DNA of 64,000 bases from Nereocystis luetkeana. Its lineage: Eukaryota; Sar; Phaeophyceae; Laminariales; Laminariaceae. The number at the start of each line of letters is the position of its first letter. Positions within the stretch are counted from its first letter, which is position 1. The stretch spans positions 14,447,425 through 14,511,424 of the forward strand of contig JARUPZ010000002.1 of NCBI GenBank assembly GCA_031213475.1, in the 5' to 3' direction. The notes beneath the pieces are model-generated. The model was not told the DNA's origin. It did no database searches and saw nothing but the letters and a program-made list of their open reading frames with translations. Shown here piece by piece: positions 1 through 64,000 of this stretch. The position numbers and the translations under genes were made by a program.

Positions 1-165
1 CGATCCGCCGCGAGATCCCGGGGAGCCTCGAGCCGAGGCCACCTCGGTCCATGGATGCAGGCCGTCCCAGTCATTTGCAGCCATCCGCATCTCGAGATAT
101 CTTGGCGATCCATCGCGGTCGTGCAGAGCGCGCGACCCGTGCGCAACAACCAAGGAAGAGGGCCT
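1..165 (-). CDS. Partial exon of unrecognised minus-strand gene
   Basis: Read on the minus strand, this stretch is open throughout and leaves the window at base 1. It follows a 53-nt putative intron (166-218) with a GTGAGG donor and a GGTGGCAG acceptor, and joins the exon at 219-539 in phase 0. The residues include ANDWDGLHPWTEVASARG. The tail is rich in Gly, Ser and Arg. I do not recognise the family. The call rests on frame continuity across plausible splice sites; plus-strand open frames overlap here, so it is moderate at best. Confidence 0.45.
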
Positions 166-218
166 CTGCCACCAAAAAAACAACAACAGTGGGTGCTCGC
201 TGTTCGCTTTTTCCTCAC

Positions 219-539
219 CTCCTTGGACGGAGTGGCATCCTCGTCCTCGCAAGCCTTATTCGCGCCGGCATTCGCTTCACCCTCCACCGCAGCGTCAGGG
301 TTGCCCTCCACCTCCTTGATTGTGGTAGGTTCTGATGCAGGCGCCGCTTGACGCTCCATTTCCGCGCTTGCCGGGCGTTCGGTAGGTTGGGTAGCTGGCG
401 GCGATGACCCTTGGTATCCTGGGGATGTGGCTGCAGTACCCGCAGGGGATCTCTGCGCAACAGCAGTAGCAGTAGACATAAGCCTCGATGCCTCTAGTAT
501 TGCTCCACGGCAGTGGCTCTCAACCAACTCTACGAGCGC
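219..539 (-). CDS. Exon of unrecognised minus-strand gene, low-complexity acidic/Ala-rich
   Basis: This 107-codon open stretch lies between an acceptor (CACTCCAG on the minus strand, at 540-541) and a GTGAGG donor (217-218). The first part (LVELVESHCRGAILEASRL) looks like a helical segment. It is followed by a Ser/Thr/Ala/Pro linker and an acidic tail (ANKACEDEDATPSKE). Such composition suits a disordered region of a regulatory or nuclear protein, but no family is recognised. The 5' exons should lie to the right, since the gene is transcribed towards base 1. Confidence 0.45.
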
Positions 540-1211
540 CTGGAGTGGCCTTGATGCTCAAGCTCAACCCTGGAGCAATGCAGTGGGCAGCTCTGAGACA
601 CAACGTGATGGAGAGAGGACGCGAACGCTCTTGACCTCTCCGTCCCTGTGAACGATTTTTTAATACTTTAGCACTCGTGATACGGCCGACGGAAGTCGAG
701 AGCGTCGCTGTTGGATTGCAAGCGACGAGAGTGCACGCACAGCACAAAGCAGGAACGAGCAGTCTCCGCGCCCAAGAAAGTTGGTGTGCCTTCGATGCTG
801 CTGCACAAGGATCGTTTGGGAGTACAGCCAAATATTCAAACCCCGCTTGCGACATGCCAATGTGAAACCCGTTGTTTGGCCGTTGATCCGTTTGGCTTGT
901 TTTGCAGCTGAATTCAGACTCTCAGCAGCAGCTGTGAGGTTTTCAGTACTATCGCGAGGCCGGTGGACATCAGGTGGCGGTGCATTCTACGGGGACTTGG
1001 AAATAGTTTGCTACAGGCGGCCCGGTACCCACCCCCCACGTTACCCCGAGCGGGACACGCGAACAGGACGCGGCTGCGCTTATCGACGATTAATTTGTAC
1101 ACCCATCTCTGCTCTGTGGTCCTTGCTTTCATTTATTGACAAGTGTTGAGATGAGGGCTATTAATAGCAATGGAGATGCAGGGAACAGCAGCAAAGGCCA
1201 TGGAGCCTCAC
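540..1211. other. No gene recognised (probable intron of minus-strand gene)
   Basis: Minus-strand frames around 520-855 and 660-860 are open for 65-110 codons but overlap one another and lack convincing splice boundaries. No repeat family of the window is seen here. Confidence 0.3.
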
Positions 1212-1545
1212 CGAGAGTGGAGGACGCTGATCGCCGGGCGATTGCTTTGGAGGTACAGGTGAGGCGCTTATCCGGTCGTCGCAGTGCCCTCATGAAATAT
1301 TCAGCGGCCGCATCGTCCATCGTTATGGTCACGCGGTGATCTCGTCTCGCTCGCAACTCGCAACGAAGGTACTGCTGTAGGTCTCGAAACATACGAAGCA
1401 GGCTGGGCAGGTTTTCTTTCAGCCTCCAAATTTGCGGCGCTTTCAGACTTATTATTGATTGGTTTCCTCTCTCCATCCCCGAGTACAACGCTAGATAATG
1501 GCGGGTGCCAAGCGGAAGCTTTTGCCGCAACACCAGCGTGCTACC
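1212..1545 (-). CDS. Possible further exon of the minus-strand gene
   Basis: A minus-strand open frame with protein-like composition (for example VTITMDDAAAEYFMRAL) is followed by a possible GTGAGG donor at 1210-1211. The acceptor is uncertain; the frame opens after a stop near 1548. It could be an upstream exon of the gene at 1-539, which would make that gene divergent from the condensin gene. No family is recognised and chance cannot be excluded. Confidence 0.25.
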
Positions 1546-2824
1546 CGTGCTTTACGTCCTCTAGTGCCCCTTGAGTTCATTGTTTTGAGGCATCCACACC
1601 AGCCGGTCGTGGCGTCATGACGGAGATGTTTCTTCGTAGTATATTTGTTTGCACAGAACGTGTATCATATACCAGGTACCTGCTACTCGAACGTGTAGTC
1701 TTTGAAATGAATTCAAAACTCAAAGCAGCGTCGGCCTCCCTCGTTCGGAAGCCGCATGCTCTCGTTGCCCCGTCATGTTCGCCTTCAATGTGCGCACCCA
1801 AACGCACAAAGGCTCCAAACTGCCATAATTTCAACCGAGTTTGGGGAACGTACTATTTCCTGCTGCTGTTGCTCTCCTTATTTGGTATGATGTACACCAT
1901 TCTGATACTCAACTCCAGTCTATAATTTTGCCTCTCGCCTAAAAAAACAATATAACGGCAATTATCGCTCGATTTCTGACATCTGGCACGCTGGCACGTG
2001 GTGGCCCGGCAGGTGATGACTCAATACGAGTACGCACACACGTGGAACTGACTTCTGTAGTACGAGTGTACGATTTACGAGTACTCGTACTCACTACTAC
2101 AGCAGGACTATTCGTGCGTCGTGCGGGTGCGAGTATGCACTATTAATACGAGTATTACTCTGTTCTGTGGTATCATGAGATCAATACACCAATATGTTGA
2201 ATGATGTACGTACGTATCGCTACGTGTACCTGGTACCTGGTGTGCGTTTTTGTATTTTTAGCTTGATTTTCTCAACAAATTTCAAGAACAAGGGTATTTT
2301 AGGTTGCGCTATGGTCGAACTGCCGCCACAGTCTCCAAAAGCGACCGTGATTTTAGTGATGGATGATAGATGGGGGGTGGTCCTTGTTGTTTACTCTACA
2401 TCTGCTGTCTGCTGGTTGAACACACCCCATGCGGTTAAAAGGAGGCACCAGGTAACACTCACTACCTGTGTTCTTGGAGTAGTTGTTCGGATGTTATCGC
2501 TCTTCTATTTCTTACCAGTACACACCTGGTACCTGGTACCCTGGTACGTGTTTTAGTTGGCTTGGATATGCGGTCAAAAAAAACTCCTGCTGGTGCGTAA
2601 TTCGTACACATTGGGTCTCCCACCAGCAGCAATGATCCTCGACGTTGCTGCTGGTGTGTTCGAGTACTGCTTCTGCTGGTGGTTTGGTCGGAGCTACTGA
2701 GTAGTACGTTTGCTTCTGCATACCAGCAGTATACCAGGTATACTGCAAGAGAGCTGTGTTCGAGGAGCTCCTGCAGAAAAAACAGCAAACAATCTATTCA
2801 TTCGATCGAGGTAAGTGCCCATCG
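1546..2824. other. Intergenic or intronic DNA with TACC(A/T)GGTA motifs
   Basis: No gene is supported. The stretch carries clusters of TACCAGGTA/TACCTGGTA (about 1669, 2226, 2446, 2525-2550, 2734) and a run of overlapping ACGAGTA words at 2040-2160. Confidence 0.5.
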
Positions 2825-2920
2825 ACCCTTTTAGGACTGCAGTCCCGTTTGGGGACAAACTTCTCAGAATTTGATACACTGGTATGTTTGTTCACAAAAC
2901 GGGACTGCAGTTCTATTTGA
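2825..2920. mobile_element. piggyBac-like MITE (family A) copy 1, decayed
   Basis: Left arm ACCCTTTTAGGACTGCAGTC and a diverged right arm (ACGGGACTGCAG) are present. The right terminal TTAA has been lost. Confidence 0.75.
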
Positions 2921-4064
2921 TCGAGATCGATCGTGGAGCTATCGTACGTACTACTGCTGCAGTAGAGCAGTAGGATACGCGTACGTTTCGAAATTCCAGT
3001 CCCATCACAACTACTATTAATATCAATACTGCTGTAGGTTGACTATAATATTTATGTCATAGAAGATACCTTGTACCTGGTACTAAATAGCATGGCTTCG
3101 AAAGCTAGGAAATATATCAGATGTCTACAGCAGTCGGTCGCGCGTGATCTGTAGCAATGGTTTTGCGGCTCCTGCTCCTGCTGCTGCTGCCACGAGTAAT
3201 GCGACGAGTACCAACAGCAGCAGTACTGCTGTAGGTAGCACACGTATTTACCGGGGGCACTTGTTTGTTCGAAGTGAATCAGATGGTGTGCAGTGTGACA
3301 TATACAGCTATCGTTTCCCACTTTTGGAACTTGAGGGGGGAAAACGTGACGGCCAAAGAGGACGATTGCAGTATAGGCCGCTGCCGTTTGTTTGTTTTTT
3401 TCTGGTTTTTAGATACAGTAGTAGTATTTTATACTGGTAGTAGATACGTTTTCAATTCTGGTGTGCGAACTACGCATCAAGGCTAGGATTCGTACGTCAC
3501 GGGCGCAGCGTGACCCTCCCCGAACTGCTGCGCGCCCTCACCCGCTCGTAGGCCGTCGGCCATTGATACTACTCCCGTGTAGCATACGACCAAATTTACT
3601 TGTCCGGGTCCCGAATAAAGTACGGATCTTCCCACCAGAGTTGTCGATAGGCTATTTCGGCTGTTGGGGCTCTAGTCTTGGTCCACCCGACTCCTCTACT
3701 TTCAATAAATCGCTTTCTGTGCGTTGCGTTCTTCTTTGGTAACGGTATGCTGTGTACCGTACGGCACATTTGACGGTATGACGCGCAAGATGACACATAG
3801 ACCGAATTCCCAAGAGCTGGTTTTCTCGACGGCGAGAAAAGTGCTTCGTATCCGCCGAGTGATGTGTCGAAGGAAAAACTCGTCGAGATTTTCCTGATGC
3901 CACCACATTCGCGTGTGTGTGTCCCCCTTTTCTCGAGGGAGAGACATCGTCTCGGAAACTTGAACCGGAGAGGGTGTATTACAATGTGTGTTATGTTACG
4001 GTATGTTACGGTATGTATACGGTATGTCACGCCCCCCCTCTCCCCCCTCCCGGTATCTGTATTA
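2921..4064. other. No gene recognised; decayed repeats
   Basis: Open frames on both strands at 3144-3440 and 3596-4108 have no recognisable product. About 3787-3900 resembles the low-copy repeat also seen at 16045-16190, 52980-53100 and 57285-57380. A TACCTGGTA motif lies at about 3068. Confidence 0.4.
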
Positions 4065-4160
4065 GAGGTAGGAATGGTTCTCCGTCTCGAAAGGGAATGC
4101 GTGGTCAATCGTCAAATGACTACCAAACGGCAAGCAACAAATCAGTACGCGCGCCCCCCA
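4065..4160 (+). pseudogene. C-terminal remnant of second LINE type
   Basis: Plus-strand translation (IRGRNGSPSRKGMRGQ) matches the tail of the degenerate LINE at 9400-9490 (IRSRNGAPSQRGCLVNGQ). It is followed by the same C-rich end, so this is a 5'-truncated copy. Confidence 0.55.
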
Positions 4161-4424
4161 CCCCATACCTGTACCGGTATATATGTAGGGTTAGTTGGCG
4201 TCGGTTGGCGACGACGCTGTAAGACACGCCTCTCCCTGCTTGAGCTAAAGTAGACATCCAGGGTACCGTTTTATTTTGAATTGATTTTTTGGCGGCCACC
4301 ATGACTGGCGGTCAAGTTACGACTGTAGATCATTTTTGTGCGGGAAGAACTTTAACGCCGCACACAAGCGGGATGGTCGTATCGCGTAGTTTGTACCCGC
4401 GAGGCAGTCACATACCTGGTAGTG

Positions 4425-4975
4425 AATCCATTGCTGTCTCCGGAAGTGGTCTCACCGAAATTTAAACCAACTCATTGAAGCTGTCATCCATGTGCAAGAA
4501 AACCCGCCTCACAAGCGGTTCTTGGTAGGATGCAGCTCACCCTTCATGCGACTCGCCCAACACCTCACGGCGCTTCGCGCTTGGTGCAAGCAATATCTGC
4601 CTGGTTGGTGAAAACTCGACGTTCTCCGTCCCGGCATCGTAGGGATGCGAGGGTCTACGGTCGTGCGACCACGGCCATGCATGACATCGAGTACACCCCC
4701 TTCCCCCCCCCGCAGCATTTCACCCTTCATGCGACTCGCCGAATAGCCCCGGCGCTTCGCGAATAGTGCACGCAAGTAATTTTTATCTGATCGGTGAAAA
4801 CCCGACGTGCTCCGTCCCGGCTTTGCTGTTTGTAGGGATGCGGGGACCATGGTCAAACAACTACGGCCATGGATAATATCGAGTACGCCCCCCTCCGGGT
4901 CCGTGGCCATATGACTACGGCCATGCATGGCATGGAGTACACCCCCCCCCCCCCTCTTCCGTCCGCCCCCTACGA
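4425..4975 (+). repeat. Tandem repeat array (H repeat), LINE-tail associated
   Basis: Two and a half diverged units of about 200-250 bp contain CACCCTTCATGCGACTCGCC, a GGTGAAAACCCGACGTGCTCC-like block, a GGGATGCG block and a CATGCATG block. Each ends in GAGTACACC followed by a poly-C run. The same unit recurs at 9505-9573/10100-10230 and 38255-38935, each time near second-LINE tail sequence. Confidence 0.7.
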
Positions 4976-5847
4976 CTAATACTGGACCTTGAGCAGTGCA
5001 CCGCCGTTTTCGGGAAAAACTATGTGGAATTAGAGTAGGAATCAATTTGGAGTTGACACGGTGGGCGGGATATCCCTTTTACTCACGGCAGCACTTGAAC
5101 CTATCGACCGCTGCCCTAAACACGGTACCTGGTACGTACTACTGCGGTAGACACATGTCTGAGTTCACAAAGGCAATCCCATGGAATTTGGCCCCGAAAC
5201 AAGAGTGCATTCATGAGTCGTGAATCATACTCGCGAACGAGTTACAGCGGCAGTAGGTTCCTTTTTATAAGGGACAAGAGGCAGTTGCACCTACCTTGTT
5301 GATTTGTTTGCCTTTTACCCCGATTTAAGGCCACACAAGCCTTGACTCGGGATATGGCGGAATCCGGCATAAAAGCGGCAGAAATCGCTCGGGATAAGGC
5401 CGAAAAGGTGGAGAAAAAACAAGCCACCAGCTAAAAATCCTCTACCGTTCCCTTCCTCTACCCCCCCCTACCCCCACGTAACCCCCCCCCCCCGCCCTTC
5501 CCCTCACGCCTCCCTCCCCCCCCCCCCTTCTTCACCCTCTCCCCAACGACGCTTGGCGCGTAGTGCAGAAATCGCTTGGACACCATATTGAGTTTACGAT
5601 CGAGACGAGCCGATTTGGCCCGCCTTTTCTCTCTTGTTGTATTATCAATGACGGCCTTATTGCCGGGTACCCATTCTAAACGACTCAGTAGTTTGTAGTT
5701 ATAGTGTCGCTTCAACCAGTGCCTGCTCTGCCGTGGCTCTGCTGTGGGAACCAGTGTGAGGAAATTTCGGCCGCGTCCCACGCGGAGTGTGTTTTCGTTG
5801 GAGTGTTTAGGTGTTGTTCGTGTTCGTTTTTGTCTACTGTGTTTTTT
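4976..5847. other. No gene recognised; contains C-rich tract
   Basis: A TACCTGGTA motif lies near 5125. The stretch 5455-5545 is almost pure C on the plus strand, so G-rich on the minus strand. No coding evidence is seen. Confidence 0.4.
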
Positions 5848-5975
5848 TGTCTGTTCTTCACATTGAACTTTTATCCCTACCTACTACATCCAGCAGGTCC
5901 AGTGTCCGTACCGATTATTTATCCCAGAGAGATACTTCGGACAATCTCTGTGGTCACAGAACCACGACACATGCT
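5848..5975 (+). other. Ancient RTE 3'-tail remnant (element on minus strand)
   Basis: The plus strand reads CTGTTCTTCACATTGAAC, then CAGTGTCCGTACCGATT and CTGTGGTCACAGAACCACG. This is the diverged reverse complement of the LINE 3' tail described at 24577-25375. Confidence 0.55.
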
Positions 5976-6378
5976 TGACCTTGAACGAATGCCGAGACGA
6001 AACCGGTTGCAGCTTGTCTTGCAATGCGAGATCCGCCAACCCTCTGTTGTTTCGCTGTCGCTATATCTCTGATTCTGCTGTTTAGTTTCTGTTCTGTGTT
6101 GTCCCCCACGCACGAGATACCGGTGTATTACTCCTGCCGTCAGAGACGAATTCTTAGGAGAATCCGTTGTTGTCACTGATTTTTGAAAGACCTGCAACAG
6201 TGTTGATTGTGACTATTACTAGGTCGATCAACAATACGAAGTATGCACGTACTTCTGTACACAGATATGTTGCATATATACCCGGTACATGCGCACGATA
6301 GAAAGACAGCAGGCGCAACTTTTAGCTCCAGCGGGATACATGTGTAATTATGTACTGATGACGCACACAATACAGACT

Positions 6379-6430
6379 GAAGGGAGGAAGGAAGGAAGGA
6401 AGGAAGAAAGAAAGAAAGGAAGGAAAGAAG
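6379..6430. repeat. (GGAA)n / (GAAA)n microsatellite
   Basis: A purine-only tract of GGAA units passes into GAAA units. Confidence 0.85.
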
Positions 6431-6654
6431 CCGAGACCTTCACCCCCTCGGCAACCATAATCTTGATGAGGTTACAGCGCACGTGGCCTGCCTCTTGCCC
6501 ACACAACTGCATCCATCGGCGCGACGCCCGAAGCTGTTCGAAAAAACTCTCTCGGTGGTTCGGGTAAAACATGCCGTTCACATTGTCGTTGTTGCCGTCG
6601 CTTCCGGACGTCAATACGGTCCCTAGAATTAATTCACACGTCCGACAGATAGAT

Positions 6655-6890
6655 CATCTACAGATAGGTCATCTACAGATGGATTGTCTAGATCCTAACT
6701 AACCTGTCGTTATGAGGTGTTGTCAAGGATCTTTGGAAGCCCACAGATCCAACGCAGGAAACACGTCCTGGGCGATTCAGAATATACGGCTGCCACCCCG
6801 GCAACATGCGCTAGATCGTTCAGATCGGGGATTGATACTGTCTATCTGCCCTGAAAGAGCTGCGGGAAGTAGATCATGAAGTGGGATTTG
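6655..6890. repeat. Low-copy repeat M, copy 1
   Basis: Shares AACCTGTCGTTATGAGG, CCCGGCAACATG and TATCTGCCCTGAAA blocks, in order, with 50625-50812. It is rich in AGATCAT-type words. The class is unknown. Confidence 0.6.
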
Positions 6891-7040
6891 ATTATGTAAC
6901 CGGCATGTGGAAACACTGAAAACGAAAATGACGAGCGAAATGTTGAAGTTGGTGTTGGTGTGAACGCTTCTAAAGTTCACTGTGGTTCCCTCCCCCCCAT
7001 CTCTTCTTTGGTTTCCGCGCTCCCCCTTCCTCACCAGCAG

Positions 7041-7133
7041 GCCGTGCGCAAGCTGTTCACGGAGGCGCAGAGAACCGTGCAGTGCCACAGAAGGTGCTGC
7101 GACGCGCTTCGCCGACTGCTGTCTAAGCACCAG
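7041..7133 (+). CDS. NCAPG: NCAPG exon a (N-terminal helix pair)
   Basis: Thirty-one codons beginning AVRKLFTEAQRTVQCH and ending LLSKHQ, between a pyrimidine-rich CACCAGCAG acceptor and a CAG/GTGCGC donor. It aligns with the first helical segment of CAP-G, near residues 10-40 of the human protein. No in-frame ATG precedes it before stops, so a short upstream coding exon must exist. Confidence 0.8.
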
Positions 7134-10100
7134 GTGCGCTTGTTTCCAGGCATGGATTGCGGAGGTTGGGTGAGAGGGGAAAGAAAGATATCAAAGTTCC
7201 AAATCCAAGCTGACGGCGGTGTGATGTACCGCCGCATGTGCTTGGAACGTTCGCATCTCGATGACTCTACGGGCTGGTGGACCAGATCCGGCGTTGTCGA
7301 GGTATTGGGGTGCTTGCCTGTATCGTGCTCCTATCGGAGCCTCTTGCTCAAACTCTTACGAGTTTAAAGTATACCACTATACCCCGTTGAGATGGAAAGA
7401 CCGACGAGAACGCCGCCTTTATCATGGTGCGAACCACGTGTCATACCAGGTACCTGGTATGCAGCAATGACCAATAACTCCTTACCCCTTAGTTACACCA
7501 CCCCCCCCCCTCACTTTTTCGAAGAGTTGCACAAGGATCTACCTGATCACCTACTCTATTCAAGGTACCTGGTACCAGGCACCAGGTATGTATTTAACTT
7601 GATAGGAGCAGTCGAAGCAGCAAAGCAGAGAGTCACGGTGGAGGCAGATAGGGTTTGGGGAGTGGCGTTTGCGGATGACGTCGTGGGGATGTCAGAAACA
7701 CTCGAAGGACTGCAGAAACGAACAGAGAAGGCGCCAGAATACTCTGGGAAATGGAGGGTGACGGTGAACGTGAAGATGTGCGCAGTAGTCGTGTGTAACG
7801 AAGATAAGATGAACCCGGTAAGTATCAGTTAGAAGTTGGAATGAATCATCTATCTCAGACCGGCTTACGTACCTTGGCGTAGAGATATCGGAAGACTGCT
7901 CTTGGGATAGACACAGATTGCTCAAGTAAGAGGGCAGGGTGAAGCGGTAAAGCACACGTAGGTAAGATGGATGCGATCCTAACAGACTCGCACCTTGACA
8001 CTATCAATGGGAATACGAAATGTCTATCCTGATAAATGGAATAGTACCAAAGCTAGAATATTCAGGAAAAGTGTGGGAAGAGAGTGCGAAGTACGTAAAA
8101 TAGCTGGAAACAGCAGTTAGATGAAAAACTCCAGCAGTACGAGGATGCTGGGGTACGACGAGTAATACAGCCGTATGAAGGGCAGAACTGGGAATGTACC
8201 CACTCGGGAAGAAACAAAAAACATGGAGAAGTCAGAGTTGAAAGGGGCAAGACTTGGTAAGAAACATACCAAAAAAGAGGTTGACTGCCATGTAGTTGAT
8301 GAAGGTGTATGAGATAAAATATCTAAAAGGCGAACTGGAATATGGTGGGATAGCGGAGTCGAGAAAGTATGGAAGGATGTAGGGAGAGAAAACCAAGAAA
8401 ATATGCTGCCCATCTGTTAAGTTTCGGAGGTTTGTGTGTCTTGCTTGTCCTCACATCAAATCGTTCTTTCTACCCAACTTCATCAGTAGTACACCCAGTG
8501 TCCGTCCTGATTCCTTACCCTAGAGGGGTACTACAGGCCCGTGGTCGCAGACTGCGAGCGAGACAAGAGAAACACAGAAACAGAAACAGAAAGAAAACAA
8601 TCGCAAATTCACGAGTAAAGCAAGTGGATTGCCATCGTACCGGGTCCGAGGACACAAGTACACAGGCAAGACCACAAAATCAGAACAAAAAGACATTAAA
8701 AACAAAACTCAATTCTGGGATGAAACATACTACAAATGACGCAAGGGAGATTAGAAGGGTTGCTATTGAATATTAATAGAAAATAACGTACGTACTCTTC
8801 ATTCAACAAGGCCAGATGGCTGTTGCACGGACGGAGCAACACAAAGGAGAGGAAGATACCCTCGTAAAAACGATACAATACAAAAATAGAGGAACGCATA
8901 GAAAGGAGGGAAAGGCTACTATTAATAATAGCGCCAAGAAGCAAGGTGAAGGCCAAGAAAAGCCCGGAGATATACGGGGGGTTGAGAGAAACAATAGGAA
9001 TGAAGACGTATTTGCACGGCCTTATGAAATTCGCGAAGGGGACCTGGACCTGCCAGAAAGAAGAAAGAGGTATATACTGGTATCGGGGAGAAGAAAGAGC
9101 AGATGCACAGATGTGTGCTTGTGGCAAACCACTGTAGAGTAGAACCTAGAGGAGGAGAATATGAAATGCACAGGGAGGAACGAGATGTAATCGAAGAGGA
9201 GATGAGGGAACGAGACGAACGCGGCATGGAGAAGTTTGGTATACCATGGTACTAGATAGTAGCGAAAGAACGATCGCTGTTCCAGGAGATAGATGGTGTC
9301 GACACGCGTCAAAACAGGAAGGGGTTAAGTTTAGCAAAAAAAAAAAAAAAAAAAGTCCCTGTAACACTTGGCAACAACGTGATGAGCGCCCAGCTGGTGG
9401 AGGTGTCTCTATTAGGAGTAGGAACGGTGCCCCGTCCCAAAGGGGTTGCTTGGTGAATGGTCAAAGGACTATGGCTAGCAACGAGGAAGTGCGCCCCCTC
9501 CCCCCCCGGAATTTGGTACAAGTAACACCTGCATGTTCGATGAAAACCCGATATGCTCCGTCCCAGCGTTGTACAGTAGAGTTGCACCCCGTCTGACTGA
9601 GAACCGGGTACCCGGTGGCGGGTACCTGGACCCGTCGGAACCGGAACCGTCCCGGTCCAACTCACGGAACCGCGGGTATTTGTACACCGGGTACCCGGGT
9701 ACGTATCAATTGTGCTATACGGAGGCCACAAGGCTGGGGTATACGTTGATTTGCACTCCAGCGGCTATGCCTCTAGACCCTCGCCTCTCGCTCCTGCAGA
9801 TTACAGACCAAGAATGGAGAATATACTCCTATTAATACGTGACTTGCCTACCACGCCGCCGCTCAAACGCAAAAAGGGGAGCGAGTAGTGTATGGTAACC
9901 CGGGTACACGGGTACCCAGATACCCGTGTCCGCCTCATGCGCCGCCGCTCAAACGCTAAAAGGGGGGCAAATAGTGTATGGTAACCCGGGTACCCGTGTC
10001 TGCCGAGACCCGGGTACCCGGTTCCGGTTCCGCCTCAACCGCCCCCCACCCGGTCGGGTACCCGGTTCCAATTTTGGAGGCCGGGGTGCAACTCCATTGT

Positions 10101-13100
10101 ACAGATGCGACGGTCTAAGGTCATACGACCAATACCATGCATGACATGAGCACACCCCCTCCTCCCCCAGATGACTACGTGAAGCAACAAATGAGTACGA
10201 TCCCCGCCCCCCCCGAAACAAAATGTCTCGAGGGCCCATAATGTTACTATTAATACCAAGCATGGTAGTTTTGTTTAACGATTGTACTCTAATCCCAAGT
10301 GTTTCACGCCCAAAATGAGGTTACAGCAGTAATGGTGGTAAACTAGGTTGTAAATTCGGTGAGCTCAGTTCCGCCATCTCTCGGCTCGCCTTTTCACTTA
10401 TGGCCCCTCGAAAAAAAATGCGACCCTCCCCTCCCCATTTTTGAGACCCACCCAGACAGGGGGGGGTACACTTGAACCGAGTAAAATACAAATACTGAAG
10501 GAAGAAAAACGTTTTCCGTACTTTCGTCCACGACGCCCAACGCACTTGTTTGTGTTTCACTTCGACACTGGGAAGGAGTTTACTACTTTGTCGTTGAATG
10601 TAACTCGTTTTACACGGAGTATATATGTACTGACGATCCCTATCTTTCGGGACAGGGTGGTAGATCGTGTAATCTTCATATTTGAGCACCTTAGTTATGA
10701 GTTTTTTTCTTTCTTTCTTTCTTTTTGGGACGTACTGCGCAGGAGAGGCACCAACAAAAATTTGGGGTGCTTGACTTTTATTGAAAACCATAACCACGCG
10801 TTTTGGTCGTCGCGATCCCGGACCCGCCTCCGCTTGCTCTCCAGTCGGCTTGGGATGAGTACCTCGCGTGCTTGAGCCGCATTCTGGTGGTCTCAAAGCG
10901 TGACCCCGGTGTGGAGAGGCTGGTTCAGTTTGTCATCTTGCTGGCGGCTTCGGGCGTTGGCGGGAACGAGGAGAAAGGGGGCGGGGCCCCGGACGATGAA
11001 CATGGGGGTGAGTTTCAGCGCGTGTTTGTTTGTTTTGTGTGTTGGCAGGACCAGGTGTGAGCCGGTGTTGATGTCGCTGTAGCTGCTGTCGCTGGTGCTG
11101 GTGCGGTTAGTGCTGAAGGAAGTGCGTTGGGGTTTTCAGGTGCAGATTGCGTTTGCGTGTCGCGCGTGCGCCGTTCCAAGATTTGTCTGTTGGTTCTCGC
11201 CAGCGGGTACCGCCAGCATGATGAGCTTTCGTAAACCACGGCCAGCATATTGAGCGCTCGTTTACCATGGTGTAGGTTTATGACATCTGCCCGCCCAGGC
11301 ACGATCCGTATGTTGTGTACCGGTACGCGCTGCGACCTACAGGCCGTGGAGTGTTTCCAGGTACAGCGACCACACACCACACAGCACAACGAACCTGCCA
11401 GGCTTTTTTTTATACCCCGGTAGTTAGGATGAGGGTTAGGGATCCTTGTGGAGGTGGTGCATGTGAGTTCTTCACATTCTACCGATATTCACTCCGTTCT
11501 ACCCGTCGACATCCAGCACAACAAGTTTCGGTCCCTATGCTTTAGTGCTGGAGAGATACAAGTTGTGTCGTCACGAGACTACGACACGGAGATACCACAT
11601 CCTATTAATACCTTGTCATGCAGGAATCAGAGTTATGAGAATGCAATGCCGTGTCATCGTACTGGATACGACAAGCACAAGATACACGTTTTATGAACAA
11701 CAGAAAATTAAAGAAACGAGAAAAATCGGAACGAAAGGAAAGGAAAGAGGGAAAATTGTCGTGCCCCTCATTCACAGAAGGAAGGAGATGTTACACACAA
11801 AACAAAAACAAGCAAAAGGAATGTTGCCACCACAAGTTAAACAGAGTAATTAAGGCTGAGAACCCTAAGCAAAGAACAGGCAAGCCGAATCACAACAAAA
11901 ACGAAACAAAAGGCACCCACCCTCCTGGCAGCCGCAGCAGTTTTGTGGTACGAGTAGCGTAATCAGATTCTGCAGGGTGTACCTACCAATCCCCGGTGGC
12001 TCGGTAGGTGGTCCGCGTGCCTAACAAGATCAATTGCGTGGGTTCAAGTCTCACTGAGTGCATGCCTTTAACCCCTTTAGAACCGCAGTCCCGTTTGGGG
12101 ACAAAACTACTTGAAATTTGACTGGTTTGTCCCCAGAACGGGACTGCGGTTCTAAAAGGGCTAAGGACTTTTCTTGCGTAAAAAAATGATGAGCGGAAAG
12201 CGCGAGAGCGTGAGTTAACTATGTACATTCGATGAAAATCGGCCAAGCAGTGGGAATGCTGCACCCTATGCGCGACTAAAAACGAAGGCACGTACCGGGG
12301 GGAAGAAGGGGCGACACTTGTGACCAAGGTTTGTCCAGAAGAAGAGACCGCTGAGGGTAAAACCTTCTACGAGTTGGGCTTGAAAGTAAAAGTGGTAATT
12401 TATTTTTAAAAAAAATCAAAAAAATCCGTCTGGTACCTTGCTACCCTGTCTGCCATCTTCTTCCTGCTTTCGTCAACCGTGCCCCACCCCCGGAGAGGGT
12501 GCGTCAGGAAATGCAATATCAACCCAACAGAACAGGCTCGTCATCCGCCTACGAAAGTAAGACTCGTTTTTTCCCCAAGGACAAGAAGGAAGACAGATTA
12601 CTACTTGATTACATATACCTGGTGACCTGGTAAAGGATTAACCTATTAATAGTAGGGAAGGACAGAAAGCAAGGGCAAGAAGCGAACACAGAAAAGTAAT
12701 ACCAGGTATCAACTACAGCAGTTAGTGATACGAGGGGTTGTAGGAGCGCTGTCGTGACCCCCTTTTTAATATTACGGGGGGGCAAAAAATATTGTAAGTA
12801 AAAAATGGTTAAATATATGGGTTTTTATGTACACCATAGGTCCTACCAGGTATTAACTATGGTCCCCCGTAATAGTTCAAGAGACAAGAAGGAAGACGGA
12901 TAAAAGAAAAAGCACCAGGTACGCCTGAACTTGACGTACTGATGGAGACAGCAAGCGAAGGCAAGAAGCGGCCCCAACAAAAAGGAATTAGAAATGCAGC
13001 AGTACTAGGAGGGGTTGTAGCATCGTTGCTGGTGTCCCCCCGGCGAAGCTGGTATATACTTACAGCACAACAGAGAAATGGATCGAAAGCGAAACAGAAA

Positions 13101-16100
13101 TAAAGAAAGAACCACAAAGAAAAATACCAGGAACAACAGGCTCTCTACTCATCCACCAAGCTAGACAGGACTTTCTTGTTTCACATCACCAGAATAAGGG
13201 TCAGAGGGAGGAGTCAAAGTAAAACCCAAAGAAAACATCAGCAGCTTCGCATCCGAAGCAGCCGCAGGGGTTTGCGGTATGAGTAGCCTAGACGGGCCTT
13301 ATCCACTATTAGTCGGTTTGGTACTTTGCTACTCTCTCGACCGTTGCCTTCCTGCTGCTTTCTTCAACCGGGGTTTCCTGACGACTGTCCCCCCCCCTCC
13401 CTTCCATGGCCTGGGGCACCACCCACAACGGATAATGGTCGCCGTTTGCCGAAAAGCCGAGAACTATATAATGTGCGTCACCGCCGAGGGAAGAATCCCC
13501 TACGCGTGTGGTCTTCACACTCACCTCTTTTTTATCATGACTTTTACTCTCCAGCTTGACTCGTAGGAGGTTTCACCCTCTGCAATCTTCTGGACAAGCC
13601 GGGGTCACAGGTGTCGTCCCTTCCCCCCCCGGTACGTGCCGTAATTTTTATCGCGCTTAGGGTTTCAGAATTCCCACTACTCGTCGATTTTCATCGAAAG
13701 TTGCTCAAACCATTCAACAACTCACGCTCTTGCGTTTTCCGCTCTAGTAATCATTTTTTCTGCAACCAAAAAGTCTCCACGTACTACAGCCTGTAGTATG
13801 CGCTCGGTGAGACTCGAACCCACGGGATTGATCTTGGTTAGCACGCGGACCATCTACCAACCCCACCGGGCACCGAAGATGTCAGGCCACCGACCGCACT
13901 TTCACCCCTTGTCATACAGCAACTTCGCCTTGACATGCCTTGGCTGACACCAAACTATTAATACTACCCAGGTAGGTTTTAGTTTGGACCACTCGGCCCT
14001 AGGCCGTTGACAGCGCATTTTTTACGTGGCTTGCCGTGTTTCTTGACGTCTTTGCCGTGTTTCTTGACGTCTTTGCTGGGGGCGCGACCCCGAGACAGCG
14101 ACCTAAATAAACACTGATAACTTTTGGTCTCCACATCAACCGCTGCGTGAGCACCCAGCAGCAGCATGTGTGGAATTTTGTTGCGCGCCCGTCCCGTGCA
14201 ACTCGTTGCCTTAGTACTTCAGGCACTAATTTTGGTATTTCCCCCGATCACACAGCAGCAAACAGTGGTCGTTTTGCTGTAATCGTCTTTTTGCTTTTTC
14301 TTCAAGTTTTTTCACCCCCCGACGTCTCAAGAAGACTGCACCGTTGCTGCTGTAGTCGTCACTTTTTCACGTATCAAAATTTGCCCTCCGACGCCCCGAA
14401 GAGACTGCACCAATCTTCATGTCTTTCTCTCCGTCGGAATCCACACACCCAGTGTACCGCCGTGCCGATTCTCCATCCTGGAGCGCGTACGTACAGAATC
14501 TCTTGTCTGTGGTCGCAAAAGTCCCGAGACGGAGAACAAACATGGTATTGCGTCAAGTAGAATAGAGTTCAGGCGGTGCACTGCCACGTGCGTGTGTGTT
14601 TGTTCTTCACATTGAATCGTTTTTGTACCAGTCGGCATCCGGCCAGCGTATCGATTGCCATCGTGGTGGCTACGACATGCAGAATATACACACGTCAGCA
14701 ACCCACAGATTTAATTGCAAGACATCGAAGCGAAATGGATGAACAGAACCAAATACGAAAGAAGGGGAACGAAAAAAGAAAGAAGGAGAGATCAAGCAAA
14801 AAGCAAAGAAAACAAATACTCCGTCTCTTAACAGGCACACTATTAACACTACTTTGTTGTAGAAAAGAAAATCATTATAATAGTGGAAAGGAAATTCTCC
14901 GAGCATGAGGCTAAACCAATAACGGAACGTGGTGGGAAGGGGGTACAGCGATTGGGGGCCCCTGCATCAGTCGGTCTGTGTCAAAGATGTCAGGAGATAT
15001 GTCAAACGAGGCAAAAGCTTGCGCTGTCGAGGGTGTAGGGCCGAATGTTCCCCACTAAAACCCAGTATTTTTGTGTCGGGGGAGCCATGTCAAGGCAAAA
15101 GGGTCAAAGCAAAGTTTCTGTCTTATCAGGGCGTGAAAATACTGTCTGCGAACATCTTTGGTCTGAGTACACGACGGTATTGTGAAATAAGGCGATCTAA
15201 AGCGCCTGCCGGGACGGGTTGAATCGCACTCTCAACATGGAAGGGGTAAGCCAGCTTCCCCCAATTGACGCGTTAATCATTCTCTGTTTGACACACCCGA
15301 CCGCCCTGCTTTGGGACCCCCTTTGTACCCCGAGGGAAAACGAAATGAGGGAGGCAACTATCAACAAACCATAAAAAAAAAAAACAAAAAAAAAAACAAT
15401 ACGACCCAAAAACAAACGGGACACGATGCAGCAGCCGACATGGATTTTCCAATCCTGGAATCATTTCCCCCCGGTGGTGTTGTCGCCTCCTCACCGTGTT
15501 TGGAGTGAGCGCGGCGTCCATGCCTCTGCCGTCCCGACCCTACCTTGAGGGACCAGGGGGGTGTCGAGACAAGGGAGGAGGATAGATCTTCATGGGGACG
15601 AAACCGGACAAGAACAAATAACAACTGATGGTAATGGAGAACACAGGAAGCGAGAAAGATGCTGCAGAGACAAAACGCCGCGAGTGGGGGGGGGGGGGGG
15701 GATCCAGACGAAGAAGGGGGAAGGGATACCGATTGCCGCCTAGTGCGCACCCCGTAGACCACAGGGATGGTGCCTATAGTACCGCTGCCGTGCCCCCCCC
15801 CCCCCCCCCCCCCCCCTTCCGGTGAGGAGATTCGCCGGACGAAACCAAAAATATACAAATAATTGAATTGAATGCCACCACGAGGAACAGGCTCGCACGA
15901 GGCATTTTTTTTCATGCGCACATTACCGGTACCTTCCAACAGTAATAAAATAACAAATCTCACATTCGAAGCAGCCGCATTAGTTTGCGGTACAAGTTTG
16001 CGGTACAAGTAACATGTTATACTCTGCAAGAGTCCCGAGAAGCACACAATCCTCGCACGAATTTCGGAGCTGCTGCTCTCGTCCACGACGGAAAGGGTGC

Positions 16101-19100
16101 AAATACCGAGCGACGCGTTGCGCTAGCGATGCGTCTATAGCAACGAGGTTTCGACACAAGTTTTCCAAAGCCACCTTTTTCGGTCGTGCGTGCCTGCCCT
16201 CCCTTGTACTGACGGGGAAAACGCCTCTGAGATCCAGGGCAGGGCGTGTGTTTTCTTGCGTGTTGTACGGTTGGGTGTTCTTGATAGTTCTCCACATTAG
16301 ACCGTTGTTTCTACCCGTCGGCATTTCCGGCACACCCAGTGTTTGTGCCGATTCTTCAATCCTGGATAAGACACAAGCTCTGGGGTCACAGAACACCGAC
16401 ACGTTCAGAAAATTTACTCTACGTTGTATCGCGGTGAGCGGAGTAGACACTGCTGCAACTGTTGTACACGGTACGGTAGACAGGTGCTAGCCATGATTCC
16501 GGAGCAGTGGTCGCCCGGGTAACTTTCGCCGCCCCGTCTTCCACCCTTTGAGAACCGCAGTCCCGTTTTGGGGACAAACCAGTCAAATTCTAAGTGGTTT
16601 GTCCCCAAAACGGGACTGCGGCCCTAAAAGGTTTGAGTCAGACGTAATATTTTGCCATATAAGGCAAAAAACGTGTTACCCGTACAAGGCAGTAACTACG
16701 CTTCTAGGACTGCTGTCCCGTTGTGGGGACAAACCTCGGAATTTCCAAGTAGGTTGTCCCCAAAACGGGACGGCAGTGCTAGAAGGGTTCATATGTGGTG
16801 TTGTGACAAAACTCTTGGCCTCATTGAAACACTTATTTTGTGGAGGCACAAGATATGGATTGTGCCCATGAGGAATTGTGCCCGGGGAGGAAAATCTACA
16901 GCGGCTGCATTCGCGTGTTGACCCTTTTATAACCGTAGTCCCATATGTGGGGACGAACCACTTAAATTTCAAGTACTTTGTCCCCAAAACGGGACTGCGG
17001 TTCTAAAGGGGTTAAGGATTATTCGCTTTCGTGGTGGGGTTGCTGACAGCAGCTGCGCCCAGAAACGGTGGCGGTGGCGGCATTTTTTATTTTATTTTTT
17101 GTCGCGGGTTAAAGGGATACTATTAACACTAATTTTATTCTACAAGTAGGCTACAATTGTCGGTCGTTGCTGTCACGTCAAGTCGGTAAGATGGCAATAT
17201 CGACTATTAATATTAATATCATACCCTCGCATGAGTACGAACGCATGCGAGGTGCGCCAAGCGAGAGCGGCCCCTTCAGCCATTCGAAGTCCGTCGTAAC
17301 ACCCGACCGCGATACGCCCACAATTTGACGACAGCTTTCAAGCATCCTGCTGCGCGAGTTCATATTCAATAGTGTTGGCGACAGTTTCAAGTGTCCTGCT
17401 GCGCGAGATCCGAGCGACAACTACACGCAAGTTCATCATCCTGCTGCACGAGTTCATATTTATCAGTGTTGGCGACAGTTTTAAGTATCCTGCTGTGCGA
17501 GTTCTTAGCGACACCTACACACAAGTTAGCTACCGCAGTTGCAGGTATCTTGCTGTGCGACTTCCTGGCGACAGCTGCGCAGGATGCTCGTAACTATTAC
17601 CAGGTATTAATAATTATTAATACTACTGTCGTCTACCTGTCTACCTTGGGTACGTGTGGTGTGTGTTCTTCACATTAAACCGTTCTTTCTACCCGTCGAC
17701 ATCCAGCACAACCAGTGTCCGTGCCGATTCTTCAATCCTAGAAGATATACCAGGTACAAGTTATGTGGTCACAAAGCTACGCCACAGAGATACTACGTTG
17801 CCACGTACCAGGTATGCAGTAAGCACTGCAGTGGGCAATGCAATGCCATGTCATCATACTAGATACGGCGGGCACGACATACACAATCTATGACATAGAG
17901 AAACGAAAGGAAACATCCAAAGAGAAAACAAACAAAGTAGACAAATATACCAGTATGACGAAAGCTTCACATGTTCAGGCAACTCAAAAGACGTCCCAAG
18001 TTTTCTCCCAGCGTCAAACTTCAAAACTCGCGCAAAATGATGAACTCAACTATCAATATTATCACTTTGCAGAGAGCGCATGTTGTTGGTTGCGCTTTCA
18101 CCTGGTGGCCAGCTTTTTCTCCCGAGCAACCACGTGGGTGACATGAAACACGAAAGATGAAAGCCATGCGGTGAGCCAGCGTCAGATTCTCCGCGTCCCT
18201 TCGCGAGGTCTAGGTAACCATTTATTTTGACTTTATGGTTGCCTTGTGTATGTGTATATGTGTGTGTTCTTCACATTAAACCGTTCCTTCTACCCGTCGA
18301 CATCCAGTACAAGTATTCTGGGGCCAACTCTGAACGAAATGTGAAGATCGTTGGGGTACAACCAGGTACCAGGGTACATAAGAAGACCAAGCGATGTCAA
18401 CATTTCCGGATTTATATACCTGGTATGTATGATACCTGCAGCAAGTAATGTGTGTGTCCTTCACACAATATCTTTCTTTCCGCCCGTTGACATCACAGCA
18501 CACCTATTAATAGTGTCCGTGCCGACTCGTCATGCTCGAGAGAGACGTGTGTGTTCTTCACGTTAAATCTTTTATTGTACCCGTCGACTTCCAGCACAAC
18601 CAGTCTCCATATTGCCTCTTCGATTTTAATTATTCATTAGAGAGCGACGAGCGCTGTGGTCACTACACCACGACGCAGTTATAAGTGGTCACTAAACCTC
18701 GACGCAGATATAAGAGTGCGTGTTCTTCGCATTGGGACGTTCTTTCTACCCGTCGACACCGTACCGATTCTTCGCTCCTAAGGAGATACCAGTACGAGCT
18801 CTGTGGTCACTACTGTAAACTCCGCTACTGCAGAGAAATGGTACTGCATAGTTTTTTATGCAGTAAACAGAGTATTGTTGTTGTTGTTGTTCTCACATTA
18901 ACTCTCTGACGAAGGAGTCCGTGGTCACACAAAGGTGCTGGAGCCCTAGGAAGATCCGAAAAACAAAAAAATTTTCGAAAATTCGGCTGCCTCAAAATAC
19001 ACGAGACGGAAAAAGCGCACACAAGATAAAACCAATGTGCAAAACTGAACTAACATGGCCGCGGGTATATCCTCTCAACTATAATATAGAAGAGTACCCC

Positions 19101-22100
19101 CGTTCCCACCACTAACCAACTCGTGGCTGCTGACTACAGCGGATGCTGTCTGAAGTGCTGCCTGCACCGTACGAAACGCACGGTAGTCGTGAAAACGAAA
19201 GAGGAACACACCTCCTGCCTGCTATCTGGAGTGCTGTCAGAGTGAAGACTCGCGGATATGCAGTGAAAAAAGGAGCAATCGAACCTTACTACCACACGAA
19301 TATCAACGATCGCCATCTCTTCCTGGACTGTCTGACACAAAAAGGTGCAGCACAGTTTTGATACCACGTCCCTGATAATTGCGTAGGTTATTCCCCATGA
19401 AGGGTATACAACTCGTTAAACTACTAAGACCAGTGACGAGTACCGGTAGATACTATTCTGCCTCGTGAAAAACAATACCAGGGAAAAAACAAACTATGAC
19501 TGCTTCTCTCGTGATGATAGTGTGCGCGCAAATCATGGGTCTCCATGCACCGTCTTCCTGCCGCTCTTCATGGCCGCATCATCGCCTTGGCCCAATCCAC
19601 CCGCTCCTTTGCGCGTGCACTCGTTGCCATTCCCTTCCAGTCGTTTCCCTTTCTCCGTCATCCTGAAAAACAAAATGCTCCTCGCACTTGCGGTTCTGAT
19701 CTGGGAAATAAAAATTCTCGCGCAGGGGGAGGTCAATCCGTCTCTTCTCCGCACGTCGACGCTCAGTCTCCCTCCTCCCTCGTCGTCGAATCCAGCCTCC
19801 TACCGGCGCAATAGACTGTGCCGTAGTGTGGCCTGTGGTGGCGCCTGCCTCCGCGCATGGACACCCCGATTGAGCATTGCTGCTCTGCCGCAGCTGCCTA
19901 AAAAGACGCGCGAATCGTAGGTCTCCGTGCCTGACGCACCACGTACGACCCAACTCTACTGCCGCCTGAGCCTCGCGGCCACAGGCAGCAGCAAGAAGGT
20001 ATCACTCCTTGAGGGTGAGTCCGGCCTTACACCCGCCAGAAAGACCTACCCCACTCGCTATTAGCCTGATAGGGCATGCCTCGCAGCATTCCTTGCCGAG
20101 GCAGCGAGGGGAACGGAAGGATGTATGCAATGCTATGTCGTTGTACTGGATACGGAATACACGACATAAGAGATCCTTCATTACTACCAGGTACCTGGTA
20201 TGCAGCAACAGGACAGCAGCAGACAACTCTATGTGTGTGTGTGTTCTTCACATTAAACCGTTCTTTCTACCCGTCGACATCCAGCACAACCAGTGTCCGT
20301 GCCGATTCTTCAATCCTAGAAGAGATACAAGTTCTGTGGTCACAAAGCTACGCCACAGAGATACTACGTTGCAGCGTGTGCAGTGTGAACTGCAGTGTGT
20401 GTGTGTGTGTTCTTCACATTAAACCGTTCTTTCTACCCGTCGACATCCAGCACAACCAGTGTCCGTGCCGATTCTTCCATCCTAGAAGAGATACAAGTTC
20501 TGTGGTCACAAAGCTACGCCACAGAGATACTACGTTGCCACGTGTGCAGTGTGAACTGCAGTGGGCAATGCAAAGCCATGTCGTGCTCTGCCTGCTTCGG
20601 CCTGCCCCGTCCTTGGGGTGGGCCGAGGAAGTCTGCCAGGACCTGCAGCGGTCTAGCGACAGTCACACGAACATCGAGCTTCGGACTACGTAGGTAGGGA
20701 ACCTTGCGCGGTCCGGCTGGTGGCCTGCTCGCTTTAAGGACCGCGTGGGGTGGTGGTGATGTTTTTTCTTCTTAACCCCGACGCCGAGGAGTTCATCCCT
20801 CAGGCGGGACGGGTACATCACCACAGCAGAGAGCGCTACGTGGGCAGCCGGTGGAGTGGAGAGGCTGGCCACAGCGTGGGTATGCATGCACGACAGGAAG
20901 GATGGGATTGTCGGCGTGGGTTGGGACGGCTGCACCCAGCCAACGGAAACCAAGGCGCGTACCGGGCTACGAAACGGAGAGCCACTTTCGCCATAGAGAA
21001 AAAAAAGAAACAAAAAAAGAAAAAAAGAAGGCGGGGACGAGCCTCACGTCGGCTGGCAAAGAAAGCAGCACGCGAGGCTCGTAAGAGACAGAAGGAGGCA
21101 CTTGTGACGGTAGCGACCTACAATGTGCGCACCCTGGCTGTAAAGGGGAAGAACGGGTACGGACATGACGAGCGGGTACTGGCGAAGGGACGGCAACTCG
21201 GCTGTGACTTCATTGGCCTGCAAGAAACTCGGAGGTCCGGCAGCACGACGTTCCGTGCGGCAGGGTATCGTGTTTTCTGTTCAGGACAGGAAACAACAGC
21301 CACCAGGCAAGGGCTGTACGGAGTAGGCCTAGCTGTCAAGGAATCGTTGTGCAGTAAGTCTGTGTATACTCATCAGTTCGTTGACGAGCGGCTAATGTCT
21401 ATGCGCTTTGAGCTGGCTGGCAAATGCGAGGCAGTCAATTTCGTCGTTGCGTATGCTCCAACTGATTGTACCAAGGACGCCGAACTGAAAGGTATCTTCT
21501 GGCAGAAGCTGGAGTACTTGGTGAAAAAAATCCCGACGAAAGAGTGTCTGTTTGTACTGATGGATGCCAACGCGCGAACTGGACAGAGGAAGGAAGGGTG
21601 CGGTGATGATGAAAGCAGAGTGCTGGGAGCGTATGGACGTGATGTTCGTAACGATAATGGCAGACGGCTCCTGTCGTTCGCCACCAATTGCAAGTTGGCT
21701 CTCACCAACACGTTTTTCAGCACGCGCAAGGGTGGGATATCGCATACTTACAACGGCACCGGCCCGAATGACCGTAAGCGGATTGACTACATCCTAACCC
21801 GTCAAGTCCATCGACCTAGAGTACAAGATGCGAAAGTCGTCCCACAGCCTCCTGCCCCAGCTAAGGCTGACTCAGACCACAACATCTTGTATATCAAAGT
21901 CCGACTCGGTGGTCGTTTTGCGCCCAACAGACAAATACGTAGACCGACGAAACGCCGAGAGTTCGACAGGCAGCTTTTTATGTCCGATGGAAATTGTCGT
22001 GAACGAGTAGTCTCCAGGATCATCTCCACTCTCAACCAGCCTATCCAGCCCCGTAATACGTCTGGTATGGTTGAGATTTTCACTGCGGCTGTTATTGATG

Positions 22101-25100
22101 CGGTCGAAAAAGAGGTACCACCCCCTGCACGTCGCCACCGCAGACATGGATGGTGTGAGTCTGCCGAAACCTTGGCCGCATTCATGCCAGCATGGACAGC
22201 GAGGGAGGATGCACGACAATTCTTGCGTGCCCACCCCCGGGACAGAACCGCGTGGAAGACCCTGAGATCTGCGTGTGCGAACCTGCAGAAGGTGATTGCC
22301 GCAGGACTGCATGCGTACTTCGAAGCGTACCTTGCCGAAACCGAACGACTCCTAGCGAACAACGACCAAAGAGGCTTTTACAAGCACCTTAAGAGTACGG
22401 TAGGATTGGAAGGGACTAAAGCGAGGAGCGAACAGTTCATTAGGGACGAAGATGGCACGATCCTACGGGATAAGGTGCGAATTCGTGAACGATGGGCGGG
22501 GTTTTATCACAAACTCTTGAACACGAAGTCGCTGAAACTCGATCCCACGATCATCGACCTCTTGCCACCGCGACCGCCTAAACTGTCGCTTGAAGATGAA
22601 CCATCCATAGACGAGATGACCGAAGCACTTAAGGGGATGTCGAATTGGAAAGCTGTCGGGCCAGATGGTCTCCCGGTCGAACTCCTAAAAATCGACCACC
22701 CGGCATTCGCCCAGCGCTTTCACAACATCCTTGTCAATGTTTGGTTAACAGGAGAAGTCCCTCAGCAATGGAAAGATGCGATCATCAAGGTCCTTCACAA
22801 AAAGAAGGATCGAACTGACTGCAACAACTATAGAGGGATCTCGCTTGTTGCCCACGCAGGCAAAGTGTTGTTGAAAATCGTCGCGTCCCGCCTCAGCAAC
22901 TACTGCGAGACCGAGGAACTACTCCCCGAGGAACAGTGCGGCTTCCGCCCCGCACGATCAACGATTGATATGTTGTTCGTCGTGCGCCGGCTGCAAGAGC
23001 TCGGACGACAGAGGAAAATCCCCTTATACGTGTGCTTCATCGATCTGCAGAAAGCGTACGACTCTGTCGACCGAGAGCTGTTATGGAAGGTACTCACACG
23101 CTTTGGCGTACCAACCAAGATGCTGAGAATTATCCGTAATTTCCACGATGGCATGCGGGCTCGCGTGCGTACTGATGACGGCGAGCTCTCGGAATGGTTT
23201 GATGTCACGCAGGGGCTGCGGCAAGGCTGTGTACTGTCACCGTTACTGTTCAACGTGTTCTTCGCTGCTGCGTTACACGTCGTACTAGTACGCTTCAGCC
23301 AAGACGAAGCCATTGTAAGGGATTTGGTCCAACTCTTGGAAGCTGGAGTAGTTCGAACAGGGAAGGAGGAGCCATTGGCGTGCGTGCGAAGGTCTGTATG
23401 GGGCATGTTGTACGCCGACGATGCAGGAATTGTCTCGAAGTCGGCTGAAGGGCTCGCAAAAATGATGACAGTCATCGTGACTGTCTTCGAAGCAGCAGGC
23501 CTCACGGTGTCGGAAAAGAAGACTGAGACAATGGTCCTACAAACACCAGACCGGACAACCCTCGCACCACCGCTCGTCATCGAAGCGGCAGGTCAGAGGT
23601 ATAAGCAGACGACCCAGTTCTTATACCTAGGCGGCGTTATCCACGAAAACGCTGACCTCTCGCTCGAAATCGACCGACGGATCCGCCTCATGCGAGCATG
23701 CTTCAAACGGTTCGGCCCGGAGTTGTATGATAGGACGACCGCCCCCCTTAGCCTTAAAGTCCGAATGCTGAAGGCCGAGGTGATTGAGACCCTGCTGTAC
23801 GGGTGTGTGACGTGGACCCTCAGAGCGGAACACTTTGCCAAGCTTCGAACGGCTCACCACCAAGTCCTGTTGCGAGTCATTGGCTTCCAGCGCCGACTTC
23901 GTACTGACCATGCCACCCTCTCGTACGCGAAGGCCCTCAAGATGACACGTTGCGAGAGCATCGAAACGACCATTCGCAAACGGCGGCTCTTCTTTGCGGG
24001 GGGCGTGGCACGGCAAAGCAAGGAGCGATTACCCAATCGGGTAATGCTCGGGACGATAGCTGGTGGGGAGAACCCGAGACCAGGCGGACAGTGTAAGACT
24101 TGGCATAGATGCATAGTCGAAGACCTTAGGGAGTTCCGAGCCACCAAAGGGTCAACGGAAGTTGCCCCCTTGGTGTTTGGAGTTGAGACCGCGTTGTGGT
24201 CCACTGCAGCCAAAAAGGTGGGGAAGTGGTACCGGGGGATCCTTGAAGCAGCCGAACGGTTCATGGTGAGGTGGCACGAGGCTGAGGCTGAGATGAGTAG
24301 ACAGCGCCGCGCATCCGCCGTGGATGGTGCCCAAAGGAACGGGGGGGGAGGGGGCAACAGGAGAAGTGGCATAAAGCCCGACCGAGTGAATGCGGAGAGG
24401 GGGGGGAACAGGAGGGGTAGAAGGGAAACGGCGGTAGACGAAAGTAGGAAGGAGATGGCAGACAGGGTAGCAAGGCACCAAGTCGACTAGGAAGTAGAAT
24501 ATGACCATACTACTAGTGCTACCAACTGGTGCAGCTGGCTCGAACGTGGTCTTCCCTTGTCTTCTCTTTTAGTTTTGTTTTTTTTTCTTTCTTGCGCTGA
24601 CTCTCCGTGATTTTCATTTCATTTCATTTTTTCTCTTCCTCTTCCTTTTCTGATTGATAAGCCGTACTCAAGGAGCCGTGTGGCGTGGTTGGAAGACGAA
24701 CCTGCTCTGCTCGGCTCGTATTGTCTGACGCCAAGGGGCTGGGCATAGTTGACGAACGCAGGGCGGAGACGGCAGTCTGGGTAGCAAGGTACCAGGCGGA
24801 TTAGCAGGAAGAACCTGGCTATACTACTCGTACCACAAGCTGCTGCCGCCACCTGGAAGGTGCTTTGGGCTTTGGTCTGCCTGTTATTTCCCCTTTGTTA
24901 TTTTTCCTTGTTACTTTCTCCTTGGTTCTTTGTCTTACTCTGTTCACAAGCAGTGGTGTTTTTTGTTATTTCTTCTTTTTTCCAGCTCGTTCTTTTTCAA
25001 GTGTAGGCCACCTCGCCTGCGGGGGGGGGGGCACGACAGATTGTTTCTCTTAGATTTTGCTTTCATTTTTCTTCTTTTTCTTTGTCGACTTGTCTACCTT

Positions 25101-28100
25101 GTTTTTGTTTTCTCTTTGATTGTTTCTTTTCGTTTCACTATTTCATAGATTGCGTATGTCGTGCCTGTCGTATCTAGTATGATGACATGGCTTTGCATTG
25201 CCCACTGCAGTTCACACTGCACACGTGGCAACGTAGTATCTCTGTGGCGTAGCTTTGTGACCACAGAACTTGTATCTCTTCTAGGATGGAAGAATCGGCA
25301 CGGACACTGGTTGTGCTGGATGTCGACGGGTAGAAAGAACGGTTTAATGTGAAGAACACACACACACACACACACACTAGATACGACAGGCACGACATAC
25401 GCAATCTATGAAATAGTGAAACGAAAAGAAACAATCAAAGAGAAAACAAAACAAGGTAGACAAGTCGAAAAAGAAAAAGAAGAAAAATGAAAGCAAAATC
25501 TAAGAGAAACAATCTGTCGTGCCCCCCCCCCCGCAGGCGAGGTGGCCTACACTTTGGGCAATGCAAAGCCATGTCATCATACTAGATACGACAGGCACGA
25601 CATACGCAATCTATGAAATAGTGAAACGAAAAGAAACAATTAAAGAGAAAACAAAAACAAGGTAGACAAATCGAAAAAGAAAAAGAAGAAAAATGAAAGC
25701 AAAATCTAAGAGAAACAATCTGTCGTGCCCCCCCCCCCGCAGGCGAGGTGGCCAACACTTGAAAAAGAACGAGCTGGAAAAAAGAAGAAATAACAAAAAA
25801 CACCACTGCTTGTGAACAGAGTAAGACAAAGAACCAAGGAAAAAAATGACAACGGAAAAATAACAAAGGGGAAATAACAGGCAGACCAAAGCCCAAAGCA
25901 CCTTCCAGGTGGCGGCAGCAGCTTGTGGTACGAGGAGTATAGCCAGGTTCTCCCTGCTAATCCGCCTGGTACCTTGCTACCCAGACTGCCGTCTCCGCCC
26001 TGCGTTCGTCAACTATGCCCAGCCCCTTGGCGTCAGACAATACGAGCCGAGCAGAGCAGGTTCGTCTTCCAACCACGCCACACGGCTCCTTGAGTACGGC
26101 TTATCAATCAGAAAAGGAAGAGGAAGAGAAAAAATGAAATGAAAATCACGGAGAGTCAGCGCAAGAAAGAAAAAAAAAAAACTATGCCATGCCATCATGC
26201 TGGATACGATAGGCACATCATACACACGACAGCAATCCAAATGCTCTGTGTGCATCGAGAAAGATATAAACAAGAAAATTGAATGAAGAGATGGCTTGGT
26301 TTTGTTTGCCACACCAGTATGAAAAGTCACCTCAGGGCAGGGTGCTTGGAAATGCCGCCGGCGGCTAATTTTTTCTCGCCTGGACAGTTAGGAGTAGGAG
26401 TTTGGAGGGCTCAGATCTGGGTAGTTCGGAACATGAGATTTAATCAATAAATTACAATTGTTGAATACCTGGTACTGCGTACTAGTAGGTCGTACGGTTA
26501 CCTCCCTTCGCGACCAGTCGCTGTTTTCCCGCGAATAGCCTCAACACCATCCTCCAACGGTCCGAGGGGCTATTTATGGTTTATTGTCTTGTCTTACTTG
26601 ATGAATATTCAGTATACCAAATACCAAGACACCGCTCGACCTCTTTGACGTAAGGGCCCGAAACCCTTTTCATGATAATCGAATAGGAAAAAATGAAATT
26701 GATTTGATTTTGAATATAATTTCGCGAAATTGTATCCCTTTGGGTGCTATCGAGGAATAGCGTATTCGAAATAAATTGGATAACGCACGAAAGCAACCAA
26801 CGAGGCGAGCTACGGCCCGCGTCCTCCCCGAGGCGCCGCGATCAGCGGCCGATTATTTCTGCCGGCACCGCCGAAGAGGCTATCGCTCTTGGGACGTCTT
26901 GGGTGGCTGGCGCAGCCCCGAAGCCCCACGCAGACAGCAGCGACGGTGATACAGCGATCGAGTTTCTGAGCGAAGTCGTTGTCTGGTAGGTGCGTGTGGT
27001 TCGCGAGGCGAAAGGAGATGAAACACTGAGTTTAGGACGGCTTTGTAAAATTATGAGGCGCCGCGGATGGTCTATTCTGTGGTGGGGGCCGTCGAACCTC
27101 GCGCTGCGGCTGCTCCGGTGACCCTGTCTCTAGAGAATGGTGGATCTCGCATGTGAAGCAGTCGACGGCACGGCTCATGTTTGCGTGGCTTGCTTCGGTT
27201 TCAGGAACATGCAACGTCGAGTTGGACTAACTCCCCAAGTTGAAGAACACGAAAGAGCAATAGAAGTCCCAAAAGACTTCTTGTCGAATTCGTTTTTTTT
27301 TTTCGTTTGATTCGAATCAAATGTCGAAATGCCTGCTTGGTGATTCACTTTTCGACCAATCAGATGCAAATAGAATCGAACTAAACAATATTGGTGGAGT
27401 ATCATAAAAAAATCTTCGCCCTAACAAGTCGGTGTACATGGCAGCACATGCTTTTTCTCTCCTTTATGGGATGTGTATGTTGTACCTGTCGTATCCAGTG
27501 CCCAGTACCTGGTACATGATTTGGCATGGCAATATCTACGTAAACTACCACCGCTGTAGCGTTACTATTTACATATCAATATTATTAGTCGCATGTACCG
27601 GGCAGTATCTCTGCTGTGTCGTAGTTTTGTGAACACGGAGGTTGTATGAATACGTCTCTACATCTCTAGGTACGTGGAATTGGAGGATCGCACGGAGACT
27701 GACTGTTGTGCTGGATGTCGACGGGTAGAAGCACAGTTCAATGTGAAGAACACACACATGCAGGTATAATGGGGAAGCCGACTGGTGCGCGTCCACGGCG
27801 ACTGATGTGACTCAAGACTCGAGGCTCGATCACGGTGTTTTTTGTGCCACACCACATCTATGTGTGCGTCCTTGCTCTTTTCCGAAGGCTTTCAATGTTC
27901 AAAGCACAGCAGCCCACCGACAAACCCATCCGGGACTGCTGTGGCAGTAAAACATCCAAGCATTCTACACGCAGGATAGATCATGAGCTGTAACTCATCT
28001 GTCTCCCATACGTAGCTTAGTTCCTACGTAGCTCTTAGGGCTCGACCTACGTGAATATTAATTTAAGAAAAAGCTGTTTTCACAGGGGAAGATCAACCTG

Positions 28101-31100
28101 GGGAAAGGGCTTCCATTTCAGTATTTCCTTGGAGTACCGGGTAGCTCACACCCGCCGAACATGTCGTACTTGGCGCATGTAGCTCCTGCAAATAGTATTT
28201 GATATACCCCAAAATGAGCTAATGCTGTACCTCCGAGCTGGGGAGAGCTAATTGATCTGTCACACGCGTGAACGATTCCCTCTTTTATCAGACCAGCACC
28301 TGCTTGGAGTGCAGCAGCAAAACTCCTTCGCAACGGCTACTGCTGTCTTCACACCGGTTCTATCACATCTCCTAGAATAATACCTTTTATCATATCCGAA
28401 ACGACGGCCCAATGTATCGCCGGGGGGTACAATCCATGTCACGTCCCCTGAGTATATACCACACCGGGTGACAGGGTTTTTAGAGGGGTAAACGATATCA
28501 CGGAGTGTGTGATATAACATCGTCCTGTACTGTGGACGGACTGTTGTGCTAAAAGTAGTGGTGACAGCTACAGGCAATATTGCCACTATGTTGCACATTT
28601 TTAATTTAATGCTCAATAGGGTAGGCTATCATACTCTTGGATTGTCGTACATGTCGTACGTATAGACGTGTCCATGTCGATTCGCTCGCGAGTAAAAACG
28701 GCGACGATACAGGCCAGGCCGTACGACGATTTGCATGCTCCATGCGCGGTAAGCGGTGTTGGATGATGGGTGACTGGTGTTGAAGTTGTCAGTGCTTCCG
28801 TGCTATCCAACAACGCCTTGCGGCTCGTTTGATTGACGTGCGTCACAAGTGCTCGTCGGGGTGGTGGGGGGCGGGGGGGTGGATGAAGAATTTCTCTGCT
28901 TGTGGTTTGTTCCGTGGAACTTCCACAACACCGTACTACTGTTGTTGCTGTTGATCCTTAGACCGCAGTCCTGTTTTGGGTGACAAACCACTCGAATTCC
29001 AAGTAGGTTGTTTCGAAAACGGGGGCTGCAATCCTAACAGCGCTAAAGTTGCGTACGTAGGTTTGCCGGGTGAAAGTTTCCTCGGGTTACTACTACTGCT
29101 GTACTTCATGTTCACCTACTTTTTCCCCCGCCTCGCCATTTTCTTCGACTCCTCATGAATATTCGAACCCTGTCTCTCGTGCCCATGGACTACATAGATT
29201 ATGGTGATGATTGCATGCAGGATTGAACAAGCAACAACGGGCAATATAGTCATCCATATCTTCTTTTTTTCATGCGCCTGCCTCCCGACGCCACACTCCC
29301 CGAACCTTTCCCCCCTCGTGCTAAGCGCAGACTATAGAGCATACGTGCGTCACAAGTCGTCGTCGGGGCGCGGGTGGGTAGGGGCGGGGGGGGGTGTACT
29401 CGATGTCATGGATGGTGCAGGGGAGGGGGGGTGGGCAGGCTCTCTCCTCCTTGGTTTGTTCCGTGGAATATGCCACACCGCCGTAGTTGTGCTGTGGATG
29501 TCAACGTTACGTAGGTTCGTTGGGTGAAAATTTCCCTCGGATTACTGAAATTTATACGGCTACTTTGTTTCCTCGACACTATCAATAACCATGTTTTTTT
29601 GTATGCGCGCACGCTACGTCGGGTCCATGTTTATTTTTGGTGGTGGTGGTGGTGGTTGTGATGCTGACGGCGGGTGTACCGGCAGCAGCGCTGCTCGACC
29701 GGACCGTGGAGTTCCTACTCACCCGCTCGGCGGCAGCGGACAAGGCGGTCCGGCTCCGTTGCTGCCAGCTGCTGGGCGGCATGATGACCGAGTACAGCCA
29801 GCGCCTTCATGTGCAGGAGGAGGAGATTGACCGTGTCGTGGACGTGCTTCTGCCCCGCCTCCAGGACAAGGCGAGTGGTGACTACGGCAGCGACAGCAGG
29901 GGTATACAGCGGGTAGTGGTGCCTCTGTAGCGCCGGTTGAGCAGTTCCGGCTGCCGCTATATTTAATGCGGGTGTTGTTGGCTGACGCATACTGTGCCGG
30001 CACTATAGAGGGGCCGGCAATACAGCTGCATGTAGCAACGGTTGCTCAAAGTATTTCGTAGATGACTACACTGCTGCTGGTGGCCTGCAGACCGCAGAGC
30101 CAAATCGTGTTGAAAGTTGGAACAAACACGGCGAGGGAAACGGCTAGAACAAGATGAAATTAGACGTGAAAATGGAATTGGAAATCAGGGGGTTTTGGAG
30201 AGGTTAGGGTATGGAAGGCGGGGGGGGTGGGGTCGATTCGCGAGCTATATCTACGTTCTAGGGAACGGACTGGGTGACTCGTAGTACATGTGTTTCACGG
30301 GAGGCTTCTCGCCCTCGATTTCGACCGTCCCGCGCTTTGTCGCATCGCGGATAACTACGTACCTTTCCGCTAGTATTTTTCGTCATAGATGTCGGTTGAC
30401 GGCACTTTATTCCGGGGGACCGTAGTAAATAGGACCAAATATTGTTACTAAAAATACGGTAGATAAAATATATAGGTTTCAGTGTGTGTCATAGGTCCTA
30501 TTCACTATTTTTTTCATCTTTAGTCAGCATCTCTTTCACTTTCCAGCCTAACTCGTAGGAAGTTTCACCCTCAACGATCTTCTGGACAAGCCGTGGTCAC
30601 GGGTGTCTACCCTTCTCCCCCCCGGTACGTGCCTTTATTTTTTAGTCGCGCATAGGGTTCAGCATTCCCACTGCTCGTCGATTTTCATCGAATGTAGCTA
30701 ACTCACGCTCTCGCGCTTTCCTCTAATCTTTTTTTTTTTGCAAGAAAAAGCCCCTACGAGTATGCACTCGGTGAGACTTGAAACCCACGAAATTGATCTT
30801 GATAAGCACGCGGACCACCTATCAAGCCACCGGGAACGGCATTGTCCCCCGTAATAGGGGTATGACGACGTTACGGATATCATTTCCTCAGTTTATGAAA
30901 GAAATGCCATGACGGACGGGTGAGCGTCTAGTGGCGGCCTGTTGATGGGCTGGTTTGTCGAGGGTATGCTGCTGAAATAATATTACCGCGCGCTGCTGTT
31001 TTTGTGTATGTTCTCTGTTGGGCTGTGGGGGTTCGTACCGGTGTGCGGTACGCACGAAGCGGGGGAAGGGGAAGCGGAGTTGCTGGTATTGCCGTTCGTG

Positions 31101-34100
31101 GTATATTAACCAGAGCTGCGCGGGGGCCGTTTTGAAGCGGCCGACCGACGCAGATGATGATGGTGATTGTTCGTCGTGTTGTACTTCCGTTCGATGTTCC
31201 ATTTCGTTCGGGAGTTGGGCCGCCTTTTCTTGTTTTCGGTCGTAACCTTTTTAGGACTGTTGTCCCGTTTTGGGCACTAACTAACCCCTCATTTCAATGG
31301 CTTTGCCCCCAAAATAAGGCTGCCGTCCTGAAATGGTTGTTAAGAGCACAAAAGCACAGATGGCGCTGATTTTACTGCTGTAGGGCTTCGAGAGTTGGCT
31401 GCAATTCACGGCTAGTACTTAGGGCCATTTCTAACGACACTGTGAAAACTTGCCAAAATAGCGAGTTTTTGGAAAATTGGGCTTTCAAGTCTTGCTAAAA
31501 AATTGCCAAACGAAATAGCAAGTTCAAACTACGAAAAACTTGCCAGCGAAGGGCTTGGGGAATATCCATAAAAAAAAACTCGAGCAAAAAACTTGCTATA
31601 TATTTTGGCAAATAATTTGCCGAATATGTGTCGTTAGAAATGCCCCTTGCTGGTACCCGGTATCGAAAAATAGTTGGGTAGCGAAGCACACGCATGCACC
31701 GCACAGAGCGTCGAAGTGGCGCGGGAGTGCGCTCGATTCTCACCGCCTCGTTTTCTCGCCCACGGTACACGAGTCAATGGGCGCTCAAGGCGAAACATGA
31801 ATCCACTCTTGTCGCTAATGATGAAGAACTTTCACGGACTTGTGATATATGCAAATGGACCTTCCAATCAGGAACAGAACGGTAGTTTTTTTTTTGGGGG
31901 GGGGGAGAGATTCTCGAACAGATGCTTCCAAAAACATGTGAAAGCGTGTGTCATGTTCAGTATCGGCTTTTGTATAATCACCTTCCGGTTCCGAAAAAAA
32001 TCGAGCGTTCAACCCTTTTTTTTAACCCTTGTAGAACCGCAGTCCCGTTTTGGGGACAAACGGGTCAAATTTCAAGTAGTTTGTCCCCCAAACGGGACTG
32101 CGGTCCCAAATGGGTTGAAAGAAGTGACCGCACCCTGTGTGTGCGAATGAAAACAAGTTGTTTTTACGGTGCCACCGGTGCGTTGTTGTAGGCGAGGTTT
32201 TACTACTGCTGTGGTGCCAGCTAACTCACAGCCCTCCTCGTTCCGCTGGGACTGCTTTTTACGGGGGACCATAACAAATAGGACCAAATACTGTCTGTTG
32301 ATCAAAATACGTAAATATATATCAGGTACCAGGTAGGTTTTTGTCTGTACGGTAGGGCCCTATTTGATAGGGTCCCCCGTAAATGGTGTATGTATTGCTG
32401 ATGTATACTCTTCCGTGTTGCGCGCTCCATTGTACCAATACGTGCGAACTGGCTGTATATGTAGTACCTTGTCTGGTATAGTTGCCTGGCGAGTGCCTAT
32501 TTCATATTCATGAATGGTTGCAAGCCTGGTAGGTAACAACTGGCTGTCGATGTTTTTTCGCCGACGGTCATATTGAAAAAATACGTCCTTCGGCTTTTTC
32601 AACTCTTGTCATGTTCATGTCTTCGTAAAAAATGTCTTTCGAGCGCGGAGAGCCACGAATAGTAAACCAATAAATAGGCAACCTTTATCGGACTCCCGAC
32701 TCCCGGCGCATACGTACCTGTAGATGCCGTTTCTGGCAACTTCAAGCTTTTACGAAGTTGGCCGTGTCTTTTCCCAATGTTGATCGTAGCGGTGGCAGTA
32801 CAAGCGGGCGGCGTTGGCTATGGCGACGAGCGCAAGCCGCTCTACAGCAGGAGGACGTTCCAAGTTATATATCAAAACTACACGTTCATTTTTTTCTAGC
32901 CCGAGCCGGTCTACGAGTAGGACATTCAAGCTTGTTGAAAACATGTTGACATGACATGTTTTAACTTTTAACCCTTATAGCATAGTGGGGACAAAGTACT
33001 CAAACTGTAAGTAGTTTGTCCCCAAGACGGGACTAGGGTCCTAAAAGGGTTCATAGCGCGAGCCACTCCAGAGAGTTCACGTTCAATGAAAACATAACAC
33101 ATAACATGGTTTTCTGTCGGATTTGGTACCAGGTACCTGGTGCTTCTTTTTTTTTTCTCTTTTTTTTTTGATCACTTTTACTATCCAGCTTTGATTCGTA
33201 GGAAGGTTTTTACCCTCAGCGGTCTTGCTGGACTAGCCGTGGTCACACAGGTGTCGTCCCTTCTCCCCCCCGGCACCCTTCATTTTTTACGCGGAAAGGG
33301 TTCAGCATTCTCACTGCTCGTCGATTTTCATCGATTGTTGCTGACTCACGCTCTCGCGCTTTCCGCTACTCATTTTGTTTTCAAGAGAAAACCCCCTACG
33401 ATTATCCACTTGATGCGACGGGAACCCACGAATTTTGTCTTAGCAGGCACACGGGCCACCTACCAAGCCAAATATAGCCAGGTGTTCATTCTGGTATTTT
33501 TTGGGGGGTGTTTTTAATATTTTGGTTTGGTTGTCCGTTTGTTTTGTGTTGTTTATAACCCTTTCAGGAGTTCAGTCGTGTGTCTCGGGTATAATCCATA
33601 CAAATTCCAAGTAGTTTGTCCCCCAAACGGGACTGCGGCCCTGAAAGGCCAACTGTTTGTTGCTTGTTATTATGGGGGACCATAGTTTATAGAACCTATG
33701 ATATAGATAAAAACCTGTATGTTAAACCATTTTTACCGACAACATTTGGTCCTATTAAATTTGGTCCCCCGTAATAGTCGACTAAGATATTGACTACGTA
33801 CAATACTCCTGCTGTACGATGGATAGCTCGATCAGCTCGCTGGTTGCTGCTGCTGTTCACGTTGTTCTTGGGGTTCTTTGCTGTTGTTTGTTTCTCCGGC
33901 AGGCGGCTGGGGTACGCGTGCAAGCGGTGGCGGCCCTACGCCCGTTCCAGTTCGCCCTGGAAGAAGACGAGGACGAAGCGGCGCTCCAGGACGACCGCGT
34001 CCGGGCGGAGCTCATGAGGGCGATGATGAGCGACAGCAGCCCGGACGTCCGGCAGGCAGCGCTCGTTGCCGTGAACAAGGCGGTGGGCATGCTTGACCAG

Positions 34101-37100
34101 GCAAGCGGGATGGCGGGGTATATGTCCCTTCTGTTATGGTTGTCTCGCCCTGCTACAGTTATTAATAGTAGTCCAATTCTCCCCGTTTCGCACCTGGTAA
34201 CTCAGATCCGGAGTGACATAGCGGTCAATTTTCTCACCCCCCCCCCCCCCCCCTCCTCCTATATACTACGTGGTACGGTGTGCGCTTTCATTTTTGTCGC
34301 GAGAGAAGCGTTCAGCATTTTCTTCCCTCGTCAATTTTTCGCAGCGAGTCAGGCACACACTCTGCTAGACGCAATCTGATAGTTGTATCAGTTTGCCCCC
34401 CCCGCCCCCCCCCCTTATCTCATACCAGTATGCCAGTATAGTGTTCGCCGTTATTTTTTATCTCCCTCCCATTGACCCTTTTAGGACTGCAGTTCCGTTT
34501 TAGGGACAATTGGGGACAAATTTCTCGGATTTTGCGGTCGTTTGTCCCCAAAACGGGACTGCACTTTTTAAAGGGTTAAATAGTCGTGAATCACATCCGG
34601 GGTCACGTAAGTAGGTAGTACTGTAGGCTCTACCCCCCTCCCCTTTAAGGGGCGTGCCTTGCTTCTATGGCGGAAAGGGTTACAGCAACGTTTTCCCTCG
34701 TCGACTGCCGTCTAATAATTGTGCCGTACCCACGCTACAACAGGCGCTCTCGACAGCAGCAGCAGTTGGTACCATTTGAGAACATTTGGTTTGATAATAT
34801 CGAGGTCGGATTCCCCGGCTCCTACGCTATTATAATAATAGTGTATGTTCGAGGTTGGCCATGATGAGCCACCGGGGCGATATTGTACCGCCTTGGTCGT
34901 TCGACCATCTCGACAATGCATCCGTTTCGAGACCGAGCACCTTCTCTACACACACTATTGATAAAACAGAAAAGACACCTGGTACACCATTTCGACGCTC
35001 CACGTTTTTTTTGCCGTAAGAGGGGGGGGTGGTTGGGGGCGTTCTAATGTATGGTACCTGGTATTATTTAGTTTTCGGCGTTTGCGTCACGTGGTCCTGT
35101 TGTGACGTGGGCGATTGATGAATTGATCGGTTGGTTGGCCGGTCGGCGGATCAGTCCATCATGTCTCTTCCTACCTGCTCTCTTTTTGCACACCCGGCTC
35201 TGGAGTTACGCTTTACGCGTACGTATACAGTAGCGGGAAGGGGGTAGAAGAGCCTGCTATGTGACCCCGAATCTAAGGTACGAGTTGGAAGGAGAGAGAG
35301 AGAAGATGTGCGAAGGTACTAAATGGGATGAGCACAAAAAAAGAAAAACAGTACTCAAGGATCAGGAGAGAAGAGCAGGGGGCGGGGGGGCGGCGGAATA
35401 GAATGTTCAGCAGTAGTAATATTAATACCTGGTAGTGGTTTTCGGCGGTGGTTTGCCGGTTGGCGGATTAGCCCACCGTTTATCTCTCCCTCCCTGCTCT
35501 TTTTTTGGCCTGCCCGGCTCTGGAGTTACTCTTCACGCATACATATTGCTCGAGGATCAAGATAGAAGAGCTGGGCGCGGGCGGGGTGGCGGCCGAATGT
35601 TCAGCAGTTGTATATATACCCTGATAGAAATTTTCGGTACTGCTTTGTCCTGATCGTTGTGCATGCATGTGGTGATGTTGGTTGATTGTTGTGTGGTTGA
35701 CTGGTTTACCCCTTCATCTCTCCCATGTCGATCCCTGCTCTCTTTTGCACCTCCGGCTTCCGAGTTATTTTTCGTTCCTCTATGCCTGGTACGATTCCTC
35801 GTTCGTTTTTTTTTTGTCCGTGGCCCGACGTTTGTGGCTTGTGACCCGCCGCACGCGGGAACAAACAGACCGTTGCGCGGTTCGCGCTCGGCGAATCTTG
35901 AGCGGTAGGAGCAGGGGTGCGACGCTGATGTGTCGGGGTAGAGCCCTATTCGCCCGTGGGTGTGATCTGATGCCTCTTGCGAGCGCGAAGCAATCGGTGT
36001 TTCGGTGACACGGTCGTCATGTTACCAAGAAGGTATCTTATTAGGACTCCGGTTCTGGGGGCAAATTACTGGGAATTTTCTGTGGTTCGTCCCCAAAACG
36101 GGACTGCAGTCCTATCAAGGTCGCGACCCCTTTTGGAATCTCACCCACGTTTTCACCATCCCAATATGACGGTGCGTGGAATTACTCCGGTAGTAGAGTC
36201 GCGTGCTGCTTGCAGTGAGCTCAGACCCTTGGCAGTTTTTCCATCTCATGCCTGGTACTAGAAGTAGTCTACAAGTATCGTGACTAGAATTGATATCGGG
36301 GGTTGTCCAAAAATCACAAGCAGCCTGCACAATTGACCTCGGAGACTTGTCTTCTGTCTATACTAACAGATACAGAGATACCTGGTAAAGGTTAGAGCGG
36401 CAGGAAAAGGGGGGCAGGTATACATACTGCTCACGTTCCGCCTCCAGTTGTCATTATGGACAAAGCTCCAGCTATTAATATTACGGTGGACCATAGTAAA
36501 TACCTGGTAGGACCTACGTTACACTTAAAACACCTACTGGTACATATTTACCTGTTTTTACCAACAATATCTGGTTCTATTTGCTGTGGGCCCCCGTAGT
36601 AGCGGTTGTAGACACGAGCACGTCGGATAATCTCACAGGTGCACGCTGTTATCGACGCTGCTCCCGCTTGGCACTCTGATCCCACTTGATACCCTGGTAC
36701 CACCCAGTGGCGCAAAAATGTAATCTGCCCCCGGCAGGGTCCACCAAGGCAATCCGCTCCTACGCGACTATATCCACCGTCATCGGGGTTTCCAAACGAA
36801 ACGGCGGCAGCAGTAACGGGAACCATGCAATGAGTCATTTTTTACAGTAGTGTTCGACATGTGGATTCCTCCCCCACAGCCACTAATGTCGGGAGACGGC
36901 ACTTTTACCCCTTACCAGACACCGTCAAGGCAAATGTCTTGACAGACAGCCTTGACAGCCAAAACCCGGGGACGTTAAGAACAAAAACGTTCTTCCGGAA
37001 ACGTCTAAAAATAGTGTCGAAAGTAGCGTGTTTTCTTGGGGGGTTTTTCGGCATTTTGGTGCGTTTCTGGGTCCGATCTACAGAAAAATGCATGTGAAAT

Positions 37101-40100
37101 GCAGAATCTCGACATTTTAAAATAAGCTCCACGTAAAACGACCAAAACAGCTGCACGTAAAAATAAAAAACAGGGGTTTCCACACATGCAATGAGGCTTT
37201 TTCTGCCAGGGGGTGGAGGACATATGTCTAGACAGCTGGATCTGCCTTGACAGAGCTTGACACTGACATGTCTCCTGACATGTTTGCACATATAGCAGGC
37301 GCGTGGGTAGTGTCTACAAATAGTTGGGGCCTAAGATCTTGGTTATTGCGACCACTACGAAATGTGTCGTCGCTATCGTGTACCAGTATCCTTTTTATGA
37401 GAGCTGGAGGCGGAACGGTAGCGATCTATCTGCACTAATAATATTGTTGAACACGATACCGATAATCGAGAACCAAGGTCGATAGTCGACTTTGATACGA
37501 TACCGATAATCGACCTCGATACGATATCGAGCTCAATACGATATCGAGAATCGACTTCGATACGATGCCGATGAGCACAAAAACTGTCGTAATCGATACG
37601 ACTTCGATATTTTATACATTGAAGCTTTCCTTTGGTGTCAACAACAAAGAACAAGGGGATGCCAACGGGTATGGGCGGCAAAATACATTGGATACGATTT
37701 TCATGTGGAACTTTCGATATCCGGATATATGGCAACATTCGATAAGATATGTCCAACACTACGTAATCCGCACCCACTTCCTGCCGCGCTCTCGTGTGTT
37801 TGGTGTCGTGTGGCACTCGGCTCTGTCTTTTTACAGGTAGGTGTGTTTTGCTTCCTTCCTTGATTGGATACTCGTGTTGAACAACAAACCCCAGCTACCA
37901 CCGCAGTAGTACGGATAAGATAGTAACGGTGTCGCTGGGAACTCGCGCAGTGTACCTATGGGACATTTTCAAATGTCGCCAACTTGTGTGCGTTTGTACG
38001 ACGGGCGCCGGTCTCTTCAGATTGGTTCCTCCGTAAGGGATGCCCGTTGTTTCGGCGCCGTCTAAACGTGACAGTCGGATTTTGCTCGTGTTATTAATAT
38101 CTCCAGGTTCAGTTGGATTGAACAGGGGGAAAAAAACTCGTGAGCGGTGGTCAAACAACGTCTGGGTCACGCCCCCCACCTTTCTCTAAGTAGCATTTCC
38201 AACGATTCTCATCCGTCAAACAGCGACGCCCCCCCCCCCCTTCATTAAAGCTGTCATCCGTATGCAAGTCCGGCCTCCCGAACGGTTTTTAATGGAATGC
38301 AGCCCATCCTTCATGCGACTCAAAAATTTCACGGCTCTTCGCGCTTGGTCCAGGCAATGTCTGCTTGGTCGGTGAACACCCGACGTGCTCCGTCCCCGGC
38401 ATTTTAGGGATGCGAGGGTCTATAGTCGTACGACTACGGCCATGCATGATTATGAGTGCACCCACCCCCCCCTTCCCCGCTGTCTCTGGAAGTGGCCACA
38501 CCGGAAAATAAATTAACTCATTAAGGCTATCGTCCATATGCAAGTCCGCCTCAAAAATGGTTCTGAGTAGGATGCAGCTCGCCCTTGATGCCACTCGCCA
38601 GACACGTCCACGACGCTCCGTGCTTGATGCGAGCAATGTCTTCCTGGTCGGTGAAAACCCGACGTGATTCATCTCGGCATTGTAGGGATGCGAGGGTTTA
38701 TGGTCAGACGGCTACGGCTATGCATGATATCTAGTCCCCCCCCCCTCCCCTTGAAGCAGCTCCGTCCCAGCTCCGTCTCGGAAGGGATGCGTGATCAATG
38801 GTCAAATTACGAAGGCAAGCACTAAATATCCCCCCGTTTGACTACAGTCATGCATAAAAAGGAGCTTATGGCCATGCGACTACGGCCTTGCATGATAATG
38901 AGTACCCCTCCCCCCCTCCCCCCCCCCCGGCATCTCACAGCGTTTCCAACGGAGCATCGACCTAAGACCCGTCGCCCGTAAAAAACGGCTCTCAAAAGTT
39001 TTGTAGGCGTTTCAGTCTTTCGGGTCGTTGGTCGCTATCGTCGTCGGATTTTTCAACCTTTTTTTGGGGGGGTGGGACTGCAGTTCCGATTTAGGGACAA
39101 ACCGCTCAAACTCTTGAGTGTTGATCAATTTTCCCCAACACGGGACTACGGGTGTAAAAGGGTTGATAGTATATTGTCTCGCTTCCATACTTGCTGTCGT
39201 CGTTCTCGTCGCCTAGTTTTGTTACTTTTGTTAAGATTGGTCACTGGAGGGCCTTTTTTTTTCAAGAAACGTGTTTACATATTTGCACTCCCATTCCGCG
39301 TACCCGGCGACAGGAGTGATGCTCAACCGCTACAACGTTGTTTTTTTATTTCCTCTCCTTGGTGTCATATGTCGCGGCCCTTGCATGTCTGTTTTCTCGG
39401 TCGGGCGCGGTCAACAAAACAACAACGGACGAAAAAACTGCAGCTGGTGCTCCGGACGCAGGACGTAAAGGAGAGCGTTCGCAAGGCGGCCTTCCGCTCT
39501 CTGGGAGAAGATGTGAGCATAAACGGGGCAAGCAAACTAGAGTGAATAGAGCAGGGTGTGTGTTGTCTTTTCTTATTCGGCATTTGGCACTGCTGCTGCT
39601 GTGCTCACGCTGTATTTGTTTTTTTCGCTCTTCGTCTTGAGGCGTAGCGAAAGCCGTCAACCGTTTTTTTTTTATGTCAGCGGAGCCGATCGCCCGAAAC
39701 CAGTACGTATATATGATGGCATGATACCGCGCTGTCTACTCTCGTATTGCTGCTTTCCAATGTCGTACGAGTATCTCTTATCTGTGTCGTGGTTATGTGA
39801 CCACAGAGCTTGTAATTTTTCACGTTTGGGTGAAGAATCGGCAGGGACACTGCTGTGTGTGCTGGATGCCGACGGGTAGAAATAGCGTGTGAATAACGAA
39901 CACACAGCAGTCTAGACAGCGCCAGCTTTTTCTCTGATGGGGGCACCAAAGCCGAAAATCGTACATACCAGGTACGCACGTACACCACGTTAAGATAGCA
40001 CACCTCCTTGAGATATTTTTATATTTCCTTGCCAATTTCGGTTAAGGTGATAATGTCAATACAAGACGAAAAATGGTATAATACAGAGTATCAATAGTAG

Positions 40101-43100
40101 CTTTGGAGATATGGCGCCGAGATTATTCCTTGGGCGCATCATCGCTGGATGTATGCACGCGCTCTCCCCTCATCACTGTCGATAAAATAACATCGGAAAA
40201 ATGTCTCGAAGGAGATCTGTGTCTTTTTTTGTTGCGTGTTCGTGCGGTCATGACCCTGTCGGCATTTTTCTACGCCCAGAATATCGGTAGTCGTACATAG
40301 TGCTGACGGGAGGACGGCTGATGCTCTTTGACTTCTGCAATGGTCAATGGCATGGGTGACCGGTTGGTGGTTCGCTACTGGCTATTGTCCGCACATACCA
40401 TCATATACACATTTTTTTTGTGTTACGTCACATTTGGCGTTGTTTTTGTTCGTCTGGTCACGCACGATAAGACGATATGAGCTTCGGTACGTCTCGGCAC
40501 ACGTGGACGTTTCCAGGCAAAAAATAATTGTAAAAATGAAATGACAAAGGACAAGAGGAACAGCGAGAATGGATGGACGGGTTGTACAGTCAGTCGTTCC
40601 GTGTGTTTCTTCCAGGAATACGATGGTAGTCAAAGATGTCAGGAGACAGCATTTTCACCGCTTGACAGACAGCAACTTTTGCCTTGACATGACCCCACGC
40701 TACCAGGTTTTAGTCTGGAACACTCGGCCGCACATGCACCCTTGACAGCGCATATTTTGCCTTGCTTGACATGTCTCCTGACATCTATGATTGTAGGCGC
40801 TGCTGTATATTCATATTAAGTCTATACCATTGTGTGTTGTCTTCACATGGAATCGTCCTTGCTATGTACCAGGTAGCCAGCTTCATCCATGCACCCAGTG
40901 TCCGTTCTTGTTCCTTACCCTCGAGAGATGCTAGTTATGGTGTCACGGGACTGACTGTGAGACAGAGCAGAGAACGACCAAAAAAACGACAAATAATCTC
41001 AAGTTCATCGGTAGAGCAAGTGAACCAAATGCATGCAGCGATTCTATAGCATCATTTCGTGATGTCTGTACGCATATTACGTGTATGCATGTACCGAGCA
41101 CTGGGACCCGAGATAAAAAGACCGTTTGGATTAACATATTTTCATGTTTTCATCCTGAACTCTGTCCCTACATTTCGTCTCGGGAGAGCTAGCTGCTCCC
41201 TACCATATTTTGTGATATTTTGTACCAGGTATGAAGTTGTAACGTATGCTTCGAAGTATTAACGCGCAGAACAACACACCCTCGCCAAGGGATGTCCGCG
41301 CCGACTTTCTCTGGACATATATGATAGGGGGGGGCATACGGCATGCACACAACGGAAATGAGGAAGTACAGACCCGGTAGCTGTGGGAAAATCTCGTCGA
41401 TAATTTTTTTCATCATTAGGATGCATGACTCGGCGTTCGGTCTCTTCCTTCCTAATGTCGATCAAAATCAGATAGGAAATTCGGGTTGGGGGGGGGAGCG
41501 GGGGGGCGTTATGTTTGCGTGTTGTTATCGTTTGTGTACGGTGCGCTTGTCGAGGGTCACGGGACCACCCGGCAAGTCTAGTTGCGATGAGCGAAGAAAC
41601 GAACCCTGTGTCGGGCGGCGGTTCATCTTCCTATCTTCTCCTCGGTCTCCACTCCCCACATCGCACACCCCCTTCTTGGCGTCCCAGTGTACGCGTCATA
41701 CGCTAGTATTATAGGAACTGAATGTAGACGGGCCTGCTGATCATTTCTGTGTCAAACTCGCAAGTAAGTTTCCCCCGCCGAACTTCCTTTCTCCGCACGT
41801 ACCCTGTACTCTGCTGTCTACGATATGATGGGCCACTTTCTGTCCCATCAAGCAAGACCTGGTTAGGTTTTGTTACGGATGCCCGATCAGCGTCGCCGTG
41901 ACTTGGCTGGACTTCCCGAATTTGAGTTCCTGGTTCGTACTTGTTATTGTTGGATGGTTCGCCAGCCAGCTGACTGAATTGAGTTGGCTAGGCAGCAGGC
42001 GCTGCTTGCCTTCTTCGTTCCACCTTCCAAAACAAATTGAAAACATGTGCCCCACTGGCCTTCGGCACTGCCATCGGCACCGTCGATAAGGATGGGCTTC
42101 GTTCGATGCGTCATGAGTTGCGGTACTGTTGTAGACCTCTCGGCGCTCTCTATCTGCGTACCCCGTAGCGAAGAAGCCTTCCAGAAACAACCTGCCACAA
42201 CGCCCAGTGTCCAGCCTGGGCAACCAATTACTCGTCCTGCCTGCAGCTGGCGACTTGTTTGTCATCCAAACTCATGGATTTTCCCGTAAGTTGTTCTATT
42301 TCCGAAGAGAAAGGCATGACACGACTGATATAATATGATTACAGCGGTGGGTTACCCACTCTATGACCATGTTTTGGCGATAAGGCCGGGAAAAAAACGG
42401 CTTGGTGTTATGATTCTGCTTTGCATCCTCTCACCTTTAGCCCAACGGACTAAGACCTTCCTATTGGTCACTAAAAGAAAAAAATGGAAATTACAGTGGT
42501 ATGGTCAGCCAAGTAGTTGATACCTGGTACCAAGCTTTATTGGCATGTCACGCGGTGGTTTTGAAATGGTACCCCACCACTGCTGTACAGCAGTATAGGC
42601 CCGCCAACAAAAAAAATACCTGGGATCTGGGCCACGCTGAGATTCATGTTTGGACGCCATCTTGAAACGACCTCGAGTACGTTTAGGTTATTTTTTTACG
42701 ATTTAGTCACCACTGTGCCGATTGTCTTAACCCTTTTAGCACCCCAGTCTCGTTTTGAGGACAATTGGGGGCAAACTACTTGGAACTCGACTGGTTTGTC
42801 CCCAAAACGGGACTGGAGTTCTAAAAGCGTCAACACCATTTTCTTCGTAGCATTTTCCAAAAAGTGAGCATTATGTTCTCACTGGGCACTTCCTTTGTGG
42901 CGGGCCTATACTGGAATAATAATGATGATGATGATGGTGGTGGTGATGTTCTCGCATTCGCTCACGTCCCTGAGATCCTGCCTGCCTGCGGTCACAAAAC
43001 AGGCTGTAGCTAAAGTGCATCTCGATGGGAGAAAACAAACAAGTACGAAATAGTGTGCACGGCAGTACCATCCCAGTGCGTAGCGGGAAACGGTACTGAC

Positions 43101-46100
43101 GTGCTGTGGTACATTACCATCCCGTATCATTTTCAACCAAATAACGCCAAGAACACATCCATTGTATTGTATAATATATACCCTCGAATAGAGAAAAGAA
43201 AAAAAAAAAAGGAAAAACGTAAAGAGAGGAAGGGAAAGAAGAAAGAAAAGAAAGAAGAGAAAGAAAAACGAAGCAAACATGCGCTCGAGGGCAGGCAGGG
43301 CGAGTCCTGAGGAGGTTTCTGTTTGCTGGTATAATACGATCAGTCGTACGAGTATGATATGTCCCAGCTGATGGACCCAACTGCCAAATGTACAAAGACG
43401 CCACGAGAAGATCAGACGAAAGGCGCGAAGAAAATGCTTGTGTATTCTAGTACGCACCGCCGCGTGCATATGTGCTTCAAGTATTATATTATATTCCCGT
43501 CTGGTGTGTGTGTTCTTCTCATTAAACCGTTCTTTCTACCCGTCGACATCCAGGACAACCAGTGTCCGTGCCGATTCTTCAATCCTAGAAGAGATAGAAG
43601 TTCTGTGGTCCAGCTACGCCACAGAGTGTGTGATGCTCGTGATATCATACACATCGAGATGCACGTATGAATCTGTACTCACCCGTACCATACTTGTTTT
43701 ACCTAGGTAAAGATGCGCGTATGAATCTGTACTCACTTATACCATCCATTTTCTTTCGGTGTGCGTTTTTTTTCTTCTTTTGTTCCTCGTCCCTCGTGTT
43801 CTGGTTCTGATGTTCGTTGGCGATTCGTGTGGTCGTTGTTGCCCGACCCGGACCGTTGCGCGGTAAATGGTTGAACATCTGCATGGCCCGACTTTTGCCA
43901 TCACCGAACGGACACTTGTGGCAGCAGCCGCACAGCAGCAGTTGTAGTATGGGCCTAGCCCCCATTGATATTACGGGGGACCATAGTTAATAGGACTAAA
44001 TATTGTGGGTAAAAATGTTCAAGTATGTAGTTTTTATGCATATTATAGGTCCTATTACCTATGGTCCCCCGTAATAGCAGTAATAGCCACTTTTTCTGGA
44101 ACAGGCGTATTATGACCTACTACCTCAGTTTCGTGCCTGCATATTGTATCACCAGCCACCCTTAAAGGCGCTTGCAAGCACTAGAGAATGACGCCGTTAG
44201 TCCGGAACTCTAGTCCGGACTCCAAAGAAGACAGGGGAAAGGAGGGTCGTTGCGTGCCCGAAAAAAAATGGCCTCGACTACATGTTCTGAAACAAGCTTG
44301 TTGCCTGAATAACTGCTGTCGTGTTTTCGTGCCTTCTTTATTCAGGCAATTGTCAGGCGTTGTCTTATTTGTTCAAGCATCCCACCGCTTGAAACAAAGT
44401 AAGTACTGCTTCAAATTAGTACATTGTATGAGATAAGGATTCAGGCACATTATAGGCGCATTCAGGCACTTCAGGCATACATTCACTTACATGCCTGATA
44501 CATATTTTTCCCGCCTGCGGCCTGCCTAACGGCATTGCACTATTGTGTGTGTGTTCTTCACACCAAACCGTTCTTTCTACCCGTCGACATCCAGTACAAC
44601 CAGTGTCCGTGCCGATTCTTCAATCCTAGAAGAAGAAATACAAGTTATGTGGTCACAAACTACGCCACAGAGATACTACATCGATATGCAGTTTGTGTGT
44701 GTTCTTCACATTAAACCGTCCTTTCTACCCGTCGACATCCAGCACAACCAGTGTCCGTGCCGATTCTCCAATCCTAGAAGAGATACAAGTTCTGTGGTCA
44801 CAAAGCCACGCCACAGAGATACTACGTTGCCACGTGTGCAGCAAGCACTGCAGTGGGCGATGCAAAGGCATGTCATCATACTAGATACGACAGGCGCGAC
44901 ATACACAATCTATGAAATAGAGAAACGAAAGGAAAAAATCAAAGAGAAAACAAGGACAAAATAGACAAATCGAAAGAGAAGAGGAAAAAAAAAAGTAAGT
45001 TTGTAAGATTTTGGTAAACAATGGAATACCATGTATTCATACTGGATACGACATGCACGACATGCACATTCCATGCAAAAGAGAAAACAAAAGAAACGAC
45101 AGGAAACAAAAGAAACAGATCGCAAGAGAAGAAGGAAAACTATACTAGAAAAAAACAGTCGCGCCTCCCCACAGGGTGTGGCGGACACTTAACCCTTTTA
45201 GAACCGCTGTCCCGTTCCGGGGACAAACCAGTCAAATTTCAAGTAGTTTTGTCCCCAAACAGGACTGCGGTTCTAAAGGGGTTAAAGCGAGCTGAAGACG
45301 AAGCACCACTACTAGCGGGAAGGGGGGAGAAGAACCTGCTATGTGGCCCCGGATCTGAGTTACGAGTTGGAAGGAGAGAGAGAAGATGTGCGAAGATAAT
45401 GAATGGGATGAGAAAAGAAAAGAAAAAATACCTACATATAAACGGAGTAAGACTAAGAACCAACGGAAACAGAAGGCAAACCGAAGCACAAAGCACCCTC
45501 CAGGCTCCAGGTAGCCGGAGCAGTTGGTGGTACGATTAGCATGGCCCGGTTGTACTCTTCGTACTGTGAAAAAAGGTACGGAGTCAGTATCTGTGCGTCG
45601 TAGTTGTGTGACCGCATTGTTTGTATCTCTCTAGGATGATGGAAGAATCGGCACGGACTCTGGTTTTGCAGAATGCCGACAGGGTAGAAAGAAAGATTCA
45701 ATGATATGAAGAACACACACACCTTCACAAGCCTGAACGCGCCTGCGGCGCACCTTTAGAGGGCTGGACCTGCCAACAAGAATCAGCAGTCACTAGTGTG
45801 AGCGGAAGGTTTTGAACCGTACCACTGCTATAACGTCATACTTGAATTGAACAACCTTGAGCACAGCATATTGTATGGTAGTATGCGTATTGTAGCGCCC
45901 CGCCACTGCCGCTGGGTGCACGATGTCGCTTTCTAACTTTTCTCGAGCGCCCCTCCCAAAAGTGAGCCTTGTGTTTTCCTTGGGTTGATATGAATTTTAG
46001 GGCTGGCTGTGAATTGTGAATCCGCAAGGCACCTGCCAGATATTAGTCGGATTAGTGGATGTAGTCTTTTCCCCGTAGACGCGGACGACTATCCGGCTTA

Positions 46101-49100
46101 TGGAGTTCCCGCACTCGTATTCATATCGTGCGTCTTTTTGGGAGGATTGATTGTGGAATGCGGGCTACATTTTTTCGTCTATTGGCGGGGCCCCCTCGCC
46201 CGGGAAGGGCTGACTTCAGCCGTCAAGTGGGCTGGCCGGCCGTGCCAGCTGCTGATGGCCGCCCGACTTGCCAACTAAAGTCGGTTGGTTGGCCAACGGA
46301 AACTACTGATTAAGGTGTCAGTCGTAGGATCCCGTGTTGCCCCCGCAGCATCGGAGGTACGAAATCACCAATAACCAATAACCAACCAGTGAGTGGTGAA
46401 ACACACTGTCTGCCCGAAGCATTCCGTGCATGGTTTGCTACTCCTACAACAGTGTCGACTGATAGAAAGAACGAAGAACACACGCAGGAGTCGAAGGACT
46501 CTTCCTGTGAGGCACCACACAGACACAATTGTTGCCGCTCGTTTTTCGGTTCCGTTGGGCATTGGACCGTCGGCCTTTTGCTCAGGTCTCTCGTACATTT
46601 CATACACGACAGCAGTTCGTACGTAGCCTCTTGCATTGCCCATGCTTACCCCTGCTTCGCAGTTTGGTATAATGTTGTGTCTTGCTTTTGTGACCCCATA
46701 CTTTCGAACTTTTTGTCTCTCTTCGTGGGATGAAATATCGGCACCCGGCATGTGGTTGGTCTGGCTTGTGTCGTATCGGGGTTGTTGTCATTGCACTTGC
46801 TTTACCTCGACCCATTTTATTTTGCGCGATATTTACGTATATTTTTTTTCTTTTTCTCACAGTCTGTGCCCACCCAATTAGAATTAGTACCAGGTGTCTC
46901 TCGTAGATAAGGATTCAGGACTGACCTACTGCTGCTGTTGTAGGTTCAGTTTGAAGACAACACACGCTCTCGGCGTGCTGGATTTTGATGGGTAGAAAGT
47001 ACCAGGTACGGTTTAATATCAATAACATACATGAGTACTCTCTCGGTGTTTGTTTTCCATGGCTGAATCGAATGAGGTCTCTTTTTTGTCCGAGGAGACT
47101 GGACCACTTATTCGAGACTATGGTTGATACTCGTGGTTTTCCCTGTTTTGTAAAATACTTCATTATCTGAACCCAAACATGACCTATGGAGGTCTTCCCT
47201 CCCCATGTTTTTTTTTTTCTTTTTCTCATCTTATTAATTATCTTCGCACATCTTCTTCTCTCTCTCCTTCCCACTCGTAGCTCAGATCCGGGGTCACATA
47301 GCAGGCTCTTCTCCCCCTTTCCCGCTACGGTACGTGCCTTCATTTTTATCGCGAGAAGATTGCAGCCTTTTCTTCCCTCGTCGACTCGCATCGAATTGTG
47401 CCTACCCACGCTGCAAGGCGCTCTCAACAATTGAATCCTTTTTTATTTTTTAGTTTTGCAAATAAAGTTAAAGTCCGACCCACCTGGGGCTCGAACCCAG
47501 GACTCAAACAAGTAGAATTCGAGGTTAACCCCTTTAGAACCGCAGTCCCGTTTTGGGGACAAATTACTTGAAATTTGACTGGTTTGTCCCCACATATGGG
47601 ACTGCGGTTCTAAAGGAGTTAACCACTTGAAGCACCGGGGCGACCGGGGCTGCCGCTGTGGTCCCTCTGTTGTTTGGGTGTTCTTTCTACCCGTCGACAT
47701 TCAAAGACACCCAGTGCGTCCGTGCATGTCCTCCATTCTGAAGAGATCGTACTGCCACGGGTACACACGTGTGGTATGATTCAAAACGCTTGTGGACACA
47801 AATACGAGAGGAAACATACACCGCGAGTCGACGAGGGAAAAAACGACTGGAGTTTCGTCGCGATAAATCGGAAAGCACTAACCACACTGGGAAGGGGGGA
47901 GGAGAGTCTCCTGCTATGTGAACCCCGTAACTACTGTACTGCTCCAAGTTAGGACTATATACGGGGGGCCATGTGCCGGCGTCCCCGGTGGCTTGGTAGG
48001 TGGTCCGCGTGCCTATCAAGACCAATTTCGTGGGTTCAATCATCCCACATGCTCTTGCCTTTTTCCTGCGAAAAAGAAATTGATTAGCGGAAAGCGCGAG
48101 AGCGTGAGTTAGCTACATTCGGTGAAAATCGACGAGCAGTGGGAATGCTGAACCCTATGCGCGATAAAAAATAAGGGCACGTACCGGGGGGGAGAAGGGT
48201 GGACACCTGTGACCACGGCTTGTCCAGAAGCTCGTTGAGGGTAAAAACCTCCCACGAGTAAGGGTCAATCTTAACGAGGAGTGCTTTTCTGTTTTTTTTT
48301 GTATTTTCCCGAAATTTCGATATTTTCCTATAGGAAAAAAACGATAAATACCGAAATTTCGTGAGAACACTGAAATAAACCTATAAAACAGCCCTCGTTA
48401 AGATCGACCCTAAGGCTGGAAAGTAAAAGTGATGTTGAAAAAATAAATATATAGGACCTACAGTATTACACACAAAAACCTACCAGTTACTTGGCATATT
48501 ATTTCGTTATTTTATCCAACAATATTTGGTCCTATTTACTACCAGGGTATGGTTTTTTGTAAATACTAGTAGGAGGGAGAGATAAAAGAAGGGCGAAGAT
48601 AATGAACGCGAATATGACAAAAAAAAAAAATGAATAAAAAACATCGTGAGGCATTACTGCTGTAAGGGTAAGGAGATCAGGTCATAGGCATTGGAATGGG
48701 TGCCCGGCCACCGTACCGGATACGACGAGCACAACGTAAACAAAGTGAACAAAAATGATGGTACGAGTCGTATGAACGATGTACCGCCGCTGGCATGTTA
48801 CACCTATTCGTAGGTGTCGTCGAAGAACCTACAGCCGCAGCAGCGCGTGACCCTCGTAAAGATGGGGTTGTCGGACGGCTCCGAGGCGGTGGTCGAGGGG
48901 TGCCGTTTCATGATCTGTGCACACTGGTTCCGGGAAGTCGGCTACGATCCGGTGGAGCTGCTGAGACGCCTGGACGTCCTTGGGAACGAGGTGCGTCGTT
49001 CTTTTCGCCTGAAAATGTGTTGGGATCGTACATTCGGTAAAATACTACCAGGTAGTGTGTACGATAGTACCGGCGTTGAACATAGCGCAGTACGGTAGGT

Positions 49101-52100
49101 ATTACGGGGGAAACTGGTAATCAGGACCTAAATTCTTAAGTTGAAAATTTGGAGTGTGTAGGTTTTTGTATGATGTGTCCTGATTACCATCGATGTGGGG
49201 CTCCCCGTAGTACGGAACCATAGTAGTAATCAAGACCAACATGTTTGGTCAAAATACTGGAATATGCCTGGTATTTGTAGGTTTTTGTTTAGTCTTTTAC
49301 TGTGGGTCCTGATTACTATGGTCCCCCGTACCTCACTTCGACAGCAGCAGCGGGCACTGTTTGGTTGATCGCTCTTGTGGGAGTATCAAGCGGATACCGC
49401 ATAGAACGGTGCTGGCAGGCTGGTAGAACACGCGAACAGACAGGGCCCGTGGTTTGCACCTGGACAGCGGGCGCTCGCTGGGCCAGGTATTCTTACCATC
49501 AATAAATGGGTCATGTACACCTGTGGGGTACACCCACTTTTGCGACCATCCGTTTCCGAGTTTCTTCGGGGATAAGACGGTAGGCTTGTCACGAGAAAAC
49601 GAATAATTGGAATTGTCTTGGTTGTGGCCAGCTGTAAGCGATAGGACAGCAGTATTGGAGACAAAACCACGTTTATTTTGGCTTGTCACGAGGTGGTCTT
49701 GAGAGTGGGCACCCCACCTCTGTATTGCTGAGTGAACAAATGTCGCTTAAATGCGTGGTAATCGCCGATCTACGGCAGGTATAATAGTATATAGTGTACC
49801 TGATAAGCTGTATAAGTTGCCGCTAGATGATAATTCGCGCAGCAGGATGTTTGTAGCCGTCGTCAACTTGTGTGCGCTGGTAGATGATTTGAATACGTAG
49901 CTCGTTCACAGAAATGAATCCATTTTCGGTGGGCGGACGACGTTCGTTCGCGGAATCGGCCTCAGCCAGAGCGCGAATGTGGGTGGACCTGTTTTGGTAT
50001 TTTTGGCGCGGTGCGCATTGGAAACTCCCATCCGCACGTGTTACAATGTTTTGCGCATCGGACAGATGATCTAAGTCTCGGCCTGGGCACTGGCACAGCA
50101 TTATTTACTGGCAGTAGTAATCTGCTGCTAGAACCGGCCAGTAAACGAAGTCGTCAGGAAATTTGTAGAATTTCGCAAGTCCTAGAAACGCGCCTTCATG
50201 TGCTGTACAGTCAGGAGTGCTTACAGTACGAAAACCCACCAAATGCGTTTCGGGGGGAGAGAGGAAAATCATCGACATCATCACGATACGTTGCATGCAT
50301 TTTTCTTGGATGTTTATTTTTGTAGTTTGTTTTTGTGTCGATGACCGCAAGCACCCCCAACCAGTTCAGTTTTGAGCCCCGACTATGATATGAAATGAAG
50401 CGGAAACGCCTACCAGGTATCTGGTAAATGTTTCGCCTCTCACGGCTCACGGTGCGTCCAGTGGGCCCCCCTGGCCAGCCGGGGGGGGGGGGGGGGGGGG
50501 GGGGGGCGATTGGCCGAGCGTAGCTCGACCGCGGCCGGTATACTTCTTCAATCCAGTATACTGATTGATTTTCACTTAGGAAAGTACAATCGTTACAGAG
50601 TGGGTCAGCCAGTGCCCAGCCATACCTAGATCATGATCTTGATCTAACCTGCCGTTATGAGGCGTTGTTCAGGATATGTATCGTCGACAGATCACACCCA
50701 GGAAGCATGTGAATAGATCATGCAGATCTTGGGGCTCCCACCCGGCAACATGAGCTAGATCTTACAGATCAGGGATCTATCTATCTGCCCTGAAATATCT
50801 ATGATCATGAACCCTTTTAGGACCGCAGTCCTGTTTTGGGGACAAACTACAGTACTTGGAACTGGTGTGGTTTGTTCCCATACCGGAACTGCAGTTTTTC
50901 CTGAAAGGGTCAATTGGGGGATGGGCGATCTGTCCGACGTTGTACAGTGCTTTTGCTCGGGGTAGCTAAATAGTGGAAGAGACGTTTGTCGTCGCGTTGT
51001 GTACCTAAAGATTCCTGTTGAGAGTGGTGAACCGATAACCGATATAATTCGGTAGGCCCAGGGGGATCATGTAGGTTTTGATGACTGTTTTTGAAGGTTC
51101 GCGGAAATCACTACTGTAGTTTTCGAACAGATGGGAAACAGGGTCGTGAATACGTCTTCGTCTTTGCCTGTTCTCAGTTGAGAGCATGCCTGTTTTCCTG
51201 AGACCGCTGCTCCTACCTTCTGTACCGCTGTTGCTGCTTCCCTTGCCTCTGACGCTGCGACCGGTGCTTTTCGCCACCGCTCCCGTTCCCCCCGCCCCCT
51301 TGTGGCTTATTTTCGTTGCTTCGCTTTGCACTACCCAATACTCAATGTTTTGCCATGTCAAGTGCATGTGGGTCAGGTTTGAGCAGGCTGCCGATCGCTC
51401 TTGCTTACTCGTGCCTCATGGGTTCTTGATTTTGTACCACTCTACCCTACCCTACCCCACCTCCCGCGTGCCCGCTTGCCGGACGACTTGTTTCTGGATC
51501 CGCCAATCTCCTCTAAATCACTGTGGTCGCCACCGCCACCATCACGACCACTGCGACCACCACCGCTATCACGACCATCACCGCTACCACCTCCATCACG
51601 ACCACTTTCATCACTATCACCACCACCACTATCACCGCAATGGCCACCACCACCATCACGACCACTACCACCGCCACGGACACCGACATCACCACCGCCG
51701 CCACTGTTATCAGAAAGTTCCGGAGCAAGTGGTGAGGGAGATTGTCCGCCTTGGCCTCAGGGCCGACCGCGAACGAGGTGACCCCAGCCTCGGCATGGGC
51801 TTGACTCTGGAAGACGCTAAAGCTCTAAGGAAAGCCGCGGGAAGGCGCGTCAGTCTCTCGTCATCGGCGGAAGAGGAGGGGGGAGAGGGGGAGGGAGGAG
51901 GCAGACGATTTTCTCCCGAAGAGGCGTTGTATGTGCGGATCCAGGCGGAAGTCGTGAAGGAAGAGAAGGTGGGTTTGGTAATGCTCGGGGTTTGGTGGGG
52001 AGAAGAAGCGTATGTGGGGAGGGGGGGGGGGGTACGCTGAGAGATTTGTACCGGCCGGGGGGAGGGCCGGCGGTTGTCGTGTGGGTGACAATTCAGAACT

Positions 52101-54876
52101 GTGTCTGTACTCCGCGTAATGTGTGAAAGGTGGTTTTTTAGTAACTAAGCTTGCGGTATTAAGGGAGGGGCGGAACCGAATTTCGTTCGTGTCCATGCGA
52201 GTCGATGTGGGAAGTAGGGGCTGATTATTTATCATGATAAAAAGGAAAGGCACGGGCCAATAGTGGGAAGGGGGGAGAAGAGCGTGCTACGTGACCCCGG
52301 ATCTGAGTCACGACTACTAGAAGGAGGGAGCAGGAGAACGAGGGGCGAAGGCAAAGAATGGGGTGGAAAAAACGCAAAATAAATATGTTGTTGTCCTGCT
52401 CGGGTATTTTGTTTTTTTCTGCGTGATCTGCTGGTGTTTTCGCGGATAAGGGGCCGATGAAAAAAAAAGGCGATTTTTCTCGTCGTTGTTGGGCTTCATC
52501 GGCTTCCTGATTCGCGTCGTAAATGAAGTATGCGAGTAGGATCGTGGCTTGTGCCGCATTTTCGCCGTCATGGCCCTTTGTAGCACAAGGGTGATAAGAG
52601 AAGAGGAATACTACCCTATGACACGGGTGATGAGAGAACAGTGTGAAACACGGGTGATGAAGTAACGGTGTTAATACCGTATCAGACGTGTGATCAGACA
52701 ACACTACCGTAACACACGAGTGGCGATAGCACACCGTATGACACGGGTGATGAGATAACACACCGTATCACTCGGGTGATGAAATTATACTACCGTATTA
52801 TATAACACGGGTGATGAGATAACATACGGTATCACACGGGTGATAACATAACTCACCGTATCACACGTCACATGGGCGGCAAGATAACACACCGTATCAC
52901 ACGGGTGATAACGTAACACCGTGTCACACGGGTGATAATATAACACCCTATCACACGGGCGGTAAGACAACACACCCCCTCGGACGAATTTCGAATATGA
53001 TTATCTCGAAAACGGGGAGAGTGCAAAAAAAGCGCCGAGCGATGCGTCTATATATGAAGAGGTCTCGATGGCATGTCTCCAAAGCCGCCCTTTAGCGCGG
53101 TGTGTACCTACTACCTACCCCCGCCCCCCCCCCCCCCCGCCTTTTGATTTGTAAAAAAATGGACCCGAAAAATTGTCCCAGTAGGTGTGCTATCTTTTGT
53201 GTTATCGTTCGTCAACGGTATTGCTCGCTGCTCGATGCTTCATTCGGCTTTGTGGTGCGCACGTGTTTGGTTCGGTTTTCGCTTTTTTTTCGTCTCTTTT
53301 TTCGTGTCTGTTCTGCTATTGATGACCAAAATAGTGTGTATCAGGTACATGATGTTGCGCAAAAATATCACCACACACGGTGGTGGTCGTGGTGGTTTGC
53401 GATGTGTTTACTGCAAAAGTTTGCAGTTTTACTCTTTTTGTTTTGTGGTTTTGTACAGCTGTATTTAGTTGCCGTCTTCTAGGGTACGGAGGACTACAAT
53501 TAATAAGTAAACTATATCGACCCTTTATGCCCTACCAGGTACACAGTAAGTGTTTCGTCTGCTTATACAGAAATACTACGTATACCATGGAACCGCCTCC
53601 TCTGCTGGCGCTGGCCTCGTTGTGGTCTCTGGTGGGTTTCGCCGAGGCCTTGACGCGCGCGTTTTCTTTCGTACATATGGCAAGGAGCCCCTCCACTCAA
53701 CCTTCCTCGCATCTCGCGGGGAGGAGAGATTTCATAGGGTAGTTGAGGAGTGAGTGGGATTTGGGGTCGTACTCCTCCTGGTAGTAGCATTGTGGGTTTG
53801 TGTTCCCGAGCGTCAAACATTGTGAAATTGTGTAAGACTATCCATCCGATGACGGCGGGTGTCGTAGACCGGACGTTGGCCGACGCATCTTGATGGCAGG
53901 CGTGTGTGATCGGAGATTGGTTACGGTATCCGCAGCAGCGCGTACCCTGTCCTCCACAATACCCCCCATGCACAGTCTCTCATGTTCCCATGTTGCCGGT
54001 GCCAATGATGGGCTGCAGGAAATATCTGCCGTGGAAAAGGAGACACGCCTGGAGGCCATCCTGCCGGACACGACGTCGCTGTGCGACCAGATCGAGCTGA
54101 AGTCGAAGGAACTCAAGCAGCTGCTGGAAAGAATTGAGGCATCGGAGGAGGAAAGGGAGAGCATCGAGCTCGACCATATTGCCGAGAACGAAATCTTCGT
54201 CCTCGAGCAGGTCCGATGGTTGTCATTTGTTCCTCCTGATATATCGCTGTCGACCTACCTTGTCGACCTTCGATCAGCACGTGTTGTTGTGGAGTTGTCC
54301 ATCGCACGGCGCTTCTTCGCTGACCTTTGATCAACGTGTGTTGTTGTCGAGTTGTCCATCGCACGGCGCTTCTTCGCTGTTTTTGTTGGAGTATTCGTAC
54401 GACGGGCAGAAAGTCGGATGGACGAGTTCGTAACTGTCAAGTCAGTACCGTTAGATGGTTAAGAGACGGGTGGGTATTAATATCAACAGTAGCAGAGGAT
54501 ACACGTACGTTGCCGCAGTGTGCCTCTTTTTGCGAAATTAACATGCATAATCACGTACACCCCCCCCCTTGTTTCATACCAGGTATCATTTTAGTATTAT
54601 TTAGCTAGGATGTCGACCAATTATTCGTAGGTTTTTCCCTAGGATTTGATGCAGAAGTTCATACCTCGCGAGAGCGATATTCTGCAGTAAACACTCAGTG
54701 AATTCCGAGGCCCCGACACAAAGCCATTAGTATGGCATACTCGTGGAGATATGCACGGTTACATTGGTTTTTGTACCAGGTATGTATTTTCTACCAGCTT
54801 GTATACATTATTTTAGGTGTCTGATGGTACATATCAGGCAGGTCAGGTTTTTCGCTCTTACGAATATACCTACAGC

Positions 54877-54962
<86 letters not shown>

Positions 54963-56336: not shown

Positions 56337-56366
56337 GTGAGGCGTGCGTTCGTTTTTGCTCATAAT

Positions 56367-56474
56367 ATTACGGGGGACCATAGTTAATAGGACCAAATAT
56401 TGTTAGTAAAAATGGTCAAATATATAGGTTTTTATGTACACCACAGGTCCTATTAACTATGGTCCCCCGTAATA
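56367..56474. mobile_element. Family B MITE copy 10, near-perfect
   Basis: ATATTACGGGGGACCATAG to CTATGGTCCCCCGTAATAG with nearly exact terminal inverted repeats; an empty-site reference for the 7-bp insertion at 12844. Confidence 0.93.
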
Positions 56475-56642
56475 GTAAATGACGGTTTCACATGATTGTA
56501 TGTATACATTCGAGTCGAGATTTACTCTCAAGATCAAACGTGACGGAATACCGGTGTATTTTTTTTGTGTGTTTCGACCGTTTGACTGCTGTCAAACATC
56601 AACACTTGATCCGAGTAAACTATCACTGAAAACGTGGTTGTA

Positions 56643-56755
56643 CTATTACGGGGGACCATAGTAAATAGGACCTGACGGTACACATAAAAACCTTTCTATT
56701 TCCCTGTTTTTACTAACAATATTTGGTCCTATTTACCATGGTCCCCTGTATTATA
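56643..56755. mobile_element. Family B MITE copy 11
   Basis: CTATTACGGGGGACCATAG to CATGGTCCCCTGTATTA; internal sequence inverted relative to copy 10. Empty-site reference for 36501. Confidence 0.9.
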
Positions 56756-58688
56756 AATACGTAAAAGAGTACCGGGTAAAGTGTTTCACCTACAACAGTA
56801 GTTTATGTACGAATTGTGTATCGTGTGTACGTCTAAAGTTTCGATGTCATCGAAATATCGTACTTGCGATACATGTACTTGTACTGCTGTAGTGTCGAAC
56901 GTATTTTGCCCTCCACCCCCTGGCATCCCCCGTTTTTTTCTTCTTGATTTTTTTTTTGTGTTTTTGTTTTTGTTTTAAAGATATTGAACGACAGCTTCAA
57001 TCAATCGAATATCGAGATCGTATATCGTACATACCTGGTATCGAGTATTTCTTTTTTATGTTTTATCGATACACATGAATCGTACCGAACTCGATTCTTG
57101 TTTCGATATTGTAACTTTTTGAGATAGTAGACCCGTACCAGGTACAAGCAGTAGGTCGGAGCGGCTGCGGGCGTGGATTATTTCCCGACCTCCGGCGACC
57201 CGGCGTTCGTCAAGCCTCTCTCTCCCCTGCTCTCTGGCTGTTCTTTATATTTCCCATACATGCGACAACACGCTAGATATAACACGTCCCCTCTCGGATG
57301 GAGTTCAACGTTGATTTTCTCTCGACAGCAGGGAGAGTGCATGCGCCGAGTGACGCGTCTATATGTATGCGGTTCGGAACTTGTTTCGTCGACGACATTT
57401 GTTCACAGAAGGCGTAGCTTTCGTTTTGTGCGAGGCACCCTGGTTTCGGAGATGAAACGGCTCTGAAGATCATCCCACAAAAAGAGTGTACTCTCGCGTG
57501 TTAATCGTATATATTGGTACCAGTATAGGTACGGTAGGAGGGCATATTGTCTGGTACCAGTACCTGGTATCAGTCCCATCATAGTAGAAATATACCTGGT
57601 ATATGATACGATATCGATATAATGTTTGTACCTGGTATGTACCTTCATATGATACTCGTAGCAGAAACAGCATGTTAGTGGATGTAAAACCTGTGTAAAT
57701 AGACGATATTGTGTTTTTGACGTGACAAGCAGCGGCCGCGGGGGGGGGGGGTGGGAGGGTGGCATCTGCATTGACTGCTGTTGTGGGCAGCCTGATTATT
57801 TTTTTTTTCTTCATGTAAATATATACGAAGCCCTCCTTGAAGTTCCGGTGACCCGATCTTTGATGGACTAAAAACAGCGAGGTACACTGAAGACAATCCG
57901 TTTTTTTGGGGGAATTTTAGGGACATAAAGCCAGGTTATATTTGGCTTTGTCACGATAAAAAATACGTGGAATTAGTATACCTGGTAGTGAGCAGGAGAA
58001 GACAAGACCACGTTAATCGCCGCCTCACGGGGTCGTCTTAACATGGGTACCCCACTACCTGGTATTGTTCTTGGTTGTATTATTGTCACTTTGTTTTGTC
58101 ATCCGACAATGTTCAGCATGAGCCTCAACGTCATAATCATTCATAAAACATGGCCCAACACGGAAAGGAGAACAAACCCGAAGAGAAACCACGAGAGAAA
58201 CCAATGTTCTTGCTCGTGACGTCTGCTCGTAGAACCAGAATCAGAGGAAGTGTGGTGAGCTTGAGCTTTACTTTACCAATCCACCGGAAGATAAAGAAAA
58301 CAGAATCATAATCGTTCTTGAAACTCGATTCTACGGTAGTATTAATAGTTGTTGGCGTAACTACCGCCTGCTGTAGTGTTTCGTATCGTATCGGAAATTT
58401 CCGATACATCGGCAATCGTTTCTCGTTTTCTTGGGGCTTCCCTCCCTTGTTACAAGGGTTTGCACCATCGCGAAGTTGCACCTTCAGTGTGACCTAATCC
58501 CCCGCCCCGCCTGCACGCCCTTCCTTGCCTGGATCGTTTTTCGTTGGACCCCCCCCCCCCCCCCTGCAGAACGTGGGCGTAAATCAGTCCTTGTGGAGAC
58601 ATTCAACAATTCAACCTACCCCACGAGGTTTCGTTATATCCTCCCTTGCACGATGTGGGGGTAGAGAAATACTTGTTGGAGACACTAA

Positions 58689-58839
58689 AACCCTTCGGGG
58701 TAAAAAAAAACTGCAGTCCCGTTTGGGAGACAAAGCCATTCAAATTCTAAGTGTAATTGTTTTTTAGGAACAAACCGGTCAAATTCTAAAAAAAAAATGG
58801 TTAGTCCCTAAAACAGGACTGGGGTGCTAAGAGGGTTGA
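58689..58839. mobile_element. Family A MITE copy 22, rearranged
   Basis: ACCCTTCGGGG left end. ACAAACCGGTCAAATTCTAA repeats the earlier CATTCAAATTCTAAG block, so the centre is duplicated. Right end GTGCTAAGAGGGTTGA. Confidence 0.72.
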
Positions 58840-60506
58840 GACTCTAAAAAATAGCTTTATCATATTCCACAAGGTTTCGACAACCTCTCAGTTTCGGCGG
58901 GCCTGTATATTCATGGTGTGGTGCTACATTGTTCAATATGTCCACGGGGAGGTTTTATGCGCCTACAATGTGCCAGGGGGGGAGGGGTTCCGACCACCTG
59001 TCTTTTGATGTTTGCCGTGTTTGAGCTGTAGGAGATACAGCTCATCTGCTATGTACACATGTTGACTCGGTTGGGCTGAGAGCTATAAAAGGGGATCGAT
59101 CGCTTTGTATGCACATGTTTCACGCGGGTGAGCTACGAGAGCTGTTGCATGATGATGTGTTGTCTCGTGGTTGCCGGGTGTGATTCACTGCTGCTGTAGG
59201 AGACAGCCCATCTACTAAAAAACGAATGATCACCAGGACTGAGCTATGGTGATAGATATAGCTCATTTGCACAAATTTTCCGCGGGTTAGCGAGGATGTA
59301 TGAGCTGCATGGGCTATCACGTTGTGTGCCGAGTGCGGGCTGCAGGAGATATCGCATCTATATACCAGGTATAATACACATAATACACATGTTTGCTGGT
59401 GTTGAGCCATAACTTTGGGGGACAGATGGGATGCTTCATGATTTTTTCATTTTTCCATAACAGCAGTACCTGGTATTACCGTACGAGTTGGAAGGATATG
59501 GATAAAGCTAGTTTTCGGTTTCTTACAGACGAAAGGTGCCTCGTGATAGAAGAAACTCTTTGTCCCAGTTTTCCGTGTTTTTTTCGCGCACACTTTTTGT
59601 TTGTCTCAGATTTTTTCTTGATTTGTCTTTCCAACCTTGTGAAATTCAACTCTCCTAGTATTTTTGCCCCGTTGTTAATTTTCCAAAATCTGAAAATATT
59701 TCCTGTTTTTCTTGTTTTCGTGACGTGTGTTTGAATAAAAAATGGAATAAAAAGCTGTCCGACAAGATAGGCCCTGTGAGCCATTTTTTTTCGGCACGCT
59801 AAAATCATGTACACAATTATGTTCTCGCATGTAGTTTGCGATAATCGACAAGATTCCAATAATTTTTTCCTCCGACCCGAGTTTTCTCACGTTCCCCACT
59901 AAAAACAAGCAAGCATTTTTGAGAACGCCAAACTCGAGTATTTTCCCATCGATATTGCGGCAGGTATCAATAGTTGCGGTTATTGCCGCGTGACAGCAGT
60001 GCTATGATTGTTCTTCATTTCCGCCTCGCATATGGTTTTTCGTATCGAGATCAGGCTTTTTTTGCGACCCGATCCTATTCGAATATCGGACTTTTGGTCG
60101 GTAGTCGTTTTTTTTTTTTTTGCGCATATCGGATCGGAATCGATTATCTTTCCGATATGCAACACTATTATTATTAATAGTCGCAACATAACTACGTACT
60201 CGTGTCCATATTGTGCTATGAGGTCGTTGTACCCTGTTGACTCTGGCGCCTGGCACCAGGCACCATCGGGCCAATACCTCACCAGCTACTGGTATGATTT
60301 GGTCTGGTCTAGAGTAAGACTCTATATCGTGGTCGGTACATAAATACCAAAGCTAAATGAGAGAATTCGGGAACTTGAGACGGGCATAACCGGCACGTCC
60401 CGCCAATGCTACCATAGAAACCATTTATTGCGCACTGCAGATAAAAAATAAAAAGCAACCTGTGGTTGTATGAGCGCCTGTGAAGGCTTCTCGCGGTGGG
60501 GCGCCT

Positions 60507-60603
60507 TTAACCCTTTTAGGACCGCAGTCCCGTTTGGGGGCAAAAATACTTGAAATCTGACTGGTTTGTCCCCAACACGGGACTGTGGCCCGATAGGGGT
60601 TAA
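60507..60603. mobile_element. Family A MITE copy 23
   Basis: TTAACCCTTTTAGGACCGC to CCCGATAGGGGTTAA; TTAA intact on both sides. Confidence 0.92.
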
Positions 60604-60776
60604 CCCGTGGTAGCCACTGACTACAGTCTGTATGTAGGTATTAATAGTCCTGTAACTCAAAAATACTCTTGCGGACTCAGTATATACCGGGGGGGGGGGG
60701 TTTCCCTGCGTATTGCGAGCCGGATGCCGGTCATCTGACGAACGTGTTTTATTTTTCCGAAAAACAGACGTCGTGC

Positions 60777-60830
60777 ATACCAGGTACCTGGTATATACCA
60801 GGTATATACATATATATATATATATATACG
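60777..60830. repeat. Stacked TACCAGGTA/TACCTGGTA motifs next to (TA)n
   Basis: ATACCAGGTACCTGGTATAT then ACCAGGTATATACATATATA: three motif units sharing TA, beside a (TA) microsatellite. Confidence 0.85.
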
Positions 60831-61254
60831 TGCATGTTGTTGTTGGTCTCACATTAACTCACAATGTGTAGATATGTAAGAAAAGGCATGCGTTTGTTGA
60901 CCGGTGTGGGTGCAGGGTGCAGCAGCAGTATGGACTATTAAACATGAATATTATAATAATGGAAGCGATGCAACTTCGTGTACAAACGCAGCATTTGCAT
61001 CTAATAGTAGTGATGTACCTGGTACAGCAACAGAGTGTTGCGGTTGTTTCGTCACCGCGTATCAACAATACTATTAATAAACATGATCAACACCAACAAA
61101 AATTCAGTTTTGTTTTTTTACAGATGATGGTGAATGAAGCAATAAAAAAGTACAGGCCCAGAGGTAGCCCCCCAGGGCACAAGAACAAAAACACCCCGCA
61201 CAGCCTTATACCCGTATCCCTCTAAAGCAGAAAGATTAAAACTCCGCACTGTAG

Positions 61255-61770
61255 GCCGGTGGTTCAAGTGGTTAACCTCGAATTTTGCTTGTGTTTGAGT
61301 CATGGGTTCGAGCCCCAGGTGGGTCGGACATTTGACTTTATTTACAAAAATAAAAATAAAAAAGATTCAATTGTTGGGAGCGCCTTGGAGCGTGGGTAGG
61401 CACAATTCGATGCGAGTCGACGAGGGAAGAAAAGGCTAAAATATTCTCGCGATAAAAAGGAAGGCACGTACCGTAGCGGGAAGGGGGTAGAGGAGCCTGC
61501 TATGTAATCGACTTTATTCGCAAAAATAAAAATAAAAATCAAGAAGGATTCAATTGTTGAGAGCGCCTTGCAGCGTGGGTAGGCACAATTCGATGCGAGT
61601 CGACGAGGGCAGAAAAGGCTGAAATCTTCTCGCGATGAAAATGAAGGCACGTACCGTAGTGGGAAGGGGTTAGAAGAGCCTGCTATGTGACCCCGGATCT
61701 GAGTTACGGGTTGGAAGGAGAGAGAGAAGACGATGTGCGAAGATAATAAATGGGATGAGCAAAAAAAAAA
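61255..61770 (+). mobile_element. SINE family F, full length with duplicated body
   Basis: tRNA-like head (GGTTCAAGTGGTTAACC, GGGTTCGAGCCCCAGG), then the body. A second body copy starts at 61507 (TCGACTTTATTCGCAAAAAT) and ends GATGAGC followed by poly-A. The uninterrupted GTGGTTAACCTCG here is the empty site for the MITE at 47525. Confidence 0.88.
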
Positions 61771-61853
61771 CGTATCTCTCTCACAGTCTTGTGACTACAT
61801 AGTTACACGTATATGACATACCTGGTATATATCTATGTATATATATGTCAATA

Positions 61854-61950
61854 TTAACCCCTTTAGAACTGCAGTCGCGTGTAGGAGACAAACTACTTGA
61901 AAATTGAGAGGTTTGTCCCCAAATTGGGACTGCGGTTCTAAAAGGGTTAA
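61854..61950. mobile_element. Family A MITE copy 24
   Basis: TTAACCCCTTTAGAACTGC to GGTTCTAAAAGGGTTAA. Confidence 0.92.
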
Positions 61951-61959
61951 CAGTAGTGT

Positions 61960-62060
61960 CTTTCTACTCTAGGATAGGGAATCAGGACGGACACTGGGTG
62001 TGCTGATGAAGCTGGGTAGAAATGACGACTTGATGTGAAGACAGCACACACACTCGGCTG
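61960..62060 (+). mobile_element. RTE tail remnant
   Basis: CTACTCTAGGATAGGGAATC, GGACGGACACTGGGTGTGCT and GATGTGAAGACAGCACACAC. Confidence 0.65.
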
Positions 62061-62159
62061 TCTCACAGCTAGCTGCCTGATAGCACAAAATTAGCGTAGC
62101 TCTATTTAGGACAAGGAATCACCACGCACCGACACTTGGGTGTGCTGTGTGCTGTGTGT

Positions 62160-62375
62160 GCAATTCGATTCGATGCGAGTGGGCGGGGGAAGAAACAGCC
62201 GAAGTCCTCTCGCGATGCGAATGCAAGGCAAGAACCGGAGTGGGAGTGGGGAGGGAGAGGGGAGAGAAGAGCCTCCTCCTTTTTGTGACCCCAGTCACGA
62301 CGAGGAAGGAGAGAGAAGGAAAAGGGCGGAGATGAAAACTAACAGATGGGATGGAAAAAAAGAAAGAAAGAAAAA
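62160..62375 (+). mobile_element. SINE family F body fragment
   Basis: CAATTCGATTCGATGCGAGT, CCTCTCGCGATGCGAATG, GGGAGAGAAGAGCCTCC and GATGGGATGGAAAAAAAG. Confidence 0.72.
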
Positions 62376-62754
62376 AGAGGGAGTACTCGTACTGACTGGT
62401 GACGTAGTTGGGAAAGAAAGAACGTGTTTTTGTAAAGATAAAAACACACGACTCAAACGCGCAGATTTCAATCACCCCTACTCCCTCCCCTCCTTTTACG
62501 TATTATAATACGAATAAATTTGGTAGAAATAGATTTGTGGTATATAGGAACGCGATTTGACCCCTTTGACCGACCGCCTCTTTACACTACTCTAGGAATA
62601 AAACTAAATCGCTATCGGACCGCATTCATTCCCGTTGTGGAAACAAAAACACTTGGAATTAGAGTTAGATTTCGGCTTCTGCACGGCAGTTTTTTGTTTG
62701 CTCTTGGTTTATTTATTTCCCGAGGTACTTGTATCTGGAGCATTGCAGCAGTAG

Positions 62755-62972
62755 CATGTGTCTGTTGGGTCTGTTGCGCCCAGCACGATGACATGATTTT
62801 GCGTTGTCTACTCTGCTTGCTGCATTACAGCAGTAGCAGTGCGGCGTATCTCTTGTGTGGTGGTTTTGTGACCCCTATCTAGGATTGGAGAATCGACGCC
62901 GACACTGCTGTTTGCTGTTTGTGTGTGTGGATGTCGACGGGGAGAAACAACGGTTTAATAATGTGAAGAACA
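62755..62972 (+). mobile_element. RTE tail copy, diverged
   Basis: GATGACATGATTTTGCG, GCGTATCTCTTGTGTGGTGG, TAGGATTGGAGAATCG, GGATGTCGACGGGGAGAAAC and GTGAAGAACACACAC. Confidence 0.78.
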
Positions 62973-63109
62973 CACACTTCCGTAGTATCAGATGCTGCGG
63001 TACCTTTTTCTGTAGGATGTCATACGCATCATATCTGAGCAGTAATCTAACTGGCAGTGCCGTGGACTGCTGTCTAGACCGTACCCCTCTGGACTACGGT
63101 ACAGCAGTA

Positions 63110-63285
63110 CAGCATCGCATTGCCTACTCTTCTTAACTGCGTCGCGATGCACAGCAGTGGTGTATCTCTGGGCATGGCATTGGATGGTCTCTGTGTTGAA
63201 AATTTTGTCACCTCAAAATCATAGCTCTCTATTCTATGTCGGTGTGCTGGATATCGACGGGTATAAAAATGAGGCACACAGCAGG
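63110..63285 (+). mobile_element. RTE tail remnant
   Basis: GTGTATCTCTGGGCATGGC, GTGCTGGATATCGACGGGTA and GAGGCACACAG. Confidence 0.55.
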
Positions 63286-64000
63286 AATGACGTATATACC
63301 TGGTATATATATACGATATGTAGTCTATATATATGATTTGAATATCGGGCAATACAAATACCTGGTAGCAGGCGACAGGATACAGAAGTTAGCAGCCCAG
63401 ATTCCAGGTGACCGCCGTGTCGTCTTGTCTTTGAATATACCTATTAATAGATGGTGCTACATTTGCCGCTCCCCTGGGACAACAATGCTAATGCTGCCGC
63501 TCGGCTGTTATCTTGTGAGATTCGTAGCGCCCTTGTTTAAAGTCGATCAATTGTCTGGGCGCGCTACTCAGGAGATTTTGCTACGAGCTCTCGTTGCCGC
63601 CGCTGCCGTCTAACCCCAAGCAGCTAGCTCTAGTGACTAAACACTTCCGACTGTCGTCTGATCTCGCCTCATCTCACGATTCTGCAAGCTTCTTATAATT
63701 CCAAAACGCCTCCACAAACTCCACCTCCCTACGGGAAGTTACATTTTCGTTCAATCCCCGATATTCCTGGTAGTGCCGATAGTGTATGATATTCACGTAC
63801 CAGATATACGGTAGTGCACATATACCTGGTATGTCACACTGGTACGTATCGTACATACCTGGTACAACAGTACACGCTAATACCTGATAACCGCTTGAAG
63901 TTTCGACGAAATCCTCGACCTCGCAGCTGACTTTTTTTTTTTATAGTCTACATTCAATCTCGGTTTTCGTGACAGCTACACAGCAGCAGTCAGTGTACAC

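Follow-up and report, generated by a model that had tools for sequence, protein, structure and literature searches.

Dispersed TACC(A/T)GGTA motifs in the genome of the kelp Nereocystis luetkeana as probable excision footprints of a TA-targeting transposon

The 64,000-nucleotide stretch of Nereocystis luetkeana DNA that we analysed (the window) carries 54 copies of TACC(A/T)GGTA by exact scan, of which 24 read TACCAGGTA and 30 read TACCTGGTA on the plus strand. The preliminary description of this DNA had counted ∼50-60 copies by eye where ∼0.5 would be expected at random, and each of the 28 positions that it gave as examples is no more than 8 bp away from a real copy. It had called the A/T centre ambiguous; in fact the centre of every copy is A when read on one strand and T when read on its complement. 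The same is true of any such 9-mer, and the central A/T was therefore dropped as evidence of a mismatch. The exact copies, the nested ones among them and four copies of a 6-nt variant are positioned as follows.

1670..63864, no strand assigned: exact TACC[A/T]GGTA, with first bases at 1670, 2227, 2530, 2732, 3074, 4413, 5126, 7444, 7451, 7566, 12700, 12844, 17598, 17748, 17806, 18417, 20185, 20192, 26466, 27506, 32327, 33127, 35055, 35426, 36379, 36501, 39966, 40867, 41223, 42521, 47000, 49046, 50411, 53533, 54577, 54774, 57032, 57136, 57561, 57593, 57629, 57979, 58056, 59363, 59467, 60778, 60785, 60796, 61016, 61819, 63297, 63359, 63823 and 63856
7444..7459, no strand assigned: nested pair with one TA in common (TACCAGGTACCTGGTA), exact scan
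20185..20200, no strand assigned: nested pair with one TA in common, exact scan
60778..60804, no strand assigned: nested pair and a third putative footprint, exact scan
2537..2546, minus strand: putative 6-nt variant footprint TACCAGGGTA, one TA in common with the copy at 2530, sequence scan
18367..18376, plus strand: 6-nt variant TACCAGGGTA, sequence scan
36690..36699, minus strand: 6-nt variant TACCAGGGTA, sequence scan
48540..48549, plus strand: 6-nt variant TACCAGGGTA, sequence scan

Markov models of orders 1-4 predict 0.4, 0.6, 1.0 and 2.2 copies for the window, and those of orders 5-7 predict 16-52, because such models already hold most of the motif. The preliminary description had proposed a genome-wide count against a control. 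The genome used here has a mitochondrial nad2 indicative of a kelp. In the genome (465,085,209 bp) TACC[A/T]GGTA occurs 182,395 times and the reversed pattern, our control, 1,744 times, a ∼105-fold difference and far above expectation; 24 unselected 10-kb stretches gave 103 copies per 240 kb. In the window, one-mismatch neighbours were also enriched (41 observed versus 17.7 expected), with no enrichment of two-mismatch neighbours (170 observed, 171 expected). Genome-wide, the excess amounts to 180,651 exact and 120,477 one-mismatch places, together 301,128. The one-mismatch excess suggests up to ∼7% decay per site and is consistent with a neutral decay of scars. The intact LINE reading frame, from which the motif had been described as absent, does hold 0 copies, but this absence is not significant, as only 1.9 would be expected from the TA count of the frame. 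The 9-mers occur in 217 open PMC papers, and those among the matches listed seem, from their titles, to concern primers, barcodes or unrelated sequence; in the literature listings, which cover open PMC papers, no title reports such a motif in kelp.

Repeat copies reveal how the motif arises. In an all-against-all alignment of 329 kb of the genome, a comparison akin to one proposed earlier, 11 distinct sites (10 with a stricter script) show the motif as exactly 7 bp gained after TA, and these gains fall in unrelated repeats. CCAGGTA, in any rotation or on either strand, is the commonest 7-bp insertion there (11 of 47 events). The 9-mer arises by gain and not by loss, because empty alignments are the majority at well-covered sites (e.g. 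8 TA and 5 TG versus 1 filled). When the five filled/empty pairs of the preliminary description were compared side by side, all showed CCAGGTA or CCTGGTA gained next to TA, and in three pairs there was one substitution besides. The exact 7-bp gain that it reported is the main class, but not the sole one. The sites in the window are the following (no strand assigned).

4413..4421: putative footprint; one repeat copy is empty (TA), repeat alignment
12844..12852: putative footprint in a short inverted-repeat (MITE-like) copy; alignments kept: 8 TA, 5 TG, 1 filled, 3 other
17748..17756: putative footprint in repeated sequence; gain in 9 alignments, an earlier pair re-read
17806..17814: putative footprint in the same repeat as the 17748 site; alignments kept: TG 3, TA 2, GTG 2, 4-nt variant TACTGGTA 1
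36501..36509: putative footprint in a MITE-like copy; alignments kept: TA 5, filled 1, GTA 1
47000..47008: fifth filled site of the preliminary description, with its empty counterpart near 25330 and one substitution, side-by-side sequences

The flanks of TA, analysed after removal of those with two or fewer mismatches to CCWGGTA, have a symmetric preference that reaches +7 (p 1e-22). A is depleted at +1 from TA (0.05 versus 0.20, p 8e-19), and the preference is for A at +2 (p 7e-10), T at +6 (p 2e-13) and A or T at +7 (0.82 versus 0.52, p 1.5e-22). T or C stands immediately outside TA in 82% of the flanks kept, and the preferences at +1, +6 and +7 each hold in the window alone and in the remaining sample alone. 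A transposase-like target preference of the putative scars is thereby supported. Copies also nest through a common TA, as had been described: pairs begin at 7444, 20185 and 60778 in the window, and genome-wide there are 15,917 nested copies versus ∼1,320 by chance. The target preference predicts nesting only 2.8 times chance, and the nested excess is larger. Because the orientation of nested copies is biased (40 same, 19 opposite), some of them may be tandem duplications. The nested pattern also occurs in viral contigs (9 loci), which we left out of the evidence. CC(A/T)GG sites are known to trouble some base callers, which would favour an assembly or base-calling artefact; however, a 7-bp gain at TA, a target preference 7 bp deep and nested copies are unlike base-calling error, and we find this explanation hardly credible.

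Several minor forms carry the flank signature of the main motif, namely TACCAGTA (39 versus 16.4 expected, z 7.1), TACCAGGGTA (15 versus 0.94, z 4.7) and, in few copies, TACCATGGTA (3 versus 0.58, z 4.7). Of the mirror forms that CCTGG ends would give, TACCTGTA reached 14 versus 10.8 expected (z 0.8), TACCTGGGTA 2 and TACCTAGGTA 1, while TACCGGTA (17 versus 5.3, z 6.5) is compatible with a CCAGG or a CCTGG end. Genome-wide, TACCWGGGTA occurs 13,000 times versus 771 for the control, and among the 100 genome matches listed TACCAGGGTA and TACCTGGGTA stand at 93 versus 7 (A versus T 86 to 7 with an eight-copy array reduced to one copy). The minor variants agree with the joining of trimmed CCAGG ends and disagree with that of CCTGG ends. 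Repeat copies can also differ in the scar that they carry at a given TA, with variant and nested forms among them: at one TA of a MITE-like family (L026:7056), copies have TA, the full footprint, TACTGGTA or a nested decayed pair. Dimers that retain both 5-nt ends are rare (113 genome-wide), as would be expected of overhangs that pair. Some results count against the footprint reading: the predicted 3-nt joins TACCATA (50 versus 44, z 1.3) and TACCGTA (88 versus 43.5, z 0.6) lack the flank signature, TACCWGTA is only modestly enriched genome-wide (67,239 versus 37,562) and weakly A-leaning (58 versus 42 among the matches listed), and the nested excess and its orientation bias belong here as well. 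TATATATA, TAGTAGTA and TACTGCTGTA, considered as further footprints of the CCAGG element, were rejected as simple repeats or for want of a matching flank signature.

These variants bear on an alternative raised in the preliminary description, a self-spreading or templated micro-insertion in which an enzyme cuts TA and a fixed piece of 5-7 nt is copied in, never a larger element. A gain mostly of one fixed length would suit it, as would the failure to recognise a parent element (see below). However, it predicts neither 4-nt and 6-nt variants that match trimmed CCAGG (not CCTGG) joins, with A and not T, nor differing footprint lengths at one TA across repeat copies, and a second family with a TTAA core and another target preference would need a second such enzyme. 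We regard it as unlikely. A selected or bound motif, kept in the genome as a site of protein binding, methylation or chromosome structure, would agree with a near-palindromic 9-mer in 105-fold excess, and CCWGG is a bacterial methylation site. Yet the 9-mer originates by gain at TA within unrelated repeats, is accompanied by many one-mismatch relatives that look like products of decay, nests, and shares its flank signature with graded variants, and we give this explanation next to no weight.

From these sequence comparisons, we consider it highly probable that the 9-mer is the excision footprint of a TA-targeting cut-and-paste transposon with 5′-CCAGG at both ends. The transposon would insert at TA and duplicate it; on excision, the non-transferred strand would be cut five bases inside the element, so that TA-CCAGG would remain on each flank as a 3′ overhang. 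These overhangs would anneal (C:G, C:G, an A.A mismatch, G:C, G:C) and be ligated, the central mismatch would be resolved to A:T, and the net change would be from TA to TACC[A/T]GGTA, with occasional trimming or mispairing yielding TACCAGTA, TACCGGTA and TACCAGGGTA. The 5-nt stagger, the mismatch step and non-replicative hopping are what we infer here, as is a parent in the Tc1/mariner superfamily, perhaps in its pogo branch. A Tc1/mariner-like footprint of five bases had been suggested before, and the 7-bp gain at TA, the target preference and the variants matching trimmed CCAGG ends support it. The objection then made, that the copies are far too numerous, can be answered: because an element that moves without copying would leave a trail, footprints can far outnumber living copies, and few copies, not necessarily multiplying, could suffice to produce neutral scars in very great number. 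It seems somewhat likely that a low-copy, ever-hopping transposon, cut with a 5-nt stagger and bearing self-cohesive ends, underwent about a hundred thousand or more excisions in this kelp lineage, with scars greatly exceeding living copies; behind this estimate are the 301,128 excess places with at most one mismatch, some of which were multiplied by repeat or tandem duplication.

In the own-genome loci examined, we recognised no element with CCAGG ends, nor the element with an inverted repeat starting CCAGG or CCTGG at TA whose search had been proposed; the inverted-repeat evidence consists of the five outermost bases of each end, CCAGG, deduced from the variants. These loci contain 1,140 TACCWGG/CCWGGTA pairs 60-7,000 bp apart, none of them convincing: the best was rejected and the rest are chance-like. 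A candidate parent at 24790-25971 of the window, with inverted-looking ends TACCAGGCGG, was rejected because the inverted repeat continues outside TACCAGG on both sides. The 130 half-motifs TACCWGG without a following TA in 282 kb had no common extension that would mark a frequent element. DDE_1 has 28 matches in the kelp genome, and the five loci examined (L044-L047 and L048) were without convincing CCAGG ends: L044 has TA-CAGTGGGG ends, and L045, L046, L047 and L048 have no clear ends. The footprint-like copies that flank the reading frame of L045, at 613 and 2726, match over 7 bp only; we read them as scars, not element ends. DDE_3 gave no match, and Transposase_1 gave none either, but its control was also silent.

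TA boundaries and the great number of scars would also be expected of short IES-like elements subject to elimination, programmed or domesticated, in which many TA-bounded pieces are removed in development and leave imprecise scars, and one 29-bp TACCTGG...CCAGGTA stretch (in L007 and in L008, which overlaps it) would agree with this. A single such stretch is, however, about the chance level in the sample (estimate 0.5), the one-mismatch excess points to old, inherited scars, and we know of no programmed elimination in brown algae. We judge this origin very improbable.

The excision reading is also favoured by the presence of other TA elements in the same genome: in L044, a DDE_1 (pogo-type) gene piece lies between TACAGTGGGG and CCCCACTGTA (element 38-2061). 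TACAGTA, the footprint predicted from CAGTGGGG ends, occurs 111 times versus 49 expected. A second footprint converts TA to TATTAATA, a gain at TA of the self-complementary 4-nt core TTAA plus TA, and this family prefers G, T and A at +1 to +3. CGAC gains were seen at 10 sites and may represent one repeat subfamily; among those listed, 8 sites have a support of one each.

Excision footprints are usually studied in assays or small sets, such as the 94 rice events described in PMC4423477. The 182,395 intact copies of one footprint would allow transposition rate, target choice, repair fidelity and scar decay to be measured from sequence alone, per site and per species. They suggest that, as a genomic trace, the scars of mobile elements can outweigh the elements themselves, and repeat annotation would probably overlook this trace, since a 7-bp unit is too short for it. 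If our reading is true, scars of several TA transposons (CCAGG, TTAA, perhaps CAG) make up a major overlooked class of dispersed sequence that records, in datable form, both transposition and end-joining repair. The reading also predicts that a transposon with self-pairing ends and a 5-nt stagger awaits discovery, and raises the question why one product predominates so strongly in the end joining of this kelp.

Finally, we compared the kelp scar with known systems. PIF/Harbinger elements have a 3-bp TWA target duplication, whereas the common part of the kelp target is TA, followed by T or C in 82% of the flanks kept. Pogo-like (DDE_1) elements such as L044 (38-2061) have TA on both sides and reside in the same genome, but their CAGTGGGG ends predict TACAGTA and not TACC[A/T]GGTA. 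The TATTAATA family, like the CCAGG scar, gains a short self-complementary core at TA, but its core is 4-nt and its target preference differs. The Sleeping Beauty footprint is TAC(A/T)GTA. With Sleeping Beauty/Tc1-mariner the kelp scar shares a TA target and its duplication (seen from the scars alone, TA becoming TA-CCWGG-TA in repeat copies), a putative odd-length self-pairing end with a central A.A mismatch, and an A/T-rich symmetric target context; it differs in having five bases rather than three, 182,395 exact scars with no element recognised, the strongest preference at +1 and +6/+7, and neither transposase nor inverted repeats found in the loci examined. As described in PMC7827188, Sleeping Beauty/Tc1-mariner excision leaves 3-nt 3′ overhangs, and end joining produces footprints identical to them. 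Tc1/mariner footprints are stated as 2-4 bp in PMC7913693; the main kelp footprint of 5 nt, with 4-nt and 6-nt forms minor, falls outside this range and is unusual in length and number, and we therefore do not file it as a proven Tc1/mariner member. piggyBac targets TTAA and excises without a footprint (PMC7351741), whereas in this kelp the empty site reads TA and a scar stays behind. Stowaway/mariner MITE footprints (PMC4561436) are likewise scars of cut-and-paste excision in genomes. Rice DNA-transposon excisions are such scars too, but in the set given in PMC4423477 8 of 94 left the duplicated target alone and the others had deletions or filler, whereas in kelp one footprint dominates.

We asked whether TACC[A/T]GGTA is as common as the preliminary description had held (about 50–60 copies, far over chance). 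A scan of the window found 54 exact copies against 2.2 expected under an order-4 Markov model, the highest-ranking Markov excess in the window, and in the ranking of 9-mers the motif came next after poly-C and poly-A; the estimate by eye was thus borne out. As had been proposed, the count was then extended to the genome that contains the window (465,085,209 bp, 1,987 contigs), here with the reversed pattern as control: the exact motif occurred 182,395 times and its reversal 1,744 times, or 367,383 versus 66,255 times with up to one mismatch. Unselected 10-kb stretches (n = 24, 240 kb) held 103 motifs. The nad2 protein encoded on the mitochondrial contig of this assembly (locus L043) shows 94% identity to a cluster that bears the name of Laminaria solidungula, 92% to Saccharina and Macrocystis and 90% to Undaria, which places the source among the kelps or their near relatives. 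The motif is real and strongly non-random.

Further analyses used a genome sample of 329,045 bp, made up of the window, 25 stretches of 10 kb (20 at one fixed offset on contigs C1–C20, plus 5 others) and 5 short loci; some steps used 332,054 bp, with one extra short locus. The 5 short loci were centred on motif matches, and one 10-kb stretch was chosen where matches were listed. When repeat copies in the sample were aligned, an exact 7-bp gain of CCAGGTA or CCTGGTA after a TA (hereafter, a scar) was seen at 11 distinct sites, the most frequent of the 7-bp insertions (11 of 47 events). A stricter script, which required TA to become TA-X-TA for any X, returned 65 sites in total, led by CCAGG and CGAC (10 sites each; the CGAC gains are perhaps one repeat subfamily) and followed by C, A, CAG, AC and TTAA (3 sites each). 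At least one other aligned copy existed for 26 of the 172 motifs in the sample. For 9 of these, one or more of the aligned copies had a clean TA; others had TG, shifted gaps or solely poor flanks, and counterparts with poor flanks were excluded from the filled/empty comparison. The five filled/empty pairs described previously were all correct when their sequences were re-read. Several scars lie within diverged copies of a MITE-like element. This and other elements of the window are:

Window 56366–56474 and 56644–56755: MITE-like element with inverted repeats, present in high copy number, ends resembling TATTACGGGGGACCATAG
Window 20738–24490: uninterrupted LINE frame of 1,250 aa, endonuclease and reverse transcriptase domains
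Window 24760–26001: stretch of ∼1.24 kb whose ends are mutual inverted copies, with a 206-bp tandem repeat inside

Of 4,302 first-look candidates for the MITE-like query, 40 places were scored, and almost all of them matched its first 96–104 bases at 97–100% identity. The LINE, whose nearest proteins are 78–81% identical, is apparently intact, and the ∼1.24-kb stretch lies immediately downstream of it.

Next, we compared the flanks of the 172 motif sites with those of all TA sites, counting positions outward from the TA. The two differed: A was avoided at +1 (0.05 versus 0.20 at all TA sites) and favoured at +2, T was favoured at +6 (0.40 versus 0.24) and A or T at +7 (0.82 versus 0.52, p 1.5e-22), with only weak preference past +7. 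Decayed nested copies are not the cause of this preference, because flanks within two mismatches of CCWGGTA had been removed beforehand (344 reduced to 292). The window and the rest of the sampled loci agreed at +1, +6 and +7. Target choice at motif sites is transposase-like.

An element starting with CCAGG at both ends would be predicted to leave the trimmed or shifted joins TACCAGTA, TACCATGGTA and TACCAGGGTA and not the mirror forms TACCTGTA, TACCTAGGTA and TACCTGGGTA. In the sample, TACCAGTA (39 versus 16.4 expected, flank-signature z 7.1), TACCATGGTA (3 versus 0.58, z 4.7) and TACCAGGGTA (15 versus 0.94, z 4.7) had the flank signature in common with the motif; the mirror forms numbered 14 versus 10.8 expected (z 0.8), 1 and 2, respectively. 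TACCGGTA, compatible with either end, occurred 17 times versus 5.3 expected (z 6.5). Two further predicted joins, TACCATA and TACCGTA, lacked the signature in the sample (z 1.3 and 0.6), and trimming to 3 nt is therefore unsupported. Genome-wide, TACCWGGGTA had 13,000 matches (control 771), with A at the centre in 93 and T in 7 of the 100 matches listed, although 8 of the 93 A sites belong to one array. TACCWGTA was more weakly enriched (67,239 versus 37,562; A 58, T 42 among the 100 matches listed), in keeping with an abundant 8-mer that has a partial excess. Dimers that keep both 5-nt ends, with 0 or 1 base between, numbered 113 genome-wide (control 7), many of which look like nested pairs minus one base. 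Copies of the MITE-like family differed at a single TA position: 7 alignments had TA, one the full footprint, one TACTGGTA and one a nested decayed pair, besides others. Taken together, the variant spectrum points to CCAGG as the cut ends. TACCAGGGTA occurs eight times at C1:1304145–1308362, mostly in 528-bp steps, evidently a tandem array bearing one variant scar.

The excess over control genome-wide was 180,651 exact and 120,477 one-mismatch copies, which under neutral decay of a single 9-bp class gives a mean divergence of ∼7% per site, an upper figure because some variants differ by origin. One-mismatch neighbours were also enriched in the window (41 versus 17.7), and two-mismatch neighbours there were not. 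Given the mismatch excess, the average scar appears to be old and not under selection. We estimate that for a non-copying hopper a small excision rate per generation would suffice to produce such a number of scars over tens of millions of generations. Nested TACCWGGTACCWGGTA was found at 15,917 places genome-wide (control 2); TA density predicts ∼1,320 by chance and target preference ∼2.8 times that. Independent insertions should be half in the same and half in opposite orientation, but among the 59 plus-strand places listed 40 were the same and 19 opposite (AA 23, TT 17, AT 14, TA 5), which suggests that some nested pairs are tandem duplications and argues against insertion as the sole source of nesting. 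Scars less than 60 bp apart numbered 18 versus 7.7 expected (sd 2.7; maximum 17 in 1,000 resamplings of TAs within loci, nested chains collapsed), a clustering compatible with hot regions or with hopping over short distances.

A second family was also present. CTATTAATA had 92,674 matches genome-wide on both strands (control 3,256), and in repeat copies TA becomes TATTAATA (core TTAA), for example at position 4567 of sampled locus L013, which has many empty copies; 3 such gains passed the stricter script. These sites prefer G, T and A at +1 to +3, and when their flanks are scored by the preference learned from the CCAGG scars they fall below background. As this family has its own target preference, the scars of this genome are probably the work of two or more transposases. 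Its positions in the window are candidate scars:

TATTAATA: 1159, 2141, 3015, 8771, 8920, 9830, 10248, 11603, 12644, 13956, 17205, 17211, 17605, 17615, 18505, 34160, 35420, 36473, 38092, 54475, 58340, 60172, 60639, 61072, 63442

TACTGCTGTA / TACAGCAGTA occurred 36 times in the sample in diverse contexts (1.8 expected) and may be short CAG repeats or another scar type.

Can the parent element be found? The preliminary description had proposed looking for inverted repeats beginning CCAGG or CCTGG beside TA, and none was recognised in the sampled loci; the number of scars and the absence of their parent are the surprising aspects. Profile searches gave no DDE_3 match at E ≤ 0.001, no Transposase_1 match (control genomes were also silent) and 28 DDE_1 matches in the genome, 5 of which (loci L044–L048) were inspected. 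One of them holds an element:

L044:38–2061: pogo-type element, TA-CAGTGGGG ... CCCCACTG-TA, 8-bp ends, partial DDE_1 transposase gene

L044 and L046 have their left end in common, and they share one block of 288 bp (100% identity) and one of 395 bp (99.7%); the L044 element was probably mobile recently, and there is good evidence that TA-inserted pogo-type elements have moved in this genome. In L045, scar-like copies lie on either side of the frame (613 and 2726) and agree over 7 bp only. The L044 ends predict the scar TACAGTA, which occurred 111 times in the sample (49 expected); as a gain it passed the stricter script at 3 sites, not above several other short gains. At the 111 TACWGTA sites of the sample, G is preferred at +1 and T at +2, a pattern that resembles the TATTAATA family and differs from the CCAGG scars.

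Finally, we compared the scars with known systems. No report of the motif appeared among the search results listed for open PMC papers; a term search did not find 'mariner' in the main text of the kelp genome papers PMC4421812 and PMC10498591, or brown algae in a survey of pogo-like elements (PMC7325037). Harbinger, Jerky and Pogo-like elements are present in Ectocarpus (PMC3145265), and Passer is a pogo-group element (PMC9976928). In Sleeping Beauty the cut lies three bases inside, and end joining leaves footprints identical to the 3' overhangs (PMC7827188); Tc1/mariner elements cleave two to three bases inside (PMC2170065) and leave footprints of 2–4 bp (PMC7913693), whereas the kelp scar has 5 nt. 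The earlier likening to a five-base Tc1/mariner footprint stands for the mode of action, and with a 5-nt scar the source is only a putative member of that group. We favour reading the motif as the excision footprint of an unseen TA transposon whose 5-nt ends are self-pairing. While excisions in rice are heterogeneous (8 of 94 perfect, the rest with deletions or filler; PMC4423477), the kelp scars are one dominant product.
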